DNA from: Bacteroidales bacterium
Lineage (GTDB): Bacteria > Bacteroidota > Bacteroidia > Bacteroidales > UBA932
Direction of reading: 5' to 3'
Assembly: GCA_017550525.1 (NCBI GenBank)
Contig: JAFZOU010000039.1
Location: 27,311 to 91,310, forward strand
DNA: 64,000 nucleotides
Shown here piece by piece: positions 1 through 64,000 of this stretch. Numbering within the stretch: position 1 is the stretch's first letter; each line of letters starts with the position of its first letter. The translations under genes and the position numbers were made by a program. The notes below the pieces were generated by a model that saw only the letters and a list, made by a program, of their open reading frames with translations, did no database searches and was not told where the DNA came from.

Positions 1-2
1 TT

Positions 3-497
3 GCCAAGGTTGCCTGCAACTTCACCACCAACCGCATGCTCACTGATTATATCAATCAGTACTATGAGCCTCAGTCCAAGGCTGTTGCAGCAGTGAAGGC
101 AAAGGATTTTGCCAAGGCCCGTGAACTTGCCGCCTGGAAGACTCACGTACGCCGTGAGTGGGAGAACGTACGCCTAGTGTCACGTTCCCAGCCGGATACC
201 ACTTATGACCTTTCAGTGGCTCAGCCGTACCACGCAGAGATGGATCTCCAGCTTGGAGACCTGACTGCAAAGGAAGTGGGCCTTGAGATTGTGTTCGCTC
301 AGTCAGATGCCCGCGGAAAGGTACACATTGTGGATGTCCAGGAGTTCAAGGTTGTGTCCGTGAAGGACGGTGTTGCACATTATGAAGTGGATGTCCTTCC
401 TGAAAAGACCGGTTCATATCTGGTGGGCGCCCGCGTTTTCGCAAAGCACCCGCTCCTTGCGCATCGCCAGAGCTTTGAGTGTGTAAAGTGGCTGTAG
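3..497 (+). CDS. C-terminal end of an alpha-glucan (glycogen) phosphorylase, cut by the window start
   Basis: The frame is open from base 3, so the gene begins outside the window and only about 164 residues are visible. They include a segment NRMLTDYINQYY followed by an AAWK-containing helix. This resembles the C-terminus of the Bacteroidota alpha-glucan phosphorylases, which release glucose 1-phosphate from glycogen-type polymers in the cytoplasm. No catalytic motif lies in the visible part, so the call rests on that C-terminal resemblance. The stop overlaps the start of ribF by 19 bases. Another glycosyltransferase of similar fold cannot be excluded. Confidence 0.55.
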   Translation, partial: AKVACNFTTNRMLTDYINQYYEPQSKAVAAVKAKDFAKARELAAWKTHVRREWENVRLVSRSQPDTTYDLSVAQPYHAEMDLQLGDLTAKEVGLEIVFAQSDARGKVHIVDVQEFKVVSVKDGVAHYEVDVLPEKTGSYLVGARVFAKHPLLAHRQSFECVKWL

Positions 498-1447
498 TAA
501 CTACAGGATTCTTCGACGGTGTCCATCTTGGGCACCGTCGTGTGCTTGAGACAGTGGTCTCCTCTGCCCGTGAAAGGGGAGAGGAGGCTGTTGTGGTTAC
601 ATTCTGGCCTCATCCAAGGACTGTCCTTCAGCAGGACGCCAGGGATTTCAGGCTCCTCACTTCCCTTGAGGAGAAGAAGGCTCTTATTGAGGCTGTCGGC
701 ATAGACCGCGTGGAGGTTATTCCCTTCAACCGCCGCTTTGCTTCCCTCACTGCCGCAGAGTATCTTGACCTTCTTCAAACCCGTTACCGTGCTTCACTCA
801 TCGTGATGGGTTATGATAACAGAATCGGAAGTGACAGGAAGACGGCGGAAGAGATGTGTGTGTGTCAAACCGTCGGCTGCGCCGACCCCTCCCAAAGCAA
901 GCTTTGGGCCCCTCCCTCTTACAAGGCCGAGGGTGGCCATGGGTTTGACACACACACATCTCTCCCGCCTGTGGCAATAGTCAATGCCGTCATTCCCGGC
1001 CTGACCGGGAATCCTATTTCTTCCACCAGGATCCGAAAGGCACTGGAGGAAGGGGATGTGGAGGCGGCAAATGCTATGCTGGGATATAGTTACGGGCTGC
1101 ACGGAGTGGTGGTGGCCGGCAACAAGATGGGAAGGACCATAGGCTTTCCAACGGCAAATATCCAGCTTTATGAACCTTTGAAGCTGGTGCCGGAAAATGG
1201 CGTTTATGCCGTGGATGTTGAGGTGACGGGAAATCTGTTCAGGGGAATGTGCAATATCGGCACAAGGCCCACGGTGGGCGGGACTTCCAGAACCATTGAA
1301 ACCCACATACTTGGGTTCGATGAGGATATCTACGGCCTGCCGCTGAGGCTCCGTTTCCTCCGCCGCATCCGCGGTGAGCGCAAGTTCCCCTCCCTGGATG
1401 CCCTCCGCGCCCAGCTGGAGCAGGACCGGGAATTGTGCCGCCGATAG
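479..1447 (+). CDS. ribF: Bifunctional riboflavin kinase / FAD synthetase, carrying two palindromic insertions
   Basis: RibF phosphorylates riboflavin to FMN and adenylates FMN to FAD. The N-terminal nucleotidyltransferase signature GFFDGVHLGH is at residues 10-19 and the SSTRIR motif starts near 181. The C-terminal flavokinase domain shows GRTIGFPTAN and the conserved Glu of TIETHIL. Between the two adenylylation motifs, residues about 124-162 are encoded by a cloverleaf palindrome and residues about 171-179 (VIPGLTGNP) by a REP-like palindrome. Both are in frame. Homologues have an ordinary loop of about 35-40 residues there; here it is about 59. The ATG at 479 overlaps the preceding gene. 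The enzyme is presumably active because it is normally the only route to FAD, but that is inference. Confidence 0.93.
   Translation: MCKVAVVTTGFFDGVHLGHRRVLETVVSSARERGEEAVVVTFWPHPRTVLQQDARDFRLLTSLEEKKALIEAVGIDRVEVIPFNRRFASLTAAEYLDLLQTRYRASLIVMGYDNRIGSDRKTAEEMCVCQTVGCADPSQSKLWAPPSYKAEGGHGFDTHTSLPPVAIVNAVIPGLTGNPISSTRIRKALEEGDVEAANAMLGYSYGLHGVVVAGNKMGRTIGFPTANIQLYEPLKLVPENGVYAVDVEVTGNLFRGMCNIGTRPTVGGTSRTIETHILGFDEDIYGLPLRLRFLRRIRGERKFPSLDALRAQLEQDRELCRR
850..963 (+). repeat. Cloverleaf palindromic element, copy in ribF
   Basis: Perfect 22-bp inverted arms at 850-871 and 942-963 enclose three hairpins: 872-886 (GTCGGC/GCCGAC), 891-908 (CCCAAAGC/GCTTTGGG) and 925-938 (GGCC/GGCC). The core matches copies at 27001, 51776 and 54993, while most of the outer arm is unique to this locus. 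It is read through in frame as part of RibF. Confidence 0.9.
989..1014 (+). repeat. REP-like palindrome GTCATTCCCGGC..., copy in ribF
   Basis: An imperfect palindrome with a GTCAT 5' end and the stem TTCCCGG/CCGGGAA. It encodes VIPGLTGNP in RibF. Related copies are at 29542, 54331 and 63531, with more diverged ones at 29519 and 45367. Confidence 0.8.
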
Positions 1448-1448
1448 G

Positions 1449-1594
1449 TCCTTGCCGTGTTGACACGTATAACGCTTCTATGGCCGATTTCGATGCCGAC
1501 ACGGCAAGGAAATCGGCCTTTTTCCTGAAAAACCTTGCCGTGTTGGTCCCCAAAACGCCAATAGGGGCTTTCTGGCTGTCAACACGGCAGCGGG
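1449..1594 (+). repeat. Compound palindrome between ribF and greA
   Basis: This occupies most of the 287-base gap after ribF. A 13-bp outer stem TGCCGTGTTGACA (1453-1465 with 1577-1589) encloses an inner 10-bp stem GGCCGATTTC/GAAATCGGCC (1482-1491 with 1509-1518). A third partial copy of CCTTGCCGTGTTG lies at about 1537. No other copy was seen in the window. It may end ribF transcription. Confidence 0.7.
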
Positions 1595-1634
1595 GCCAAG
1601 ACGGGGAAGGTTTTGAATTGTAAAAAGTAATTGC

Positions 1635-1642
1635 TATCTTTG
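1635..1642 (+). promoter_or_regulatory. Promoter -7 box for greA
   Basis: TATCTTTG matches the Bacteroidota consensus TAnnTTTG. A TTTG-containing -33-like segment is about 20 bases upstream at 1611. The 5' leader to greA would be about 85 bases. Confidence 0.75.
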
Positions 1643-1734
1643 CATACACATAAACTGCGACGGCCTCAAAGGGTCGTTGCAACTTTTTTTGACAACGTAA
1701 AACGTAAAAAGAAAAAATAAAAGGTAAATCTAAT

Positions 1735-2202
1735 ATGCCAATTGAAATGATGACTCAGGCGGGTCTGGACAAGATCAAGAAGGAACTCGCCGATGCCCTG
1801 GCCCAGAGGCCGGTTATCGCCGCTGCAATTGCAGAGGCACGTGAGAAGGGAGACCTCTCAGAAAATGCGGAATATGACGCAGCGCGTGACGCTCAGGGTC
1901 TTCTGGAGGTGAAAATCGCACGCCTTAAGGAGAAGGTGGCAAACGCCCGCGTGATCGATGAGAGCAAGCTCAGCGCAGACAGCGTGCAGCTTCTTTCCAA
2001 GGTGAAGGTGAAGAATCTCACCAATAAGATGGTGATGAACTTCCAGATCGTTCCTGAAAGTGAGGCCGATTTCTCCAAGGGCCTCCTTGCAGCCACAACC
2101 CCTATCGGCAAGGCCCTTATCGGCCATTCAAAAGGTGAGGTTGTTGAGGCAAAGGTGCCCAGCGGCATCATGAAGTTTGAAATTGTGGAAATTTCCCTGT
2201 AA
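1735..2202 (+). CDS. greA: Transcription elongation factor GreA
   Basis: GreA rescues backtracked RNA polymerase by stimulating transcript cleavage through the secondary channel. The protein has 155 residues, the usual GreA length. An N-terminal coiled coil carries the acidic tip segment ENAEYDAARD, and a C-terminal FKBP-like domain contains the TPIGKALIG segment. The gene has its own promoter box at 1635. It is followed after one base by the HIT-family gene, so the two are cotranscribed. Confidence 0.95.
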   Translation: MPIEMMTQAGLDKIKKELADALAQRPVIAAAIAEAREKGDLSENAEYDAARDAQGLLEVKIARLKEKVANARVIDESKLSADSVQLLSKVKVKNLTNKMVMNFQIVPESEADFSKGLLAATTPIGKALIGHSKGEVVEAKVPSGIMKFEIVEISL

Positions 2203-2203
2203 G

Positions 2204-2608
2204 ATGGCTACAATCTTTACAAAAATCGCCAAGGGTGAGATTCCTTCCTACAAATGCGCGGAGTCTGATGACTTCTACGCATTCCTGGACATTTCTCCGC
2301 TGGCCGCAGGCCATACCCTTGTTATCCCCAAGAATGTGGAGGACGACTACATCTTCCATCTGGATGAGGCAACTTACGCCGGCCTTTGGGCATTTGCCCG
2401 CAAGGTGGCCGTTGCCCTTAAGGCCGCCGTGCCCTGCAAGAGGGTAGGCGTTGCTGTGCTTGGTATGGAAGTGCCTCATACCCACATTCATCTGGTGCCT
2501 CTCCAGACAGAAGGAGACCTTGATTTCAGGAAGGCAAAACTGCAGCTTGAGCCTCAGAAGATGAAGGAAATTGCCGCTAAAATCTTTGCAGAGTATGAAA
2601 AACTTTAG
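2204..2608 (+). CDS. HIT family nucleotide-binding hydrolase
   Basis: The protein has 134 residues. The histidine-triad motif is HTHIHLVPL at residues 91-99, and an N-terminal IFTKIAKGEIP segment is typical of HINT/PKCI-like HIT proteins. These cleave purine nucleoside phosphoramidates or related nucleotide conjugates; the physiological substrate is not known. An open frame extends 27 bases upstream, but the ATG at 2204, directly after the greA stop, gives the normal family N-terminus. The 3' end overlaps the next gene by 14 bases, so greA, this gene and the lipoprotein form one operon. Confidence 0.92.
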   Translation: MATIFTKIAKGEIPSYKCAESDDFYAFLDISPLAAGHTLVIPKNVEDDYIFHLDEATYAGLWAFARKVAVALKAAVPCKRVGVAVLGMEVPHTHIHLVPLQTEGDLDFRKAKLQLEPQKMKEIAAKIFAEYEKL

Positions 2609-3710
2609 CCGCATTATCCTCGGTGCCATCCTTTGTACCGTACTCTTTTCCTGCGACCCTGAGAAAACTTACATCAACGGAGTCCTCAAGGACGGCCCTG
2701 ATTCTGAGCTTATAGTGAAGCTCCTGGACGTGAACCGTTTCCAGGTGCTGGATACCCTCAGGACAGAGGAAGACGGCGCCTTCTACTACACCATGGACAT
2801 CAAGGAGGCCCAGCCTGAGTTCGTTTACCTTTATTATAAGGACCGCCAGGTGGCGTCTCTTCTTCTTGAGAAAGGAGACGTTGTGATTGTGGAAACCGAT
2901 ACCCTTGGCGCCTACAAGGTGGAGGGGAGTGAGGAAACTCTCAATCTCCAGAAGGTGGAGAATGCCTACAACGCCTGTGTAAGGGATATTTCCCGTATCA
3001 TTACAAACCCTCTTAAAGGTAATGCCGCCATCTCCCGCAGGTACATCGCCTATTACCGCGACAGGGTGCAGTATGTGATGGCTCATCCGTATTCCCTCAC
3101 CGTTGTGCCCGTGTTCTTCCAGAAGATCAACGACGGTCTTCCTGTGTTTTCGCAGCCCACAGACGGACTTCTGATGCGTAACATATGTGACTCCCTCAAA
3201 ACTGTCTATCCTGATTCCAAGTACGTTAAGGCCCTTGAGAAGGAGGCCGATAAACGTGTGTCGGAGATGGAGTTATCGGCCCGTATCAATCAGGCGCAGG
3301 AGGTTGGATACATTGATATCAATCTCCCCGGCGTGGACGGTAAGAAGGTGAAACTCTCTGAGGTTGAGTCCAAGGTTACCATGGTATACTTCTGGGCCAC
3401 TACCGCAGAGCAGAAAATGTTCAACCTGGATGCCCTGAAACCCCTTTATGAGGAGTTCCATGACAAGGGCTTCGAGATTTACGCAGTGTCCCTGAATGTG
3501 GACAAGGCGGAATGGGGCAAGGCAATGCGCAACCAGAATCTTCCCTGGGTTAATGTGTGCGACATTCGCGGAATCGAATCCCCGTACATCGGCCTTTATG
3601 GCGTGACAAGTCTTCCCATGGCCTGGTTCCTGGTTGACGGCGAAATTGACGCCGCCGCCAATGTGCGTAATGCGGCCGATATCCGCAAGTATCTCAAGAA
3701 GAAACTTTGA
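2595..3710 (+). CDS. Thioredoxin-fold (TlpA/AhpC-TSA-like) lipoprotein lacking CxxC
   Basis: The N-terminus is a lipoprotein signal peptide ending in LFSC, so the protein should be lipid-anchored in the periplasm or outer membrane. Residues about 25-120 resemble the DUF4369 domain common in Bacteroidota redoxins, and the C-terminal 140 residues form a thioredoxin-like domain (INLPGVDGKKVKLSE). Where TlpA proteins carry WCxxC, this one reads YFWATTAEQK, with no cysteine pair. It is therefore unlikely to be a thiol-disulfide reductase and may be a binding or scaffold paralogue. The start at 2595 is chosen because it gives the signal peptide. Confidence 0.8.
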   Translation: MKNFSRIILGAILCTVLFSCDPEKTYINGVLKDGPDSELIVKLLDVNRFQVLDTLRTEEDGAFYYTMDIKEAQPEFVYLYYKDRQVASLLLEKGDVVIVETDTLGAYKVEGSEETLNLQKVENAYNACVRDISRIITNPLKGNAAISRRYIAYYRDRVQYVMAHPYSLTVVPVFFQKINDGLPVFSQPTDGLLMRNICDSLKTVYPDSKYVKALEKEADKRVSEMELSARINQAQEVGYIDINLPGVDGKKVKLSEVESKVTMVYFWATTAEQKMFNLDALKPLYEEFHDKGFEIYAVSLNVDKAEWGKAMRNQNLPWVNVCDIRGIESPYIGLYGVTSLPMAWFLVDGEIDAAANVRNAADIRKYLKKKL

Positions 3711-3714
3711 TTTG

Positions 3715-3824
3715 CTGTCGAATGAAAGCTGCTGATTATCAGCGACTTATTTAAAATGCCCGCAATGAATTCATTGCGGGCATTTTGTGTAACTATCTAT
3801 GAATCAGTTAGTTCCTTTTTGCGG
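3715..3824 (+). repeat. 110-bp palindrome (family E), copy 1; likely bidirectional terminator
   Basis: A perfect 22-bp palindrome CCCGCAATGAATTCATTGCGGG at 3759-3780 is flanked by A and T runs. It sits between convergent genes, the lipoprotein and tsaB. The left end CTGTCGAATG matches copies at 36307, 38287 and 40371. The right end is not conserved and runs into the last codons of tsaB, so the boundary is assigned from the fixed 110-bp length. Confidence 0.8.
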
Positions 3825-4496
3825 CAAAATTGACTTGCGCGAGACGGTGGCAACAAAGTCCTTAAGGTAGAAGGGTTCAAAGTAGGCCAAGTCGTCAAAA
3901 CGGTTCTGATCGAAAGCTTTCTGTGCCAGGCGAGCCATGTTGGCGGCAAGGGGCCAGGCTTCCACAAAGCTGGCATTGGGATGGGTGATGACATCCTTGC
4001 ATTTCAGCGCTCCGTCCCCGATAAAGACAACAGGACCGGCCTCAAGCTGTTCTTTGAATGAATCAGGGCCGATAATTTTGGCCTCCACAGGCGTAAGCTG
4101 ATCTCCTGAAGGGGAGAACACGGCCGTATAAACCTCCATGCGCCGTGCGTCAATCATTGGGATGATGGTGTGGCTGCCGTCAATGGCTGCCTGGGCCAGA
4201 ATATCCAGTGAGCCGATGGCTATAAGTGGAAGGCCGGCGCCGAAGGCAAGGCCCTTTGCCGTGGAAACGCCAACCCTTAAGCCTGTGTAGGAACCGGGAC
4301 CTTTTCCTACGCAGATGGCATCACAGTCAGAGACTGTAAGCCCTTTGGCGTCAAGTACTTCCTTTACAAGCGGTGCTGTGAGTGAAGCCTGGAGGCGAGG
4401 CTCACGGCATTCACGGGAGGCGACAACGGTACCGTTCTCTGACAAAGCTACGGAGAGGACGGCGGTGGAAGTTTCTATTAACAGGATTCTGGCCAT
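3804..4496 (-). CDS. tsaB: tRNA threonylcarbamoyladenosine biosynthesis protein TsaB
   Basis: TsaB is the inactive ASKHA-fold partner of TsaD in the complex that makes t6A37 in ANN-decoding tRNAs. The protein has 230 residues. The N-terminus ILLIETSTAVLSVALS and the segment GKGPGSYTGLRVGVSTAKGL are diagnostic of YeaZ/TsaB. The gene follows cvpA with a 3-base gap, so they are cotranscribed. The 3' end lies within a 110-bp palindrome, so its last residues may have been shaped by that repeat. Confidence 0.93.
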   Translation of the reverse strand: MARILLIETSTAVLSVALSENGTVVASRECREPRLQASLTAPLVKEVLDAKGLTVSDCDAICVGKGPGSYTGLRVGVSTAKGLAFGAGLPLIAIGSLDILAQAAIDGSHTIIPMIDARRMEVYTAVFSPSGDQLTPVEAKIIGPDSFKEQLEAGPVVFIGDGALKCKDVITHPNASFVEAWPLAANMARLAQKAFDQNRFDDLAYFEPFYLKDFVATVSRKSILPQKGTN

Positions 4497-4499
4497 AGA

Positions 4500-5018
4500 T
4501 TAGACGGCTGCAGCAGCAGTTTCAGAAGCGGTTTGGAACAGTTCCTTGAGGTAGGGGAACACGGTGTAACCAAGGTCCCGGAGGGCTCCGTAGAGCACAG
4601 ATTCCGTGAGGACTGGGCTTGTCACCAGTCCAAACTTCTCATTTACGGTATCAAAGAGGATGGCCACAAGGCCTATCACAACGGCCGATAAAGCCACCGC
4701 AAACAGGAACCCCAGAAGGCGGTTCATCCAGCCGAGATTGGCCATCTTGAAAAGCCCCGTAAGGAGTTTTGCGATGAGCAGTACCGCTATTGAAACCACT
4801 ATGAGAATGATGATGAAAGACACTATCCTGAGGACTGTGTCCGACACATTTATATAGGCGCTAAGTTTCTCACTTACAAGAGATGAGAACTTGAATGCCA
4901 TCCATACGCTGGCCACTATACCGGCCAGTGAGACCGCCTGCTCAATGAAACCCTTCGAAATACCCCGGATGATGCCCGGGAGGAAGAGCAGAAGAATCAC
5001 TATATCGAGAACGTTCAT
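4500..5018 (-). CDS. CvpA family inner-membrane protein
   Basis: The protein has 172 residues with about four hydrophobic segments. It begins NVLDIVILLLFLPGIIRGISKGFIEQ, the hallmark start of CvpA proteins, which E. coli needs for colicin V export. The molecular function in this phylum is not established. It is the first gene of a cvpA-tsaB pair and diverges from ileS across a gap of only 71 bases. No TAnnTTTG box was found on the minus strand in that gap. Confidence 0.85.
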   Translation of the reverse strand: MNVLDIVILLLFLPGIIRGISKGFIEQAVSLAGIVASVWMAFKFSSLVSEKLSAYINVSDTVLRIVSFIIILIVVSIAVLLIAKLLTGLFKMANLGWMNRLLGFLFAVALSAVVIGLVAILFDTVNEKFGLVTSPVLTESVLYGALRDLGYTVFPYLKELFQTASETAAAAV

Positions 5019-5042
5019 ATTGCGTATGAGAGTTAAAATGAT

Positions 5043-5050
5043 TATCTTTG
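5043..5050 (+). promoter_or_regulatory. Promoter -7 box for ileS
   Basis: TATCTTTG lies 40 bases before the ileS ATG at 5090. Its position argues that the in-frame ATG at 5048, inside the box, is not the translation start. Confidence 0.75.
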
Positions 5051-5089
5051 TACCCTAAAAATCGGCAATGCAAAATTAGGAAAAATTAT

Positions 5090-8000
5090 ATGACATTCAA
5101 AGAATATAAGGGATTGGACCTTACCCAAACGGGAAAAGAGGTTCTGGAGAGATGGAAAAGGATGAACGCCTTCGGGAAGTCGCTTGAACTTCGCGAGGGT
5201 GCTCCTGAGTTCATATTCTTTGAAGGCCCGCCGTCTGCAAACGGAATGCCCGGCATCCACCACGTCATGGCCCGTTCCATCAAGGATGCCATCTGCCGAT
5301 ACAAAACCCAAACCGGTTACCGCGTAGCGCGTCGCGCCGGCTGGGACACCCACGGACTCCCCGTAGAGCTTGGCGTAGAGAAAAAACTTGGAATCACCAA
5401 GGCCGATATCGGCACAAAGGTGAGCGTGGATGAGTACAACGCCACCTGCCGCAAGGAGGTGATGAAATACACCGCAGAGTGGGAGAACATGACAGAGCGC
5501 GTAGGTTACTGGGTGGATATGAAAGACCCTTACATCACCTACGACAACCGCTATATTGAAACGCTGTGGTATCTCCTAAAGAAGATCTATGAGAAGGGCC
5601 TTCTTTACAAGGGATACACCATCCAGCCCTACTCTCCTACAGACGGCACCGGTCTCAGCTCCCATGAGCTCAACCAGCCCGGCTGCTACAAGGATGTGAG
5701 TGACACCACTGCCACCGTGCAGTTTGAGATAATAAAGGACGGAGTTTCCCAGCCTCTTTACGGCACGGAAACCGTTCCCGCATACTTCCTGGCCTGGACC
5801 ACAACTCCCTGGACCCTTCCTTCAAACACTGCTCTCTGCGTAGGTCCTGAGATTGAGTACATCCGCGTACTCTCCTTCAACCCCTACACCGGGGATCCTG
5901 CAGTTTACGTGCTGGCAAAGGACCTCCTTGGTGCCTGGTTCAACCCCAAGGGCGCTGAAATCCCTCTGGAGAATTATCAGAAGGGAGACAAGATTGTCCC
6001 CTACAAGGTGCTGGACGGCTGTTTCAAGGGCAAAGACCTGGTTGGTATCCGCTATCATCAGCTCATTCCCTGGTTCAAGCCAAACGGAGACGCTTTCCGC
6101 GTAATCCCCGGAGACTATGTGACCACAAGTGACGGTACGGGTATCGTTCATATTGCACCTACCTTCGGCGCCGACGACAAACGTGTTGCCGCCGCTGCGG
6201 GAATCGGTGCCATCATGCCCATAGACAAGGACGGCAATCCCCAGGCCCAGGTAGACCGCCAGGGCCGGTTCATGCGCCTTGAAGATATGGATTCCGCATT
6301 TGCAGCCACCGTGGAGCCTTCTTATAAGGAGTATTCCGGAAGGTATGTGAAGGCCGGCTACAAGCAGTATTTTGAGCACGTGGATGAAGAAGGCACCCTG
6401 GACATAGACCTCTGCGTAATGATGAAGGCCGATGGCCGCGCATTCAAGGTCCAGAAGCACGTCCACAGCTATCCCCACAGTTGGCGCACGGATCTTCCGG
6501 TGCTGTATTACCCGCTTGACAGCTGGTTCATCAAGGCATCGGCCGTAAAGGATGAGATGGTGGCTCTTAACAAGCAGATCACCTGGAAACCCGCCAGCAC
6601 CGGTACCGGCCGCTTCGGCCAGTGGCTGGAGAACATCCAGGACTGGAACCTTTCCCGTAGCCGCTACTGGGGTACTCCGCTGCCCATCTGGCGCACAGAA
6701 GACGGAAAGGAAGAAATCTGCATCGGCTCCGTCAAAGAGCTTTACAATGAGATTGAAAAGGCCGTAGCAGCCGGCGTCATGAGCTCCAATCCGCTTAAGG
6801 ACAAGGGCTTTGATCCGGAGGACATGAGCCTTGAGAACTACAATAAGATAGACCTCCACAGGCCTTACGTAGATTATATCTACCTTGTATCGGCCTCCGG
6901 CAAGAAGATGACCCGTGAGACAGACCTCATTGACGTGTGGTTTGATTCCGGCGCCATGCCTTACGCCCAGGAAGGTCTCCGTAACCTTGGGAAGCCCGGT
7001 TTTGGCGCAACTGCAGACTTCATCGCAGAAGGCGTGGACCAAACCCGCGGCTGGTTCTATACCCTCCACGCCATCCACACCATGATAAGCGGCACTCCCG
7101 CTTTCAAGAGGGTGATTTCCAACGGCCTGGTGCTGGACAAGAACGGCAACAAGATGTCAAAGCGCCTTGGAAACGCCGTTGATCCTTTCCAGGCTCTGGA
7201 TAATTACGGGGCCGATGCCCTCCGCTGGTATATGCTCACCAACGCAGAGCCCTGGGACAACCTCAAGTTTGACGAGGGCGGGGTGAGCGATGTCCGCCGC
7301 AAATTCTTCGGCACGCTCTATAACACATACGCCTTCTTTGCAAGGTATGCCAACATTGACGGCTGGAAGCCTGAAAGCGGCGCCGCAGTTGTAACGGAAC
7401 TTGACCGCTGGATCCTTTCCAAACTCAATACCGTCATCCGTGACGTGAGGGCGGCTTATGAGGATTATGACGTGAAATCGGCCGGCCGTATCCTTGAGGC
7501 ATTTGTCTGCGACGATGTCTCCAACTGGTATGTGCGCCTTAACCGCCAGCGTTACTGGGCAGGGGAAATGACCCCAGACAAGAAAGCGGCCTATGAGACC
7601 CTTTACAAGGTGCTTGTAGACGTTGCCGTGCTTGCCGCGCCCATCGCTCCGTTCTTCATGGACCAGCTGTACTGTGACCTTGTTCCCGGCGCTGAGAGCG
7701 TTCACTTCACGCTTATGCCTGAGGCTTCTGAGAAGGCTGTGGACAAGGACCTTGAAGAGCGTATGGCACTTGCCCAGCAGGCAACATCCCTTATCCTTGG
7801 TATCCGCAAGAAAGTGAATATCCCGGTGCGTCAGCCGCTCCAGAAGGTGATGATCCCCGTTATCTCAGACAAGGTGCGCCGTCAGCTTGAAGAGGTGAAG
7901 GGCATCATCCTCACTGAGGTCAACGTGAAGGAGATGGAGTTCATCGAGGACGCTTCCGGTATCATGACTCTCCGCATCAAACCCAACTTCAAGGTGCTTG

Positions 8001-8509
8001 GAAAAACCTACGGCGCCCGTATGAAGGAGATAGCCGCAGCTTTCGGTACGCTGGCCCAGCCTGTGATATCGGCCATCCAGAAAGCGGAAACTGCAGGGGA
8101 GACTTACACTCTTGCCCTTCCCGGTGGTGACGTTGTCCTGAATCCCGGAGATTACGCCATTTCATCGGAGGATGTTGAGGGCTGGCAGGTTGCATCTGAG
8201 GGCTCCCTTACCGTTGCCCTTGATATCGAGGTCACGCCAGAGCTAAGGCTCGAGGGCCTTTCCCGTGAGCTTGTGAACCGTATCCAGAACCTCCGCAAGG
8301 CTTCCGGCTTTGAGGTCACTGACCGTATCCACACCGTAGTTTACACAGACGATCCTTCACTTGCAGAGGCCCTGCAGGTGTACTCAGATTATATCAAATC
8401 ACAGACACTGTCCCTTTCCATCGGCCTAGAAAAGGCTGCCGATGCTCCTGCTGAAGCAGCAGAGGTTGAATGGACCGAGGGCACAATAAAGCTAACCGTA
8501 AAAAGATAA
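5090..8509 (+). CDS. ileS: Isoleucyl-tRNA synthetase
   Basis: IleS charges tRNA-Ile and edits valine. The protein has 1139 residues. It carries a HIGH-type motif in PGIHHVMARSIKD near residue 55, the editing domain around WTTTPWTLPSNTAL, and the KMSKS-type motif NKMSKRLGN near residue 688. The long C-terminal part and the GIHHV form of HIGH place it in the eukaryote-like IleS class. That class is often mupirocin-resistant, although resistance here is only an inference from the family. Start 5090 gives MTFKEYKGLDLTQ and places the promoter box upstream. Two small genes follow with a 4-base gap and a 1-base overlap. Confidence 0.97.
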   Translation: MTFKEYKGLDLTQTGKEVLERWKRMNAFGKSLELREGAPEFIFFEGPPSANGMPGIHHVMARSIKDAICRYKTQTGYRVARRAGWDTHGLPVELGVEKKLGITKADIGTKVSVDEYNATCRKEVMKYTAEWENMTERVGYWVDMKDPYITYDNRYIETLWYLLKKIYEKGLLYKGYTIQPYSPTDGTGLSSHELNQPGCYKDVSDTTATVQFEIIKDGVSQPLYGTETVPAYFLAWTTTPWTLPSNTALCVGPEIEYIRVLSFNPYTGDPAVYVLAKDLLGAWFNPKGAEIPLENYQKGDKIVPYKVLDGCFKGKDLVGIRYHQLIPWFKPNGDAFRVIPGDYVTTSDGTGIVHIAPTFGADDKRVAAAAGIGAIMPIDKDGNPQAQVDRQGRFMRLEDMDSAFAATVEPSYKEYSGRYVKAGYKQYFEHVDEEGTLDIDLCVMMKADGRAFKVQKHVHSYPHSWRTDLPVLYYPLDSWFIKASAVKDEMVALNKQITWKPASTGTGRFGQWLENIQDWNLSRSRYWGTPLPIWRTEDGKEEICIGSVKELYNEIEKAVAAGVMSSNPLKDKGFDPEDMSLENYNKIDLHRPYVDYIYLVSASGKKMTRETDLIDVWFDSGAMPYAQEGLRNLGKPGFGATADFIAEGVDQTRGWFYTLHAIHTMISGTPAFKRVISNGLVLDKNGNKMSKRLGNAVDPFQALDNYGADALRWYMLTNAEPWDNLKFDEGGVSDVRRKFFGTLYNTYAFFARYANIDGWKPESGAAVVTELDRWILSKLNTVIRDVRAAYEDYDVKSAGRILEAFVCDDVSNWYVRLNRQRYWAGEMTPDKKAAYETLYKVLVDVAVLAAPIAPFFMDQLYCDLVPGAESVHFTLMPEASEKAVDKDLEERMALAQQATSLILGIRKKVNIPVRQPLQKVMIPVISDKVRRQLEEVKGIILTEVNVKEMEFIEDASGIMTLRIKPNFKVLGKTYGARMKEIAAAFGTLAQPVISAIQKAETAGETYTLALPGGDVVLNPGDYAISSEDVEGWQVASEGSLTVALDIEVTPELRLEGLSRELVNRIQNLRKASGFEVTDRIHTVVYTDDPSLAEALQVYSDYIKSQTLSLSIGLEKAADAPAEAAEVEWTEGTIKLTVKR

Positions 8510-8513
8510 GAAT

Positions 8514-8915
8514 ATGGAAGAGAACACAAAGACTCGCTATTCCGACGAAGAGCTTGAGGAATTCCGCACCATCATCAACGAGATGCTGGAAAAAGCCCGC
8601 GCAGAGTACGCTACCCTCAGGGAAATCGTCACTCACGCCGGCGGTAACGATATCCTTGACACCGCTCCCACATTCAAGACTGTGGAAGACGACGGCGCAT
8701 TCCAGCTTTCAAAGGAAGAGGCCGGCGCACTTGCACAGCGTCAGTACAAGTTCATCCAGAACCTTGAGGCTGCTCTTGTACGCATTGAGAACAAGACCTA
8801 CGGCATCTGCCGCGTAACAGGTAAGCTCATCCCCAAGGAGCGCCTGCGTCTGGTTCCCCACGCTACAACAACAGTAGAAGGTAAGGCAATACTTGAAAAG
8901 ACCGGCAGGAAGTAA
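8514..8915 (+). CDS. TraR/DksA family protein with a degenerate zinc finger
   Basis: The protein has 133 residues: an N-terminal helical region (EELEEFRTIINEMLEKAR) and a C-terminal segment YGICRVTGKLIPKERL in the place of the DksA zinc finger. Only one cysteine of the four-Cys finger remains, as is common in the Bacteroidota members. DksA-like proteins bind the RNA polymerase secondary channel; whether this one answers to ppGpp is unknown. It follows ileS by 4 bases and its stop shares a base with the lspA start (TAATG), so the three genes form one transcription unit. Confidence 0.88.
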   Translation: MEENTKTRYSDEELEEFRTIINEMLEKARAEYATLREIVTHAGGNDILDTAPTFKTVEDDGAFQLSKEEAGALAQRQYKFIQNLEAALVRIENKTYGICRVTGKLIPKERLRLVPHATTTVEGKAILEKTGRK

Positions 8916-9508
8916 TGAGGAATAAAGGAACATTCCTCGTCTTTCTTGGCGTCCTCCTTGTGGTCATAGACCAGGTCATCAAAGTCCTGGTCAAGACCAA
9001 CATGACCCTTGGGGAAAGCATTCCCGTGCTGGGCAACTGGTTCCAGCTGGTGTTTGTGGAGAACAAGGGTATGGCCTTTGGCATGGCCTTCGGCGGAGTG
9101 ATAGGGAAGTATATCCTTACAATCTTCCGCATTGTGCTGTTTGGGGCGCTATGCTGGTGGATTTCAAAGCTCCTGAAGCGCACTCCGAAGGTGCCCATGG
9201 GAGTCCTTGTAGGGCTCACGCTCATTACGGCCGGTGCGTTTGGCAACATTGTAGATTGCCTTTGCTATGGCCTCATCTTCAGTGAGTCCACGTACACCGC
9301 AGTAGCTACTCTTGGTTCATACGCTCCTTTTATGCAGGGCAAGGTTGTGGATATGTTCTATTTCCCGCTCTGGACATGGCCAGACTGGGTTCCCGGCCTT
9401 GGCGGGCACATCTTTTTCGAGCCCGTTTTCAACTTCGCCGACAGCTGCGTAACCTGCGGAGCAATATATTTGATACTATTTCACTGGAAGTTTTTTGCAA
9501 AGGAATAA
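8915..9508 (+). CDS. lspA: Lipoprotein signal peptidase (signal peptidase II)
   Basis: LspA cleaves prolipoprotein signal peptides before the lipidated cysteine in the inner membrane. The protein has 197 residues and four hydrophobic segments. The two catalytic aspartates are visible in GAFGNIVDCL and FNFADSCVT, and the conserved Asn of VENKGMAFG is present. At 197 residues it is longer than the E. coli enzyme (about 164), as is usual in Bacteroidota. It is the last gene of the ileS unit. The many lipoproteins in this window are its expected substrates. Confidence 0.95.
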   Translation: MRNKGTFLVFLGVLLVVIDQVIKVLVKTNMTLGESIPVLGNWFQLVFVENKGMAFGMAFGGVIGKYILTIFRIVLFGALCWWISKLLKRTPKVPMGVLVGLTLITAGAFGNIVDCLCYGLIFSESTYTAVATLGSYAPFMQGKVVDMFYFPLWTWPDWVPGLGGHIFFEPVFNFADSCVTCGAIYLILFHWKFFAKE

Positions 9509-9516
9509 TTTTTTCC

Positions 9517-9524
9517 TATCTTTG
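9517..9524 (+). promoter_or_regulatory. Promoter -7 box for tRNA-Ser(TGA)
   Basis: TATCTTTG ends 11 bases before the first base of the tRNA. Confidence 0.75.
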
Positions 9525-9535
9525 CACTCCCGTTT

Positions 9536-9620
9536 GGAGGAATGGCCGAGTGGTCGATGGCGGCAGTCTTGAAAACTGTTGTACAGCAATGTACCGGGGG
9601 TTCGAATCCCTCTTCCTCCG
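9536..9620 (+). tRNA. tRNA-Ser(TGA)
   Basis: The 7-bp acceptor stem GGAGGAA/TTCCTCC closes the molecule, with discriminator G at 9620. The anticodon loop is CTTGAAA, giving anticodon TGA for UCN codons. A long variable arm (GTTGTACAGCAATGTAC) is typical of class II serine tRNAs, and the T loop is TTCGAAT. CCA is not encoded. Confidence 0.97.
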
Positions 9621-9623
9621 CTC

Positions 9624-9651
9624 AGAAGCAACGCAATAATGCGTTGCTTCT
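9624..9651 (+). terminator. Rho-independent terminator after tRNA-Ser
   Basis: The stem AGAAGCAACGCA with TGCGTTGCTTCT has a 4-base loop and is followed by a short T-rich tract. Confidence 0.75.
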
Positions 9652-9663
9652 TCGTTTCGGAAT

Positions 9664-9808
9664 AGGGATTCGATTATCGGGCTCACGTTACCCTCACCCC
9701 AAACCCCTCTCCTCGGGAGAGGGGCTCGGCGTCAGAAGACGCCGTTCGTCGCTTCGCTCCTCATTTTCCCGCCGCAGGCGGGAGGGATGCCGCGAAGCGG
9801 AATCCCTG
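9664..9808. repeat. Multi-hairpin palindromic cluster between tRNA-Ser and the RhuM/Fic gene
   Basis: Short outer arms AGGGATTC and GAATCCCT enclose at least four hairpins: the C/G-rich stem CCCCTCTCC/GGGAGAGGGG, GGCGTC/GACGCC, CCCGCC/GGCGGG and CCGC/GCGG. The architecture recalls the cloverleaf elements, but the core sequence is different. It runs almost to the stop codon of the downstream minus-strand gene. Confidence 0.7.
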
Positions 9809-9821
9809 AGGAAGAGGGAAA

Positions 9822-10823
9822 TTAATTCTTCCTGTTAATCAGGCTCACGACGACCTTGACCATTGTATCCATCTCCTCCGTGTGACTCTCGGCAATCATC
9901 AGTGTAAGCGCAACAAGCGATGCATCGGAAATACGCTTTGTACCATCGGGCCGATATAGGATGCCATTGTTTTGCATGAACCACAGGAACAGCGTGGCCG
10001 CAATGCGTTTGTTACCATCAACGAAAGAGTGATTCTTTACCACCAGGTAGAGCAGCATGGCGGCCTTTTCTTCGATGCTGGGGTAAAGGTCCTTACCGTC
10101 CCATGTCTGATAAATCTGGCCGATGCTACTGTGGAACGAGGCGTCTTTCTCCACGCCGAACAGGTCACTGCCGCCGAATTTATTCTTGAGGCTCTTTATG
10201 GCCTCCATTGCGTTCTCATAGGTGGCATGGAAGCGTTCGGGAGCCGTTGTGTCGGCTATCTTGAGGCTCTGATAGTCGTAAGCATCCAGAGTGTCAAGGG
10301 CGTATGTGTAGTCCCGGATGACGTCGAAGAGATCTGTCACCTGATCGGAAGACAGTAACAACTCTTTGTTGAAGACATTCTCCAGCAGGCCCATAGCCCG
10401 CTTCAGGTCCTCATACTTTTGCTCGGAAACCACGTTGCGGTTAACCACATAGCCATGTCGCATATATTCCCTTAAAATAGAAGTGGACCAAATCCTAAAT
10501 TTGGTGGCTTGAACGGAATTAATCTTGTATCCGACAGAGATGATTGCATCTAGGTTGTAGTATAGAACTTTGTCTTCAGAAAGGCCTCTGGCACCACTCT
10601 GCACGGTAGTCAAAATTTCTTTGACAACCGCAGCGCGGTCCAGCTCACCACTGGCAAAGATTTTTCCCATGTGGTAAGAAACGTTCTGTTTTGTACACGC
10701 AAATAGTGCTGCAATCGCCTTCTGTGTGGCCCAAATGGTTTCGTGCTGAGAATCCACCAAGGCTTCCATTCTGACCAGTCCGTCCTCGGACTGATAGATG
10801 ACTATGTCATTTCTTTCTTCCAT
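9822..10823 (-). CDS. RhuM family protein with a C-terminal Fic/Doc domain
   Basis: The protein has 333 residues. The N-terminal two thirds match the RhuM (virulence protein) family: an IVIYQSEDG start, the helix-turn-helix-like ATQKAIAALFACTKQNVSYHM, and KINSVQATKFRIWS. The C-terminus carries a Fic/Doc active-site motif NHSFVDGNKRIAATLF with its catalytic His at 265. Fic proteins modify targets with AMP or phosphate; the target here is unknown. The start at 10823 is preferred over 10859 because a TACCTTTG box lies just upstream of it. There is no obvious partner antitoxin next to it. Such genes are scattered accessory genes in gut bacteria. Confidence 0.88.
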   Translation of the reverse strand: MEERNDIVIYQSEDGLVRMEALVDSQHETIWATQKAIAALFACTKQNVSYHMGKIFASGELDRAAVVKEILTTVQSGARGLSEDKVLYYNLDAIISVGYKINSVQATKFRIWSTSILREYMRHGYVVNRNVVSEQKYEDLKRAMGLLENVFNKELLLSSDQVTDLFDVIRDYTYALDTLDAYDYQSLKIADTTAPERFHATYENAMEAIKSLKNKFGGSDLFGVEKDASFHSSIGQIYQTWDGKDLYPSIEEKAAMLLYLVVKNHSFVDGNKRIAATLFLWFMQNNGILYRPDGTKRISDASLVALTLMIAESHTEEMDTMVKVVVSLINRKN

Positions 10824-10828
10824 AATCG

Positions 10829-10836
10829 CAAAGGTA
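10829..10836 (-). promoter_or_regulatory. Promoter -7 box for the RhuM/Fic gene
   Basis: TACCTTTG on the minus strand, 5 bases from the ATG at 10823. This implies an almost leaderless transcript. Confidence 0.65.
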
Positions 10837-10879
10837 TGGCTCATTCTTTTCTTATGCAAATCTTTGCAAGGTTATGCAC

Positions 10880-11599
10880 TCAATACCTCACCGAAATGCC
10901 TATTTGCATAGAATTATACATCGGCACCTGTCCCGAGTTCTTTCCGATTACCGGATTATACCCCACGCTCACGCCAATATCCTGATACCATACTCCAGCC
11001 TTGAAACCCAAGCGGAAACCATTATTGGTGTTCAAATTATCCTGCCGCTTGATTCCGGAAATGCCTTGGATGGAATACTCATTCCTTAAACTGGTTGTTC
11101 CGAAGGCGGGGATGACGAAAGCGCCTGCCTTCCAGTCACCAAATTCCCGGATATAGCCAATCTGCAGACCAACGTGGTTATCCGAATAGATGGACTTGGC
11201 ATTATCCCACATGGCGGGAGTAGAAACAATACTGCCGTCATCCCCGAAGGAGTATCCCTTTTGAAGGCGGTTCACATTCACGCCCCCGAGAAGGCCTGCT
11301 GAAAACACATTCCCATCCCTCCAAGGCCGATACCTCAGGGCGATAATGGACAAATCGCCATACCATCCTGAAGGCTTCAGATGTCCGGGAACGCCTATCA
11401 GGTAATTGAATCCACCGGAAATCTCATCAAAGGTCACTATAGACCAGGTGGGTTTGAGATCCCGCTTGGTAATCCCAAAAATTGGAACTTCAAAGTTCAA
11501 TTTCCTTCCCACTACCGTGGAGGTGGTATCCGGCGCCTGTGCAGAAACCTCTATTGCGATAAGGCCGGCTACAAGAATCAAAACAATTTTCTTTATCAT
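10880..11599 (-). CDS. Secreted protein of the ECF operon, probable outer-membrane beta-barrel
   Basis: The protein has 239 residues with an N-terminal signal peptide (MIKKIVLILVAGLIAIEVSAQ). The body is rich in alternating hydrophobic and aromatic strands and ends SMQIGISVRY. A terminal aromatic residue of this kind is typical of outer-membrane barrels that use the BAM complex. I do not recognise a named family. It is the last gene of the sigma-factor operon, 8 bases after the preceding gene, so it is likely made when that ECF sigma factor is active. Confidence 0.7.
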   Translation of the reverse strand: MIKKIVLILVAGLIAIEVSAQAPDTTSTVVGRKLNFEVPIFGITKRDLKPTWSIVTFDEISGGFNYLIGVPGHLKPSGWYGDLSIIALRYRPWRDGNVFSAGLLGGVNVNRLQKGYSFGDDGSIVSTPAMWDNAKSIYSDNHVGLQIGYIREFGDWKAGAFVIPAFGTTSLRNEYSIQGISGIKRQDNLNTNNGFRLGFKAGVWYQDIGVSVGYNPVIGKNSGQVPMYNSMQIGISVRY

Positions 11600-11607
11600 A
11601 TCGTAAA

Positions 11608-12051
11608 CTATTGTTTGTCAAACATATTTCTTAAATCTTCCAACGTAGCAGCCCCTTCCAGATAAAGGAGCGTAACCTTCCACTCATCCCCAACCTTCCG
11701 GGCCTGGTAGCAGAGGTAACGGTTCATCTTACCGCTTGATGCCGGCTGCACAAGCGCATAGGTCAGAAGATCACCGACCTTCTCCGTCTCCTTGACGTCA
11801 GCCTTTTCAGCATCGGCTTCTACCAAAACAGCAACCTGCCGGGTCAATGCTTCATCAACCTGGAAACTGACGCCCCGGTAAAAATCCAGCTTATAAGCCG
11901 CCATACTGCTGCCGCGGACCTCCGTTACCACCATCTGTTTGCCGGGGACCACCTTTCCCTGGAACACCGGATAACAACTGAGATCCCGCTGGGCCGATGC
12001 CGAAACCGCCAGCAGTAGGAGAGCCATCAGGGTAACAACTATCTTTTTCAT
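11608..12051 (-). CDS. Small secreted protein of the ECF operon (possibly DUF6108-like)
   Basis: The protein has 147 residues with a clear signal peptide ending ASAQ at about residue 21. The mature part is soluble and has two cysteines. It has no motif I can assign; the size, the position behind an ECF sigma operon and the ending recall DUF6108 of Bacteroides, but this is weak recollection. It overlaps the anti-sigma-like gene upstream by 4 bases (ATGA), so the two are translationally coupled. Confidence 0.7.
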   Translation of the reverse strand: MKKIVVTLMALLLLAVSASAQRDLSCYPVFQGKVVPGKQMVVTEVRGSSMAAYKLDFYRGVSFQVDEALTRQVAVLVEADAEKADVKETEKVGDLLTYALVQPASSGKMNRYLCYQARKVGDEWKVTLLYLEGAATLEDLRNMFDKQ

Positions 12052-12470
12052 CGTTTAAACATTTCAATAAGGTTTGCTTCCGCAGGAGTTTCCCCGCCAA
12101 AGAAATCGGCCAGGGAGGCATCCACCGTTGCCATAATCATCTCCCTGTCAGAAGATTCTTCTCCGTAGGCATATCGCACCCACTCATCGGGAGAGGGTGC
12201 ACTATCCTGCTTACCAAGGTTAAGGCCGATGGCTACAACCGCAACAATACTGGCAGCAACTGCCGCAAAGGAATACATCCAAACTTTCCTGGTCTCCCGC
12301 GCTTTCTTTTCCCTGCCGATGGACAGATACCCAAGTACGCCGCGGATTTCCTCAAAGTCAGGATTATCCGTCGTGGCAGCATACAGGGCAAGTGCCCGCT
12401 CCTCATCAGGAGTGGTCTCAGCGTCCCAGTAGCGCTGCATAAGGGCTTTATATGTCTCTTTCTCTGTCAT
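12048..12470 (-). CDS. Probable anti-sigma factor, single-pass membrane protein
   Basis: The protein has 140 residues: an acidic cytoplasmic N-terminal half of about 60 residues, one membrane segment (about 65-85, MYSFAAVAASIVAVVAIGL) and a short periplasmic tail. This layout, and a 23-base overlap with the end of the ECF sigma gene, is that of anti-sigma factors that hold the sigma at the membrane. Sequence motifs such as the ZAS zinc site (HxxxCxxC) are absent. The function is inferred from position and topology. Confidence 0.7.
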   Translation of the reverse strand: MTEKETYKALMQRYWDAETTPDEERALALYAATTDNPDFEEIRGVLGYLSIGREKKARETRKVWMYSFAAVAASIVAVVAIGLNLGKQDSAPSPDEWVRYAYGEESSDREMIMATVDASLADFFGGETPAEANLIEMFKR

Positions 12471-12933
12471 CTTTCAAAGCATCTCTAAGTGTTTTTCGGG
12501 CGCGGGAGAGTTGCATCCTCACTGCGGCTGGTTCCATCCCAAGCTCTTTAGCTATATCTTCCAACGTTCGCCCTCCATATTCTTTCTCCTCAAGTATATA
12601 TCGTTGGGTCTGCGTTAATTCTGTTTGTATTTTCCGGTGTAATTGGTCATAAGCAAATTCTTTCTCTTCCCGGTCCGGAGGGTCATCGGCCAAATCAGTT
12701 TCCAGGGGCAAAGATCTCTTTCGTCGACGCTCATTCAAGCTGGCATTCCGAACCGCTCTGGCGAGCAGCGCATCAGCCTCTTTCTCAGACTGCAATGGAT
12801 ACTGACGCTGCCAGAGCCTCACGAAACTGTCCTGGAGGATATCCTCTGCGTCTGCCGCATCCGGCAGCATTCTACCGGAAACTACCTTCAGCTTCTGCCG
12901 AAGCCGTATGAAAGCATCAGTCAAATAATCCAT
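12448..12933 (-). CDS. ECF RNA polymerase sigma factor
   Basis: The protein has 161 residues. Region 2 reads ADAEDILQDSFVRLWQR near residues 25-42, and region 4 contains the helix-turn-helix LEDIAKELGMEPAAVRMQLS. An open frame continues 56 codons upstream, but that part is basic, low-complexity and not sigma-like. The ATG at 12933 gives MDYLTDAFIRLRQKL, the normal ECF start. It heads a four-gene operon with an anti-sigma-like protein and two exported proteins, suggesting an envelope-stress or surface-remodelling regulon. No TAnnTTTG box precedes it, which would fit autoregulation from a non-housekeeping promoter. Confidence 0.92.
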   Translation of the reverse strand: MDYLTDAFIRLRQKLKVVSGRMLPDAADAEDILQDSFVRLWQRQYPLQSEKEADALLARAVRNASLNERRRKRSLPLETDLADDPPDREEKEFAYDQLHRKIQTELTQTQRYILEEKEYGGRTLEDIAKELGMEPAAVRMQLSRARKTLRDALKDDRERDI

Positions 12934-13097
12934 CGCTGCCCTAAATGAGCATTTATTGTGCCGCTCTATTATAATAACACGCCAAGGTTGAAAACGTAAC
13001 AATAAAAAGTGTCGATGCATTAAAAACAGACGTGGCTGCACCCGAAGGAGACGCAAGCGCAACGCAGCCAAATCCCGGAGGAGGAATGTCTTTTCCA

Positions 13098-13213
13098 TCA
13101 AGCACGTTTTAATGCCGAAAACGTGCTCATCATAGCAGTTTTGCCATAGATGAGCACACTATTATGCCCTTTCCGTGCTCATCTTTGCTCTATGGCCGTA
13201 GATGATCATTGTA
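13098..13213. repeat. Compound palindrome with repeated GTGCTCATC stems
   Basis: GCACGTTTT pairs with AAAACGTGC, and GTGCTCATC pairs with GATGAGCAC. A further GTGCTCATC and a degenerate TAGATGATCAT follow. It runs directly into the family D element through TGTAATGCCGATG, a segment also found before the family D copy at 56007. Confidence 0.65.
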
Positions 13214-13221
13214 ATGCCGAT

Positions 13222-13333
13222 GTGGTGGGGCTTAAATGGCTGAAACACAGCGTGTTATAAAGGTTTCTACCAGAACTGGTTCTGGTAGAAGATTGTGTAA
13301 GCGCCTGTGAATCAGTGAACTAACCTCCACCGC
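13222..13333. repeat. 112-bp palindrome (family D), copy 1
   Basis: Termini GTGGTGGGG and CCTCCACCGC and a central stem TTTCTACCAGAA/TTCTGGTAGAA match the copies at 59331 and 60789, and the length is identical. It lies 42 bases from the 3' end of the minus-strand HTH gene. Confidence 0.85.
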
Positions 13334-13375
13334 CAGAGGAGAACTCTTGGTGGTGGAAGGAGCGATAGAGGGTAT

Positions 13376-13666
13376 CTAGTTTTTTGAGAAGTAGGACATC
13401 AGGGCCTTCTGGTAGTCCTGAAGGGCAGTGGAGCCTTTGGGCGTGATGCGGCAGACGGTGTGGGAGCCGCGGCCGGCACCGCTTGTGGAAACCTTTATGT
13501 AGCCGGCATCCTGAAGGTTTGTGAGTTGGACAGACAAGTTCCCGGACGTAGCCTTCGTGAGCCCCTTGAGGTATACGAAGTCCGCGTCATCCAAAGAGTC
13601 CAGAGCTGCCATTATCTTGAGCCTGAGCTCGTTGTGGAGTATGGGATTAAGGTCTTTAAACTCCAT
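13376..13666 (-). CDS. Winged-helix transcriptional regulator (MarR/ArsR-like)
   Basis: The protein has 96 residues. A winged-helix fold is visible: LHNELRLKIMAALDSLDDADFVYLKGLT, a recognition helix SGNLSVQLTNLQDAGYI and a wing region VSTSGAGRGSHTVCRITPKG. This resembles the short HTH_34-type regulators found in many bacteria. The ATG at 13666 is used; an upstream TTG would add five residues. It overlaps the end of the upstream membrane-protein gene by 11 bases, and this regulator-membrane-protein pairing suggests that it controls its own operon. Confidence 0.85.
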   Translation of the reverse strand: MEFKDLNPILHNELRLKIMAALDSLDDADFVYLKGLTKATSGNLSVQLTNLQDAGYIKVSTSGAGRGSHTVCRITPKGSTALQDYQKALMSYFSKN

Positions 13667-14243
13667 TTGCCTGTTTTTCAAACATATGCCCCGGAATAAT
13701 CAGGGCCGATACAGCCGATACAGCTACGCAAAGCTCCTGCCATACCCAGAGGTCTCCCTGAAGGAGGAAGGCACCGATGCCGATGGTGGCGGCAACGAGA
13801 CCGCCAATAATCATTGGCCTGAAGCGAAGCTCTTCACCGGTAATGAGCGCGCCAATACCCACCAGAAGGCAGATGAGGGGATTTTCGGCAATTTCATAAA
13901 TATCGGCAAAACCAAAGACGAAGCCTCCTATGCCGATTGCGCAGGCCGCAAAGATCCAGTAATCCAGCACCAGCCGGGATTTTCTGGTACGCATATGGGC
14001 TTTGTCGTGTTCCTTGCGAAGGATGATTATCATCCAGGGTATGCCGATAGCGGGGGCGCCTGTCCACAACCATCCGGCCCACTTCTGGTCAAACAGCAGG
14101 ATCAGTATGAATGCCGCCAGGTAAAAGATGGCGGTGAGCCATCCCCAAAGCGGGAAAAGACGCGCTCCGGTTGGAACGCTGTCCATTTCTACTTTGCCCC
14201 TGGTACGGGCAATGACTTCAAGTGCGTCAAAGTTTTCTTCCAT
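13656..14243 (-). CDS. Multi-pass membrane protein cotranscribed with an HTH regulator
   Basis: The protein has 195 residues with about six hydrophobic segments (for example LWGWLTAIFYLAAFILILLF and a C-terminal ELCVAVSAVSALIIP). A charged cytoplasmic loop RKEHDKAHMRTRKSR lies in the middle. No named family is recognised. The promoter box TATCTTTG at 14252 is close to the start, and the downstream gene is a small winged-helix regulator. Such pairs in Bacteroides have no assigned function. Confidence 0.8.
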   Translation of the reverse strand: MEENFDALEVIARTRGKVEMDSVPTGARLFPLWGWLTAIFYLAAFILILLFDQKWAGWLWTGAPAIGIPWMIIILRKEHDKAHMRTRKSRLVLDYWIFAACAIGIGGFVFGFADIYEIAENPLICLLVGIGALITGEELRFRPMIIGGLVAATIGIGAFLLQGDLWVWQELCVAVSAVSALIIPGHMFEKQANGV

Positions 14244-14251
14244 AACAGGGG

Positions 14252-14259
14252 CAAAGATA
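14252..14259 (-). promoter_or_regulatory. Promoter -7 box for the membrane-protein/HTH operon
   Basis: TATCTTTG on the minus strand, 8 bases upstream of the ATG at 14243. Confidence 0.72.
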
Positions 14260-14270
14260 GTGAATTTGAA

Positions 14271-16196
14271 TTAATTGTGATTCACATATATTTCACTTTT
14301 CTTTCTGTTGTCATACTTCAGTCGGAAGATAATCTGGGTGCCGTAGGAAGTCCCGCCGCCCGGATTGCTCTTGGTGCGTTGAAGCTTTGGATGATCGTCC
14401 TTGCCGCCGTGGCCAGAGAAGGAGAATCCGTCGTAATCGTAGGCCAGTTCTACATAGGCCCAGTTCCAGTAGGCGTCTTCAGGATCCGTAATCACGCCCA
14501 CTTCCATGCCCATGCCATAATTGCACACGCCGTTTTCTCCGCCACTGGTCCAGGGTTCAAAAGCGCCGTTACTGTGCCTATAGGTAATCTGGAAGGAGGT
14601 GGGCTTATGATGAACCACCTTTACGGGGATGGTGAACTTCACGTTGTGGTCGGTCACGCTGCGGAAGATAAGGTCAAACTCTCCTTCCGGGATACCCTTC
14701 TTGAAGTTGACATATTTGCCGTAAGGATTGTAATCCAACTTATTATAGTTCTCCGTAGCGGGGTCAATCTCTATGCCGTAACCGGTGAAAGAAGAGCCCT
14801 CGGGCTTCCAATCTTCTACCGTAAGCCAGATGGAGTCGCTGCTCCATTCGTAGGCGGGATCATTCTCTACCAGGATAAAATCGGCGGAACTGTTTTCCAT
14901 CGAAAGAGAGAATGAAGAGTATCCGGGGCCGTTGTAGAGGGTAATGTAATAAGTCATATCCGTTCCTGCGTAGCCGAAGGTCAGTTTCACCTGCTCATTC
15001 TCGGCCGATTTGGTGGCGGTGAGCTTCTGGCTGGAGGCATCCCAGCTGAACCACTCTCCGGAAGAGCCATTGCGGGTTTGGCTTTGGAGAGTGACTTTGC
15101 TCCAGTCGAAGGAGGCACCTGCAGTCCAGCTTGCCGTCAGGGTAATTGACTGGCCGGGGGCGACCCAGTTACTGGGATAATCCAGACTGAAATAATCCAG
15201 CTCTGCCACCAGTTCTTCAAGCGTTGCATTGATGCATATGGTGTATTCGTCTCCAGGGAGATTGGTCTCAGTTTCCTGGTCCCAGATCTGGTTTTCAAAT
15301 TCGAAGACAGCCAGATACTGATACTGACCGCTGTAGGCCTTGGTGCCGCTCTTCTCCTTCAGATAGAACTGGCTGCTGCCGTCCAGTTTCACGTTACCGC
15401 CCTGGCCCATATGGCAGTCAATCATATTGTCCTGCCCAAGCCTCATCGTCCCCAGCTTAGCACCTGCCCAAGGGTACTTGGTGTAGAACTCCTGGTTGAT
15501 GGTGGTGAGCTTGTTGGCTACTTCCAGGGGAATTTCCCCGGAGAGCCAGCCCTGAGTCATCTGATCTTTATCCTCATCCATACATTCCACGTGGATGCAC
15601 TGCTTTGTTCCGTCCATCCAGCTGGAGCCAACGTACCAGTTGGAGTATTGCTGGGGGAAATCATAGACATGAACCTCACCGCCCTTCTTTTGAATGGAAT
15701 AGGTATTGTCCTTCAGTTTCTCCGCCTGCTCTATGACGTTTCCTCCGCCAGGCTCTTCTGCATCCAGAGGAAGGACCTGGGCAGTGGCGGTGGCTAGGTT
15801 CCCCTGTTGGTAAAGATCCTTTCCTTCAACCTTCTTGACAACACCCGTGACGGTTCCTCCGGTAAAGCTTTTTGCGTCGGTTGCGGTAAAGGTTACAGTA
15901 ACCTTTCCATCTGCGTCTGTTGTGGCGCTGGAAGGACTCACGCTGCCGCCGGTAGCCGAAAAGTTTATGGTTGCTGTATTGTTTTCAAAGTTAACCTCTC
16001 TTCCGCCAGGAAAAACGACCGAAAGGGTGAAGGTAAAGGTGGCCGTACCATCCTCGGCAATTTTCTTTGCAGTAGGAGAAACGGTGAGATTGTCTTCGGT
16101 CTCCTTGTTCGCATAAGTGTCCCCCTCAGGAGGCACGCATCCCGCAATCATTCCTGCCGCCAGGGCCAGGAGAGGTAGTAAATGTTTTAGTTTCAT
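14271..16196 (-). CDS. Surface lipoprotein with N-terminal Ig-like (Big_1-type) domain
   Basis: The protein has 641 residues. The lipobox MIAGC puts the lipidated cysteine at 20. Residues about 35-140 resemble a bacterial Ig-like domain of the invasin type (AEDGTATFTFTLSV..., DADGKVTVTFTATD). The rest is beta-rich, aromatic and acidic, with no enzyme motif. It is presumably exported to the cell surface. It is the third gene of a unit that begins with a 52-residue peptide gene and a fimbrillin-like lipoprotein. An 80-base AT-rich gap separates it from the gene before, so it could also have its own promoter. The function is unknown. Confidence 0.8.
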   Translation of the reverse strand: MKLKHLLPLLALAAGMIAGCVPPEGDTYANKETEDNLTVSPTAKKIAEDGTATFTFTLSVVFPGGREVNFENNTATINFSATGGSVSPSSATTDADGKVTVTFTATDAKSFTGGTVTGVVKKVEGKDLYQQGNLATATAQVLPLDAEEPGGGNVIEQAEKLKDNTYSIQKKGGEVHVYDFPQQYSNWYVGSSWMDGTKQCIHVECMDEDKDQMTQGWLSGEIPLEVANKLTTINQEFYTKYPWAGAKLGTMRLGQDNMIDCHMGQGGNVKLDGSSQFYLKEKSGTKAYSGQYQYLAVFEFENQIWDQETETNLPGDEYTICINATLEELVAELDYFSLDYPSNWVAPGQSITLTASWTAGASFDWSKVTLQSQTRNGSSGEWFSWDASSQKLTATKSAENEQVKLTFGYAGTDMTYYITLYNGPGYSSFSLSMENSSADFILVENDPAYEWSSDSIWLTVEDWKPEGSSFTGYGIEIDPATENYNKLDYNPYGKYVNFKKGIPEGEFDLIFRSVTDHNVKFTIPVKVVHHKPTSFQITYRHSNGAFEPWTSGGENGVCNYGMGMEVGVITDPEDAYWNWAYVELAYDYDGFSFSGHGGKDDHPKLQRTKSNPGGGTSYGTQIIFRLKYDNRKKSEIYVNHN

Positions 16197-16276
16197 AGGA
16201 TATGTGTTTTTAGTTTGTTCCGTAAACTTTTACAAAGTTAGAAAAGTTTATAAAATAAACAATAAGCACATATCTT

Positions 16277-18088
16277 TTATTCTTCAGGAGCGTAGAAGTA
16301 TATACGGAGCATAGTTACGTATAGGGGACCGCCGCTTTCTATGCGGAAGCCGTTATAGGAACCAACGGTGAAGTCGTAGTCGTAATACTTCTCGGAGCTG
16401 GACCAGTAACCGGCCTCGGGCTGCGTTATGACAGTTGCGGTTCCGTCGGGGGCAATACCATATACGGTAGAGGTATTATCCTTGGTGTTGGACATCTTCA
16501 GCGTCAGATGATGAATCTCCCCCTGATGCTGCATTGAAGGCGTGGTGCAGGAGGAAAGGGTCCAGGCCGAAGAGCCGTCGGCTGAATACAAATACCCCCA
16601 GTTGGTCTTGAGGTTGCTCACGTTGAAGTACCAGGGGAAGTATTCCTCGCCGTCTTCGGTCACCTTCCAGATGGGATCCATACTCTTGTCCAGATGCGTC
16701 TGGCAGCCGTAGGAATCCACATCCGGCCAATCAATACTCTTAGTGATGCCGATATACATTTCCTTCTGTGCATAACCGAAGTCGCTGAGACCGCTGTCGC
16801 TGTCCGGAATGGCCTTGACATAAAGAGTATACTTGTCTGCCTCCAGTCCGGAAGGCACCTCCACGTAATACATATCGGCCATCTCACCGGTGCCCGCCAC
16901 TGGAGTCAGGGACACTTTATCATAATAGACATATTCTTCCTTTACGTCATCCCAATAATCTCCGTACCGCTGGTAATAGCACTCATATCCTGTTGCGTGA
17001 TTATCGGCAGGCCAGGCAGCGGTAAAGCCTGTGCGGGGCTTGGGGGAAATGTACATAATAGGCTCCGGAAGGCCCACCACAGCGGGTTTCACATCAACGG
17101 AGAACATAGTGAGACCGCCGTCCTTGAACGTAAGGCTGCGGCCGAGTGACGAGAGGTCCACAAGTTTGGAGAACTTGAGGTCGCTTCCACCGCGGTCAAC
17201 AGTGCAGATAATGCCGAACCAGTCGTCCAATACGCCGGGAAGGGTGCGCAGATACAGAACGGCTTCGCCATTGGAATCGGCCACAATCGGCCTGGTGGAA
17301 TCTGGGTTGGAGAAACTGATATGATAGCAGTCTCCCAGCATATCTTCCATATATTGCGGAACCTCATATACGTACTGGCCGGTTTCCGGATAATAAGATA
17401 TTATGTCCTCAAGCCTGCAGGCAGCTTTCAGATTGTCGCCGGTGAACCAGGTGCCAGATTTGACCTCATCACCCTCTTGCAGGCCCTTCAGGGTAATCTT
17501 TACCACAGTTCCAAGGCGTGCGAAATTGAAGGAAATGTCCGAAGGGCGTGAGGTGTACTCCGAAAAGCGTGAAACAAGCATATCGTCTGCCGTACTGTAT
17601 CCGCCCGCGTATATATCCTGGTCAGGGTCTATCAATAGAGGGATACTGTCACCATTCATATAGTAAGGATTGTACGAGCAGGCCAGGTACTTGTAAGTAA
17701 AAGTATAAGTGGCCAGCTCCTCCGTAGTGAGCGTGCTTTCCCAGTAATACGGATCGAAAGTAGCCCTGAACGTGGCTATGGGGCCTCCTGCGGCAAGAGG
17801 TTCAGTGGCCACAAAATCAGATGCGCTGTCAATCTCATCTAGCCCGGGATCACTGGAAACGCCAGTTACAAACTCTTTCACATAGAGAACGTCTCCGGCT
17901 TCCCATTCCCCTTTGAAATGACCTTCAAGGTCCTGGGAGATGACGGTTTTGGTGCCTCCCACACTGGCGTGGATGGAGACGGTATGTGAACCGGCCGTAG
18001 TTTCCTGAACGGAAAGGGCCTCTTCCTTCTGGCAGGAGAGGGTGGCTGCAATCATTATGGCGGCAGCAATTATTCTCTTTGTCTTCAT
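16277..18088 (-). CDS. Fimbrillin-like surface lipoprotein
   Basis: The protein has 603 residues with a lipobox ending LSC (Cys 19). The N-terminal domain has the fimbrillin-family signature: a TKTVISQDLEG strand followed by the W-x-x-GD motif in KGEWEAGDVLYV. A fibronectin-like segment (PKPRTGFTAAWPADNHATGYECYYQRYG) lies in the middle, and a C-terminal region ends GGPLYVTMLRIYFYAPEE. Fimbrillin-like proteins form or decorate surface fibres. The start shares a base with the stop of the small peptide gene (TGATG), which indicates translational coupling. Confidence 0.82.
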   Translation of the reverse strand: MKTKRIIAAAIMIAATLSCQKEEALSVQETTAGSHTVSIHASVGGTKTVISQDLEGHFKGEWEAGDVLYVKEFVTGVSSDPGLDEIDSASDFVATEPLAAGGPIATFRATFDPYYWESTLTTEELATYTFTYKYLACSYNPYYMNGDSIPLLIDPDQDIYAGGYSTADDMLVSRFSEYTSRPSDISFNFARLGTVVKITLKGLQEGDEVKSGTWFTGDNLKAACRLEDIISYYPETGQYVYEVPQYMEDMLGDCYHISFSNPDSTRPIVADSNGEAVLYLRTLPGVLDDWFGIICTVDRGGSDLKFSKLVDLSSLGRSLTFKDGGLTMFSVDVKPAVVGLPEPIMYISPKPRTGFTAAWPADNHATGYECYYQRYGDYWDDVKEEYVYYDKVSLTPVAGTGEMADMYYVEVPSGLEADKYTLYVKAIPDSDSGLSDFGYAQKEMYIGITKSIDWPDVDSYGCQTHLDKSMDPIWKVTEDGEEYFPWYFNVSNLKTNWGYLYSADGSSAWTLSSCTTPSMQHQGEIHHLTLKMSNTKDNTSTVYGIAPDGTATVITQPEAGYWSSSEKYYDYDFTVGSYNGFRIESGGPLYVTMLRIYFYAPEE

Positions 18089-18246
18089 CAGAAACTTCCT
18101 CCATCTACTATGTTAACGTCGGCTATTTCACCGGCAGTGTTTTCTTCTGAGCCAAAAGCCATTGGTACATAACTTTGGCAGATAACCCCTTCTGTTTTGA
18201 GAAAGATGACCGTGGTCACGGGGCTCTCATAAGTTGGAACTTTCAT
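18088..18246 (-). CDS. 52-residue peptide leading a fimbrillin-like lipoprotein operon
   Basis: The peptide begins MKVPTYESPVTTVIFLKTEG and continues VICQSYVPMAFG with an acidic C-terminus (ADVNIVDGGSF). It has no signal peptide. The pattern of a short basic/hydrophobic N-terminal part, an EGVIC motif and an acidic tail is one I have seen ahead of surface-lipoprotein genes in gut Bacteroidales, with no known function. A longer reading from 18273 is possible, but the ATG at 18246 gives the better start. The stop overlaps the lipoprotein start by one base. A second, Cys-rich peptide gene at 31911 has the same position in a similar locus. Confidence 0.6.
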   Translation of the reverse strand: MKVPTYESPVTTVIFLKTEGVICQSYVPMAFGSEENTAGEIADVNIVDGGSF

Positions 18247-18298
18247 AATGATACAGCTTTTTAATCTTTGCAAATTTCGGAAAAACCTTACGTTTGGG

Positions 18299-18318
18299 AT
18301 TACTCATTTTTGAGTAAT
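18299..18318. promoter_or_regulatory. Candidate operator between peptide gene and TPR-LuxR regulator
   Basis: ATTACTCATTTTTGAGTAAT is an inverted repeat with 8-bp arms and a 4-base centre, in the 141-base divergent region. Its size suits a dimeric LuxR-type HTH. Binding is inferred. Confidence 0.4.
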
Positions 18319-18375
18319 TTGGGCCGCAGAAGTTACTTAAAACAGACTTTTTTTACAGTAATCGGCCGATTTGAC

Positions 18376-18383
18376 TATCTTTG
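18376..18383 (+). promoter_or_regulatory. Promoter -7 box for the TPR-LuxR regulator
   Basis: TATCTTTG ends 4 bases before the ATG at 18388, so the transcript must be nearly leaderless. Confidence 0.72.
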
Positions 18384-18387
18384 TACT

Positions 18388-19683
18388 ATGTATCGAATAG
18401 TACTGCTACTACTCCTCAATGCTTCATTGCTGGGCGATGCGGCAAAGGATATTGCTTCCCAGCATTTTGACTCGGCAATGGAAAAAGCCATCACGGCTTT
18501 GGAAGCTGCCAGGGCCGATGAAGACCATCTTCTTGAGGTGCAGGCCCTGTCCACAATAGTTGGCGTGGACATCATGACAAGCAGGGATGCCGATGCCTGG
18601 GAAAAGGCACTGGAGGCAGAGGCTATCGCCCGTGAGTATGGCTACAGGGAGGAATTATCGGCAATCCTTATCTCCAAGGCAAAACTTTGCTCTTATGCCG
18701 AGATTTCCCCGGAGACCGGCCGTAACGACGAGGGCCTCGAATACGCCAATGAGGCTCTTGCCCTGGCGCAGGAAGCCGATGCCGTAGAGCGGCAGTGTGA
18801 GGCCTGCTATGTGATAGCATCCCTCTACATCAACAAAAACCGTTGGAACAATCCCATAGATGCAGACATTTACCGCACTGCCGGGGAGTTCCTGGACAGG
18901 GGACAGGCCCTGGCCGATACGTATGACCTTCCGCGTCTGAAGCGCAACGGCATCCTCTTCCGTTCCCGCTGGTTCCAGCAGGGAGACAGAAATGAGGAAG
19001 CCATAAAGTATTTCGAGCAGGTACGTGCAACCCTAAAGGAGACGGACCACCTCACTGCATCGGCCCTGGACGACCGTCTGGTACGTTTGTATACCCGCAC
19101 CGGTGCACCGCAGAAGGCGCTTGATACGCACGATGATTACGTGTTTCATATTCAAAAGTATATTCAGCAGAAGGAAGATGAAACGCTTCAGGAGATGGAA
19201 ACCCGCTTTGAGGTTCAGGAAAAGGAACGTAAGTTGGAGCGGAACAGATATCAGATTGCCGTGCTGATACTCGCACTCCTTCTTGCCGTGACGGTAATCA
19301 CCGTTATCGGCATACATCTCAAGAAGGCCCGGCGCCGCAACGAGGAGTTGAGAAAGATCAGCGATTCCAGGGCTCAGATTATAAAAATCCTTTCAGGAGA
19401 TATTAATAACCGTAATGCCGAAGACATCAGCGCCGACGTTACCAAATACGTGGACGACATACTTTTGGAAAGGAGCAAACGGATTGCCGATATAGGCCTC
19501 AGTCAGCGTGAAATACAGATTATCAGGCTTAGCGCCGAAGGCCTTACTGCGGCGGAGATTGCCGAGCGGACATATCTGAGCGTCCATACGGTCAATACCC
19601 ATCGTCGCCGCATATACAGCAAGATGGATGTGCGCAATGTGGCCGACCTTATCCACAAGGCCACAGAACTGGGAATACTATAA
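18388..19683 (+). CDS. Membrane-spanning TPR sensor with cytoplasmic LuxR-type HTH
   Basis: The protein has 431 residues. An N-terminal hydrophobic segment acts as signal or anchor. About 300 residues of helical TPR-like repeats follow, presumably periplasmic, then a charged coiled coil (KEDETLQEMETRFEVQEKE). One membrane helix lies near 328-348 (IAVLILALLLAVTVITVIGI). The C-terminal HTH of the LuxR/GerE type is LSQREIQIIRLSAEGLTAAE...VNTHRRRIYSKM. This is a one-component transmembrane regulator that would bind DNA from the membrane. It diverges from the peptide-lipoprotein operon, its most likely target. The start at 18388 is supported by the promoter box. Confidence 0.87.
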   Translation: MYRIVLLLLLNASLLGDAAKDIASQHFDSAMEKAITALEAARADEDHLLEVQALSTIVGVDIMTSRDADAWEKALEAEAIAREYGYREELSAILISKAKLCSYAEISPETGRNDEGLEYANEALALAQEADAVERQCEACYVIASLYINKNRWNNPIDADIYRTAGEFLDRGQALADTYDLPRLKRNGILFRSRWFQQGDRNEEAIKYFEQVRATLKETDHLTASALDDRLVRLYTRTGAPQKALDTHDDYVFHIQKYIQQKEDETLQEMETRFEVQEKERKLERNRYQIAVLILALLLAVTVITVIGIHLKKARRRNEELRKISDSRAQIIKILSGDINNRNAEDISADVTKYVDDILLERSKRIADIGLSQREIQIIRLSAEGLTAAEIAERTYLSVHTVNTHRRRIYSKMDVRNVADLIHKATELGIL

Positions 19684-19716
19684 AAAAGAGAGGCCGATTG
19701 TTTGGTCTCTCTTTGG
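19684..19716 (-). terminator. Terminator of tRNA-Val
   Basis: On the minus strand the stem AAGAGAGACC/GGCCTCTCTT is followed by a run of six T. On the plus strand the same hairpin follows the TPR regulator directly and may serve it too. Confidence 0.7.
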
Positions 19717-19717
19717 G

Positions 19718-19792
19718 TAGGGACGATCGGATTCGAACCGATGACCTCTTCAATGTGACTGAAGCGCTCTAAACCAGCTGAGCTACGCCCCT
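19718..19792 (-). tRNA. tRNA-Val(CAC)
   Basis: The acceptor stem AGGGGCG pairs with CGTCCCT (one G-U pair), with discriminator A. The D arm is GCTC/GAGC. The anticodon stem CTTCA/TGAAG encloses loop GTCACAT, giving anticodon CAC (codon GUG). The T arm is ATCGG-TTCGAAT-CCGAT. CCA is not encoded. The position-32 G is unusual but the folding is complete. Confidence 0.9.
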
Positions 19793-19803
19793 GTTGGGGA
19801 ATG

Positions 19804-19811
19804 CAAAGGTA
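19804..19811 (-). promoter_or_regulatory. Promoter -7 box for tRNA-Val
   Basis: TACCTTTG on the minus strand, 11 bases upstream of the tRNA 5' end, the same spacing as for tRNA-Ser(TGA). Confidence 0.72.
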
Positions 19812-19851
19812 GCATCTTTTTTGATAACGGCAAAATTTAATTACAATTTCT

Positions 19852-19859
19852 TAACTTTG
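19852..19859 (+). promoter_or_regulatory. Promoter -7 box for the acetyl-esterase gene
   Basis: TAACTTTG, 18 bases upstream of the ATG at 19878. Confidence 0.68.
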
Positions 19860-19877
19860 TATGTAAAACGAAGATTT

Positions 19878-21110
19878 ATGAAAAGGTACTTACTTGGCGC
19901 AGCGGTTCTTGTGCTTGCTGCATGCTCTGCAAACGTAAAGAAAGCCACCGGTTATTCGGAGCCAGATCTTGGATGGCTTTTCCTTGAGAAGGGCCCTTAC
20001 ACCCTGAACACCAAGGTGCAGGCCGCACCAGGCGAGGAGGCTTCCTTCCAGCTTGTTAAGGACGTTTCCCTTATGGCCGATGTCCCGGACGTGGTTCTGG
20101 AGACATCCTTGGAGATAGCCCCCGATAGCACCATTTCCGTTGCCCTGGGTGCCCTGGAGCCCGGTTTCTATGAGGTGAGGCTGAGGGACAGCGTGAGGTT
20201 CAATATCGGCATAAGGCCGGACGAAGTTGTGAGCGCACCGGATGCCCCGGAGGACTTTGACGCCTTCTGGGAAAGCACTCTGGCGCAGCTTGGTGAGATT
20301 CCGCTTGAGCCCGTTTTCAAGGAAATGCCGGAATACTCCAACGATGTAAGGACCTGCTATGAAGTTACCTATGAGTCTTTCGGCGGTGCTCAAGCCGGCG
20401 GCATTATCTCCGTCCCCAACGCTCCCGGTAAATACCCCGTTTTCATTCAGTATATGGGCTACGGAGCGTATCCTTTCTACTTCGATCCATCGGCCTCTCC
20501 AGATAGGATTGACTTCCTTGTGAGCGTGCGTGAGCAGGGCATCTTCCGTGACCCCGGTGAGCGCTGGATAGACAAGGGCATCACTTCCAAGGAAGAGTTC
20601 TACTACAGGGGCGCCTTCTGCGACGTAAAGCGTGCCGTGGATTTTGTGCGCACCCTTGACAAGGCCGATGTTTCCCGCATCGCCGCCATGGGAGAAAGCC
20701 AGGGAGGCGCATTCACCGTGATTGCCGCAGCGCTTGACAGCCGCATCAAGGTAGCCTGCCCCGCAGTGCCGTTCCTTGGGGATTATCCGGATTACGCCCG
20801 CATAGTGTGGTGGCCAGTGCATGAGGTACTTGAATCGGCCGATGCCGCCGGCATTCCCCGTGAAGATATCTTTGCCCTTCTCCGTTACTTTGACGTCAAG
20901 AACTTTGCGCCCCGCGTAACCTGCCCGGTGTATATGGCCTTCGGCCTGCAGGATCCCACCTGCCCGCCGCACACCAATTTCTCCATTTATAATAACCTGG
21001 GTTCCAAGGAGAAGCACTACTTCTGCGTTCCCACCTGCGGTCACGCCATGTGGCTGGAACCCGCCTGGCCGCCCGTCAGGGATGCCTTCATTTCCGAGAA
21101 GCTGAATTAA
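19878..21110 (+). CDS. Acetylxylan esterase-like (CE7/AXE1) lipoprotein
   Basis: The protein has 410 residues. The lipobox LVLAAC puts the lipidated cysteine at 16. The C-terminal 290 residues are an alpha/beta hydrolase of the acetylxylan esterase / cephalosporin-C deacetylase family. The nucleophile Ser 274 is in GESQGG, the Asp is near 359 in LQDPTCPP, and the His is near 389 in CGHAMW. The family removes acetyl groups from xylo-oligosaccharides; the real substrate is not known. Residues about 20-125 form a small beta domain before the hydrolase. The start is fixed by the signal peptide and the promoter at 19852. It appears to be monocistronic, with no polysaccharide-utilisation genes nearby. 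Confidence 0.88.
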   Translation: MKRYLLGAAVLVLAACSANVKKATGYSEPDLGWLFLEKGPYTLNTKVQAAPGEEASFQLVKDVSLMADVPDVVLETSLEIAPDSTISVALGALEPGFYEVRLRDSVRFNIGIRPDEVVSAPDAPEDFDAFWESTLAQLGEIPLEPVFKEMPEYSNDVRTCYEVTYESFGGAQAGGIISVPNAPGKYPVFIQYMGYGAYPFYFDPSASPDRIDFLVSVREQGIFRDPGERWIDKGITSKEEFYYRGAFCDVKRAVDFVRTLDKADVSRIAAMGESQGGAFTVIAAALDSRIKVACPAVPFLGDYPDYARIVWWPVHEVLESADAAGIPREDIFALLRYFDVKNFAPRVTCPVYMAFGLQDPTCPPHTNFSIYNNLGSKEKHYFCVPTCGHAMWLEPAWPPVRDAFISEKLN

Positions 21111-21159
21111 GGTTTGGCCAATTTAGTGGACTGATTAGAAGAAAGATGAAAAAAATTAG

Positions 21160-21167
21160 TATCTTTG
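21160..21167 (+). promoter_or_regulatory. Promoter -7 box for tRNA-Ser(CGA) and gtrA
   Basis: TATCTTTG ends 12 bases before the tRNA. Confidence 0.73.
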
Positions 21168-21179
21168 CAGTCCCCAACC

Positions 21180-21266
21180 GGTGAGTTGTCCGAGTGGTTG
21201 AAGGAGCCTGCCTCGAAAACAGGTTTGCGTGTGAGCGCAACGGGGGTTCGAATCCCTCACTCACCG
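21180..21266 (+). tRNA. tRNA-Ser(CGA)
   Basis: The acceptor stem GGTGAGT/ACTCACC is perfect, with discriminator G. The anticodon loop CTCGAAA gives anticodon CGA, with a C-A mismatch at the top of the anticodon stem. A long variable arm GTTTGCGTGTGAGCGCAA marks a class II serine tRNA. The T loop is TTCGAAT. CCA is not encoded. Confidence 0.95.
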
Positions 21267-21272
21267 CTAGAG

Positions 21273-21677
21273 ATGAAAGAATCCTGGCGTTTTGTAAAGT
21301 TCGTGCTGCTTTCAATAAGCGCGGGCGTTATAGAGATGGGCAGCTTCGCGCTGCTGAATGAGCTGCTGGACTGGCCCTACTGGCCGTCATATCTGATAGC
21401 GCTCATCCTCAGTGTTCTTTGGAATTTCACCCTCAACCGTAAATTCACCTTCAGAAGTAATGCAAACGTGCCCCGGGCTATGTTCCTGGTGTTTGTGTAC
21501 TATCTAATCTTCACCCCTCTTTCCACCTGGGGCGGTAACTATCTTGCCGAGGACCTTGGCTGGAACGAGTACCTTGTAACCTTCATCAACATGTTCATAA
21601 ACCTTGTCACTGAGTTCCTGTGGCAGAGGTTCGTGGTTTACAAGGATCAGGTGGATAACGCCGTCAAAGCAGAGTAA
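21273..21677 (+). CDS. GtrA family membrane protein
   Basis: The protein has 134 residues with four membrane segments and the family features NFTLNRKFTF after the second helix and WQRFVVYKD near the end. GtrA proteins are small flippase-like partners in surface-glycan glucosylation and in undecaprenyl- or decaprenyl-linked sugar transport. The ATG at 21273 is only 6 bases after tRNA-Ser(CGA), with no promoter or terminator between, so the gene is probably transcribed with the tRNA. Its 3' end overlaps the convergent epimerase gene by 14 bases. Confidence 0.88.
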   Translation: MKESWRFVKFVLLSISAGVIEMGSFALLNELLDWPYWPSYLIALILSVLWNFTLNRKFTFRSNANVPRAMFLVFVYYLIFTPLSTWGGNYLAEDLGWNEYLVTFINMFINLVTEFLWQRFVVYKDQVDNAVKAE

Positions 21678-22782
21678 CGCCTATTCCCGGCCTGTCTGGG
21701 AGGGATAATCGGCCATCTATCACCTTTACCCCGTCAAAGCGGTCGTTGGAGATGAGGAGGTTGCCGTCAAGGTCGGCAAAATCTACGTACGGAGAGAACT
21801 GCGCCGCGGCCGATATTCCGCAGGAGGTTTCCGTCATGCATCCCACCATTACCCTCATCCCAAGGGCGCGGGCCATCTGGGCCATACGCCATCCTTCACG
21901 CATGCCCGTGCACTTCATCAGCTTGATGTTGATGCCGGAGTAGGCTCCCTGGATAGAGGGGATATCGGCAAGCCTCTGGATGCTTTCATCGGCAAAGATG
22001 GGGAGGGGACTGCGCTCAGTGAGCCAGGCGTTGTCATCTATCCTTTCCTTCGCCATTGGCTGTTCCACCATCACTACGCCCTGCTCCTTGAGCCAGAAAA
22101 TCTCTTCCAGGGCCTTCTCCCTGTCTTTCCAGCCCTGATTGGCGTCTACGGCAAGGGGTACGTCGGTGACGGAGCGGATGGCGCGTATCATTTCTTCGTC
22201 CGTGTCCAGGCCCACCTTTACCTTGAGGATATTGAACTTGCCTGCGGCTTCAAGAGTTTTCTCCCGTACGACATCCTCAGTATCAATGCCGATAGTGAAC
22301 GTTGTGGAAGGCGCCTTACCGGGATCAAGGCCCCAGATGCGGTACCATGGCTCTCCGATGAGTTTTCCAACCAGGTCATGAAGAGCTATGTCCACGGCGG
22401 CCTTGGCGGCGGAATCACCGGGTGAGAGGCTGTCTACGTAGGAGAGGATGTCTTCAATCTTGTAGGGGTCACTGAACTGGCTAAGGTCCACCTTGTCAAG
22501 GAACCTGCAAACGGATTCCACGCTCTGGCCAAGGTAAGGCGGCATGGATGCCTCTCCGTAGCCGGTAACGCCCTCCCAGGAGATTTCCACCTGGACATCA
22601 GGGGTGACTGTGCGGCTGTAGGAAGCCACGGTGAAGGTGTGCCTCAGTTGAAGTTCATAGGGGAAGAACTTCATTGTGAGGGGGCCTCCGGAACGGCGGG
22701 GCGTAAAGCCCTTGCAGCCTATGAGGGATGCTCCTGCTGCAGCCAGGGCGGCGGTTTTAAGGAAATCACGCCTATTCTGCAT
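21664..22782 (-). CDS. L-Ala-D/L-Glu-type dipeptide epimerase, exported by Tat
   Basis: The protein belongs to the enolase superfamily and has 372 residues. The N-terminus has a twin-arginine signal (NRRDFLKTAA) and a lipobox LIGC at about 23. The active-site Lys pair is in LKVKVG; metal ligands are in VDANQ, MVEQP and FADES; and a second lysine is in NIKLMK. The family epimerises L-Ala-D-Glu from murein peptides. The gene follows and overlaps (11 bases) an NlpC/P60 peptidase, which supports a murein-recycling role outside the cytoplasm. The start at 22782 is chosen because it gives the Tat signal; an open frame runs further upstream. Confidence 0.88.
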   Translation of the reverse strand: MQNRRDFLKTAALAAAGASLIGCKGFTPRRSGGPLTMKFFPYELQLRHTFTVASYSRTVTPDVQVEISWEGVTGYGEASMPPYLGQSVESVCRFLDKVDLSQFSDPYKIEDILSYVDSLSPGDSAAKAAVDIALHDLVGKLIGEPWYRIWGLDPGKAPSTTFTIGIDTEDVVREKTLEAAGKFNILKVKVGLDTDEEMIRAIRSVTDVPLAVDANQGWKDREKALEEIFWLKEQGVVMVEQPMAKERIDDNAWLTERSPLPIFADESIQRLADIPSIQGAYSGINIKLMKCTGMREGWRMAQMARALGMRVMVGCMTETSCGISAAAQFSPYVDFADLDGNLLISNDRFDGVKVIDGRLSLPDRPGIGVTLL

Positions 22783-23725
22783 AGAAGGGAGTTGTGAGAG
22801 TGGTTGTGATATCCGGCATCTGGTCCACGTAGGGGAGTATGCGGCCGCCAAAAAGGTAGCGGTCCGTATTGTAGGAGTCATACTCCGGATTCCGGGGATT
22901 AAAACTTCCAATCTTTACATAACCAAGTGAGTGGATGAACTTTCCGTCTCCAAGGTAGAAACCCACATGAGACACGCGGGGCCTTCCGTTATCCCTTCTT
23001 GAACCAAAGAATACAAGGTCTCCTGGCTGGAGGGCGTCCCTGTCTTCGATGGTCTCCCCAACCTTGCTCTGGGGGCCGGCGTCACGGGGAATGATAATGT
23101 CGTGCATGAAGAGGACAGTCCTTACGTATCCGCTGCAGTCCATTCCCTTGGGAGACATTCCAGCCCAGATATAGGGGAATCCCAGCATACTCTTTGCCGT
23201 TGCAAGGACTGCTTCCGGACTCTGGTCCAGTTTCATCCTCCATTCCCTCTCTACCATTGCCACTTTACGCTGAACCCATCCCTGGCGGCCGTCAGGGAAC
23301 TCAACCTTGAGCCATGCGCCGCGCTTTTTGATGAGTTTGAGCCTGTCTCCGGCCACAACATCAGATATGGTTGCGCTGCGGGTGGATGATTTTGCGTACA
23401 CAACTCCCTGAAGAGCTGTCACAACAGCCTTGGGGGCTGCATTCCAGGCGTGGTACTCATCAAAGGACATACGCGTAATGGCTGCGTAATGTACCCATCC
23501 GGAATAGTCGTCCGGAGTGTCGATTTCCGGCCAGGGAAGGGGCTGGGAATCACTGTTGCCGATGATATGCACCGGAGTTCCCAGAAGGGCCTGGGACACC
23601 ATCTCGGCATCAAAATTGGGTGTACTGCGCAAATTGCATACGGAGATGTTCACCACTCCGTATTCCTGGGCGCTCAGGCCTAAGAAACAGAGGGCGGCAA
23701 CGGCGGAAAGGATCAATCTTTTCAT
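22772..23725 (-). CDS. NlpC/P60 murein peptidase with SH3 domains
   Basis: The protein has 317 residues with a signal peptide ending LSAQ. Two bacterial SH3-like domains (about 22-165) precede an NlpC/P60 catalytic domain. The triad is Cys 197 (GMDCSGY), His 253 (RVSHVGFYLG) and a third polar residue near His 265 (KFIHSLG). Relatives in Bacteroides are gamma-D-Glu-DAP dipeptidases that release L-Ala-D-Glu, the substrate of the epimerase encoded next. Its start overlaps the GH3 gene stop by 4 bases (ATGA). Confidence 0.92.
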   Translation of the reverse strand: MKRLILSAVAALCFLGLSAQEYGVVNISVCNLRSTPNFDAEMVSQALLGTPVHIIGNSDSQPLPWPEIDTPDDYSGWVHYAAITRMSFDEYHAWNAAPKAVVTALQGVVYAKSSTRSATISDVVAGDRLKLIKKRGAWLKVEFPDGRQGWVQRKVAMVEREWRMKLDQSPEAVLATAKSMLGFPYIWAGMSPKGMDCSGYVRTVLFMHDIIIPRDAGPQSKVGETIEDRDALQPGDLVFFGSRRDNGRPRVSHVGFYLGDGKFIHSLGYVKIGSFNPRNPEYDSYNTDRYLFGGRILPYVDQMPDITTTLTTPFYAE

Positions 23726-25239
23726 ATGTTCAGTTTGAGAAGCTCTTCAATATATTTACGGGTGCTTGAAAGGCGCGGAATCTTGTGCTGGCCGCCAAGC
23801 TTACCCTTTGAATCCAGCCAGTCGTAGAACAGGCCGGGGCGTGCCTTTATCATCTCCAGACGCCCGCCGCCGGTTCTCTGGCGGAAATGCTCGTAATCTA
23901 TGTCGTCTTCCTGGAGCTCTGTGTCCAGGATATGGGCAAAAGCCTCTATATCGGCCGGCTCTTCCGTGAATTCCACCAGCCACTGATGGTAGCCGCTGCT
24001 GGTCTTGTCTTGAAGGAAAACCGGTGCTACGGTAAATTCCTTAACCTTTGCCCCGCATTTTCTGCAGGCGGTCTCCATTGCTTTTTCCGCCTGCTGAACG
24101 GAGAGGTCCTCGCCCCAGAGGTTGATATTCTGGTGGGTCCTTCCCACAATCACAAAGCGGTAAGGCTCCTTGCCGGTAAAGCGCACCACATCTCCCATGT
24201 CGTAGCGCCAGAGGCCCGAGGACGTGGAAACAAGGATGGCATATTCCGCTTCGATTTCCGTCTTCCAGACCGGAACGGCGTATTGCTCCGGCTTGCCGTA
24301 CACCTTCATGGGCACAAACTCATAGAAAACGCCGTAGTCCAGCATGAGCGTCATGGAAGGATCGGCCATATTTGTCTGGACGCCGAAAAAGCCCTCGGAG
24401 GCGTTGTAGTTCTCAATGAAATGCAGTTTTTCGGAAGGGAAAAGGGCCTCCAATTTGTGCCGATATGGCACCAGGGACATCCCTCCGTGGGCAAAGAGCT
24501 CCATGTTTGGCCATAGTTCTTCGGCCGATTTCACGCCGGCCTTCTGCATTGCCATCTCCAGCACCATAATGTTCCAGGTGGGCTGGCCGCTGAACGCCAC
24601 AAGATTTTTCCTGCGGATCAAATCAGTAATGACGTCGTATTTGGCGTGGATGTCCTCCATCTGCGCTACCTTGAGTGACGGCACCAGGTGCAACAGTTTC
24701 CTGTAAAAGGAAGGCGCCGCTGCCGCCATTATGGCCGATATATCCCCAACCTTGATCTTTTCCGTTGTGTATTTGGGATTGAACCCGCCGGAGAGTATCA
24801 TGGAATACCCGCTGCCAACATGGGACTCCTGGTTCTGGTCCAGGTATGTTGCAGTTACGTCGCGCCCTCCGCGGAGGTGGCTGTGACTGAGCCCGTGCTT
24901 TGAAACGGGGATGAACTTAACAACGTCCGAGGTGGTGCCGGAAGACGTGGCATAACGCGTCACACGCCCCTTCCAAAGCACGTCCGGCGTGCCTTCCATC
25001 ATGCGGGTTATGTATGGTTTATGGGATGAATAGTCGCCGATAGGAACCCTTGAGGCAAAGTCTTCATAGGATTTAATCTCTCCGTAGCTGTGCTCCCGGC
25101 CCCACTGAGTATTGCGGGCTTTGTGCACAAGCATCATAAGAGTGCGGCGCTGGATGGCGTCACCCTCTTCGGCATACTTTTTTATTGCCCGTACCCTGTA
25201 ACTGAGGAAAAGCCTTGCCAGGGTGGAGAGAAGATCCAT
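23722..25239 (-). CDS. GH3-family acyl-adenylating / amido synthetase-like protein
   Basis: The protein has 505 residues of the GH3 auxin-responsive family. The ATP-binding motif is YATSSGTTSDVVKFIP, the mid-region contains ENYNASEGFFGVQ, the motif LWRYDMGDVVRFTG is present, and the C-terminal hinge region contains GRTHQNINLWGEDLS. Plant GH3 enzymes adenylate a carboxylic acid and join it to an amino acid; the bacterial function is not established. The gene lies between glsB and the murein peptidase with a 3-base gap and a 4-base overlap. Its neighbours therefore suggest an amide bond between a lipid carboxylate and an amino acid, which is inference. Confidence 0.9.
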   Translation of the reverse strand: MDLLSTLARLFLSYRVRAIKKYAEEGDAIQRRTLMMLVHKARNTQWGREHSYGEIKSYEDFASRVPIGDYSSHKPYITRMMEGTPDVLWKGRVTRYATSSGTTSDVVKFIPVSKHGLSHSHLRGGRDVTATYLDQNQESHVGSGYSMILSGGFNPKYTTEKIKVGDISAIMAAAAPSFYRKLLHLVPSLKVAQMEDIHAKYDVITDLIRRKNLVAFSGQPTWNIMVLEMAMQKAGVKSAEELWPNMELFAHGGMSLVPYRHKLEALFPSEKLHFIENYNASEGFFGVQTNMADPSMTLMLDYGVFYEFVPMKVYGKPEQYAVPVWKTEIEAEYAILVSTSSGLWRYDMGDVVRFTGKEPYRFVIVGRTHQNINLWGEDLSVQQAEKAMETACRKCGAKVKEFTVAPVFLQDKTSSGYHQWLVEFTEEPADIEAFAHILDTELQEDDIDYEHFRQRTGGGRLEMIKARPGLFYDWLDSKGKLGGQHKIPRLSSTRKYIEELLKLNI

Positions 25240-25242
25240 AGG

Positions 25243-26148
25243 CTATTTGAAGTAAAGCGCCCAGCGTTCCTTGTCAAGATCCGGGAGATGCACCATGATG
25301 CCCATCTCTATCACACCCCCGAATTCATCGTTGACCATGGCGCCGTAGTAGCGCATGGTGGTGGTAAGGTTCATGTAGGACTTGAGGATGGGAGGAAGGT
25401 ACATCTTCCTCTGGATGAAGAAGGATATGAGGGCGCGGAAGTTTGCACGGAATTCCTTGGCGGAGAACAGTTTCCTGGCTTCCTTTGCCGGGGCGGCTAC
25501 ATAAGGGATTTTGGGCACAATATCGTCTCCCTTGTAGCAGTGCTTCTTCATGAAGGACGTGACCAGCGAGAATGCCTCCTGGGGATAATCCTGATAGAAA
25601 GTGACCTTCCCGAATACATCTGTCATTCCGCCATCCCTTGCCACCACGCAGATACCCTTGAACAGGCAGTCCAGGATAAAGATGCTCTTCCTGGCCGATG
25701 AGTTCCTCTGCTGATCCTCCACTATGTATGATCGGCTCAGTTCCATTGTGTGGGGCATGTCCTCTTTCATGAATTTCTCCGAGAAGCGGAAAAGATGCGC
25801 GGCCGGAATGAGGGGCTGGCCGTCACCATCCACTTTCATATCGTAGCCGTAGACAATGCGGTAACCGCCGCAGATGCACTCATCCTCCGCGTCCCAGATG
25901 ACAAGTTGTTTTACTTTGAAGGAAGGGTCTGTGTCGAAGGGCTCCAGGTCACAGGCCATGCCGGTGCCGGCGCCGCCCTTGCGGAAGGCAATCTCCCTCA
26001 ATCGGCCTACTTCCCTTAAAATATTGGGGAAGGAGGAATCTATGCAGTAGACCTTTATGCTGCCGCGGGATGCTTCCGTGAGCTCCGGAGCGCGGCTGAA
26101 CTCCTCTTTGAGGAGGCCGATGTCTACAGGATCAATAATGGGTTCCAT
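25243..26148 (-). CDS. glsB: N-acyltransferase of glycine-lipid synthesis (GlsB-like)
   Basis: The protein has 301 residues of the GNAT-like hemolysin/OlsB family. Family segments are REIAFRKGGAGTG, a GGYRIVYG strand, and MELSRSYIVEDQQRNSSA. In Bacteroides thetaiotaomicron GlsB transfers a 3-hydroxy fatty acyl group from ACP to glycine, giving N-acyl glycine (commendamide), and GlsA then O-acylates it. Here both genes are adjacent (6-base gap), matching that pair. The ornithine-lipid OlsB reaction is the main alternative and cannot be excluded from sequence alone. Confidence 0.82.
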   Translation of the reverse strand: MEPIIDPVDIGLLKEEFSRAPELTEASRGSIKVYCIDSSFPNILREVGRLREIAFRKGGAGTGMACDLEPFDTDPSFKVKQLVIWDAEDECICGGYRIVYGYDMKVDGDGQPLIPAAHLFRFSEKFMKEDMPHTMELSRSYIVEDQQRNSSARKSIFILDCLFKGICVVARDGGMTDVFGKVTFYQDYPQEAFSLVTSFMKKHCYKGDDIVPKIPYVAAPAKEARKLFSAKEFRANFRALISFFIQRKMYLPPILKSYMNLTTTMRYYGAMVNDEFGGVIEMGIMVHLPDLDKERWALYFK

Positions 26149-26154
26149 TTTGGT

Positions 26155-26976
26155 TTAGTCTTGTTTTAGTGCGTACACTTGCTCCCTAACGTATTGCGCC
26201 CACTGGGTGTCTGATTTCTCAGAGGTGAAGGTTTGCCAGGGGATAGGTTTCCCGATGACCATCTTGAAATGCTGCCCGCGGTAGCCAAATAGTTCATCCG
26301 GGAGGGTGAACATCTCAAGATTCAGTTTTATCTTGAAAAACTTGCGGAAAGCCGCAATACGGTAGAAGCGTTTTGAGTTATGGCCAGAGAACCAGACGGG
26401 GATGACATCTCTTTTTGTCTCACGGCTTTTGGTGATGAAGGTTTTCTTCCATTCAAGGTCCTGGACAATGCCGTCAACCTTCCTGGAGCATACTCCGGCG
26501 GGGAAAAACAGAACCTGGCGGTCACTGTGGAAGGCGTCGTTGAGAAGGCCTGCAAGTTCCCTTGCCTGGGCACCCATCTTGTTCACGGGGATGAGGTAAT
26601 TGGCAAGCTGTTTGAGGTTGAGGAGGAAGCTGTTGGCCGGGGTGATGACCTTGTCATTATACTTCCTTGCCAGGAAACCAAGTTCAACTCCGGCATCGGC
26701 CCCGCCAAGCGGATGATTGGAGGCGAAGGTGAAAAGGCCCTCTGCGGGAATATTCTCCTTGCCGATAATGTCAACCGTTACGTCAAGGTCCTCAAAGAAG
26801 CAGTCCACGAAGTCTGCGCCCACCTTTCCCTTACGGAAATTGCGGTTGAAATCTTCCTCGTGGATGAACTTGCGGAGGAAGCTCATAACTGGCCGCGGCA
26901 ACAGTTTGCCGTGGTTCACTTTTCTCACAACAGCATCAGTGTCTATGAGAATGCTTTGGTTCTGGGGCATTTCCAT
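26155..26976 (-). CDS. glsA: O-acyltransferase of glycine-lipid synthesis (GlsA-like)
   Basis: The protein has about 273 residues of the lysophosphatidate acyltransferase (PlsC) type. The acyltransferase motif is ASNHPLGGADAG, followed by VNKMGAQA and a FFPAGVCSRK block. It would add the second fatty acid to N-acyl glycine at the inner face of the inner membrane. A GTG at 26982 coincides with the -7 box, so an ATG at 26976 or 26970 is more likely the start. It is the first gene of a run of five tightly packed genes (glsA, glsB, GH3, nlpC, epimerase) with gaps of 6 bases or less. Confidence 0.82.
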   Translation of the reverse strand: MEMPQNQSILIDTDAVVRKVNHGKLLPRPVMSFLRKFIHEEDFNRNFRKGKVGADFVDCFFEDLDVTVDIIGKENIPAEGLFTFASNHPLGGADAGVELGFLARKYNDKVITPANSFLLNLKQLANYLIPVNKMGAQARELAGLLNDAFHSDRQVLFFPAGVCSRKVDGIVQDLEWKKTFITKSRETKRDVIPVWFSGHNSKRFYRIAAFRKFFKIKLNLEMFTLPDELFGYRGQHFKMVIGKPIPWQTFTSEKSDTQWAQYVREQVYALKQD

Positions 26977-26981
26977 ATCCA

Positions 26982-26989
26982 CAAAGATA
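26982..26989 (-). promoter_or_regulatory. Promoter -7 box for the gls operon
   Basis: TATCTTTG on the minus strand, directly upstream of the candidate ATGs of glsA. The mRNA would be nearly leaderless. Confidence 0.55.
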
Positions 26990-27000
26990 ATAAAAATATA

Positions 27001-27119
27001 AATAAAAGAGACATTCTCTTCTCAAACCCATTGCCACCCTCGGCATTGTAAGAGGGAGGGGCCCACGAAGTGGGAGGGGTCGCGAAGCGACGGTTTGAGA
27101 AGAGAATGTCTCTTTTATT
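27001..27119 (-). repeat. Cloverleaf palindromic element, intergenic copy between pnp and glsA
   Basis: Perfect 28-bp arms (27001-27028 and 27092-27119) enclose hairpins TGCC/GGCA (27032-27045), CCCAC/GTGGG (27062-27074) and GTCGC/GCGAC (27079-27091). Relative to the ribF copy, all three stems have changed on both sides so that pairing is kept. The right arm ends 5 bases from the pnp stop, so the element may also end pnp transcription. Confidence 0.9.
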
Positions 27120-27124
27120 GACGA

Positions 27125-29464
27125 TTAGAATACGTCGGGCTCGTTGTTTTTGGGCTCATCGTCCTGGAAGCGGGGCTTGCGGGGGCCGTCATTGCGCTTT
27201 TCGCGGCGGTCGCCGTCCCTGCGGGGACCACGGTCACCATCGCGGCGGGGACCACGGTTTCCACCGTCCTTGCGGTCACCGTCACGGCGAGGTCCGCGCT
27301 CACGCTTTGCGGGCTCCACATAGCCTTCGGGCTTCTCCTGGAGGGCGCGCATGGAAAGGCGCATCTTGCCGGTCTTGGCGTCAATCTCAAGGAGTTTCAC
27401 ATCTACCTCGTCACCAACCTTCAGGACATCCTCAACTTTGTCGGTCTTGGTCCAGGCAATCTCGCTCACGTGGAGGAGGCCTTCCTTACCGGGGAGGATC
27501 TCGATGAAAGCGCCGAACTCAAGGATGCTCACCACTTTGCCGTGGTAAACCTGGCCGGCCTCAGGAACTGCGCAGATGCCCTTGATGCGCTCAAGGGTTG
27601 CATCCATGGCAGCCTTGTCAGTGCCGAAGATATCCACAACACCCTTGGTGGTGCCGTCTCCGTTGTCAACTTCATCGATGGTGATGGTTGTGCCGAATTC
27701 CTTCTGCATACCCTGGATGGTTTCACCACCCTTGCCGATAACTGCACCGATGAACTCTGCAGGAATCTCAATCTGGACCATGCGGGGAACGAAGGGCTTG
27801 AAGTCCTCACGGGGCTCGGGGATGGTCTTGAGCATCTCACCCATGATGTGGAGGCGTCCCTGACGGGCCTGCTCCAGGGCTTTTTCAAGGACGTCATAGG
27901 ACAGGCCGTCCACCTTGATGTCCATCTGGGTGGCGGTGATACCGTCCTTGGTGCCGGTCACCTTGAAGTCCATATCGCCAAGGTGATCTTCGTCACCGAG
28001 GATATCGGTGAGGATGGCGTAGCGGTCGTTGGGGCGCTCTGTGTCAGTGATAAGACCCATTGCAACACCTGCGACGGGCTTTTTGATCTTCACACCTGCG
28101 TCCATGAGGGCCAGGCAGCCGCCGCATACGGAGGCCATGGAAGATGAACCGTTGGATTCAAGGATATCGGAAACTACGCGAACTGCGTAAGGGAATTCAG
28201 GGGCTGTGGGGATGACGGGCTTGAGGGCACGCATTGCAAGGTTTCCGTGGCCGATCTCGCGGCGTCCGGTGCTGCGCTGAGGCTTTGCCTCGCCGGTAGC
28301 GAACGGAGGGAAGTTGTAGTGAAGGACAAACTGTTGGTCGTCCTGGATGAGGACCTCGTCCATCTCCTTCATATCCATCTTGGTGCCCAGGGTAACTGTT
28401 GCCAGGGACTGGGTTTCACCGCGGGTGAAGATGGCGCTGCCGTGGGCGCAGGGGAGGTAGTCAACCTCGCACCAGATGGGACGTACCTCATTGGTGGCAC
28501 GGCCGTCAAGGCGCCTGCCCTCGTCAAGGACAAGGTTACGCATCGCTTCCTTCTCTACGTCATGGTAGTAGCGGTCAATCATTGCGCCCTTCAGTTCAAG
28601 GTCTTCCTCAGAGAACTGGGCCTTGAATTCGTCACGGATGGCATTGAAGCCGTCCTCGCGCTCGTGCTTGGGCTTTGCGCTCTTCGCAAGCTCGTAGCAC
28701 TTAGCATAGCAGGCCTCGCGGACTGCGGTCTTCAGGGCCTCATCTTCCTCATCGTGAGGATAGTCCCTCTTGGTGCCGTCGGTGCCAAGCTCGTGCATGA
28801 GCTCCTTCTGCACGCGGCAGTGCTTCTTGATCTCTTCGTGGGCGAACTTGATGGCTTCCAGCATATCGTGCTCTGAAACCTCGTTCATCTCACCTTCAAC
28901 CATCATGATATTCTCCTCGGTGGCGGCAACCATAAGGTCAAGATCGGCCCTCTTGTTGTCCTCGAATCCGGGGTTGATTACAAACTGACCATCAATGCGG
29001 GATACTCTTACCTCAGATACGGGACCGCCGAAGGGGAGGTCGCTGGAGGCAAGGGCTGCAGATGCTGCAAGGCCTGCAAGGGCGTCCGGCTGGATGTCTT
29101 TTTCGGCCGATATAAGCATCACGTTAACAAATACTTCCAGGTGGAAGTCTTCCGGCCACAGAGGGCGGATGGGGCGGTCTATGAGACGTGCGATGAGGAT
29201 CTCATAGTCGCTGGGACGGCTTTCCCTCTTGAGGAAACCTCCGGGGAAACGGCCGGCGGCATAATACTTTTCACGGTAATCCACGGTGAGGGGCATGAAG
29301 TCTGTGCCTTCCTTAACCTCAGTTGCGCAGGTTACTGTAGCGAGCAGCATGGTGCCGCCCATTTTCACTACGGCAGAGCCTGCGGCCTGTTTGGCCAGCT
29401 TGCCGGTCTCGATCTCGATAACCCTTCCGTCGGGCAGTTCGATGGTCTTTTTGATAATGTTCAT
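27125..29464 (-). CDS. pnp: Polyribonucleotide nucleotidyltransferase (PNPase)
   Basis: PNPase degrades RNA phosphorolytically 3'->5'. The protein has 779 residues: two RNase PH domains ([18 protein letters not shown] in the first, [14 protein letters not shown] and [13 protein letters not shown] in the second), then a KH domain ([18 protein letters not shown]) and an S1 domain ([20 protein letters not shown]). About 65 C-terminal residues are an Arg/Gly/Asp-rich disordered tail with repeated GPRRDGDR units, not present in E. coli PNPase. It lies downstream of rpsO on the same strand, the classic rpsO-pnp order. Confidence 0.96.
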
Positions 29465-29518
29465 TTGTTTACTACTGTTACGTCTTTATTGCGTCATTTG
29501 CCGGACCTTCCGGCTATA

Positions 29519-29541
29519 TGTCATCCCTTTTTGGGTATCTT
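29519..29541 (+). repeat. Degenerate REP-like palindrome
   Basis: GTCATCCCTTTTTGGGTATCT keeps the GTCAT and ATCT ends of the REP-like family with a CCC/GGG stem. It is adjacent to a better copy. Confidence 0.55.
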
Positions 29542-29568
29542 GTCATCCCCGACCCGATCGGGGATCTC
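29542..29568 (+). repeat. REP-like palindrome
   Basis: Ends GTCAT and ATCTC with the stem ATCCCCGA/TCGGGGAT around CCCGA, in the gap between pnp and rpsO. Confidence 0.8.
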
Positions 29569-29576
29569 TTTTTTAA

Positions 29577-29611
29577 GAAAAAAGGGGCAGGATGCCTTGC
29601 ATCCGTACCCC
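29577..29611 (-). terminator. Terminator of rpsO
   Basis: On the minus strand the stem GGGGTACGGATGC with GCATCCTGCCCC and a 3-base loop is followed by TTTTTT. It lies 20 bases after the rpsO stop. Confidence 0.8.
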
Positions 29612-29631
29612 CGTTCTGTTTTCCTGTGCGC

Positions 29632-29907
29632 TTATCGGCGGAGACCAAGCTCCTTGACGATAGCCCTGTATCTCTCGATGTCAACGTTCTGAAGATAGTT
29701 CAGAAGCTGGCGGCGCTTGCTGACCAGGCGAAGAAGAGAGCGGCGTGTTACAACGTCCTTCTTGTTCTTCTTCACGTGCTCCGTAAGGTGAGCGATACGG
29801 TAGGAAAATAAAGCAACCTGACTCTCTGGTGAGCCGGTGTCCTTATTGGACTTCCCGTACTTCGCGAAAATCTCTTGCTTTTTCTCAGGCTGTAAATATT
29901 CTGCCAT
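29632..29907 (-). CDS. rpsO: 30S ribosomal protein S15
   Basis: S15 binds the central domain of 16S rRNA. The protein has 91 residues, the family's usual length, with the signature [23 protein letters not shown] and the C-terminal [23 protein letters not shown]. It has its own promoter box at 29968 and a leader of about 60 bases that contains a GCGGGG/CCCCGC-type hairpin at 29941-29957. That hairpin is a possible site of autoregulation, which is speculative. A terminator follows the gene. Confidence 0.97.
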
Positions 29908-29967
29908 GATGCAATGAGTTTTGTTTGGTTATTGTGTCTCTGCGGGACCGCCCCGCAAAAAAGCCTG

Positions 29968-29975
29968 CAAATGTA
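29968..29975 (-). promoter_or_regulatory. Promoter -7 box for rpsO
   Basis: TACATTTG on the minus strand, about 60 bases upstream of the rpsO ATG. Confidence 0.7.
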
Positions 29976-30028
29976 CGGAATTATTTCCGTAATACCAAAT
30001 CTTTTCAGTTGTCTTATGAAAAAAGTAA

Positions 30029-30057
30029 AGCCCTGCAACGGGGGTTATTGCAAGGCT
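30029..30057 (-). terminator. Probable terminator of the second lipoprotein operon
   Basis: On the minus strand the stem AGCCTTGCAA/TTGCAGGGCT has one mismatch and is followed by TTACTTTTTTC. It lies 24 bases beyond the lipoprotein stop at 30082. Confidence 0.65.
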
Positions 30058-30081
30058 GATACTTTTATACAGGGTCAGAGA

Positions 30082-30975
30082 TTACTCGAGTGCAAGTGTG
30101 GGAGTGAAGTTGGTCTGGGAGAGATGGTAAACCTGTCCGTTGTAAAGATACTTATCGGCTCCGCGGCCAATGTTATATGTGCACTGATTGCTTGAGTCGT
30201 CTTTTACAGTAAGAGTGAAGGTCTCGTTTGCGACGTTATCCGACATGGCGGCGATATAGACATCGTTTTGAAGGGCGCCGTCAGTCAGGTCCACCCACTT
30301 AAGCACGATATTGCCCTCATTGTGACTGGTGGAAGATAGGGTCTTGGAAACCAACTTTTGATTATGAAGTACTGTGGATCCATCTGCAGCAAGCGTAAGG
30401 GATACGGTCAAGTCTCCGCTGGAACCACTCACGATGGTTGTACTCTTAGGGATATGAAGGTAGTACACCATACTGGTAAGAGGACTGGTCATGGTAAAGG
30501 CGTCGTCTTTATAATAGCCGTATCCCCACATAATATCATATCCTCCCAGATAGCCATAATCGATTACACCATAGTACTGTTCGGAAATATCCACCATCCA
30601 CCAGGACGATGACCATTCCTGGCTAGTATACGGATAGAGGAAATGGATATCATACTGAGTGCCGGTTAGTTCACTGTTAGGGCATGCAAATGTTCCGGTT
30701 GCGGTTCCGGCGCCGTCTGTGAGAGTGAAGCGCTCTTTCTTGGGGACGCCGGCAACAGAATAAATAACGGAAATCTCGTCGCCGGCTTTCCATACGCGGT
30801 GATATACACCAGCGTCCACTGAAAGTGTAGTCTTGGTGCTCACATCTTCAATGGAGAGAGTGAGTGTCATAGGATGGCCCTGCTGTTTGCTTTGGGGAGT
30901 TTTATCCGTCTTGTTGCAGGAAACCATAAGGGCTGCGCAGGCAATTATGCCGATGATTATAATTGACTTTTTCAT
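30082..30975 (-). CDS. Fimbrillin-like lipoprotein
   Basis: The protein has 297 residues with lipobox VSC (Cys 20). The N-terminal part carries the fimbrillin-like pattern STKTTLSVDAG followed by RVWKAGDEISV, as in the 603-residue lipoprotein at 16277. The C-terminus is beta-rich and ends YLYNGQVYHLSQTNFTPTLALE, and such C-terminal strands are used for donor-strand polymerisation in type V pili. Polymerisation of this protein is inference. It is the last gene of a peptide-lipoprotein-lipoprotein operon, 18 bases after the previous gene. Confidence 0.8.
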   Translation of the reverse strand: MKKSIIIIGIIACAALMVSCNKTDKTPQSKQQGHPMTLTLSIEDVSTKTTLSVDAGVYHRVWKAGDEISVIYSVAGVPKKERFTLTDGAGTATGTFACPNSELTGTQYDIHFLYPYTSQEWSSSWWMVDISEQYYGVIDYGYLGGYDIMWGYGYYKDDAFTMTSPLTSMVYYLHIPKSTTIVSGSSGDLTVSLTLAADGSTVLHNQKLVSKTLSSTSHNEGNIVLKWVDLTDGALQNDVYIAAMSDNVANETFTLTVKDDSSNQCTYNIGRGADKYLYNGQVYHLSQTNFTPTLALE

Positions 30976-30993
30976 ATTCTTCGTCTTAACCGG

Positions 30994-31893
30994 TTAAAAA
31001 TCTTCGTCAGTAAGGGTTCCGGGCAGGGTAAGTCCTACAGGCAGAAGCTTGGACCAGCCGTTTGTGGGATTGTCGAGGTCATTGGGTCCTGCGAACTTTA
31101 CTGCAGTTCTATTGTCAAGAGTCTTTGAAGAGAAGGTTTTCTGATAAGTGTTGACACCGTTGGAAAGATTTAATTTCCAGTTCCTGGCACCCCTGGCCCA
31201 ATAATTGACAAATACAAAGGTCTGAAGATCGCCGCCATAAGAGCTGAAATAATGTTTGCCTCCCCATCCTGAACTGACAGAACTGCCGTTCCAGCCGTAG
31301 CTGTTCCCTTGAACACCGATGTGAGACAGGAGCATCGAACCGCCATCAGCTTCTTGGATGTACCAACCGCTTCCGGTCAGGCCTGTAATAGATATTTGGG
31401 CTACAATGATCTCATTATCCAGAGAAAGATTCAGAGTAGCTTTCAGTTTGTTTTCATCAACCGTATAATCGATTTTTTCTGCCAATAAGAATAGGCTGGT
31501 TCCATCTGCCGAGCCGTCGAACTTGACATTGCCTCCATATGTGATGGTTGGAGTTTCCGATGAATACACGGCAAATAGTTTTCCGGACGTGCCAAGGGCA
31601 GCCTCCACGTTTGCGCCGGGAGCGTAAGCCCAACTGCTTCCGTTATAGGTCATTATGAGTAGATCGTCAGCCGAGGCAGGCGTTGAATTAAAGAAGACAT
31701 ATACTTTGTCTCCATTTTCCCAGGCGGATTTCACGGCCTTTGTGCGGCTGTCGAAACCGTCGCGGTTTACGGTAATGTCGAACTTAATGGTAGAGGTCTG
31801 GATTTCTTCCTCAACCTGGGGCTCCGAGAGTTTATTGCAAGATACTACGGAGCAGGCAGCTACAACTGCAAGAGCATAAAATAATTTTCTCAT
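30994..31893 (-). CDS. Fimbrillin-like lipoprotein
   Basis: The protein has 299 residues with lipobox VSC (Cys 19). The early segment DSRTKAVKSAWENGDKVYVFF is the fimbrillin-type TK...W-x-x-GD pattern. The rest is a Gly/Ser/Tyr-rich beta domain ending in a short acidic tail (LTDEDF). The ATG at 31893 is preferred because a GGAGG sequence stands 8 bases upstream; an in-frame ATG at 31908 would add five residues. It follows the small Cys-rich peptide gene directly and is cotranscribed with it. Confidence 0.78.
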   Translation of the reverse strand: MRKLFYALAVVAACSVVSCNKLSEPQVEEEIQTSTIKFDITVNRDGFDSRTKAVKSAWENGDKVYVFFNSTPASADDLLIMTYNGSSWAYAPGANVEAALGTSGKLFAVYSSETPTITYGGNVKFDGSADGTSLFLLAEKIDYTVDENKLKATLNLSLDNEIIVAQISITGLTGSGWYIQEADGGSMLLSHIGVQGNSYGWNGSSVSSGWGGKHYFSSYGGDLQTFVFVNYWARGARNWKLNLSNGVNTYQKTFSSKTLDNRTAVKFAGPNDLDNPTNGWSKLLPVGLTLPGTLTDEDF

Positions 31894-31910
31894 TTTTCTG
31901 TCCTCCATAA

Positions 31911-32051
31911 TTAAGCGTCCCAGTCTACTTCTGGTTCGAATCCTTCAAATAATACCGGGTCTGCAGAGCCGGGAAGAAGGCAGCATGAGCAATCCCCACT
32001 CAACATTACCATCTCGCACTCAGGCGAAACATAGTTTAGTTTTTTTGTCAT
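31911..32051 (-). CDS. 46-residue Cys-rich peptide leading a lipoprotein operon
   Basis: A short reading frame with ATG at 32051 and TAA at 31911. The peptide begins MTKKLNYVSPECEMVML, then has a cluster SGDCSCCLLPGSADP and an acidic end FEPEVDWDA. There are four cysteines in 46 residues and no signal peptide. Its position (first gene, before fimbrillin-like lipoproteins, divergent from a TPR sensor gene) is the same as that of the 52-residue peptide at 18088. The stop is 2 bases before an in-frame start of the lipoprotein. It is supported by this parallel rather than by homology; I do not know its function. Confidence 0.6.
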   Translation of the reverse strand: MTKKLNYVSPECEMVMLSGDCSCCLLPGSADPVLFEGFEPEVDWDA

Positions 32052-32119
32052 AGGAATATGGATTAATATTACATGTTTTTCTCAAAACGCAAAGTTCGGG
32101 ATCTTTATCCTTCACGCCA

Positions 32120-32137
32120 ATACATAAATTTATGTAT
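32120..32137. promoter_or_regulatory. Candidate operator in the divergent promoter region
   Basis: ATACATAAATTTATGTAT is an 18-bp perfect palindrome between the Cys-rich peptide gene and the sensor kinase gene, upstream of the kinase -7 box. A dimeric LuxR-type response regulator is the likely ligand. Inference only. Confidence 0.45.
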
Positions 32138-32159
32138 GCGGTAAATGCGAATAAAGGTT

Positions 32160-32167
32160 TATCTTTG
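32160..32167 (+). promoter_or_regulatory. Promoter -7 box for the TPR kinase operon
   Basis: TATCTTTG, 5 bases before the ATG at 32173. Confidence 0.72.
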
Positions 32168-32172
32168 TAAAG

Positions 32173-33981
32173 ATGAAAAGGTTTGTGGCTCTGATGGCCG
32201 TTTTAATGGCGTTGTCCTCCGCGCTCGTGGCGCAGGAGACGGCGGACCTGTATTCTATTGCGGAGGAGCAGTACTTTAATGGCCAGTACGGCGCTGCAAT
32301 ACGCACTGCGCTTGAAGGGTTGCAGCAAGCCCCGGCAAAGGACTCGGAAGAATCAGCAGTGGAACTCTACTCCATCCTTGGAGCATCATATTCCAGGATG
32401 GGGGCGTTTGACAAGGCGGCCGATTATTTCTTCCGTTGTTATGAATATGACAGGAAAGAGGGCAATCCAGAGGGTATGACATCGTCCCTGATAAACCTTG
32501 CATCGATGTACGTTTACGCCGGGAAACCAGAGCTGGCGGAAAATGAAGCTCTTGAAGCTATCGACAACGAAAGACCTCTAGGAAGGCCTTATAAGCTGGC
32601 AATGGCCTACGGAAAAGCCTGTGACGTATACCATGCCCTGAAACAGGAAGAGAAAGCCCTGGAGTATGCCAACCTTGCCGTATCAACGGCCAGGGAAACG
32701 GAAGACGCCGGAGCGGAAGCCATCCGCAGGAGCCAGAGGGCATATCCTCTTCTGGCAATGAACAGGTATAAGGAGGCGGAGGCCGATTTATCTTTTTCGG
32801 AGAAGATTTTCAGCCAGAACGGCAATCGGCAGTCACTGGCAATAGTGTACTTCCAGCTTGCCGGATTATATGAAAAGACCGGCCGGAATGCATCGGCCAC
32901 TTCATATTATAGAAAGGCCTTGGAACTTTCCAGGGAACTGCCGGACAAGCCGCTGGAGCAGAAGATATGCAACTCTTTCTCGGCACATATTAAAAAATCG
33001 GCCCCGGATGAGGCATATGAGCTATTAAGCCGATCGGCCCAATTGCAGGAGGAGATATCAAAGAGCGAGAGCGACAACGCCCTTGAACTTTTCAATATCG
33101 AGTATGAGACCGCCAAGAAGGAAGAGCAGATTGCAGCACAGGAGAGGGCTCTGCACGCCGAAAAACAGCGGACGTTCGTTCTGATAGTATTACTGTTGGT
33201 ATTGATTGTTGCGGCAATTATTACGGCAATCACTGCGTATGAATCCAAGAAAGACAAGGAAAAACTCCGGCAGAGCAACGCACAGAAGGATTTTCTTTTC
33301 AAGGTAATATCGCACGATATAATGTCGCCGGCAATAGCTATGCTCAGAGGTATTCAAATGCTTCGGAGCCATTCAGGTGACGGCATTCTTGAAAGAGACT
33401 CGGAGGTCCTGGTCCAGCTGGAAAGGCAGGCGGAATCGGAAGTGGAACTTATTGACAATGTAATGCGCTGGGCCCGTAACAAGGAAGATTCTTCTTCCCG
33501 TGACAAGGCCCGTTTCGATATAGTGAGTATGTCCCGTGAGGCCATGAAACAGTATAGGGGAGGAGCATTGCAAAAAGGGATAAGCCTTGAGCTGTATAGC
33601 CCCTCTGACAGCATTGTAGTATATTCAAACAGGAATCATCTCCTCATTGCCTTAAGGAATCTCTTGTCAAATGCCATAAAGTTCTCTCATGAGGGAGGGC
33701 GGGTTTCAGTAAGGATTCAAGACTCAGAAGACGGAACAAATCTAAGTGTTGAGGATAGTGGAATAGGTATTCCTGCCGATAAACTGGACAGTATCTACAA
33801 CTCGGAGTCATCTTTCAGGCGTCCGGGTACAGTCGGGGAACCAAGCCATGGATTGGGGCTTGCGGTGAGCCGGGACCTTGTGGCGGCAATAGGCGGACGT
33901 TTGGATGTGAGAAGCGTTGAGGGCAAGGGCAGCATTTTTACAATTCATATACCTGCGGGAGGGGGTGAAGGAAATGGGTGA
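32173..33981 (+). CDS. Histidine kinase with periplasmic TPR sensor domain
   Basis: The protein has 602 residues. A signal peptide (ending LVAQ) is followed by about 310 residues of TPR repeats (for example YSILGASYSRMGAFDKAADYF), then a coiled coil and a membrane helix near 335-355. The kinase core follows: H box FKVISHDIMSP with phospho-His 381, N box LLSNAIKFSH, G1 DSGIGIP and G2 SHGLGLAVS. It phosphorylates the response regulator encoded next, whose start overlaps its stop by 8 bases. It diverges from a peptide-lipoprotein operon, as the TPR-LuxR gene at 18388 does. Confidence 0.93.
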   Translation: MKRFVALMAVLMALSSALVAQETADLYSIAEEQYFNGQYGAAIRTALEGLQQAPAKDSEESAVELYSILGASYSRMGAFDKAADYFFRCYEYDRKEGNPEGMTSSLINLASMYVYAGKPELAENEALEAIDNERPLGRPYKLAMAYGKACDVYHALKQEEKALEYANLAVSTARETEDAGAEAIRRSQRAYPLLAMNRYKEAEADLSFSEKIFSQNGNRQSLAIVYFQLAGLYEKTGRNASATSYYRKALELSRELPDKPLEQKICNSFSAHIKKSAPDEAYELLSRSAQLQEEISKSESDNALELFNIEYETAKKEEQIAAQERALHAEKQRTFVLIVLLLVLIVAAIITAITAYESKKDKEKLRQSNAQKDFLFKVISHDIMSPAIAMLRGIQMLRSHSGDGILERDSEVLVQLERQAESEVELIDNVMRWARNKEDSSSRDKARFDIVSMSREAMKQYRGGALQKGISLELYSPSDSIVVYSNRNHLLIALRNLLSNAIKFSHEGGRVSVRIQDSEDGTNLSVEDSGIGIPADKLDSIYNSESSFRRPGTVGEPSHGLGLAVSRDLVAAIGGRLDVRSVEGKGSIFTIHIPAGGGEGNG

Positions 33982-34609
33982 TGATGTGAGGCTTATGTTG
34001 GTGGATGACCATCCGCTTATGCTGATGGGTATAGCATCGATGCTCTCTGGAAAGGGAATAGAGATTGTGGGGACCGCCAGTAACGGAAGTGAGGCCTTGG
34101 AAATGGTGCCCCAGTTGAAGCCGGACGTGATGATGCTGGATATAATGATGCCGGTTATGGATGGCATAGAACTGGCCAGAAGGATGAGGGCCTTGTATCC
34201 TGATGTTGCGCTCCTTGTATTGTCAAGCGATTCGTCACTTGCGTCTTTGGAAGTGCTCCTCAATATCGGCATAGACGGTTTTCTCTCAAAGACCAGCGAT
34301 GCCCCCGTTATGCTTGATGCCGTCAAGAGCGTAGCCGCCGGTTATGAGTATTATGGCACCGACATTGCGCGTCTAATTGAGCGGATAAGCCTTGCCAAGA
34401 AGGCTTCGGATAGCATCTTCACGCCACGGGAACTAGATGTGATACGTTTCAGCTGCCAGGGCCTTCAATACAAGGAAATAGCCGAGCGACTGGGAATCCG
34501 ATACCTCACGGTTGTTACTATCAAAAACAACATTTTCAGGAAGCTGGGTATAAACAATACAGTCGAACTGGTCGTTTATGCTATCAAGAATGAGTTGATA
34601 ACCTTATAA
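33974..34609 (+). CDS. LuxR-family response regulator
   Basis: The protein has 211 residues. The receiver domain has acidic pair DD in MLVDDHPL, phospho-Asp 56 in LDIMMPVMDG and a conserved Lys in FLSKTSDAP. The C-terminal LuxR HTH is FTPRELDVIRFSCQGLQYKE...IKNNIFRKLG. It is cotranscribed and translationally coupled with the TPR kinase. Its HTH resembles that of the one-component TPR regulator at 18388, which suggests that the two loci are variants of one signalling theme. Start 33974 is used; an upstream in-frame ATG lies deep within the kinase gene. Confidence 0.93.
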   Translation: MGDDVRLMLVDDHPLMLMGIASMLSGKGIEIVGTASNGSEALEMVPQLKPDVMMLDIMMPVMDGIELARRMRALYPDVALLVLSSDSSLASLEVLLNIGIDGFLSKTSDAPVMLDAVKSVAAGYEYYGTDIARLIERISLAKKASDSIFTPRELDVIRFSCQGLQYKEIAERLGIRYLTVVTIKNNIFRKLGINNTVELVVYAIKNELITL

Positions 34610-34621
34610 CAAATATTTTCC

Positions 34622-34653
34622 GGCCCTCATGTTTTTTGAGGGCCGTTTTTTTT
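34622..34653 (+). terminator. Terminator of the kinase/regulator operon
   Basis: The stem GGCCCTCA/TGAGGGCC is followed by GTTTTTTTT. Confidence 0.85.
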
Positions 34654-34654
34654 G

Positions 34655-34662
34655 TATATTTG
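34655..34662 (+). promoter_or_regulatory. Promoter -7 box for the 34681 small gene
   Basis: TATATTTG starts right after the preceding terminator and is 18 bases upstream of the ATG at 34681. Confidence 0.65.
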
Positions 34663-34680
34663 CGGGAACGACAGTCGTCT

Positions 34681-34851
34681 ATGAAGGAGAAAAAGGATAA
34701 TTCTTTAAAGTCACCAGCAGCATCTTACGGCAGCAAGGTGAGATTGGGTGATATAGTTCCTATACCAATGGAGAACGCGGATGAAACGCTGCATTCTATG
34801 GGGTATGTAACGCACGAAGATTTGGTGAATCATCTTTCAAAGCATATGTAG
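34681..34851 (+). CDS. Small protein of unknown function, possibly frameshifted
   Basis: The protein has 56 residues, is basic at the N-terminus (MKEKKDNSLKS) and acidic in the middle (PMENADETLHSMGYVTHEDLV), and has no signal peptide. The promoter box and start are good. Around base 34840 another frame stays open to 34901 and reads AYVDDYSFDEWKCTDKSFL, which looks like a natural continuation. A one-base indel would give a protein of about 73 residues. I therefore cannot tell whether the 56-residue form is complete. No family is recognised. rpiB follows after 73 bases. Confidence 0.5.
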   Translation: MKEKKDNSLKSPAASYGSKVRLGDIVPIPMENADETLHSMGYVTHEDLVNHLSKHM

Positions 34852-34924
34852 ATGATTACTCCTTTGACGAGTGGAAGTGCACGGACAAGTCGTTTCTTTA
34901 ATGAATTTGATTATTGATCATATT

Positions 34925-35356
34925 ATGAAAATCGGCATTTGCAATGACCACGCAGGCGTGGAGTACAAGTTCAAACTGGTGAAGATGCTTCAGAAAAGGG
35001 GTATCGAGGTTGTGAATTACGGCACTGACACAGAGGCTAGCGTAGACTACCCGGATTATGCCCACAGGCTGGCCCAGGCCGTGGAGGGCGGGGAAGTGGA
35101 CCTTGGAATAGCGCTCTGCGGCACCGGCAACGGAATGGCCATCACCCTCAACAAGCACCAGGGAATCCGCGCGGGCCTTGCGTGGGGCACTGCCATCGGC
35201 CATCTTGTGGCTCAACATAACAACGCCAACGTCCTTGTGCTTCCGGCACGCTTCATCTCCTATCGCCTTGCATCGGCCATAGTGCGTGAATGGCTTGACA
35301 CTCCCTTCGAGGGCGGCCGCCATCAGAAACGCATAGACAAAATGCCCTGCAGATGA
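34925..35356 (+). CDS. rpiB: Ribose-5-phosphate isomerase B
   Basis: RpiB interconverts ribose 5-phosphate and ribulose 5-phosphate in the pentose phosphate pathway. The protein has 143 residues of the RpiB/LacA/LacB family with the N-terminal MKIGICNDHAGVEYK (phosphate-binding DHAG) and the active-site loop LCGTGNGMAITLNKHQGIRA. The position of the usual catalytic Cys is in ALCGTGNG. The ATG at 34925 is chosen over 34871 because it starts the beta-strand of the family. Its stop overlaps the truB start by 4 bases (ATGA). Confidence 0.92.
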   Translation: MKIGICNDHAGVEYKFKLVKMLQKRGIEVVNYGTDTEASVDYPDYAHRLAQAVEGGEVDLGIALCGTGNGMAITLNKHQGIRAGLAWGTAIGHLVAQHNNANVLVLPARFISYRLASAIVREWLDTPFEGGRHQKRIDKMPCR

Positions 35357-36306
35357 ATTTTACCTCAGACATCGCGGATTACCCGGAGGGAATAGTCCTT
35401 GCGGTGGATAAGCCGTACAGGTGGACATCGGCCGATGTAATCCGTAAACTCAAGTACGCCGCCATCAAGCACTTCGGGAAGAAAAACCTGAAGGTGGGGC
35501 ACGCCGGCACGCTGGACCCTCTGGCTACGGGCGTGCTGCTGGTGTGTATCGGCAATGCGTGCAAACGGGCGCAGGAACTGCAGGACCACCCCAAGGAATA
35601 TATCGCGCGTATACGCTTTGGCGCCACAACTCCTTCCTATGACCTTGAGAAGGAGGTGGACCGCCGATTCCCCTATGAGCATATCACGGCTTCATCCGTC
35701 CGTGACGCCCTGCCGGCATTCCTTGGCGAGCAGGAGCAGGTGGCTCCGCTCTTTTCCGCCAAAAGCGTAGACGGTGTCCGTGCGTACGAACTTGCCCGGA
35801 AACTCTACCGCTCAGGCCGATTCTCGGAACTGGACTCCGCCGCCCTGGAAACCCTCCAGCGTAACAAGATCGTGATCTCTGAACTGGAATTGCTGGACTT
35901 CTCTGCGGGTGATGGAGATAGAGTCCGGGGGGCTTGTCCACCCCCGGACAAGTGTAGGGGGAGGGGCCCGCAGACTGAAGGGACGGTGAGCAAGCTTGCT
36001 TGGTCACCGGCACTGCAGGCTGTGGGAGGGGCCGGAGTTGAGCGAAGCGAAACGGAGTCCCCCCGGACTCTATCTCCATCACCATCGGCACGCATCAACG
36101 TAGCTGATACATCGGCCCTGGGGCTGCCGGAGGCGGTTATTCGGATTGCGTGCAGCAAAGGCACCTACATCCGGGCGTTTGCGCGTGACCTTGGGGAGGC
36201 GCTGGGCTCCGGAGGGCACCTCTCCGGCCTCATCCGCACCTGCAGCGGCTCCTTCCGTCTGGAGGATGCCCTCTCCCTTGACGCCGCCCTCGCACTGCTG
36301 CAATAG
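35353..36306 (+). CDS. truB: tRNA pseudouridine-55 synthase, with a large palindromic insertion
   Basis: TruB makes pseudouridine 55 in the T loop of tRNAs. The protein has 317 residues. The catalytic Asp 55 is in GHAGTLDPLATG; further motifs are KEYIARIRFGATTPSYD, APLFSAKSVDG (variant of the conserved PxYSAxK) and CSKGTYIRAFARDLG. Residues about 186-244, lying between LELLDFSA and the strand before CSKGTYIR, are encoded by a cloverleaf element and have no counterpart in the family. Without them the length would be about 255, near that of short TruB proteins. The insertion is in frame and in a surface loop between strands, so activity may persist. Confidence 0.94.
   Translation: MNFTSDIADYPEGIVLAVDKPYRWTSADVIRKLKYAAIKHFGKKNLKVGHAGTLDPLATGVLLVCIGNACKRAQELQDHPKEYIARIRFGATTPSYDLEKEVDRRFPYEHITASSVRDALPAFLGEQEQVAPLFSAKSVDGVRAYELARKLYRSGRFSELDSAALETLQRNKIVISELELLDFSAGDGDRVRGACPPPDKCRGRGPQTEGTVSKLAWSPALQAVGGAGVERSETESPRTLSPSPSARINVADTSALGLPEAVIRIACSKGTYIRAFARDLGEALGSGGHLSGLIRTCSGSFRLEDALSLDAALALLQ
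35908..36083 (-). repeat. Cloverleaf palindromic element (long subtype), copy in truB
   Basis: Perfect 25-bp arms (35908-35932 and 36059-36083) enclose the hairpin CTTGTCC/GGACAAG (35933-35952), a GGGGGAGGGGCCCGCAG block, a GGTGA/TCACC hairpin near 35993-36008 and a GTTGAGCG/CGAAAC hairpin near 36035-36053. On the reverse strand GGCCCCTCCC and GGGCCCCTCCC line up with the short-subtype core. The half copy at 63806 matches it over 51 bases with three differences. Confidence 0.88.
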
Positions 36307-36416
36307 CCGTTGAATGGAACCAATTGAGCATCAATGGTTTATGTAAAATGCCTGCAACGATTTCATTGCGGGCATTTTGCATAATAGCCAGTATATCAAT
36401 GATTTACATTCGACGG
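36307..36416. repeat. 110-bp palindrome (family E), copy 2
   Basis: It begins on the base after the truB stop. Ends CCGTTGAATG and CATTCGACGG are inverted repeats; the central stem is TGCCTGCAA.../TTGCGGGCA flanked by A/T runs. It probably terminates truB. Confidence 0.88.
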
Positions 36417-36474
36417 GCGCAGCCGCGATGACTTGGAACAGGAAAGCCCCGTTGCAATTGTGCGCAGAATCCGC

Positions 36475-36482
36475 TAAATTTG
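36475..36482 (+). promoter_or_regulatory. Promoter -7 box for gltX
   Basis: TAAATTTG, 21 bases upstream of the ATG at 36504. Confidence 0.68.
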
Positions 36483-36503
36483 TACCTCCAAAAACCAACT
36501 CAA

Positions 36504-38285
36504 ATGGAAAGAAGAACACGCGTAAGATTTGCTCCGTCTCCCACCGGTCCGCTCCATATGGGCGGCGTGCGTACGGCTCTGTATAACTACCTGTATGCCA
36601 AGCAGAAGGGCGGAGATTTCATCATCCGTATAGAAGACACTGACTCCCACCGTTTTGTTCCGGGAGCGGAGCAGTATATCATAGAGGCCCTCAGCTGGTG
36701 CGGGATCATCCCCGATGAAGGAGTGGAGAACGGTAAGGTTGTGGAGGAGGCATCGGCCAGACACCCCCACGCCCCCTATCGTCAGAGCCAGCGCAAGCCC
36801 CTTTACCGCAAGTACGCGGAGGAACTTGTTGAGAAAGGCTGGGCATATTATGCTTTTGACAGTGCCGATGAACTGAATGACCGGCGCGCAGAGGCTGAGG
36901 CCAAAGGTGACACGTTCATGTACAACGCTGCCACCCGCGGCAGCCTCCGCAACTCCCTGAGTCTCCCGGAAGATGAGGTAAAACGCCTTCTGGACACCAC
37001 CACAGATTGGACCATCCGCTTCAAGATGCCCCTGAACCGCGTTGTGAAGATGGACGACCTAATCCGCGGCCACGTGGAGGTGAACACAGACACCCTTGAC
37101 GACAAAGTCCTTTGGAAAAGGGCCGATGAACTCCCCACCTACCACCTCGCCAACATAGTGGACGACCACCTAATGGAAATCACTGAGGTTATCCGCGGAG
37201 AGGAGTGGCTCCCGTCCCTTCCCCTTCACTATATGCTCTACGAGGCATTCGGCTGGACAGAGACCATGCCCCGCTTTGCGCACCTGAGCCTGCTTCTGAA
37301 GCCTATCGGCAATGGAAAACTTTCCAAGCGGGACGGTGACAAACTGGGCTTCCCGGTATTCCCCCTTGCGTGGAAGAACCCTGAAACCGGAGAGATTTCC
37401 CACGGCTACCGTGAGGACGGATACTTCCCTGAGGCCTTTGTGAACCTTCTTGCAATGCTTGGTTGGAACCCCGGCGACGACCGCGAGATGTTCACCCTGG
37501 ACCAGCTGGTAGAGGCTTTTTCCCTGGACAAAGTGCAGAAGGCCGGCGCAAAGTTCAATCCGGACAAAGCCAAATGGTACAATAAGGAGTATCTCCGCCT
37601 CAAGACCACCCAGGAACTCACGGACCTCTTCATCCCCGTCCTGGAAAGCCACGGAATAAAGGTAGTTGACTGCCCTTGCAACGCCCTTACCGCAGGCGCA
37701 TCCTTTGAAGGCTTCGGCGCCGATTTCACCAACCACATCTTCACCCGTGAATATGTGGAGGCCGTGGTTGAACTTGTGAAGGAGCGCGCCACCTTCGTTA
37801 AAGATATGTGGGACATCGCCGCATACCTCTTCGTGGCGCCTCAGCAGTTTGAGGAGTTCGGCATCAAGGCCGGCGCAGGACTGCCGTCAAAGCCGGTAGA
37901 TCCCAATCGGCCCGTAGACCCCAGGGCAAAGGTGTACGATGACACCAAAACCGCCCCCTTCCTTGCAAAGGACGTGGACAAGTTCTGGAACCCGGACCAC
38001 TACGAGAACTGCTTCGAAGTGTGCCAGTACATCTCCGGCGCGGAGTTCGGCTTCGACGACCTTGACGTCTACCGCGGCACAATGGAGGCCGATGTCCTTG
38101 AGCACGTCCTTGAGGACTACATCAAGATGAGGGAATACCCCATGGGCAAGGTTATGAACAGCCTCCGCCTGGCCCTCACCGGAGCGGCTTCGGGCCTTGG
38201 AATAGCCGCCATCCTCAGTTTTATCGGCCGGAAAGAGTTTGCCCGCCGAATGGGCTATGTGGCCGAGCGGCTGGGAAGGATTTAG
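36504..38285 (+). CDS. gltX: Glutamyl-tRNA synthetase
   Basis: The protein has 593 residues. The HIGH-type motif is in SPTGPLHMGGVRTALYNYL, the discriminating segment FIIRIEDTDSHRFV follows, and the KMSKS-type motif is KLSKRDGD. The long C-terminal anticodon-binding part ends AARRMGY-like in FARRMGYVAERLG. It charges tRNA-Glu. At 593 residues it is longer than the E. coli enzyme (471), which is usual for Bacteroidota GltX. The ATG at 36504 starts the family N-terminus and lies downstream of a promoter box. A 110-bp palindrome starts 2 bases after the stop. Confidence 0.95.
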   Translation: MERRTRVRFAPSPTGPLHMGGVRTALYNYLYAKQKGGDFIIRIEDTDSHRFVPGAEQYIIEALSWCGIIPDEGVENGKVVEEASARHPHAPYRQSQRKPLYRKYAEELVEKGWAYYAFDSADELNDRRAEAEAKGDTFMYNAATRGSLRNSLSLPEDEVKRLLDTTTDWTIRFKMPLNRVVKMDDLIRGHVEVNTDTLDDKVLWKRADELPTYHLANIVDDHLMEITEVIRGEEWLPSLPLHYMLYEAFGWTETMPRFAHLSLLLKPIGNGKLSKRDGDKLGFPVFPLAWKNPETGEISHGYREDGYFPEAFVNLLAMLGWNPGDDREMFTLDQLVEAFSLDKVQKAGAKFNPDKAKWYNKEYLRLKTTQELTDLFIPVLESHGIKVVDCPCNALTAGASFEGFGADFTNHIFTREYVEAVVELVKERATFVKDMWDIAAYLFVAPQQFEEFGIKAGAGLPSKPVDPNRPVDPRAKVYDDTKTAPFLAKDVDKFWNPDHYENCFEVCQYISGAEFGFDDLDVYRGTMEADVLEHVLEDYIKMREYPMGKVMNSLRLALTGAASGLGIAAILSFIGRKEFARRMGYVAERLGRI

Positions 38286-38286
38286 G

Positions 38287-38396
38287 CTGTAGAATACAAG
38301 TTTTTGATAGTTAGCACGTTACACAAAACACCCGCAATGAAATTATTGCGGGTGTTTTGTGTAAACAGCTGGTAATCAATCCGTTCTATTCCACGG
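38287..38396. repeat. 110-bp palindrome (family E), copy 3; bidirectional terminator
   Basis: The central stem ACACCCGCAAT/ATTGCGGGTGT is flanked by ACAAAA and TTTTGT. It lies between convergent gltX and the fRMsr-MsrA gene. Its right end overlaps the last residues and stop codon of the latter (stop at 38386). Confidence 0.87.
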
Positions 38397-39324
38397 GAAA
38401 TTTGATGTGACAATAGCCGTTTGGATTCTTATCCAGATAATCCTGATGAAAGTCTTCCGCCCTGTAGAAGCATGACAGGGGTAAGAGTTCTACAGGAATT
38501 GAGTCTACGCCCAATTCCCGCATTACGTTTACAAAGACTTCTTTTAGGATAGTTACATCATTGTCATCGGCATAGAATACCCCTGTACGGTAGCGGGTAC
38601 CTTCATCTTCTCCCTGTTTGTTGAGGCTCAGAGGGTCTATGACTTTGAAGTACAGTTCTGCGAGTTTTTCAAGTGAAACAACCGAGGGATTGTATCTTAC
38701 ATGAACGCATTCGGCGTGACCGGTGGTATCTGTGTAAACCTGCTCGTAGGAAGGATTATCAACAAGGCCGTTTGCAAATCCCACCTCAGTAAAGTCCACA
38801 CCTTCAATGCGTTTGAAGAACTTTTGTGCTCCCCAGAAACATCCGGCGGCAAACCAGATATCTTTCAGAGGGCCGTAGACAAGGCCGGCCATCTGTTCAA
38901 GATACTTCCTATCAATGTCATCAAACGTACCAAGTTCCTTACTGTCTATATCCAGGACAGCCGTAATCTTGTTTTTGTGCCACACCGGGACAACTATCTC
39001 GCTTTTTGAGAGTGCCGAACAAGCAATATGTCCCGGGAACTGTTCAACATCCGGAACAACAACCGTACGCTTTTCTTTCCAGGCGGTACCGCATACGCCA
39101 CGCCCATACGCAATGTGTGTGCAGGCAATTGGCCCCTGGAACGGTCCAAGCACCAGTTCTTCTTCTTCTTCTTCTTCCACTCGGTAAAAACCTGTCCACC
39201 AGAAGCCCATTTCCTGATGCAGAATGGCTACAAGATTTGCCATATTTGCAATAGGGTCTGACTCTCCTGAAAGCAATCCCTGAACCTGAGGCAGGAGTGA
39301 TTGGTATTGTTCTTCCTTTGTCAT
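38386..39324 (-). CDS. Fused free-methionine-R-sulfoxide reductase (fRMsr) and MsrA
   Basis: The protein has 312 residues. Residues 1-155 form a GAF-type fRMsr domain (GFWWTGFYR, GRGVCGTAW with Cys 78, HIACSALSKSE with Cys 102). Residues 157-312 form MsrA with catalytic Cys 162 in AGCFWGAQK and the family segments TGHAECVHV and FHQDYLDKNPNGYC. One polypeptide could thus reduce free Met-R-O and Met-S-O. A run of Glu encoded by a TTC/GAA microsatellite (about 39158-39178) lies in the fRMsr loop after FYRV. The start at 39324 is preferred over 39468 because the promoter box at 39349 lies between them. Confidence 0.93.
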   Translation of the reverse strand: MTKEEQYQSLLPQVQGLLSGESDPIANMANLVAILHQEMGFWWTGFYRVEEEEEEELVLGPFQGPIACTHIAYGRGVCGTAWKEKRTVVVPDVEQFPGHIACSALSKSEIVVPVWHKNKITAVLDIDSKELGTFDDIDRKYLEQMAGLVYGPLKDIWFAAGCFWGAQKFFKRIEGVDFTEVGFANGLVDNPSYEQVYTDTTGHAECVHVRYNPSVVSLEKLAELYFKVIDPLSLNKQGEDEGTRYRTGVFYADDNDVTILKEVFVNVMRELGVDSIPVELLPLSCFYRAEDFHQDYLDKNPNGYCHIKFPVE

Positions 39325-39348
39325 TAAAAAAAAGTTTGAACGAAGATA

Positions 39349-39356
39349 CAAAAATA
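39349..39356 (-). promoter_or_regulatory. Promoter -7 box for the fRMsr-MsrA gene
   Basis: TATTTTTG on the minus strand, 24 bases upstream of the ATG at 39324. Confidence 0.55.
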
Positions 39357-39446
39357 TTTGGAAATAAGCCGGAAGATTCTCATCTTCGTATCGACCGGTC
39401 AATACTTCGCGGTGCAGGAGCCTGATTATTGATGTGAGTTGCTGAT

Positions 39447-40376
39447 ATGAAGAGTCAGAAACGGCCATTTCAGAGAAATGTGCTAAACCATTGCTATCAA
39501 CGTACAGTTGATGGCGGAGTATTGTTTTACAGCCAACTGGACTATCTGGTCTGGTTCACTATAGTATGCACTGTTGCCAGAAAGCGTAGAGTACGCATTC
39601 TGGCGATGTGCCCTATGCCTGACCACACTCATTTCTCAATTGAGGCGGCCTCACTGTCAGAGTTGGCGGCTTTTATGAGGGATTATTCCAGTATTTTTGC
39701 AGCTGAACATAATAAGTTGTGCCATCGTTCCGGTCCTTTGTTTGACGGACGCTTTGGCAGTGCCATCAAAAACACGGATAAAAAAGTACGCACCAACCTG
39801 ATATATGTGTGGAACAATCCTCCGGAGCGTAAGCTTGTTGTCAAAGCCGAAGAATACCGCTGGAACTTCCTGGCTTATGCAGTTTCAGATCATCCATTCT
39901 CCAATAAGCTGGTAATAAGGAATGCACGCTGGCCAATGCAGAAAGCCGTGAAAGAAATAAAGGCAATGTTCAAAAAAGGCCAATATCTTGCTTATGCCCT
40001 GCTCAAACGCCTGTTTAATCCATTGACTCAGGAAGAAAAGCAGCAGCTCACGGATTATATTATCTCAATTTACAATGTAATTGATTACAGGGCAGCACTT
40101 AGTTTCTTCAACAGTTATGATGATCTTCTGGTCGCTGTACATTCAACAACCGGAGCAGAGCATGACATCAAGGAACTTGACGTTGGAAAGAGTGACCATC
40201 ATTATAATACAATGGTAAAAACTATCCTGAAAGAACTTAAGCCAAACGACATTCACGATATTCTGGGCTACACCAAAGAAGAAAAGTATGAGGTCTTTAA
40301 GCTCCTCCGAAAACACTCATACGCTATGTCGGAGCAAATAGCAAAATTCCTTCATATGAATATGGTTAAGCTGTAA
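39447..40376 (+). CDS. RAYT: REP-associated tyrosine transposase (Y1, HUH type)
   Basis: The protein has 309 residues. The HUH metal-binding motif is in PMPDHTHFSIE (His 60 and His 62). A downstream block GPLFDGRFGSAIKNTDKKVRTNLIYVWNNP carries the likely catalytic Tyr 120, and the typical N-terminus HCYQRTVDGG is present. The C-terminal 150 residues form a helical domain common in Bacteroidota members. RAYTs are single-copy relatives of IS200/IS605 TnpA that process REP palindromes as single-stranded DNA. The stop codon of this gene lies inside a 110-bp palindrome (40371-40480), as expected for a RAYT and its cognate repeat. Confidence 0.9.
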   Translation: MKSQKRPFQRNVLNHCYQRTVDGGVLFYSQLDYLVWFTIVCTVARKRRVRILAMCPMPDHTHFSIEAASLSELAAFMRDYSSIFAAEHNKLCHRSGPLFDGRFGSAIKNTDKKVRTNLIYVWNNPPERKLVVKAEEYRWNFLAYAVSDHPFSNKLVIRNARWPMQKAVKEIKAMFKKGQYLAYALLKRLFNPLTQEEKQQLTDYIISIYNVIDYRAALSFFNSYDDLLVAVHSTTGAEHDIKELDVGKSDHHYNTMVKTILKELKPNDIHDILGYTKEEKYEVFKLLRKHSYAMSEQIAKFLHMNMVKL

Positions 40377-40480
40377 AATGTAAACGCTTGAATATATGCT
40401 AGTTATGTAAAATGCCCGCAATGATTTTCTTGCGGGCATTTTACATAACACGCTGTGTGTCAACTGATTGTGTTCAACGG
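40371..40480. repeat. 110-bp palindrome (family E), copy 4, at the RAYT 3' end
   Basis: It starts CTGTAAAATG, so it contains the last codon and stop of the RAYT gene, and ends TTCAACGG. The central stem AATGCCCGCAA/TTGCGGGCATT lies within the longer GTAAAATGCCCGCAA/TTGCGGGCATTTTAC. It lies between convergent RAYT and ftsZ. Confidence 0.9.
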
Positions 40481-40522
40481 CACAAGGGGCTGCAGTAGTA
40501 AGGCACCACTGTCTGGGGCCGA

Positions 40523-41758
40523 TCAGTGCTGCCGGCGAATGGCCGGGATGTTCTCGAGGTCGGCGGTGGGCTGACCGGGCTCTACGCAGAGCACGGGGCG
40601 CACATCTGTTGCGAAGTTGAAGCTGCGGGCGTTGTCGGAGTTGTTGTAGCCGATCTTGATGGTCTCAGTGGCTCCGGGAAGGGTTACCTCCGCACCGTGC
40701 TCGGACTGGTCCCACACAAAGTTCTCATCGATAATCACCAGGTTGCCAAGGTCCTTGTTGAGGCCAAGGCCGCCAAGGTCCATCTGGAAACCGGTTACAA
40801 TTGCGGTAATACGCACCTTGTCGCCGAATTCGGGATCGCTGTCCCAGATGATGCCCTTCTTGAAGTGATTGGCATCACCAGTATAGGCCGATATCATGTC
40901 GTCAATCTTCTCAAGGTCACTCATCTTGGCACCGTGCTCGTTGTTGCCGGTGGTGATGTTGAGGAGGACGTTCTTTGCGGTCTTTAGGTCGAAGTCATTG
41001 AGGAGCGGGCTCTCGAAAGCGCCTTTCACGGCATCCTGGAGGCGGTTGGGGCCGGTGCCCTCGCCACTTCCCATAAGAGCCATCCCGCTGCCGCGCATCA
41101 TCTTGCACACATCCTGGAAGTCAACGTTGATGTAGCCGGGCTTGGAGATGACCTCGATGATTCCGCGGACTGCTGTAGCCAGCACTTCATCGGCCTTGGG
41201 GAAGGCCTCCTGGATGAGGGTGTCCCCGAAGAATTGATACAGTTTCTCGTTATTGATGATAAGGAGGGAGTCTACGTTCTTTTCCAGCTCATGGATGCCG
41301 TCAACGGCCTTTGACTGGCTCTCGTTGCCCTCATTCTTGAACGGGATGGTGACAACTGCCACGGTAAGGATGCCGCGGTCCTTTGCCATCTTTGCGATGA
41401 CAGGGGATGCGCCTGTGCCCGTGCCGCCGCCCATACCGGCGGTGATGAAGAGCATCTTTGTGCCGCAGTCCAGTACCTTAGCGGCAATCTCGTCCTGGCT
41501 TTCCAGGGCGGCGTTACGGCCGGCGGTAGGGTCGGTACCCGCACCAAGGCCGTTATTGCCCATCTGGATCTTCACCGGGACCTCGCTGGTCTGGAGCGCC
41601 TGCGCATCAGTGTTGCACACTATGAAGCTGCAGCCCTGGATGTTCTGCCTGTACATGTAGTTCACGGCATTGCAGCCACCGCCGCCCACGCCGATAACCT
41701 TTATTATGGAGTTTTCCTTGCCCCAGTTGTCAGGGAAAATGTCTTTATCGATATTCAT
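40523..41758 (-). CDS. ftsZ: Cell division protein FtsZ
   Basis: FtsZ is the tubulin-like GTPase that forms the division ring. The protein has 411 residues. The N-terminal glycine-rich VIGVGGGGCNAVNYM, the tubulin signature GGGTGTGASP and the T7-loop region are present. The C-terminal conserved peptide NIPAIRRQ, which binds FtsA and other partners, is at the very end. It is the last gene of the dcw cluster, 11 bases after ftsA. Confidence 0.98.
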   Translation of the reverse strand: MNIDKDIFPDNWGKENSIIKVIGVGGGGCNAVNYMYRQNIQGCSFIVCNTDAQALQTSEVPVKIQMGNNGLGAGTDPTAGRNAALESQDEIAAKVLDCGTKMLFITAGMGGGTGTGASPVIAKMAKDRGILTVAVVTIPFKNEGNESQSKAVDGIHELEKNVDSLLIINNEKLYQFFGDTLIQEAFPKADEVLATAVRGIIEVISKPGYINVDFQDVCKMMRGSGMALMGSGEGTGPNRLQDAVKGAFESPLLNDFDLKTAKNVLLNITTGNNEHGAKMSDLEKIDDMISAYTGDANHFKKGIIWDSDPEFGDKVRITAIVTGFQMDLGGLGLNKDLGNLVIIDENFVWDQSEHGAEVTLPGATETIKIGYNNSDNARSFNFATDVRPVLCVEPGQPTADLENIPAIRRQH

Positions 41759-41769
41759 AACGTATCCTC

Positions 41770-43203
41770 CTACTGTTTGTTAGCCTCGTCGTAAATCTTG
41801 AGGGCGGTGTTTTCCACTGTGTTCCAGAAAATTGAAAGGAAGCCGGTCTTCTCTCCCTTGGGCTTAGGGACCTTCACTTTCTTAGTCTTCTTCTCCTTGG
41901 GCTTGGGGGTCTCTTCCACGGGACCCATATCCTCCGGAGCAAAGAGGGTGTCCACGGGAGTCTCATCCGTCACTTCCACCTCAATCGTTTCTTCCTCTTT
42001 TGGCTCCTCAGGCTTTTCGGGCACGCTCACGCAGTCCGGAAGCTTGTCTTCCTTGGCCGCCAGCACCATTCCTATGGCCGATGTTGCCGCAGTGCTGTAA
42101 ACCCCGCTTCCAACCGATGCGGAGAACATATAGCGGGGATAGCCCTTACGGACATCATACCCCGACATCTCCTTCACCAGGTTCACGAAGTTGGCCAGTT
42201 CCGCGCCGCCGCCGGTGATAACCACACCGCTGCGGAGGGAATTCTGCAGACCGCTCTCCTGGATGTGATAGAGCACGGCGCTCACGATTTCACGCGCGCG
42301 GCAGTCTACAACCTCTGAGATATAGCGCACCGGAACCTCCTTGAAGGGGTCTGTGGTGCGTATCTGAAGCACTTTCTCGCTGAGGGAAGCCAGTTTCCCG
42401 GGGAGGCAGGCGCCAAAACGCTTCTTGATTTTCTCTGCAAGATCGTCGGAGATGGAGCACTCCGTGCGGATGTCGTTGGTGATGCTCTTTCCTCCAAACG
42501 GAATGGAAGCGTAGTGCCTCATGATGCCGCCCTGATAGATGGCAATGGAGGTTACGCCGGCGCCAACGTCCACAAGAGCCACGCCGGAGGACATCTCCAC
42601 GGGGCTCAGGACCGTACGTGCAACCACGTCCGGAAGGAAATACTTCTTGGCTATTGCAATGCCCAGCTGATTGAAGATCTTGTCCAGGGAGACGGTAGCT
42701 CCGCGCTTGCCGATAAACACCTTGAAATTGCCTTCCAGGGCGCTGCTCAAAGTTCCTACAACCTCGCTTTCCACAAGCTGGATCTCGTCGTCTATCGAGA
42801 ACGACTGAGCCACGGCCCCGTACATGATCTGCTTCTCCGGATTGGGGAGGGGATAGGTCTCAAGGGCAATGGACTTGAGGGCCTGGACTTCTTCGGCCGA
42901 TATATACTCTTCCGGATTTGTGCGCTCTATGCGGCCGGAGGCGGTCACCTGGGTGACCTCGCTGCGGGGCATACCCACCACAACCTGCAGGATGTGGATC
43001 ATGAGCTCTTTCTCCGCCTCCGCAATTGCTTCCTTGAGGCGCTCGGATGCCTTCATGGGGTTGGTAATCATACTGGCCCTGATACCGTCCGAAGGCGTTT
43101 CCCTGTAATACACAATCTGGACGTCGTCGCCGATCACCCTGGCCACGCACAGTCCGAACTTGGAACTTCCAAGATCAATTGAGGCTATGTATTTCTCTTC
43201 CAT
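41770..43203 (-). CDS. ftsA: Cell division protein FtsA
   Basis: An actin-like membrane tether for FtsZ with 477 residues. The phosphate-1 loop is in IASIDLGSSKFGLCVA and the conserved VVITGGGAELANF block is the phosphate-2 region. After residue about 385 a Glu/Lys/Pro-rich linker leads to a C-terminal amphipathic helix (FLSIFWNTVENTALKIYDEA), the membrane-targeting sequence. The linker makes it longer than E. coli FtsA (420), as is usual in Bacteroidota. The gaps to ftsQ and ftsZ are 14 and 11 bases. Confidence 0.96.
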   Translation of the reverse strand: MEEKYIASIDLGSSKFGLCVARVIGDDVQIVYYRETPSDGIRASMITNPMKASERLKEAIAEAEKELMIHILQVVVGMPRSEVTQVTASGRIERTNPEEYISAEEVQALKSIALETYPLPNPEKQIMYGAVAQSFSIDDEIQLVESEVVGTLSSALEGNFKVFIGKRGATVSLDKIFNQLGIAIAKKYFLPDVVARTVLSPVEMSSGVALVDVGAGVTSIAIYQGGIMRHYASIPFGGKSITNDIRTECSISDDLAEKIKKRFGACLPGKLASLSEKVLQIRTTDPFKEVPVRYISEVVDCRAREIVSAVLYHIQESGLQNSLRSGVVITGGGAELANFVNLVKEMSGYDVRKGYPRYMFSASVGSGVYSTAATSAIGMVLAAKEDKLPDCVSVPEKPEEPKEEETIEVEVTDETPVDTLFAPEDMGPVEETPKPKEKKTKKVKVPKPKGEKTGFLSIFWNTVENTALKIYDEANKQ

Positions 43204-43217
43204 ATATGGTTATTGTT

Positions 43218-44006
43218 TTATTTTCTGCAAACAAGTTGTCCGCCGTAGCGGAGATCCACCGTGCTGTAATAGCCGGGCTCCTTTGCCGGCACCACGGTGT
43301 CATAGTACCTTCCCATGAGGTAAAGTTTCTCTTCCACATTCACCGGCTGCCCAAAGAGGAAACGCTCCTTCCCCTCAAGCGGGAAAAGGATCAGGTCTCC
43401 GTCGGCCGATGCCGTGATCCTTCTTATATCCTTCTCCCACACCGTGCCCTTCATGGAGGCCACAAGGTGTAGGATACGGTCCATCCACTCCTTGTGGGAG
43501 GGGTCCGTAAGGGCTCCCTTATAACCTTTGGGCACGCGGAAGGGGAGTTTTCCGTCCACAACGGGGACAGGTACGCTGCCGCGTTCCTGGAGCGGGAAGA
43601 TGAAGCCTTCGGAATCGGCATAAAAACCACCGTTTCCGTCGTCAAAGCGCACAAGCGGCTCCCTTTGGGACAGTTCTACGTGGAGGATGCCGTCATCGGT
43701 GAGCCAGGCCTCACAGTGCTTAACGGCGCTGTGCCCTGTCACGATGCTCTCTATACGCGTAAGGTCCACGCTGTCCAGAGGCAGCCCTGCATATGCGCGA
43801 TACTCATTGTCAAGCCACTTCTCTATGTCCTCCCGGCCCACGAAGTTCCTCTGAATAGAATCCGTCACAATCACGTCCAGGGTGCCTTTACCCTGGCACG
43901 TGCGCGTGCGGAGCGCGCTGCGTGACATCCGGAGCGTGAAACTCCAGAGTATCATGCAGGCCACAATCAGAAGAAGGCCAAGGCCGCGACGGACTATCGG
44001 CTTCAT
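43218..44006 (-). CDS. ftsQ: Cell division protein FtsQ (POTRA domain)
   Basis: The protein has 262 residues. A short basic cytoplasmic start is followed by a single membrane helix (about 7-24, LGLLLIVACMILWSFTL), then a POTRA-like domain (VTDSIQRNFVGREDIEKWL) and a FtsQ beta domain. In the divisome it links FtsL/FtsB to the ring. The assignment rests on topology and on its place between murC and ftsA, the normal ftsQ position; sequence similarity in this family is low. It overlaps murC by 4 bases. Confidence 0.88.
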   Translation of the reverse strand: MKPIVRRGLGLLLIVACMILWSFTLRMSRSALRTRTCQGKGTLDVIVTDSIQRNFVGREDIEKWLDNEYRAYAGLPLDSVDLTRIESIVTGHSAVKHCEAWLTDDGILHVELSQREPLVRFDDGNGGFYADSEGFIFPLQERGSVPVPVVDGKLPFRVPKGYKGALTDPSHKEWMDRILHLVASMKGTVWEKDIRRITASADGDLILFPLEGKERFLFGQPVNVEEKLYLMGRYYDTVVPAKEPGYYSTVDLRYGGQLVCRK

Positions 44007-45352
44007 AATCTATTTTTAAGCAGTTCAGTTATAGGCTCAATGAACCGGTCAATGTTTCCGGCGCCAAAGCTCACAAGCACGTCAAGGGGCTCCTGGGCCA
44101 GATAATCCATCAGTTCCTCTTTCTTGAGAAGAACCTTCTCAGGGGCGGTCACATCCTTGAAAATGATTTCGGAAGTGACTCCGGGAATTGGCTCCTCGCG
44201 GGCGGGATAGATGTCAAGGAGGATAAGCTTATCAACCTTTGAAAGGGCCGCTGCAAACTCTGGGGCAAAGTCCCTTGTGCGGGTGTAAAGGTGCGGCTGG
44301 AAAATGGCCGTCAGTTTGCGCCCCGGGAAAATATCCCTCATGGAGGATATGGCCGATGCAAGCTCTGCCGGATGATGGGCGTAGTCGTCAATATAGGACA
44401 GCCTGGGGCTGTTCACGTGCACTTCCAGGCGGCGCTTTACGCCTTCAAATGTGCCGATAGCAGCCTTCACCGCCGCGGGCTCAATCCCGTAGGAAAGGGC
44501 GATTGCGGCCGCTGCAACGCTGTTTTCGGCGTTCACCCAGCCGGGGGCGCCAACGCGGACATCCTCAATCACGCCACCCGGATAATGGAGGTCGTAGTGG
44601 AAATAACCGCACTGGTCCGGATGGGGATTTCCGGCATAGAAATCGGCCGATGAATCCGTGTAGTGATAACTGAGGAGGCGTGCCTTCGTATCGGCCTGGA
44701 CAATGGGCGTTCCAAGCTTTGCGATGAGGGTCCCGCTCACCTGCGACGCGAATGCCTTGAAGGCCTCCACCACATGGGCATAATCCCCGTAGATGTCCAG
44801 GTGATCCGGATCTACTGCCGTGATCACCGCAATCTCCGGGTAGAGTTGAAGGAAGGACCGGTCAAACTCATCGGCCTCCGCTACCACGGTATTGGTTTTG
44901 GACATCAGGAGATTGGTTCCGTAGTTACGGGAAATACCGCCAAGGAAGGCGCTGCAGCCTTCGCCGCAGGCGGTGAGAATATGCGCTGTAAGGGTGCTGG
45001 TGGTGGTTTTTCCGTGCGTTCCGGCAACCGCCAGGCATCTCTGGCCGCGGGCAATTTCCCCAAGGGTGCGGGAGCGTTTCAGGAGCGCGTAACCGCCCTC
45101 GCGGGCCTTCACCAGTTCTCCAAGATCGGCCGGGATTGCCGGCGTATAAACCACCAGGGTCTCGTTTACGTCGGAGGGGATTAGGTCCGGACGGTCCTCG
45201 TAGTGGACGGAGATCCCTTCCGCCTCAAGCTGCCCCGTGAGCTCCGACGGCGTGCGGTCATACCCCGCCACGTTGAAGCCCTTGAACTTGTAGTACCTGG
45301 CCAGCGCGGACATTCCAATTCCGCCGATGCCTATGAAATAAACATTCTTCAT
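44003..45352 (-). CDS. murC: UDP-N-acetylmuramate--L-alanine ligase
   Basis: MurC adds L-Ala to UDP-MurNAc in the cytoplasm. The protein has 449 residues. The N-terminal Rossmann motif is GIGGIGMSALARYY, the ATP loop GTHGKTTTSTLTAH, and the Mur-ligase segments EADEFDRSFL and DDYAHHPAE are present. The coding strand follows murG after a 48-base gap that holds a REP-like palindrome, the only sizeable gap within the dcw cluster downstream of mraZ. Confidence 0.97.
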   Translation of the reverse strand: MKNVYFIGIGGIGMSALARYYKFKGFNVAGYDRTPSELTGQLEAEGISVHYEDRPDLIPSDVNETLVVYTPAIPADLGELVKAREGGYALLKRSRTLGEIARGQRCLAVAGTHGKTTTSTLTAHILTACGEGCSAFLGGISRNYGTNLLMSKTNTVVAEADEFDRSFLQLYPEIAVITAVDPDHLDIYGDYAHVVEAFKAFASQVSGTLIAKLGTPIVQADTKARLLSYHYTDSSADFYAGNPHPDQCGYFHYDLHYPGGVIEDVRVGAPGWVNAENSVAAAAIALSYGIEPAAVKAAIGTFEGVKRRLEVHVNSPRLSYIDDYAHHPAELASAISSMRDIFPGRKLTAIFQPHLYTRTRDFAPEFAAALSKVDKLILLDIYPAREEPIPGVTSEIIFKDVTAPEKVLLKKEELMDYLAQEPLDVLVSFGAGNIDRFIEPITELLKNRL

Positions 45353-45366
45353 ATTTATTCTATTTT

Positions 45367-45394
45367 GAGATTTCTCGACTTCGCTCGAAATGAC
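45367..45394 (-). repeat. REP-like palindrome (GTCATTTCGAGC variant) between murG and murC
   Basis: On the minus strand the ends are GTCATTTC and GAAATCTC around a TCGAGCGAAGTCGA stem. It shares its GTCAT/ATCTC ends with the CCCGG-type copies. Confidence 0.75.
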
Positions 45395-45400
45395 AAAACC

Positions 45401-46537
45401 TTATACTAACTTATAAATCTCGTCACAAATAACCTGGGCGGCATTCCTGAGGGCCATTGCCTCTGCGTTTTTGGCCAGCGAGGCAAGTTTCAGGGGACTC
45501 CCAAGAAGGCCGATAGCCGTAGGAAGGAGCTCATCAATAGCCTCCGAGTCTTTCACAAGGAGGGCCGCTTCCCTACGGACAAGGGCCATAGCATTATGCG
45601 TCTGATGGTCCTCGGCAACGTTGGGGGAGGGGACAAACACTGTGGGCTTACCCATGGCGCAGAGCTCGCTCACGGTGCTGGCGCCGCTACGGGAAATCAC
45701 TACATCGGCCGCAGCGTAGGCAAGGTCCATCCTCTGGATAAAGTCAAAGTGCTTAATGCCCTTGACGTCCGGATGGGCGGCCATAAACTCATCTGTGGAG
45801 GCCTTGTAGTACTTTCCGCACTGCCATATCACCTCCAGGTCTTCTCCGCCGGGGCAGCCGTCCTGGATCCAGTGCATCATTGCCCTGTTGAGGGTGCCGC
45901 TGCCAAGGCTTCCGCCCACTACAAATAGGTGCTTCTTCTGCGGATCCAGTCCGTAAAACTCCATAGCCTGAGCTTTCTGCTCCGGTGTGGAGGGCTTGGA
46001 GACATCCTTACGGATAGGGTTTCCGCTCATCACTATTTTATCGGCCGGGAAAAACTTCTCCATCCCTTCATAGGCCACGCATATGCTTTGGACGCGGGAT
46101 CCAAGCATCTTGTTGGTAAGGCCTGCAAAGCCGTTCTGCTCCTGGATCACGGCGGGAATCTTCATCCCCGTGGCGGCCCAGAGAAGGGGAGCGCTGGCGT
46201 AACCGCCCACGCCCACAACTACATCAGGCTTGAATTCCTTAACCACCTTCTTTGCAGCCCTGAGGCTTTGAAGGAGCTTGAACGGGGCCTTTAGGTCGTT
46301 CACAATGTTCCGGAGGTTAAGCTGCCTCTGAAGGCCCACTACGGGAAGGCCTACAATCTTGTAGCCGGCGGCTGGAACCTTCTCCATCTCCATCTTTCCA
46401 TCGGCCCCTACAAAGAGGATCTCCGTGTCAGGATTCAGTTCCTTCAGTTTGTCCGCGATGGAGATAGCCGGGAAGATGTGCCCTCCCGTGCCTCCGCCGC
46501 TCACAATGGCCCTTATGGCTTTGTACTCTTTGCTCAT
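45401..46537 (-). CDS. murG: UDP-GlcNAc:lipid I N-acetylglucosaminyltransferase
   Basis: MurG converts lipid I to lipid II at the inner face of the membrane. The protein has 378 residues. The N-terminal loop is SGGGTGGHIFPAISIA, the second glycine loop is in VVGGSLGSGTLNRAM, and the nucleotide-sugar site is ISRSGASTVSELCAMGKPTVFVP. The ATG at 46537 overlaps the ftsW stop as ATGA; an upstream in-frame ATG at 46558 would lie within ftsW and is less likely. Confidence 0.97.
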   Translation of the reverse strand: MSKEYKAIRAIVSGGGTGGHIFPAISIADKLKELNPDTEILFVGADGKMEMEKVPAAGYKIVGLPVVGLQRQLNLRNIVNDLKAPFKLLQSLRAAKKVVKEFKPDVVVGVGGYASAPLLWAATGMKIPAVIQEQNGFAGLTNKMLGSRVQSICVAYEGMEKFFPADKIVMSGNPIRKDVSKPSTPEQKAQAMEFYGLDPQKKHLFVVGGSLGSGTLNRAMMHWIQDGCPGGEDLEVIWQCGKYYKASTDEFMAAHPDVKGIKHFDFIQRMDLAYAAADVVISRSGASTVSELCAMGKPTVFVPSPNVAEDHQTHNAMALVRREAALLVKDSEAIDELLPTAIGLLGSPLKLASLAKNAEAMALRNAAQVICDEIYKLV

Positions 46538-47916
46538 ACGCTTGCGCTTTGCGTCCACTCGTCGTCGTGGACAATTATCTGTTCGGCTTCGGCTTCCGCC
46601 TCACGCCTTGCAATATTTTCCTTTGCATCCTTGGAGATGGACAGCAGTATGCCGAATACAATGCTGAACACCAGCAGGGAGTTTGTTCCGTGACTCACCA
46701 GGGGGAGAGTCTGGCCGGTCTGAGGCACGAACGGCAGGTGCACGTTCACTGCCATGTGCATGAAGGCCTGGCCCGTGACCAGGATGATGAGTCCCGTCAC
46801 AATCATCTTGTCGTAGTATTTGTCGCACTCCTTCGCAACCAGGGTGCCCCTGGCAAGGAGGCTGAAGTACAGAAGGATGATAAGGACTGCCCCTATTATG
46901 CCGCTTTCCTCAATTATGAAGCTGAACATGTAGTCTCCAAAGATGACGGGAGTTGCATATTTCTGCGTGCTGTTGCCTATTCCCTTTCCAAAGACGCCGC
47001 CTTCCTTTATGGCCAGGAGGGCGCTCACGGGCTGTTTCAGTTCATCCCTGGCGTCGTTGAAATCCTTTGACCCGCGGGGGGAGGAAAGGAGCTTTTGCAT
47101 AACGGCGTCGTCGTCCTGCGTGATGCGGGATATGGCGGTGCCGATGCGGCTTTCCTTGAGGAGTCCCGCCTTGTAGGCAAGGAGCATTGCCCCAACACCA
47201 ACCACCAGGGCCAGCACCATAATCCCTATGTCCTTTCCGTCAATTCCGCCCACAAGGATCATCAGGACCATTATGAGGCCGATGAAAAGGGCCGATGAAT
47301 TGGACCCCATCATGACCATGAACGTGGTGAGGAAGATGGGAAGGTAGATGTAGAACATCTTCTGCCAGAAATCCTTCTCCAGGAATCCCAGCCTCTGAGG
47401 GTATTTCCATGCCAGCCAGGGCAGGAAGGTGAAGCCGTGGCGCTTGAAAGTATCCAGCGCCCAGCCAAGATACATAATCATGAACACCTTCACAAACTCA
47501 TATACGTGGATCTGTTTCCCGGCAACCACAAGGATACGGCGCGCTCCGTTTATGGAACCGGCCTTGACTATTCCAAGGTTGAGATTGAGAACCAGAATGA
47601 TGAGAATGCCGAAGGTTACCGCAAAGCCCAGCATGGAGAGCCTGCGGTATATTTCCACACGGCCGAAGAAGTACAGCAGGAAGATGAAGATAAAGCCCAT
47701 GGCAACGGCCTTCAGCTGGTCCAGCATGATGTCCATGCGGCCAGTCCCCAGCTCCCTTGCAAGGAGAGGGGTGGAGCTGAAGACGGACACCACGGACACC
47801 AACATCAGGAACAGGGCAATCAGGAGGATTACCTTGTCTCCGGTAAAGCGGTCCATGAGGTTGAAAAGTGACCCCAGGCGGCCTTCTTCTTTCTTTTCTT
47901 CCTTAACTTCTGCCAT
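46534..47916 (-). CDS. ftsW: Lipid II polymerase FtsW (SEDS family)
   Basis: A SEDS glycosyltransferase of division with 460 residues and about ten membrane segments. Conserved pieces are INGARRILVVAGKQIHVYEFVK, the loop IGNSTQKYATPVIFGDYMFSFIIEESG, and LPFVPQTGQTLPLVSHGTNSLL near the end. It partners the transpeptidase encoded at 52056. The gene lies between murD and murG, the standard place. A C-terminal cytoplasmic tail rich in Glu and Ala follows the last helix. Confidence 0.95.
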   Translation of the reverse strand: MAEVKEEKKEEGRLGSLFNLMDRFTGDKVILLIALFLMLVSVVSVFSSTPLLARELGTGRMDIMLDQLKAVAMGFIFIFLLYFFGRVEIYRRLSMLGFAVTFGILIILVLNLNLGIVKAGSINGARRILVVAGKQIHVYEFVKVFMIMYLGWALDTFKRHGFTFLPWLAWKYPQRLGFLEKDFWQKMFYIYLPIFLTTFMVMMGSNSSALFIGLIMVLMILVGGIDGKDIGIMVLALVVGVGAMLLAYKAGLLKESRIGTAISRITQDDDAVMQKLLSSPRGSKDFNDARDELKQPVSALLAIKEGGVFGKGIGNSTQKYATPVIFGDYMFSFIIEESGIIGAVLIILLYFSLLARGTLVAKECDKYYDKMIVTGLIILVTGQAFMHMAVNVHLPFVPQTGQTLPLVSHGTNSLLVFSIVFGILLSISKDAKENIARREAEAEAEQIIVHDDEWTQSASV

Positions 47917-47921
47917 ATATA

Positions 47922-49256
47922 CTAGAGGTTACGGACGGCAGCCTTGAACTGCTCTCCGCGGTCTTCGTAATTCTTGAAAAGGTCAAAGCTGGCGCAGCAG
48001 GGGGAGAGGAGCACCACGTCTCCGGCATCGGCCATTGCGGCAGCCTTCTGCACGGCCTCGCGGGCGCTCAGGGCATCCTCCATACGGGATACCATGCCGC
48101 CAAAGGCCTCATGGATCTTCTTGTTGTCCACACCAAGGCAAACGATGCCCTTCACTTTCTCCCTCACAAGGTCATTCAGAACGCTGTAATCGTTGCCCTT
48201 GTCAGTGCCGCCAAGGATCCACACCACGGGGCGTTTCTGGCACTCAAGGGCGTACCAGGCGCTGTCTACGTTTGTGGCCTTGGAGTCATTGATATAGAGG
48301 ACGTCCTTGATGCTCAGGACAGGCTCCAGACGGTGCTCTATGGGCTTGAAGGTGGCAAGGGAGTTACGGATAACGTCACTCTCAATGCCTGTTGCCTTAG
48401 CCGCCAGGGCTGCTGCCATGGAGTTATACACATTGTGCTTTCCGCCAAGGGCAAGGCTCTCCAGGAACACGTCTGTCTCTTCCTCGTCCACGCGCACAAT
48501 CATCTTGTTCTCACGGATGAAGGCGCCCTGCTCCAGTTCCTTCTCCTGGGAGAAGGGGAGCATCTTGCAGCGCAGGACTATCTTTGAGAGGTGTCCAACG
48601 GTAATCTCGTCGTCGGAGTCAAAGATGAAGCAGTCATCCTCACGGAGATTGCGGGTTATGTTGAACTTGGCATTGACGTAGTTCTCCATCTTGTGGTCGT
48701 AGCGGTCAAGATGGTCGGGGGTGATGTTGGTGATGATGGCAATGTCCGGACGGAAGTCACGGATGTCGTCCAGCTGGAAACTGGAGATCTCAAGCACGTA
48801 GTAGTCAAAGTGCTCGGTAGCCACCTGATAGGCATAGCTCTGGCCGATATTTCCGCCGAGGCCCACGTTGAGGCCCGCATTCTTCAGGAGGTAGTAGATG
48901 AGGGATGTGGTTGTGGTCTTGCCGTTGGATCCGGTGATGCAGATCTTCTTTGCAGAGTCAAATCGGCTTGCAAATTCAATCTCTGAGATAACGGGGATGC
49001 CGTTTTCCTTCACCTTCTGCACCATGGGCACGGTGCCGGGGATGCCGGGGGATTTCACCACCTCATCGGCATTAAGGATGAGCTCCTCCGTATGCTGACC
49101 CTGCTCAAAGGGGATGTCCCACTTGCGGAGGGTATCGGCATAACTATCCTTGATCTGTCCCTTGTCGGAGAGGAACACATCAAATCCTTTCACTTTTGCC
49201 AGAACTGCAGCGCCAACACCTGATTCTGCGCCGCCTAAAACAACTACTCTTGCCAT
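47922..49256 (-). CDS. murD: UDP-N-acetylmuramoyl-L-alanine--D-glutamate ligase
   Basis: MurD adds D-Glu to the growing stem peptide. The protein has 444 residues. The N-terminal VVLGGAESGVGAAVLAKVKG, the ATP loop GSNGKTTTTSLIYYLL, NITPDHLDRYDH and the C-terminal LLSPCCASFDLFKNYEDRGEQF are family motifs. It lies between mraY (2-base gap) and ftsW (5-base gap). Confidence 0.97.
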   Translation of the reverse strand: MARVVVLGGAESGVGAAVLAKVKGFDVFLSDKGQIKDSYADTLRKWDIPFEQGQHTEELILNADEVVKSPGIPGTVPMVQKVKENGIPVISEIEFASRFDSAKKICITGSNGKTTTTSLIYYLLKNAGLNVGLGGNIGQSYAYQVATEHFDYYVLEISSFQLDDIRDFRPDIAIITNITPDHLDRYDHKMENYVNAKFNITRNLREDDCFIFDSDDEITVGHLSKIVLRCKMLPFSQEKELEQGAFIRENKMIVRVDEEETDVFLESLALGGKHNVYNSMAAALAAKATGIESDVIRNSLATFKPIEHRLEPVLSIKDVLYINDSKATNVDSAWYALECQKRPVVWILGGTDKGNDYSVLNDLVREKVKGIVCLGVDNKKIHEAFGGMVSRMEDALSAREAVQKAAAMADAGDVVLLSPCCASFDLFKNYEDRGEQFKAAVRNL

Positions 49257-49258
49257 AA

Positions 49259-50551
49259 CTATCTAATCTTCAATAGTGCCAATGTACTAACAGCCAGTAT
49301 GATTCCCACAATCCAGAAACGGATGGTGATCTTTGCCTCGTGCTGGGCGGGAACCGGTTTGGGGAAAAGGACGGGGCCTTCCGGGGCCTTCTTGTCCTGA
49401 TAATGGTGGTGGAGGGGAGTCATGCTCCAGATACGCCTTCCGGTGCCGTACTTCTTACGCGTGTACTTGAAATAGAACCTCTGCATGAGGACGGAGAGGC
49501 TCTCCATGAAGAAAATGCCGCAGAGGAGGGGCAGGAGCAGCTCCTTACGCATAAGGACTGCGCTCACGCCAATCACGCCGCCAATTGTGAGACTTCCCGT
49601 GTCTCCCATGAATACCTGGGCGGGGAAAGAGTTGTACCACAGGAATCCGATGAGTGCCCCCACAAAGGCGCTCATGAAGATGGCAATCTCTCCACTGCCG
49701 GGGATGTACATGATGTTAAGGTAGTTAGAGTCTATCAGGTTGCCCCCCAGCCAAGCCAGGATGCCTAATACAACTCCAACAATGGCCGATGTTCCCGCCG
49801 CAAGTCCATCCAACCCGTCAGTGAGATTGGTTCCGTTGGAGCAGGCGGTAATTACCAGCACTATCATCAGAACATATATTGCCCATTTTGCGTACCAGCC
49901 CCAGGTGCCCTTCACGGGGGAGAGCCAGCGATAATCAAACTCGTGGTTCTTTACAAAGGGGATGGTAGTCTTTGTACTTTTCACAACATCTTCCTCCTGA
50001 TATCGGCCACTTGTAACGGTGGTCTCGGTCTCCAGGGTGCGCTCTACGCTCTCCTTGACCTCCACTTTCTCACGCACCACGATGTCCGGGCTCATCCAGA
50101 CGGTGAGGCCCACAATGAATCCCAGCACTATCTGGCCAAGGAGCTTGCCTTTCTCAGACATACCCTCCTTGTTGTGCCTGAACACCTTTATATAGTCATC
50201 GGCAAAACCAAGGGCACCGCACCAGAGCGTGCTCACAAGGAGAAGGATAACGTAGATATTGGTTAGGTCGCACCAGAGGAGTACGCCGGTCAGGATGCTC
50301 AGGATAATGATTATTCCGCCCATGGTGGGAGTGCCCTTCTTCTGGATCTGGCCCTCCAGGCCAAGGTCACGGACAGTCTCCCCAATCTGCTTTTTCTGCA
50401 GGAGGCGGATAATCTTCTTGCCGGCAATCATGGCAACAAGAACGGCCGTGACGGCCGCCGCCATGGCGCGGAAGCTAAGGAAGTTAATGAGTCCCATTCC
50501 GGGGAAGTCTGCCCCCAGGCCCTCAAGATAGTGAATGAGGTGGAAGATCAT
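49259..50551 (-). CDS. mraY: Phospho-N-acetylmuramoyl-pentapeptide transferase
   Basis: MraY makes lipid I at the inner membrane. The protein has 430 residues with about ten membrane helices. Catalytic motifs are FADDYIKV, NGTNLTDGLDGLAAGTSA and the HHH-type MTPLHHHYQ. Between helices, residues about 155-205 form a charged extra segment (ETETTVTSGRYQEEDVVKSTK) that is absent from E. coli MraY (360 residues) but usual in Bacteroidota. The start overlaps the murE stop by 4 bases. Confidence 0.97.
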   Translation of the reverse strand: MIFHLIHYLEGLGADFPGMGLINFLSFRAMAAAVTAVLVAMIAGKKIIRLLQKKQIGETVRDLGLEGQIQKKGTPTMGGIIIILSILTGVLLWCDLTNIYVILLLVSTLWCGALGFADDYIKVFRHNKEGMSEKGKLLGQIVLGFIVGLTVWMSPDIVVREKVEVKESVERTLETETTVTSGRYQEEDVVKSTKTTIPFVKNHEFDYRWLSPVKGTWGWYAKWAIYVLMIVLVITACSNGTNLTDGLDGLAAGTSAIVGVVLGILAWLGGNLIDSNYLNIMYIPGSGEIAIFMSAFVGALIGFLWYNSFPAQVFMGDTGSLTIGGVIGVSAVLMRKELLLPLLCGIFFMESLSVLMQRFYFKYTRKKYGTGRRIWSMTPLHHHYQDKKAPEGPVLFPKPVPAQHEAKITIRFWIVGIILAVSTLALLKIR

Positions 50552-52059
50552 TGCATTATAAGTTTAAAGGTTTCAGTCACAATTTCTTTCTCGTCAAAAT
50601 GACGTTTTTCACGGCCCACTATCTGGTAAGTCTCGTGGCCCTTTCCTGCAAGGAGGATGGTGGCGCACTCCGGAGCCGTGAGGATGGCGGTGCGGATAGC
50701 CTCCCTGCGGTCTTCAATCACAATGGACTTTGCAAGGCCCTTGGTGGTGAGGCCTGTTTTGATTTCATCAATAATGGCCGATGGCACCTCCGTACGGGGG
50801 TTGTCGGACGTGATCACAAGGCGGTCGGCAAGGTCCTCGGCAATCTTTGCCATCTCAGGGCGCTTGGTGCGGTCTCGGTCTCCGCCGCAGCCGAACAGGC
50901 ATATGAGCTGCCTCTTGGGCGCAATTGCGCGGAGAGTCTTAAGGACATTCTCCAGGGCATCCGGAGTGTGGGCGTAGTCGATGATAACGCTAAGGCCCCT
51001 TGGACCGTTGAGGTTCTCAAGCCTTCCCGGAGCCGGCTCCAGGGAAGAAAGCGCAATGAGAGTCTCCTCCGGCTTTGCTCCAAGGCAAACCGCCGCAGAG
51101 TAGATGGCAAGAAGGTTATATGCGTTGTGCTCGCCAATGAGCCTGCACCAGACCTCGGTTCCGTCCACCTTCAGGAGCATCCCGTCAAAGCTCTGCTCCA
51201 TTACGCGGGCGGTATGATCCGCAAGGCCCTTGACGGAATAGGACACCACTTTGGCCGATGTATTCTGCACCATCACGCTGCCGTGCTTGTCGTCCGTATT
51301 GATAAGGGCAATTGCCTTTGCGGGCAAGTTGTCAAAGAACAGCTTCTTGCAGCGGAGGTACTCTGCAAACGTCTTGTGGTAGTCCAGGTGGTCGTGGGTA
51401 AGGTTGGAGAAAATGCCCATTGCAAACTCCAGCCCCGTCACGCGGTCCTGCTCCACGCCAATGGAGCTGACCTCCATGAAGCAGTACTGACAGCCCTTAT
51501 CCACCATCCTTGCCAGAAGGCTGTTAAGGGTGATGGGATCCACTGTAGTGTTTGAAGTCTCCAGCCTCTCGTCGTCCACATAATTTGCAATAGTGGACAG
51601 CAGACCGCAGCTGTAACCCATGCTCTTGAAAAGCCTGTACAGCAGCGTCACGGTAGTGGTCTTGCCGTTAGTTCCGGTAATCCCCACCAGAGTCAGCTTC
51701 CCGGACGGATGCCCGTAATACTCATCTGCAATCAGCGCCAGTGCCTTCCGGCTGTTCTCCACGACCTCGAACTCTATTCCGGAGGGAGTGCACACCCCGG
51801 AATCGTCGGCTGCGCCGACCCCTCCCACTGCCTGCGGCAGCGGGCCCCTCCCTCTTACGCGGCCGAGGGTGGCCACGGATTCCGGGGTGTGTACTCCCTC
51901 CGGAATCTCTTCGCACACGATGCCTGTGGCACCGTTGTCGATGGCGGCCTGGATATAGGCGTGACCGTCACTTTCATGGCCGCGTACGGCTATGAAAAGC
52001 GCTCCGGGAACAACCTTCCTGGAATCGGCAGTAATCAATGTGTAATCCCTATAGTTCAT
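50548..52059 (-). CDS. murE: UDP-MurNAc-tripeptide ligase MurE, with a palindromic insertion
   Basis: MurE adds the third stem residue; the motif DNPRTE indicates meso-diaminopimelate. The protein has 503 residues. The ATP loop is GITGTNGKTTTVTLLY, and NLTHDHLDYH is present. Residues about 52-95, between CEEIPEG and IEFEVVENSRKAL in the N-terminal domain, are encoded by a cloverleaf element in frame. Homologues have a loop of only a few residues there. The inserted part reads TLGRVRGRGPLPQAVGG in the middle and is flanked by the near-repeats GVHTP and GVCTP. Because the gene is essential and uninterrupted, the insertion must be tolerated. Confidence 0.96.
   Translation of the reverse strand: MNYRDYTLITADSRKVVPGALFIAVRGHESDGHAYIQAAIDNGATGIVCEEIPEGVHTPESVATLGRVRGRGPLPQAVGGVGAADDSGVCTPSGIEFEVVENSRKALALIADEYYGHPSGKLTLVGITGTNGKTTTVTLLYRLFKSMGYSCGLLSTIANYVDDERLETSNTTVDPITLNSLLARMVDKGCQYCFMEVSSIGVEQDRVTGLEFAMGIFSNLTHDHLDYHKTFAEYLRCKKLFFDNLPAKAIALINTDDKHGSVMVQNTSAKVVSYSVKGLADHTARVMEQSFDGMLLKVDGTEVWCRLIGEHNAYNLLAIYSAAVCLGAKPEETLIALSSLEPAPGRLENLNGPRGLSVIIDYAHTPDALENVLKTLRAIAPKRQLICLFGCGGDRDRTKRPEMAKIAEDLADRLVITSDNPRTEVPSAIIDEIKTGLTTKGLAKSIVIEDRREAIRTAILTAPECATILLAGKGHETYQIVGREKRHFDEKEIVTETFKLIMQ
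51776..51906 (+). repeat. Cloverleaf palindromic element, copy in murE
   Basis: 29-bp arms with one mismatch (51776-51804, 51878-51906) enclose hairpins at 51805-51819 (GTCGGC/GCCGAC), 51824-51844 (CCCACTGCC/GGCAGCGGG) and 51861-51874 (GGCC/GGCC). It lies in reverse relative to murE, so the gene reads the opposite strand from the one read in ribF. Confidence 0.9.
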
Positions 52060-53978
52060 TTCTTGTCAGTCATTTCCGGCACTTTGGCGGTGGGACGGAG
52101 TTCCGGGCGCCAGGTGTCATCCAGTGCGTAAATCTTGTCAACAATCTCCCTTACAGCCAGGGCGGGCTTGGTGCCGCCGTAGAAGTTGCGGTGGCTGGGG
52201 TAGGAGTACACCGTCACAAGGATGGTGTACTTGGGGTCATGCTCCTCATCGGCCGGGAAAAAGCCCACGAAGGTGCCCTGGAACTTCTTCCTGCCCTGGG
52301 CGTCGGAGTAAGGGTCCCTGCTGCCGCTGCGTTCATCGGCCGATAAAACCACGCGCGCGGTGCCCGTCTTTCCTGCGACGGAGAGCTTTGCGCTCTTAAG
52401 CCTTGTGGCGGTACCGGTGTTCACAACGGCGCGAAGGGCCCTTGTCACTGTGTCGGCCGTAGCGGGGGAGCAGATGCTTGCGTTGAGGGCGCTGGGCTCG
52501 AACTTCCTCAGGACCTTGCCGTCCTTCTCTATGCTCTCCACAAGGTAAGGCTTCATCATGGTGCCCTTGTTGGCAATGCCGTTGTAGAAGGTTGCGATGT
52601 GGAGTGGAGTCACGCTTATGCTGTATCCGTAGGCGGTGGTACCAAGGGTGGTTTTGGACCAGGCGGGAGTGCCTGGACGGTTCACCACGGGCGTGCCAAG
52701 GCCGGGGATGTCAAAGTCGAAGGCTTCGCCAAGCCTGTAGGAATAGATGTGGTCGAACATCTCCTGGGGCTGCTTTCCGTAATAATTCTCTGCCAGATAC
52801 GTGAATACGTAGTTGGATGAGATCTCAAAGCCGTGCATCACGCTGATGTCCCTTCGCCCCGTCTCCCTCTGGTAATCCAGGATATGGACGTCCTGGTTGT
52901 AGCCGCCGGGAACAAAGCCGTTGTTGGTGGGGATGGTCTGCTCCAGGGTCTTCACGTAGCCGTCTTCCACCAGGGAAAGGAGGGTGACGGTCTTCATCAC
53001 TGAGCCCTGCTCTCCAACCTGGCGGAGGACAAGGTTCTCACGCTCCCAGAGGGTGGTCTGGGGCGTTGCGCCGCGGGAGAGATTCACCATCGCGCGGATG
53101 GCGCCGGTCTTGGCCTCCATTATGATGCAGATGCCGGCGCGGACTTCATCGTCACCGTCAATCTGTGCGCGGAGGGCTTTATCGGCAATATCCTGGAAAT
53201 CCACGTTGAGGGTGGTCCTGAGGTCGTTTCCGTCCTTTACCTGCACGGTGATGGAGTCAAGGTCCCTTACCCAGGAGCCGTCGTCCGTGACCCTTCTCCA
53301 CTCATAGCCGTCGCGGCCGTGAAGCTCAGAGTCAAAGCTGTTTTCAAGGCCGATACGGTTCTGCTCCTTCACGTATCCAATCACGCGGCGGGCCAGGGAG
53401 TCGTAGGGGTAGATGCGCTCCTGATGGGCTTCCACTATGAGGCCGCCGCGGTAAGAGCCCTCCTTGTACAGGGGGAAAGTCTGGATGCGACGGAGAGTCT
53501 CAAGATCCACGTTCTTTCTTATGAGGAGGTACTTGGAGCCTTTCTCACGGCCTTTAAGGATTGCATCGGCCCAGCCATCAGCGCTCTTTTCGCGGAATTC
53601 TCCGGCAAGGGCAACGGCAAGCTGACGGGCCTTACCCTGCCACACGCGCTCCAGGCTGTCCTTTCCGGACTCCTTGTAGCTCTGCTTTAGCACGGTGCAG
53701 TCCATGTGGAGGTCGTACAGGGGGGCCGATATTGCCATAGGCCTTCCGTCCGTAGCAAGGATACGGCCGCGGACCGGGAGATCCACATGCTTCTGGACAA
53801 CGGGCCGGAACAGGCCGATAACACGGTCGTCAACGGTGTAGGACGCCTGGATCTTGATAATCCAGGCCACGATGGCCACTCCCAGCACAAGGAACAGCAG
53901 GGACAGGAAGAACATAACCACGTGGATTCTGTCGCGGTTCTGGATGGTGTCCTGTATTTCGCTCTGCCTGGAGCTCAT
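52056..53978 (-). CDS. ftsI: Division transpeptidase, penicillin-binding protein (FtsI/PBP3 type)
   Basis: The protein has 640 residues. A single N-terminal membrane helix (about 20-42) is followed by a PBP dimerisation domain (PVRGRILATDGRPMAIS). The transpeptidase domain has SxxK at Ser 326 to Lys 329 (GSVMKT), the SSN motif in EISSNYVFTYL, and KTG in VAGKTGTARV. It crosslinks septal murein with FtsW. Its place between ftsL and murE is the standard dcw order. The C-terminus lacks the PASTA domains found in some relatives. Confidence 0.95.
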   Translation of the reverse strand: MSSRQSEIQDTIQNRDRIHVVMFFLSLLFLVLGVAIVAWIIKIQASYTVDDRVIGLFRPVVQKHVDLPVRGRILATDGRPMAISAPLYDLHMDCTVLKQSYKESGKDSLERVWQGKARQLAVALAGEFREKSADGWADAILKGREKGSKYLLIRKNVDLETLRRIQTFPLYKEGSYRGGLIVEAHQERIYPYDSLARRVIGYVKEQNRIGLENSFDSELHGRDGYEWRRVTDDGSWVRDLDSITVQVKDGNDLRTTLNVDFQDIADKALRAQIDGDDEVRAGICIIMEAKTGAIRAMVNLSRGATPQTTLWERENLVLRQVGEQGSVMKTVTLLSLVEDGYVKTLEQTIPTNNGFVPGGYNQDVHILDYQRETGRRDISVMHGFEISSNYVFTYLAENYYGKQPQEMFDHIYSYRLGEAFDFDIPGLGTPVVNRPGTPAWSKTTLGTTAYGYSISVTPLHIATFYNGIANKGTMMKPYLVESIEKDGKVLRKFEPSALNASICSPATADTVTRALRAVVNTGTATRLKSAKLSVAGKTGTARVVLSADERSGSRDPYSDAQGRKKFQGTFVGFFPADEEHDPKYTILVTVYSYPSHRNFYGGTKPALAVREIVDKIYALDDTWRPELRPTAKVPEMTDKK

Positions 53979-54316
53979 CTTTTCTTTATCACCGTTGCGG
54001 GTTCCTTTGGCATTGCGGCCTCGGAGCCCAGTTTCTTAAGTCTTGTTTCTGTGGCCGATGCACTCTTTATCTTCACCAGCGCGGCCTCGCTTTCAGTATG
54101 ATGGATCCTCAGTTCCTCGATGGCCGCCTTGTTGGCGCCGGCGCGGGTGAGGGTCTTGTCCACTTTGAGGCTCAGCATAATTGAGAGCCACATGAGGAGG
54201 AACACGTACATCACGTGGATGTAGTATTTGTCGGCCCTTACCTTCAGGAGAAGGTCTCCGTTCCTGAGGGCCCTGTATGCGTTACGCACTGAAAGCCAGA
54301 AATTCTTTACGCTCAT
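53975..54316 (-). CDS. ftsL: FtsL-like divisome protein
   Basis: The protein has 113 residues. A cytoplasmic start is followed by one membrane helix (about 32-50, YIHVMYVFLLMWLSIMLSL), then a periplasmic helical region with heptad-like spacing (ELRIHHTESEAALVKIKS). This is the topology of FtsL, and the gene has the FtsL position, overlapping rsmH and ftsI by 4 bases on each side. Sequence conservation is weak, as is usual in the family. Confidence 0.82.
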   Translation of the reverse strand: MSVKNFWLSVRNAYRALRNGDLLLKVRADKYYIHVMYVFLLMWLSIMLSLKVDKTLTRAGANKAAIEELRIHHTESEAALVKIKSASATETRLKKLGSEAAMPKEPATVIKKR

Positions 54317-55386
54317 TGCCCGGCCCTCCCGTCATGCCCGACTTGATCGGGCATCTCTTTCTTTTGTGCTATCCTTAACTTGGCGCTTCTGGCGCGGGTG
54401 TTGCCGGCAATCTCTTCCTCTGCGGGGAGGATGGGCTTGCGGTTCACGGCCTCCAGGGGGGTATCGGCCCGTCCAAAGACGTCCTGCTGCAGGATTCCTT
54501 CAACGTTGCCGGTTTTGATGAAGTTCTTCACCATACGGTCCTCAAGGCTGTGGTAGGTGATTACCACAAGGCGGCCGCCGGGTTTAAGGCTTGCGGCTGC
54601 GCCTTCCAGGAACTTCTCTAGGGAGCGCATCTCTCCGTTCACCTCTATCCTCAGGGCCTGGTAAATCTTTGCAAGGACCTTGTGCTCCGCGCCCTTTGGC
54701 AGCACTTTGGCTACCGCGCGGTCAAGGTCTCCGGTGGTTGCAATGGGGCGGGCCTCCGCGATGAGCCTTGCAACGTTACGGGCACCGTCCACCTCGCCGT
54801 AGAGTTTCAGGATGCGCTCAAGGTCATCGGCCTCATAAGTGTTCACAACGTCTGCGGCGGTGAGCTTTGCGCCCTGGTTCATACGCATATCAAGGGGCGC
54901 TTCCTCATACCTGAAGCTGAATCCGCGCTCTGCGGTGTCAAACTGATGGGAGCTTACGCCAAGATCGGCCAGGATGCCGTCGAACACTGCGGGTCCGGAG
55001 GAGACAGACTCTCCAGAATCCGTGGCCACCCTCGGCCGCGTAAGAGGGAGGGGCCCGCCGGCTTGCCGGTGGGAAGGGTCGCGAAGCGACGATTCGGGAG
55101 AGTCTGTTTCCTCCGAACCGGCCTCACGACTGAGTTGTTCGGCGTAATTCTCTATGAAGCGGAAGTTGTTGTGGATGAGGGTGAGCCTGGGGTCCTTGAG
55201 GGCTCCCTCTATGGCATCGATGTCACGATCGAAGGCGATGACTCTCCCGTCACCGGATAAGCGTGAAAGTATGGCAGCGGTGTGTCCACCGCCTCCGAAA
55301 GTGGCATCTGCGTATGTTCCGTTGGGATTTGTGATGAGTGAGGAAACACTTTCCTCAAGCAGCACGGGGATATGATATTCTGACAT
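54313..55386 (-). CDS. rsmH: 16S rRNA m4C1402 methyltransferase, with palindromic insertion and REP-coded tail
   Basis: RsmH (MraW) methylates C1402 in the ribosomal P site. The protein has 357 residues. The SAM motif is ADATFGGGGHTAAIL; ILADLGVSSHQFD and the C-terminal ITYHSLEDRMVKNF are diagnostic. Residues about 90-132, between FIENYAEQ and VFDGILADLG, come from a cloverleaf element (read as SSLRDPSHRQAGGPLPLTR in the middle). The last residues (MPDQVGHDG at 344-352) are encoded by a REP-like palindrome. Homologues are about 300-310 residues long. It overlaps ftsL by 4 bases. Confidence 0.95.
   Translation of the reverse strand: MSEYHIPVLLEESVSSLITNPNGTYADATFGGGGHTAAILSRLSGDGRVIAFDRDIDAIEGALKDPRLTLIHNNFRFIENYAEQLSREAGSEETDSPESSLRDPSHRQAGGPLPLTRPRVATDSGESVSSGPAVFDGILADLGVSSHQFDTAERGFSFRYEEAPLDMRMNQGAKLTAADVVNTYEADDLERILKLYGEVDGARNVARLIAEARPIATTGDLDRAVAKVLPKGAEHKVLAKIYQALRIEVNGEMRSLEKFLEGAAASLKPGGRLVVITYHSLEDRMVKNFIKTGNVEGILQQDVFGRADTPLEAVNRKPILPAEEEIAGNTRARSAKLRIAQKKEMPDQVGHDGRAGQ
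54331..54357 (+). repeat. REP-like palindrome forming the end of rsmH
   Basis: Ends GTCAT and ATCTC with the stem ATGCCCGA/TCGGGCAT around CTTGA. Read on the minus strand it encodes MPDQVGHDG just before the RsmH stop. Confidence 0.8.
54993..55118 (-). repeat. Cloverleaf palindromic element, copy in rsmH
   Basis: 28-bp arms with three mismatches (54993-55020, 55091-55118) enclose hairpins at 55024-55037 (GGCC/GGCC), 55054-55073 (CCCGCCGGC/GCCGGTGGG, one G-T) and 55078-55090 (GTCGC/GCGAC). It lies in the same orientation relative to its gene as the ribF copy. Confidence 0.9.
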
Positions 55387-55400
55387 TCCTGAGACCTCCC

Positions 55401-55862
55401 TTACTTCTTGGCGGAGAGTCTCTGAGCGGAAAGTTTGAATTCCTCGTCTGTCATCAGGGAGGCCTCATAGGTCTCCTTGGCCCAGATCTGAAGCTTGTAA
55501 CCGATTCCGCTAAGTACTACTTCCCTTGTAATACCTGCCTTTTCAAGTAACTCTGCGGGGATGTTGAGCCTGCCCAGTTTACCGTCCGGGACAATGGCGT
55601 ACACGCCCTCGTTGTACTTGGTCCAAAAGTTAGCGTCTTCAGTACTGAGTTCAGGGTCAAGGCCTTCCAGCACCTTGTCACTCCTGCGGGCCCACTCCTG
55701 GTAAGCAAACAGGTCCAAGCAGCGCTGCTGGACGTTTTTCTTGACGATGAGGGTCATATCCTCCAGGCCTTCCTTGACCATGGCGTCACGGAAGATGGCA
55801 GGGAACACGATGCGTCCCTTGTCATCCACTTTGCCGCTGGCTTTGCCGAAGAATCTGACCAT
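55401..55862 (-). CDS. mraZ: MraZ, regulator of the dcw cluster
   Basis: MraZ is an AbrB-fold protein that binds repeats in its own promoter and represses the dcw operon in E. coli. The protein has 153 residues, with two SpoVT/AbrB-like halves (KVDDKGRIVFPAIFRD and LPGKLGRL-type in PDGKLGRLNIPAELLEKAG). It is the first gene of the cluster, with a promoter box at 55891. Direct GTGGG-type repeats as in E. coli were not found next to that box. Confidence 0.93.
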   Translation of the reverse strand: MVRFFGKASGKVDDKGRIVFPAIFRDAMVKEGLEDMTLIVKKNVQQRCLDLFAYQEWARRSDKVLEGLDPELSTEDANFWTKYNEGVYAIVPDGKLGRLNIPAELLEKAGITREVVLSGIGYKLQIWAKETYEASLMTDEEFKLSAQRLSAKK

Positions 55863-55890
55863 AAATTTCTAATACTTTCACGCTTGGGTA

Positions 55891-55898
55891 CAAAGGTA
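55891..55898 (-). promoter_or_regulatory. Promoter -7 box for the dcw cluster
   Basis: TACCTTTG on the minus strand, 28 bases upstream of the mraZ ATG. It lies in an AT-rich stretch. Confidence 0.75.
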
Positions 55899-56006
55899 AT
55901 AAAAATTTTCCATTTTCTACCATTTTCTTCCAAATTTTTCCACAAATTTCTTTTTGGCCGGATTTTGCACCTTTTCGCTCTTCCCACCCTCTCTTGTAAT
56001 GCCGAT

Positions 56007-56118
56007 GCGGTGGGGGTTAAGTGTTTGGTGCACAGTGAGTTACAGCGTTGTTTGGGATTACCGGTAATCCCAAACAACTGCGTAAGTGATTGAGTATAAA
56101 CAAATTAGCCTCCACCGC
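56007..56118. repeat. 112-bp palindrome (family D), copy 2, with a substituted centre
   Basis: Termini GCGGTGGGGG and CCTCCACCGC match the other copies. The central stem is different: a perfect 32-bp palindrome at 56047-56078 (GTTGTTTGGGATTACC and its complement). Overall length is again 112 bp. Confidence 0.85.
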
Positions 56119-56139
56119 AACAACTGCAGTGGAGGCTAA
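56104..56139 (-). terminator. Probable terminator of upp
   Basis: The stem TTAGCCTCCAC/GTGGAGGCTAA is perfect over 11 bp. It begins within the family D repeat and ends 23 bases before the upp stop. On the minus strand it is followed by TTGTTTATA. Confidence 0.6.
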
Positions 56140-56161
56140 ATATGGGGCCCGAACGGGCGGC

Positions 56162-56815
56162 TTAGAGTTTGCCGCCGAAGGCCAGGTCTCCGGCGTCTCC
56201 TATGCCGGGGATGATGTAGCTTTGGCTGGTGAGTTCCTCATCTATAGCTGCCACCCAGAGAGTGTATTCTGGGCCGAAGACTTGGCAAAGATGGTCTACG
56301 GCATAGCGGCTGGCTACGGGAACAACAAGGTGCACACGGGCGGGGATGCCGCCTTCCTCGTGGAGCTTTTCAATGCCCACTTCCATGGAGGAGCCGGTGG
56401 CAAGAAGGGCATCGGCCAAAATAAGAGTCTTGTCCTCAAGGGAGGGGGTGGTGCAGTACTTGGCCTTCACCTTGAAATAGCCAAGTTTGCCGGTGCTTCT
56501 GTAGGCCGATAAGAACGCTGTCTCTGCGTGGTCGAAGAAGCGGAGCATACCCTCCTGGATGGGGAGGCCGGCACGGAGGATGGATGCGATAACAAGCTGG
56601 GTATCAGGCGTTGAGACCTGGGCCACGCCAAGCGGGGTCACTACGTCTTTCACGGAGTATTCCAGGGTTTTGGAGATCTCATAGGCAAAGACTTCTCCTA
56701 CGCGCTCAAGGTTGGTGCGGAAGCGGAGGCTGTCTTTCTGGATGCGGGCGTCACGCAGCTCTGCGAGGAACGATCCCAAAACGGAATTGCTTTCCCCAAT
56801 GTTGTTAACTTTCAT
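56162..56815 (-). CDS. upp: Uracil phosphoribosyltransferase
   Basis: Upp salvages uracil with PRPP to UMP. The protein has 217 residues. The PRPP loop is in LILADALLATGSSMEVGIEKL, ASILRAGLPIQEGML is the family mid-region, and the uracil-binding C-terminus is YIIPGIGDAGDLAFGG. The PRPP motif reads ADALLATGSS rather than the usual DPMLATGGS. It has its own promoter and, together with the lipoprotein gene at 56880, forms a divergent pair. Confidence 0.93.
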   Translation of the reverse strand: MKVNNIGESNSVLGSFLAELRDARIQKDSLRFRTNLERVGEVFAYEISKTLEYSVKDVVTPLGVAQVSTPDTQLVIASILRAGLPIQEGMLRFFDHAETAFLSAYRSTGKLGYFKVKAKYCTTPSLEDKTLILADALLATGSSMEVGIEKLHEEGGIPARVHLVVPVASRYAVDHLCQVFGPEYTLWVAAIDEELTSQSYIIPGIGDAGDLAFGGKL

Positions 56816-56837
56816 GGCACAAGACTTGTTTCAAGCA

Positions 56838-56845
56838 CAAATATA
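56838..56845 (-). promoter_or_regulatory. Promoter -7 box for upp
   Basis: TATATTTG on the minus strand, 22 bases upstream of the upp ATG. Confidence 0.68.
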
Positions 56846-56866
56846 GAAAATTTCCTGAATTTTCAC

Positions 56867-56874
56867 TACCTTTG
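56867..56874 (+). promoter_or_regulatory. Promoter -7 box for the 56880 gene
   Basis: TACCTTTG ends 5 bases before the ATG at 56880. Confidence 0.72.
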
Positions 56875-56879
56875 TAAAG

Positions 56880-57359
56880 ATGAAAACGCTTAGGCGCATA
56901 CTCCTTGCCGTGGCTGCGGCTGCGCTGACCTGCCTTATGGCTGGAAGTTGCGGCGTGTCCAAGATCAAGGACATCAAGCTTGTATCGGCCGGCGTAAAAT
57001 ATATCATCCCCACGTCCCTGCGTACGTTTGACGCTGTGCTGGAACTGGGCGTTGACAATCCCGCCATGACCTTCAACGTGAGCGGCATAGACGGCAACAT
57101 CCGCGTGGATGAAGTGCCTTTTGCAACATTCACTGCCGGGGAAATGATGGTGGAGGGAAAGAAGATCATCCGCTATGAGCTTCCCTGCAGCATTACCCTG
57201 GAGCAGGGGATATCCCTTCTGGATGTCCTCAAGCTCTCCACCCGGCGCTCTCTTGACGGCATAAAGGCCGATATAAACCTGAAGGTTGCCACCAAAAGCG
57301 GCGCCCTCAAGGCCCCTCTCTCCTACAAAAACCTGGATTTAGCAGAATTCTCAAAATGA
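56880..57359 (+). CDS. Lipoprotein with a LEA2-like beta domain
   Basis: The protein has 159 residues. The signal peptide ends MAGSCG with the lipidated Cys near 24. The mature part is a single beta-rich domain (AVLELGVDNPAMTFNVSGIDGNIRVDE) of the late-embryogenesis-abundant type 2 kind often seen in Bacteroidota lipoproteins. No enzymatic residues are evident. It starts a three-gene unit with the SPOR protein and rpoN, overlapping the first by 4 bases. Confidence 0.75.
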   Translation: MKTLRRILLAVAAAALTCLMAGSCGVSKIKDIKLVSAGVKYIIPTSLRTFDAVLELGVDNPAMTFNVSGIDGNIRVDEVPFATFTAGEMMVEGKKIIRYELPCSITLEQGISLLDVLKLSTRRSLDGIKADINLKVATKSGALKAPLSYKNLDLAEFSK

Positions 57360-57817
57360 TGAAACGCATCCTTATCATACTAGTTTTATCGGCCCTGGCA
57401 TCAATTGGCGCCAAGGCCCAGGATTCCCTCAACCTTGCAAGGATGGACTCCACTTATGTGGGTAAGAGCATCCTTTCCGTTATCGGCCCCGGGGCCGATA
57501 TCAATCAAACCACCCAGGTGCGGCAGGCTCTCTACAATTACGTGAGCTCAAATGCCGGGAAGGCCGTCCAGGGGTACAGGATCCGCGTTTTTTATGACAA
57601 TTCCCCCCAGGCCCGCGTGCGCTCTGAAAGCATTGCCGCATACCTCAGGGCACAGTATCCGGAAACGGGCGTTTACCGCAGCTTTGAAAGCCCCAACTAC
57701 AAGGTTACAATAGGGGATTTCCGCACTAAAGACGAGGCCCTCAGGATATACAACGCTCTCAAGGGCACTTATCCTACCGCTTATATAATTAAAGAGAACA
57801 TCAACTTCCCCAGGTAA
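57356..57817 (+). CDS. Secreted SPOR-domain protein
   Basis: The protein has 153 residues. The signal peptide ends AKAQ at about 22. The C-terminal 75 residues form a SPOR domain (GYRIRVFYDNSPQARVRSESIA and YKVTIGDFRTKDEALRIYNAL), which binds denuded glycan strands at division sites. The body is periplasmic without other domains. It overlaps the lipoprotein before it and shares one base with the rpoN start (TAATG). Confidence 0.88.
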   Translation: MMKRILIILVLSALASIGAKAQDSLNLARMDSTYVGKSILSVIGPGADINQTTQVRQALYNYVSSNAGKAVQGYRIRVFYDNSPQARVRSESIAAYLRAQYPETGVYRSFESPNYKVTIGDFRTKDEALRIYNALKGTYPTAYIIKENINFPR

Positions 57818-59265
57818 TGGCTTCTATAAAACAGGGTATGGAGCAGAAGCTCCAGCAAAAGCTTTCACCGCTTCAGATTCAGACAATCAAGCTGATAGAG
57901 ATGCCGGTGCAGGCCCTGGAGCAGCACGTGAGGGAGGTTCTGGCCGATAACCCCGTCCTGGACGACTCCCCCCAGAAGAGCGACCAGGAGAGGGAAGTGT
58001 CAATCACTGAGGTGGAGGCCCAGGAGCAGAGCGGCGGGTCTATGGAGGAAAACTACGGGCCCCAGGACGACGACATCCCTTCCTACAACCTCCACGTCAA
58101 CAACTGGGGAAAGGACGAGCGCCCGCAGTACAACACCTTCTCCGTCAAGCAGAGCTTCACCGGAAGCCTTGAGGAGCAGCTTGGATACCGTAACCTTGAC
58201 CCTCATCAGAGGGCTGTGGCAAGCTTTATCATCGGCTCTCTGGACGACGACGGCTATCTCCGCAGGGACATTGAATCCCTGGTTGACGACCTAGCTTTCC
58301 GGGCGGGGATTGAGTCATCGGCCGATGAAGTGGAGAAGATGCTGAAGGTAATCCAGGAGTTCGAGCCTTCAGGCGTTGGGGCGCGTGACCTTAGGGAATG
58401 CCTCATTATCCAGCTGGAAGACAAGAAGCGCACCCCGTCCGTGGAAAATGCCCTCAGGGTACTCAGGGACCAGTTTGATGCCTTCAAGAACAGGCATTTC
58501 CAGAAGATAATGAGCCGGCTTCACATCACGGAAGACGAGATGAAGGCCGTGCTGGATGAGATTAAGCGGCTCAACCCTTCCCCCGGCGGTCAGATAGACG
58601 ATTCCTACGCCGATCAAGCCCAGCAGGTGGTCCCGGACTTCGTGCTGGAATATGAGAACGGAGAGCTCCTCCTTTCCATGCCGCGTTTCAACATCCCTGA
58701 GCTTCGCGTGAACCGGAAGTACTCCGAGATAATGGAAACGGGGAAATATTCTGAGTCCAAGGCCGATAAAGAAGCCGCCTCGTTCGTGAAGCAGAAGATA
58801 GATTCCGCCAAGTGGTTCATAGAGGCCCTCCGCCAGAGGCAGAACACCCTCTACAGCACCATGAAGGCCATACTGGATTACCAGCACGACTACTTCATAG
58901 ACGGAGATGAGGGCTCCCTTAAGCCCATGGTCCTCAAGGATATAGCAGAGATTACCGGCTTTGATATCTCCACAATATCCCGCGTGGTGAACAGCAAGTG
59001 GATAGAGACCCACTTTGGAATCTTCCCGCTCAAATACTTCTTCTCCGAAGGCCTTGAAAACTCAGACGGTGAGGAAGTCTCCACCCGTGAAATCAAGAAG
59101 GCCCTCCGTGAAATGGTGGATAACGAGGACAAGCACAATCCTCTCACTGACGACGAACTTGTAGACGGCCTCTCCGCCAAGGGCTACAAGGTTGCCCGCC
59201 GCACAATTGCCAAGTACCGCGCCCTCCTGGACATCCCCAAAGCCCGCCTCCGTAGGGAGTTGTAA
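57817..59265 (+). CDS. rpoN: RNA polymerase sigma-54 factor
   Basis: The protein has 482 residues. The glutamine/leucine-rich N-terminal activator region is GMEQKLQQKLSPLQIQTIKL, core-binding segments are in the middle, a helix-turn-helix (DIAEITGFDISTISRVV) follows, and the RpoN box ARRTIAKYR is near the C-terminus. Sigma-54 directs transcription from -24/-12 promoters with enhancer-binding proteins, none of which lies in this window. A family D palindrome lies 65 bases after the stop. Confidence 0.97.
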   Translation: MASIKQGMEQKLQQKLSPLQIQTIKLIEMPVQALEQHVREVLADNPVLDDSPQKSDQEREVSITEVEAQEQSGGSMEENYGPQDDDIPSYNLHVNNWGKDERPQYNTFSVKQSFTGSLEEQLGYRNLDPHQRAVASFIIGSLDDDGYLRRDIESLVDDLAFRAGIESSADEVEKMLKVIQEFEPSGVGARDLRECLIIQLEDKKRTPSVENALRVLRDQFDAFKNRHFQKIMSRLHITEDEMKAVLDEIKRLNPSPGGQIDDSYADQAQQVVPDFVLEYENGELLLSMPRFNIPELRVNRKYSEIMETGKYSESKADKEAASFVKQKIDSAKWFIEALRQRQNTLYSTMKAILDYQHDYFIDGDEGSLKPMVLKDIAEITGFDISTISRVVNSKWIETHFGIFPLKYFFSEGLENSDGEEVSTREIKKALREMVDNEDKHNPLTDDELVDGLSAKGYKVARRTIAKYRALLDIPKARLRREL

Positions 59266-59330
59266 CCTCCTTGCCTGTTCCCCCTCTGTTGGTTCTCCCA
59301 TTTTGGTCCTCCCCTAGCGGTTCTCCCCTG

Positions 59331-59442
59331 GCGGTGGAGCTTAGTTGCCTTATTATCAGCTATTAACAGAAGTTTCTACCAGAAAAAGTTCTGGTAGAAA
59401 CCTCTGTAATCTCCTGGGTATCAGTGAATTAACCTCCACCGC
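59331..59442. repeat. 112-bp palindrome (family D), copy 3
   Basis: Termini GCGGTGGAG and CCTCCACCGC; central stem GTTTCTACCAGAA/TTCTGGTAGAAAC. It lies between rpoN and the miaB promoter. Confidence 0.88.
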
Positions 59443-59464
59443 ATTCCTTGTCCGTTTTTTTTCG

Positions 59465-59472
59465 TACCTTTG
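59465..59472 (+). promoter_or_regulatory. Promoter -7 box for miaB
   Basis: TACCTTTG, 6 bases before the ATG at 59479. Confidence 0.7.
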
Positions 59473-59478
59473 TGCCCG

Positions 59479-60789
59479 ATGAAAAAGGTATACATAGAGA
59501 CATACGGGTGTCAGATGAATGTCAATGACACCGAAGTTATATTCGCAATCCTGGCTAAGGCCGGCTATGAGCGCACTGAAAGCATTGAGGAAGCAGACCT
59601 CATAATGGCCAACACCTGCTCCATCCGTGACAACGCGGAGCAGCGCATCTGGGGCCGCATAGAGGTGTTCAACCAGCAGCGGAAATCCCGTCCTGGAGTA
59701 CTTGTGGGCATAGTTGGCTGTATGGCGGAGCGCCTGAAGGACAAGCTTTTGGACACCCGCAAGGTGGATCTTGTGGTGGGCCCTGACGCATACCGCAGCC
59801 TCCCGCGCCTTCTTGAAGCCATCACTCCGGACAGCCCCCAGATGGACGTTCTCCTCTCCCGTGAGGAAACTTATGCCGATATTACCCCGGTGCGTACGGA
59901 CAAGAACGGGATATCGGCCTTCATATCCATTATGCGCGGCTGCAACAACGTGTGCTCCTACTGCGTGGTGCCGTATACCCGCGGCGCCGAGCGCTCCCGT
60001 GACGCCAATTCAATTGTCCGCGAGGCCTGCGACGTCTACAGCAAAGGCTACAAGGAGGTAACCCTCCTTGGCCAGAACGTGGACAGTTACCTGTATAAGT
60101 CTGAGACTGAGACGGTTAACTTTGCGCAGCTTCTTGCCCGTGTGGCCGATATAGCCTCGGACCTCCGCGTCCGTTTTGCTACGTCCCACCCCAAGGACAT
60201 CTCCGACGAAGTAATCTACACCATGGCCTCCCGGCCCAACATCTGCCGCCATATCCACCTCCCGGTGCAGTCCGGAAGTTCCCGGATGCTGGAACTGATG
60301 CGCCGGAAATATGACCGTGAGTGGTATCTGGGGCGGGTTTCAAAGATCCGTGAGGTTATGCCGGACTGCGGTCTCACAACAGATGTTATAGCCGGATTCT
60401 GCACTGAAACCGAGGAAGATCACGCCCTCACAATGAGCCTTATGGATGAGGTGGGCTTCGACTGGGCCTTTATGTTCGCCTACTCCGACCGCCCCGGCAC
60501 CCTTGCCAACCGCACAATGCAGGATGACGTTCCGGCCGATGTAAAGAACCGCCGCCTCAACGAGATCATAGAGCTCCAGAACCGGAAGTCCCTGGAGAGG
60601 TACCGGGGGCAGATCGGCCACACGATGCACGTCCTGGTGGAGGGGCCCTCAAAACGTGATCCCAATATGCTCTGCGGCCGCGCTTCCAACAATATGATGT
60701 GCGTTTTCCCTGCAAGAAACCTCAAGAAAGGTGACTACACGGATGTCACCGTCACAGATGCCACTTCCGCCACGCTGATCTGCAAATAG
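59479..60789 (+). CDS. miaB: tRNA-2-methylthio-N6-dimethylallyladenosine synthase
   Basis: A radical-SAM methylthiotransferase acting on i6A37 of tRNAs. The protein has 436 residues. The N-terminal UPF0004 domain provides three Cys for one cluster (ETYGCQMN, ANTCSIRD, VGCMAERL). The radical-SAM CxxxCxxC is in GCNNVCSYCVVPY, and a TRAM domain ends the protein. The ATG at 59479 sits just after a promoter box; an ATG 9 bases earlier is less likely. A family D palindrome begins at the last base of the stop codon. Confidence 0.96.
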   Translation: MKKVYIETYGCQMNVNDTEVIFAILAKAGYERTESIEEADLIMANTCSIRDNAEQRIWGRIEVFNQQRKSRPGVLVGIVGCMAERLKDKLLDTRKVDLVVGPDAYRSLPRLLEAITPDSPQMDVLLSREETYADITPVRTDKNGISAFISIMRGCNNVCSYCVVPYTRGAERSRDANSIVREACDVYSKGYKEVTLLGQNVDSYLYKSETETVNFAQLLARVADIASDLRVRFATSHPKDISDEVIYTMASRPNICRHIHLPVQSGSSRMLELMRRKYDREWYLGRVSKIREVMPDCGLTTDVIAGFCTETEEDHALTMSLMDEVGFDWAFMFAYSDRPGTLANRTMQDDVPADVKNRRLNEIIELQNRKSLERYRGQIGHTMHVLVEGPSKRDPNMLCGRASNNMMCVFPARNLKKGDYTDVTVTDATSATLICK

Positions 60790-60900
60790 CGGTGGGGGTT
60801 AATCCGCTGTCAACCAATAAGTTACAGAGGTTTCTACCAGAACTTTTTCTGGTAGAAACCTCTGTAAATAACTGATAATCAGGTAACTAAGCCTCACCGC
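60789..60900. repeat. 112-bp palindrome (family D), copy 4; bidirectional terminator
   Basis: Termini GCGGTGGGGG and GCCTCACCGC; central 19-bp stem ACAGAGGTTTCTACCAGAA with its complement and a 4-base loop. It lies between convergent miaB and radC and shares one base with the miaB stop. Confidence 0.9.
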
Positions 60901-60923
60901 AAGGGAGAACAATAAGGGGGAGA

Positions 60924-61613
60924 TCAGCCCATCACGGTGCGGGAGTCGTCGGAGAAGGAAAAGAAGGAGCCGTCGGCCACAACAATGTGGTCCAGGAGGG
61001 TGATTTCCACGGCACGGAGGGCGGCACGGAGGCGGTCGGTCTGGGTTATATCGGCCTTGGAAGGCGTGCAGTCACCGCCAGGGTGGTTGTGCACCAGGAT
61101 TATGTAGGTGCACTGCTTCTCGATGGCTTTTTTGAGGATGCGGCCGGTGTCCAGAAGAACCATCTCCATGCTGCCGGAGTGGATCATTTCCTTCCCCAGG
61201 ATAAAGTTTGAGCTGTTGAGGTAAATGACCCAGCATTCCTCATGGTCCAGGCCCTTAAGGAGGGGAATCATAAGGGTGTAGGCCACTTTGGGGGACGTGA
61301 CGGACTTCTTGTCAAGGATGGCGTCTTCTTCAAATGAACGCCTGCCAAGTTCCAGTGCGGCCGATATATTCAGCGCCCGCACCTCTCCCACGCCCTTTAG
61401 GGACATCAGCCGCTCCAGCGGCATGGCGGCAAGGAGGGTGAGCCGGCCTTCGCTGAGGGTGATGAGCTCCTGCGCCACTTCCATGACGCTTTTCCCTCCG
61501 ATGCCGCCTCCAAGGAGAACGGCAAGAAGTTCTGCATTGCTGAGGGCCTTGGCTCCGCGCGTCCGGAGCCTCTCCCGGGGCCGCTCGTCCGGGAACATAT
61601 CCTTGATCTTCAT
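60924..61613 (-). CDS. radC: RadC family JAMM/MPN protein
   Basis: The protein has 229 residues. An N-terminal helix-hairpin-helix region (LMSLKGVGEVRALNISAALELG) is followed by the JAMM metalloprotease-like motif HNHPGGDCTPSKADI. Despite the name, its role in DNA repair is not supported in E. coli, and the biochemical function of the family remains unknown. It appears to be monocistronic. A weak TAACTTGG sequence lies just upstream in place of the usual -7 box. Confidence 0.93.
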   Translation of the reverse strand: MKIKDMFPDERPRERLRTRGAKALSNAELLAVLLGGGIGGKSVMEVAQELITLSEGRLTLLAAMPLERLMSLKGVGEVRALNISAALELGRRSFEEDAILDKKSVTSPKVAYTLMIPLLKGLDHEECWVIYLNSSNFILGKEMIHSGSMEMVLLDTGRILKKAIEKQCTYIILVHNHPGGDCTPSKADITQTDRLRAALRAVEITLLDHIVVADGSFFSFSDDSRTVMG

Positions 61614-61696
61614 GCCCCCAAGTTAGGGCATAAAAATGAGAAACAACACCCCCTGACATGCAGAAAGTGTTGTTTCACGTGAATATTTTTACGTTT

Positions 61697-63481
61697 TTAT
61701 TGAATGAACGCTAAAATCTGGCCTTTTACAACGTTTTCACCCTGCTTGACGGGGGCTGCTACAACAATTCCGTCAACGGCTGATACAACATCTTCAATGC
61801 CGTAGAAGGCCTGGACATGGCCGATAACATCACCCGCCTTCACCTTCTTCCCGGCTATTGGCGCCGCTGAGGCGTCATCAACATCCAGTTCCCAGATGAC
61901 CTGGCCCTTGACGGGGCTCTGGACGGGAGTGGCCTTGGGGTACTTCTGGAGGTATGCATCGATGTCAATCTGAGGCATCTCCACAACAGGGCGCTCCACC
62001 ACGATGGGCGCTCCGGCCTTGGCTTTGAAATCGGCCAGCTCCTTATTGAAACGCTCTTTGGCAATGCCGCTGCGGTAATCCCTGTACTGGCGTTCATGCA
62101 TAGCCATCTCAAAGAGTTCTTCGTCGTCCTGGCCGTAATCCCAGCCCTCGGCGTCCATCATTTCACGGAACTTTGGAAGTTCGTCGGGGTAGTTGTCCTG
62201 AGGATTGCCGGTTGTGAACTCCATGCCCTTTTCCTTTGCCAGGGCCACAATCTCTGGGTCAAGTTCTCCGGGGAGCTTACCCATATGGCCAAGGATCATT
62301 CCCCAGGTGTCTTTGTCTATTGTGGTCCAGCGGGGCTTGTCCTGCAGCATGTTGAAAAGGTTCATCAGGGCGGTGTTCTTCACGTACTGGCTGAATGGCG
62401 TCACAAGCGGCGGGTAACCAAGGCGCGGCCACACGTACTCCACTTCCTCGAATAGTTTCACCATAAGGGTGTCAAGGCTCATCTCAGGCCTGCCGTGGGC
62501 ACGCTGGGTGGCGTTTATGGCGCCCTGGAAGCCTTTAAGATCGGCCATCATTGAGCCCATCATTCCGCCCGGAAGGCCGCAGCCAACAAGGAGGGATGTC
62601 ATGCGGGAGTTGGAGGGGTTGATCCAGTAGCCAAGGAAGTCGTCGATGAACTTCTGGGTGAGGCGCCGCACTTCCATATATGCGTCCATATTGAGGTCCT
62701 TCACAAGGAAGCCGTCGGATTTCAGCATCTCGCGGATGGTGATAACATCCGGGTGCACCTTGCCCCAGGAGAGGGGCTCCACGGCAACGTCAAGGTAATC
62801 GGCCCCGGCGCGCGCAACCTCCAGCATTGACGCAGTGGAAAAGCCCGGGCCGGTGTGGCCGTGGTACTGCACCTTGATGTGGGGGTACTTCTTCTTTATA
62901 TCGGCCACAAGTTCTCCAAGCACGTTTGGACGGCCGATACCAGCCATATCCTTGAGGCATATTTCATCGGCCCCATACTCCACAACCTTGTCCACGATGT
63001 CCATATAGTACGCCACCGTGTGCACGGGTGAGTGGGTGATGGAAAGCGCCACCTGAGATATCATGCCGCCCTTTTTGGCGCCAATCACGGAGCCCTTGAG
63101 GTTGCGGTGGTCGTTGAGGCCGCAGAAACTGCGGGCAATGTCCGTGCCCTGTTTCTTCTTCACCTTGAACATCAGTTCACGCACATCCAGCGGCACCGGA
63201 TTCATACGCAGCGCGTTGAGACCGCGCTCCAGCATATGTGTCTGGATGCCGGCCTTGTGGAAAGGTGCTGTCCAGGCACGGACCGCCTTGTTGGGGTTCT
63301 CTCCAAAGAGGAGATTCACCTGTTCAAACGCGCCGCCGTTGGTCTCCACACGGTCAAAGCAGCCCATGTCGATGATGGCCGGAGCCACCTCTACCAGCTG
63401 ATCCACACGCGGAACGTACTTTCCGGAACTCTGCCACATATCCCTGTACACCAGGGAGAACTTTATTTCTCGTTTTGCCAT
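61697..63481 (-). CDS. Carboxyltransferase / oxaloacetate decarboxylase alpha-like protein lacking the biotinyl lysine
   Basis: The protein has 594 residues. The N-terminal HMGL-type carboxyltransferase domain shows SLVYRDMWQSSGKYVPR, the metal-binding CLKDMAGIGRP and VQYHGHTGPGFSTA. The PYC_OADA middle domain follows. A C-terminal biotinyl-lipoyl-like domain occupies about 525-594. Where biotin carriers have the AMKM motif, this one reads VIGHVQAFYGIEDVVSA, so no lysine is available for biotin. It may transfer carboxyl groups from a separate carrier or be a regulatory paralogue. The nearest function is pyruvate carboxylase subunit B or a methylmalonyl-CoA/oxaloacetate decarboxylase subunit. 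No partner subunit gene is nearby. Confidence 0.82.
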   Translation of the reverse strand: MAKREIKFSLVYRDMWQSSGKYVPRVDQLVEVAPAIIDMGCFDRVETNGGAFEQVNLLFGENPNKAVRAWTAPFHKAGIQTHMLERGLNALRMNPVPLDVRELMFKVKKKQGTDIARSFCGLNDHRNLKGSVIGAKKGGMISQVALSITHSPVHTVAYYMDIVDKVVEYGADEICLKDMAGIGRPNVLGELVADIKKKYPHIKVQYHGHTGPGFSTASMLEVARAGADYLDVAVEPLSWGKVHPDVITIREMLKSDGFLVKDLNMDAYMEVRRLTQKFIDDFLGYWINPSNSRMTSLLVGCGLPGGMMGSMMADLKGFQGAINATQRAHGRPEMSLDTLMVKLFEEVEYVWPRLGYPPLVTPFSQYVKNTALMNLFNMLQDKPRWTTIDKDTWGMILGHMGKLPGELDPEIVALAKEKGMEFTTGNPQDNYPDELPKFREMMDAEGWDYGQDDEELFEMAMHERQYRDYRSGIAKERFNKELADFKAKAGAPIVVERPVVEMPQIDIDAYLQKYPKATPVQSPVKGQVIWELDVDDASAAPIAGKKVKAGDVIGHVQAFYGIEDVVSAVDGIVVAAPVKQGENVVKGQILAFIQ

Positions 63482-63530
63482 AGTCTGTATTTATATTGTG
63501 CCGTGTTATCCCACGGGCACTGCTTTCTGT

Positions 63531-63557
63531 GTCATCCCCGGCTTGACCGGGGATCTC
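63531..63557 (+). repeat. REP-like palindrome upstream of tRNA-His
   Basis: Ends GTCAT and ATCTC with the stem ATCCCCGG/CCGGGGAT around CTTGA, in the 151-base gap between the carboxyltransferase gene and tRNA-His. Confidence 0.82.
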
Positions 63558-63612
63558 CGTGAGGGTACACACAAAGATACTAAATAAATTTTGCAAAACC
63601 GGAAAAAAGACG

Positions 63613-63620
63613 TACATTTG
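63613..63620 (+). promoter_or_regulatory. Promoter -7 box for tRNA-His
   Basis: TACATTTG ends 12 bases before the tRNA. Confidence 0.72.
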
Positions 63621-63632
63621 CAGTCCCAACAT

Positions 63633-63706
63633 GGTGAGTGTAGTTCAGTTGGTAGAGCATCGGATTGTGGTTCCGAGTGTCGTGGGTTCGAGCCCCATCA
63701 CTCACC
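63633..63706 (+). tRNA. tRNA-His(GTG)
   Basis: The acceptor stem GTGAGTG/CACTCAC is preceded by the extra G-1 (63633), which pairs with C73 (63706), the identity element of tRNA-His. The anticodon loop TTGTGGT gives anticodon GTG. The T arm is GTGGG-TTCGAGC-CCCAT. CCA is not encoded. Confidence 0.97.
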
Positions 63707-63711
63707 CTCTA

Positions 63712-63743
63712 AAGGCCCTGGTCTTGTGACCGGGGCTTTTTTT
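63712..63743 (+). terminator. Terminator of tRNA-His
   Basis: The stem GGCCCTGGTC/GACCGGGGCT is followed by a run of seven T. Confidence 0.8.
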
Positions 63744-63805
63744 GTGTTTTGGGCCGATAGAGGGATATGCCGATTGTTTTGTAGCGTTGGAGGGGAGTAG
63801 GGGTG

Positions 63806-63856
63806 CCGGGGGGCTTGTGCACCCCCGCACAAGGGTAGGGGGAGGGGCCCGCAGAC
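63806..63856 (-). repeat. Half copy of the long-subtype cloverleaf element
   Basis: 51 bases match truB 35925-35975 with three differences, two of which form a compensatory pair in the stem CTTGTGC/GCACAAG (63814-63833). The rest of the element, including the second outer arm, is missing. Confidence 0.8.
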
Positions 63857-63911
63857 ATATGTAATTTGCAACATGCAGATGGCTGTTTTTTCGCAAAGTT
63901 ATTTCCCTGTT

Positions 63912-64000
63912 TTATTCGGTCACAGTTTTTTTCCTCGGTCGTCCACGTTTAACTTCTTTTTTTAGTATTGTTTGTCTGTTCTCCATTCGATAGCTTGCTC
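63912..64000 (-). CDS. C-terminal end of a basic protein with an AT-hook-like motif, cut by the window end
   Basis: A minus-strand frame ends at the TAA at 63912 and is open to the end of the window (29 codons). It reads ENRQTILKKEVKRGRPRKKT near its end, containing the AT-hook core GRP flanked by basic residues. This suggests a DNA-binding or nucleoid protein tail, but only the tail is visible. It is also possible that the ATG inside the frame starts a tiny spurious frame. Confidence 0.35.
   Translation of the reverse strand, partial: ASYRMENRQTILKKEVKRGRPRKKTVTE

Follow-up and report, generated by a model that had tools for sequence, protein, structure and literature searches.

The best-known palindromes carried within protein-coding sequence come from Rickettsiales. 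Rickettsia palindromic elements (RPEs) are described, in passages of PMC2229807, as palindromes of 105 to 146 bp that are found in intergenic sequence and also in frame within conserved protein genes. The frame is also preserved where REPs have inserted into tnpAREP genes of subclass 2.4, and subclass 2.6, mostly from Bacteroidetes, is reported to adjoin "atypical secondary structures" (PMC6006769). In the open-licence literature, most of it judged from listings, we found no account of palindromic elements of such a kind, in frame within genes, in Bacteroidota, which is consistent with the original prediction that no such family had been described there. Here we analyze a family of this kind in Bacteroidales. 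The kind is already known from Rickettsia; what is new is the fold, the arms, and the inversion.

Results

The window, a stretch of 64,000 nucleotides on one contig of a Bacteroidales genome, holds five full copies of 119 to 183 bp and one half copy. Copy 1 (844..969, plus strand) lies in ribF (ORF 479-1447, plus). Its left outer arm (844..871) pairs with the right arm (942..969) with one mismatch, and between them, all on the plus strand, are hairpin 2 (872..886, GTCGG..CCGAC), hairpin 3 (891..908, CCCAAAG..CTTTGGG), the putative pseudoknot strand CCCTC (914..918), and hairpin 4 (922..941), whose loop GAGGG (929 to 933) is the partner of that strand. Copy 2 (27001..27119, minus) is intergenic, between ORFs 26155-26982 and 27125-29464, with arms paired at 28 of 28 positions. 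The other full copies are in truB (35903..36085, minus; ORF 35353-36306, plus), murE (51776..51906, plus; ORF 50548-52059, minus), and rsmH (54989..55122, minus; ORF 54313-55386, minus). The half copy (63806..63856, minus) consists of hairpin 4, the pseudoknot strand, and one side of hairpin 3; with its CTTGTGC form it joins the truB copy (CTTGTCC) in a subfamily that has a different fourth hairpin, CTTGTSC..GSACAAG.

All four host ORFs are open through the whole insert. Pfam recognized FAD_syn and Flavokinase in RibF, TruB_N, Mur ligase domains, and MraW methylase in RsmH, the assignment of the Mur ligase to MurE being based on the names of PDB matches. Coordinates, ORFs, and Pfam together confirm the predicted five full copies and half copy, with four of them in frame in ribF, truB, murE, and rsmH. 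When four copies were folded as DNA, z scores ranged from −4.0 to −11.9, and none of 200 shuffles was as stable for any of them; the truB copy folded as RNA gave a z score of −7.8, again with 0 of 200 shuffles as stable.

As read from aligned copies, the core is a predicted four-way junction, made of the outer stem and three hairpins, with a pseudoknot. For the covariation analysis, we aligned 24 of the 25 copies from the window's own genome (L024 was misaligned and left out). In this alignment, 91.9% of 776 pair cells were paired, compared with 28 to 43% when the partners were slid, and 20 of 33 pairs had changes on both sides. The pseudoknot, spotted when the subfamilies were compared side by side, would join the hairpin 4 loop to the strand preceding that hairpin. 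Besides CCCTC/GAGGG, it occurs as CCCCC/GGGGG, CCCGT/ACGGG, CCCGC/GCGGG, CCCAT/ATGGG, and TCCTC/GAGGA, and complementarity of at least 5 nt was present in 174 of 192 distinct contexts across these six versions. In a second alignment of 33 sequences, drawn from 57 distinct ones to include every rare version and 14 of the 38 of the commonest, the pseudoknot cells were all paired, with double changes in three of the five pairs. Covariation, which had been named as a check on the prediction, is therefore strong. Some of the proposed pairs are often broken: 18 of 24 copies lack the innermost pair of hairpin 2, and 21 of 33 sequences lack the third pair of hairpin 4. Further pair types were no more numerous than in shuffles (42 versus 41.6 in the 24-copy alignment and 14 versus 14.6 in the 33-sequence one).

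The long outer stem and inner hairpins of the predicted cloverleaf thus stand, but the pseudoknot had been missed, and the branching is that of a four-way junction instead of a tRNA. We rejected a tRNA-like cloverleaf because there is no tRNA match at the element, the branch order differs, and a pseudoknot is present. The only matches to Rfam 15 at gathering score in the window were four tRNAs, and the copies L001, L009, and L016 had none; the best near match on an element had an E value of 0.033, far under the gathering score of that family. An elaborate conserved fold with a pseudoknot and compensatory changes is what would be expected of a structured RNA acting in the host mRNA, such as a regulator, a ribozyme, or a self-removing intron-like element. 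We regard this explanation as improbable. The element has no match at Rfam gathering score, an open reading frame is needless for an element that leaves the mRNA, and the orientations, frames, and wobble pairs described below also count against it.

A model search of the kind originally suggested, with a model built from the 24 own-genome copies, gave 35 matches at an E value of ≤1 (some partial) and 32 at ≤0.01 in the 2.38-Mb genome, i.e., some 30 sites. The family is present across the genus, in 32 of the 37 genomes searched, with up to 45 model matches per genome, and was absent from all 24 relatives from other families. A wider sample of the order, which shares genomes with these sets, had 4 positives among 198 genomes under strict filters, the own genome included, and hence 3 among 197 others: a member of the same family (G276, 5 matches), G178 (1 match), and a member of another family (G328, 17 matches). 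A further genus member in this sample (G175) had no match under these filters. An exact pattern matched at least 117 stretches, and all 80 titles among the matches listed were Bacteroidales or Bacteroidia, many with ruminant names. The exact-pattern search of viral contigs and a BLAST search of plasmids and phages with copy 1 returned no match, and we rejected a phage or plasmid passenger on these grounds.

Counting copies inside and outside ORFs, another check named at the start, placed 78 of 155 within an ORF that continues for at least 40 codons beyond either end of the copy, 33 partly inside, 35 at edges, and 9 without an open frame. Of 775 random stretches drawn with equal lengths, 537 (69%) lay inside such ORFs, versus 50% of the elements; gene interiors are somewhat avoided. 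The ORF test was mechanical: more than one comparable frame was available for 12 of the 78 in-ORF copies, and for L038 it chose the strand opposite to ribF. Among the 66 copies with a clear frame, the gene was on the C-rich strand of the element in 38 (phases 13/12/13) and on the other strand in 28 (phases 6/12/10). Insertion in both orientations and in several frames, as predicted, is borne out, with all three phases used in each orientation. That both orientations are common, and that all six frames are open and used, argues against an RNA acting in the host mRNA. On one strand, all three frames of the core are usually open, and on the opposite strand, two are. In the frame test, for which 106 of 130 cores were used, 67 were open in all three C-strand frames, compared with 24.3 after shuffling; as the copies are related, this openness counts as one property of the family.

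A Pfam family was found in all 10 own-genome host ORFs that were scanned: aminotransferase, two GT2, TilS, MFS, methyltransferase, DapF, alanine racemase N, M20 peptidase, and CYTH. Comparison of host proteins with homologues free of the insert, which the prediction had called for, showed RsmH and MurE homologues to lack the insert residues. Alignments of RsmH homologues run to residues 83 to 85 and resume at 133 to 135, and the chains 3tka and 1wg8, which we take to be E. coli and Thermus RsmH, lack residues 84 to 134 and 86 to 132 of the window protein, respectively. For MurE, alignments end at 51 to 54 and resume at 91 to 95. The elements reside at positions where protein length varies; insertion would add about 30 to 60 residues to a tolerant and probably surface-exposed loop, and the protein presumably still works.

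The outer arms, mostly 20 to 30 nt long, are near-perfect inverted repeats within each copy and are unlike between non-orthologous copies. For arm statistics, we used 96 of 130 genome-collection copies (arms of ≥19 nt with ≤4 mismatches) and 25 own-genome copies; since the copies are related, P values that take arms or cores as independent are optimistic. Mean arm identity at arm positions 6 to 21 was 0.36 over 3916 pairs. The long outer stem is therefore not a shared repeat, its arms being specific to each copy. Terminal inverted repeats common to the copies, which would mark a MITE, are lacking; short motifs recur nonetheless, and in 89 arms GGGTAT was found 20 times (0.6 expected), GGAGG 16 times (2.8 expected), and CCGGA 18 times (1.6 expected).

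Different arms around similar cores could have been made at insertion if one host flank were copied in inverted form (hairpin-primed synthesis). One arm would then be the original host sequence and its partner an inverted copy of it, with each site thereby having its own arms. We consider this origin unlikely. The resemblance of arms to element-free relatives at four sites (below) speaks for it, and motifs common across different genes speak against it.

To follow arms through time, we compared 14 orthologous pairs, hand-picked as alignable and hence biased toward pairs with alignable arms. Of 355 arm columns, 280 were unchanged, 26 had changed on one side, and 49 had changed on both, compared with 10.8 double changes expected under independence. 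The rsmH pair (G000/L075) may represent two separate insertions; without it, there were 44 double and 23 single changes in 329 columns. These alignments suggest that orthologous copies tend to alter both arms together. Three orthologous pairs showed inversion of the element or its core: in L107/L138 and L082/L124, homologous arms enclose cores that lie in opposite orientations, and at the site shared by L177 and L268, 151 bp including the arms match at 94.7% when one copy is inverted.

In a comparison with the nearest genome seen (G149), the arms at six sites match in 151 of 151 bases per side within 300-bp flanks that are 86 to 93% identical, and the truB element is likewise kept, making seven sites with identical arms. 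The arms in its ribF have diverged yet are still paired, one element is inverted (the L177/L268 pair), and five sites hold something else (L013/L266, L014/L267, L020/L260, murE, and rsmH). Between these two genomes, elements thus appear mostly to be either kept or replaced wholesale. Identical arms amid such flanks are predicted by neither neutral decay nor fast correction alone. A clean empty site at high identity was not found among the compared sites of relatives, so neither target duplication nor the exact boundary is readable.

We searched ribF and truB each in 151 genus genomes and fetched 30 loci for each. In loci for which the two flanks could both be located, the loops hold the element, a CCCGT/ACGGG subfamily, unrelated palindromes, or little; in G149, MurE contains repeats and the RsmH loop another sequence. 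The insertion loops are, on this comparison, hot spots that carry other palindromes or repeats in related species, and a shared site need therefore not mean one ancestral insert. Such loops might themselves be immobile and hypervariable, growing palindromes by template switching or slippage, with cores spread by recombination. The other palindromes and tandem repeats in the same loops of relatives fit this explanation, as does the yeast work cited below, but the same core and pseudoknot recur at about 30 own-genome sites, in different genes and between genes, and we think it a poor prospect.

The outermost residues of one arm resemble element-free relatives at murE, RibF, and two more sites, so that the palindrome appears to extend into host sequence there. 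The N-side arm in murE encodes IPEGVHTP where element-free relatives have VPEGVDTT (L179) or IPEG (L283), a likeness read by eye, this copy having been scored in a wrong frame in the BLOSUM62 comparison. For the RibF N-side arm, the outer four residues had a mean BLOSUM62 score of +5.5 over 15 element-free targets, and the inner four were negative in 13 of the 15. With one target each, the aminotransferase site scored +7 (L020) and the family-2 glycosyltransferase site +9 (L010). Against inverted flank copying, likeness over all sites was weak on both sides (N side, −0.13 versus −2.7 for the control [n = 94]; C side, −0.91 versus −2.78 [n = 115]), and neither arm was present in the relative at rsmH or, among the pairs listed, at L049/L055 and L077/L054. 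On this mixed evidence, we set aside inverted target duplication as a general rule and kept it as a rival.

Arm mismatches bear on which strand folds. On the C-rich strand of the 96 copies, from position 6 outwards, there were 38 A.C, 5 G.T, and 23 other mismatches (A.C versus G.T, P = 2.5 × 10−7, with related copies treated as independent), and the 25 own-genome copies had 17 A.C and 4 G.T. An A.C on the C-rich strand is a G.T or G.U wobble on the other; the wobbles therefore lie on the G-rich strand. When only clear frames were counted, A.C outnumbered G.T by 20:1 for copies outside ORFs, by 11:2 for copies in genes read from the C-rich strand, and by 3:2 for those in the opposite orientation (18:1, 14:2, and 6:2 in a second tally). 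If the constraint acted through host mRNA, genes read from the C-rich strand should show the reverse asymmetry, and the 11:2 seen in them disfavors such a constraint. Host-mRNA structure as the main constraint is thus disfavored by frames, orientations, and the wobble asymmetry, the last being weak (3:2) in one orientation. As their simplest reading, the mismatches suggest that what folds is a single G-rich strand and not host mRNA, data being sparse for one of the gene orientations; mutation biased toward one strand is a possible source of the same asymmetry. The asymmetry indicates a strand and names no protein.

A candidate mobilizer in the window is an IS200-like Y1 transposase gene (39447..40376, plus; Pfam Y1_Tnp, 23.6 bits against a cutoff of 23), which we infer to be RAYT-type and which is flanked on both sides by another palindrome family. 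Y1_Tnp genes were found in 27 of the 37 genus genomes, and their counts correlated with element counts (Spearman coefficient, 0.45; P = 0.005; uncorrected for phylogeny and completeness), with a mean of 15.5 copies in these 27 and 3.2 in the 10 genomes without a match. Exceptions run both ways: no Y1_Tnp match was found in G001 (74% complete, 9 copies) or G014 (70% complete, 14 copies), G006 has six Y1_Tnp matches and 2 copies, and G010 has three matches and no copies. Only 1 of 10 fetched Y1_Tnp loci had a strong element match, about 1.3 kb off, and one more had a match at an E value of 0.45. It is conceivable, though we lean against it, that a Y1-type transposase moves the element; the link is correlative only.

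Discussion

Arms that vary by site yet change in matching pairs look like those of host-tolerated selfish DNA. We think it somewhat probable that the elements form a non-autonomous, RPE-like selfish DNA family that the host tolerates and whose arms are kept paired by template switching during replication. In this model, it is the G-rich strand that would move, or would once have moved, in folded form, probably as single-stranded DNA that an HUH/Y1 (RAYT-type) transposase recognizes at the replication fork. Once a copy is in place, a polymerase switching templates between its arms would keep them complementary, and such switching could also flip the core and extend the palindrome into host sequence. 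Joint arm change, inversion, and outward growth would be explained together by template switching, which has been reported in yeast to homogenize arms and invert spacers (PMC8604942) and has also been reported to maintain hairpins (PMC8794818).

We also entertain, as a rather unlikely variant, a mobile element defined by its single-stranded shape, a four-way junction with a pseudoknot, whose integration writes the arms by inverted copying of a host flank. Each insertion would then be a perfect palindrome of its own, around a core that can be inverted and is neutral to the reading frame. To our knowledge, integration of this type is not known from REPs, MITEs, or RPEs.

The family is large and well sampled, with orthologous sites at approximately 80 to 97% flank identity. 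It makes testable how selfish DNA is tolerated in important genes, how arm matching is kept up, and how proteins take up long insertions. The element sites also map permissive positions in MurE, RsmH, RibF, and TruB.

The terminal repeats of MITEs are common to all copies, whereas the outer arms of the Bacteroidales element vary from copy to copy. Like the MITEs ERIC and RU, the element is small and non-autonomous, and those MITEs are sometimes read in frame (PMC2229807, in the passages on them). It resembles the REPs of the RAYT (TnpAREP) system in being a non-autonomous DNA hairpin, and REPs are thought to be processed as single strands (parts of PMC6006769). Compared with REPs, it is much longer, is pseudoknotted, and has half of its copies inside ORFs; a GT[AG]G foot occurs within the first 6 nt in just 4 of 103 arms, and, unlike in a REPtron, the element does not flank Y1_Tnp genes at the 10 loci looked at. 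The coding palindromes of nematomorph mitochondria share with it perfect inverted repeats in coding sequence and concerted arm change; those palindromes are mitochondrial, and the consulted passages of PMC6649704 do not mention a shared core family.

The closest parallel, as originally predicted, is with the RPEs of Rickettsia and their Wolbachia counterparts. By description, both are palindromes in frame in conserved protein genes, here with half of the copies in ORFs, and the in-frame residence, both orientations, and all three phases suggest that the Bacteroidales element works like RPEs. The two differ in phylum and, for some Bacteroidales copies, in size, which reaches 183 bp. RPEs are reported to lose repeat identity over time (passages of PMC6649704), whereas the arms of the Bacteroidales element are specific to each copy and change in concert, around a predicted pseudoknotted four-way junction that can be inverted at a fixed site.

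Other palindromes and repeats

At six loci from genomes of the genus (L242, L244, L245, L250, L251, and L254), the truB loop, which holds the main palindromic element in the source genome, is occupied by palindromes with other cores, one of them being AAAAGAAAAGGCCGATGC (L242 and L244); therefore, several palindrome families share one site. Matches to the model built from 24 own-genome copies of the main element occur as two opposite-orientation hits, ∼300 bp or less apart, at each of L035, L043, L045, L056, and L119, with one member of each pair being weaker. This arrangement suggests nested or double insertions.

A second palindrome family, with GCGGTGG..TTAA ends, has copies at positions 13220 to 13357, 56006 to 56119, 59326 to 59442, and 60789 to 60905 of the window. 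The family is mobile or easily lost, because G149, the nearest genome seen, lacks two of these copies (59326 and 60789) at places where its flanking sequence aligns with that of the window at ∼90%. Also absent from G149 are ∼133 bp within a long ORF (48858 to 48990), which may represent an assembly error or a real deletion.

Short GTCATTCCCGG-type repeats are found at 988 to 1015 (inside ribF, directly 3′ of copy 1 of the main element), 29541 to 29568, 54330 to 54357, and 63530 to 63557. Sequences resembling them are also present at two protein loops, that of MurE in L181 and that of RsmH in L191.

Copies of a third palindrome family, with a GCCCGCAAT-type stem, lie at 3710 to 3806, 36306 to 36384, 38289 to 38394, and 40370 to 40482. 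The IS200-like Y1 transposase gene (39447 to 40376) is flanked on each side by one such copy, a layout resembling that of a REPtron.
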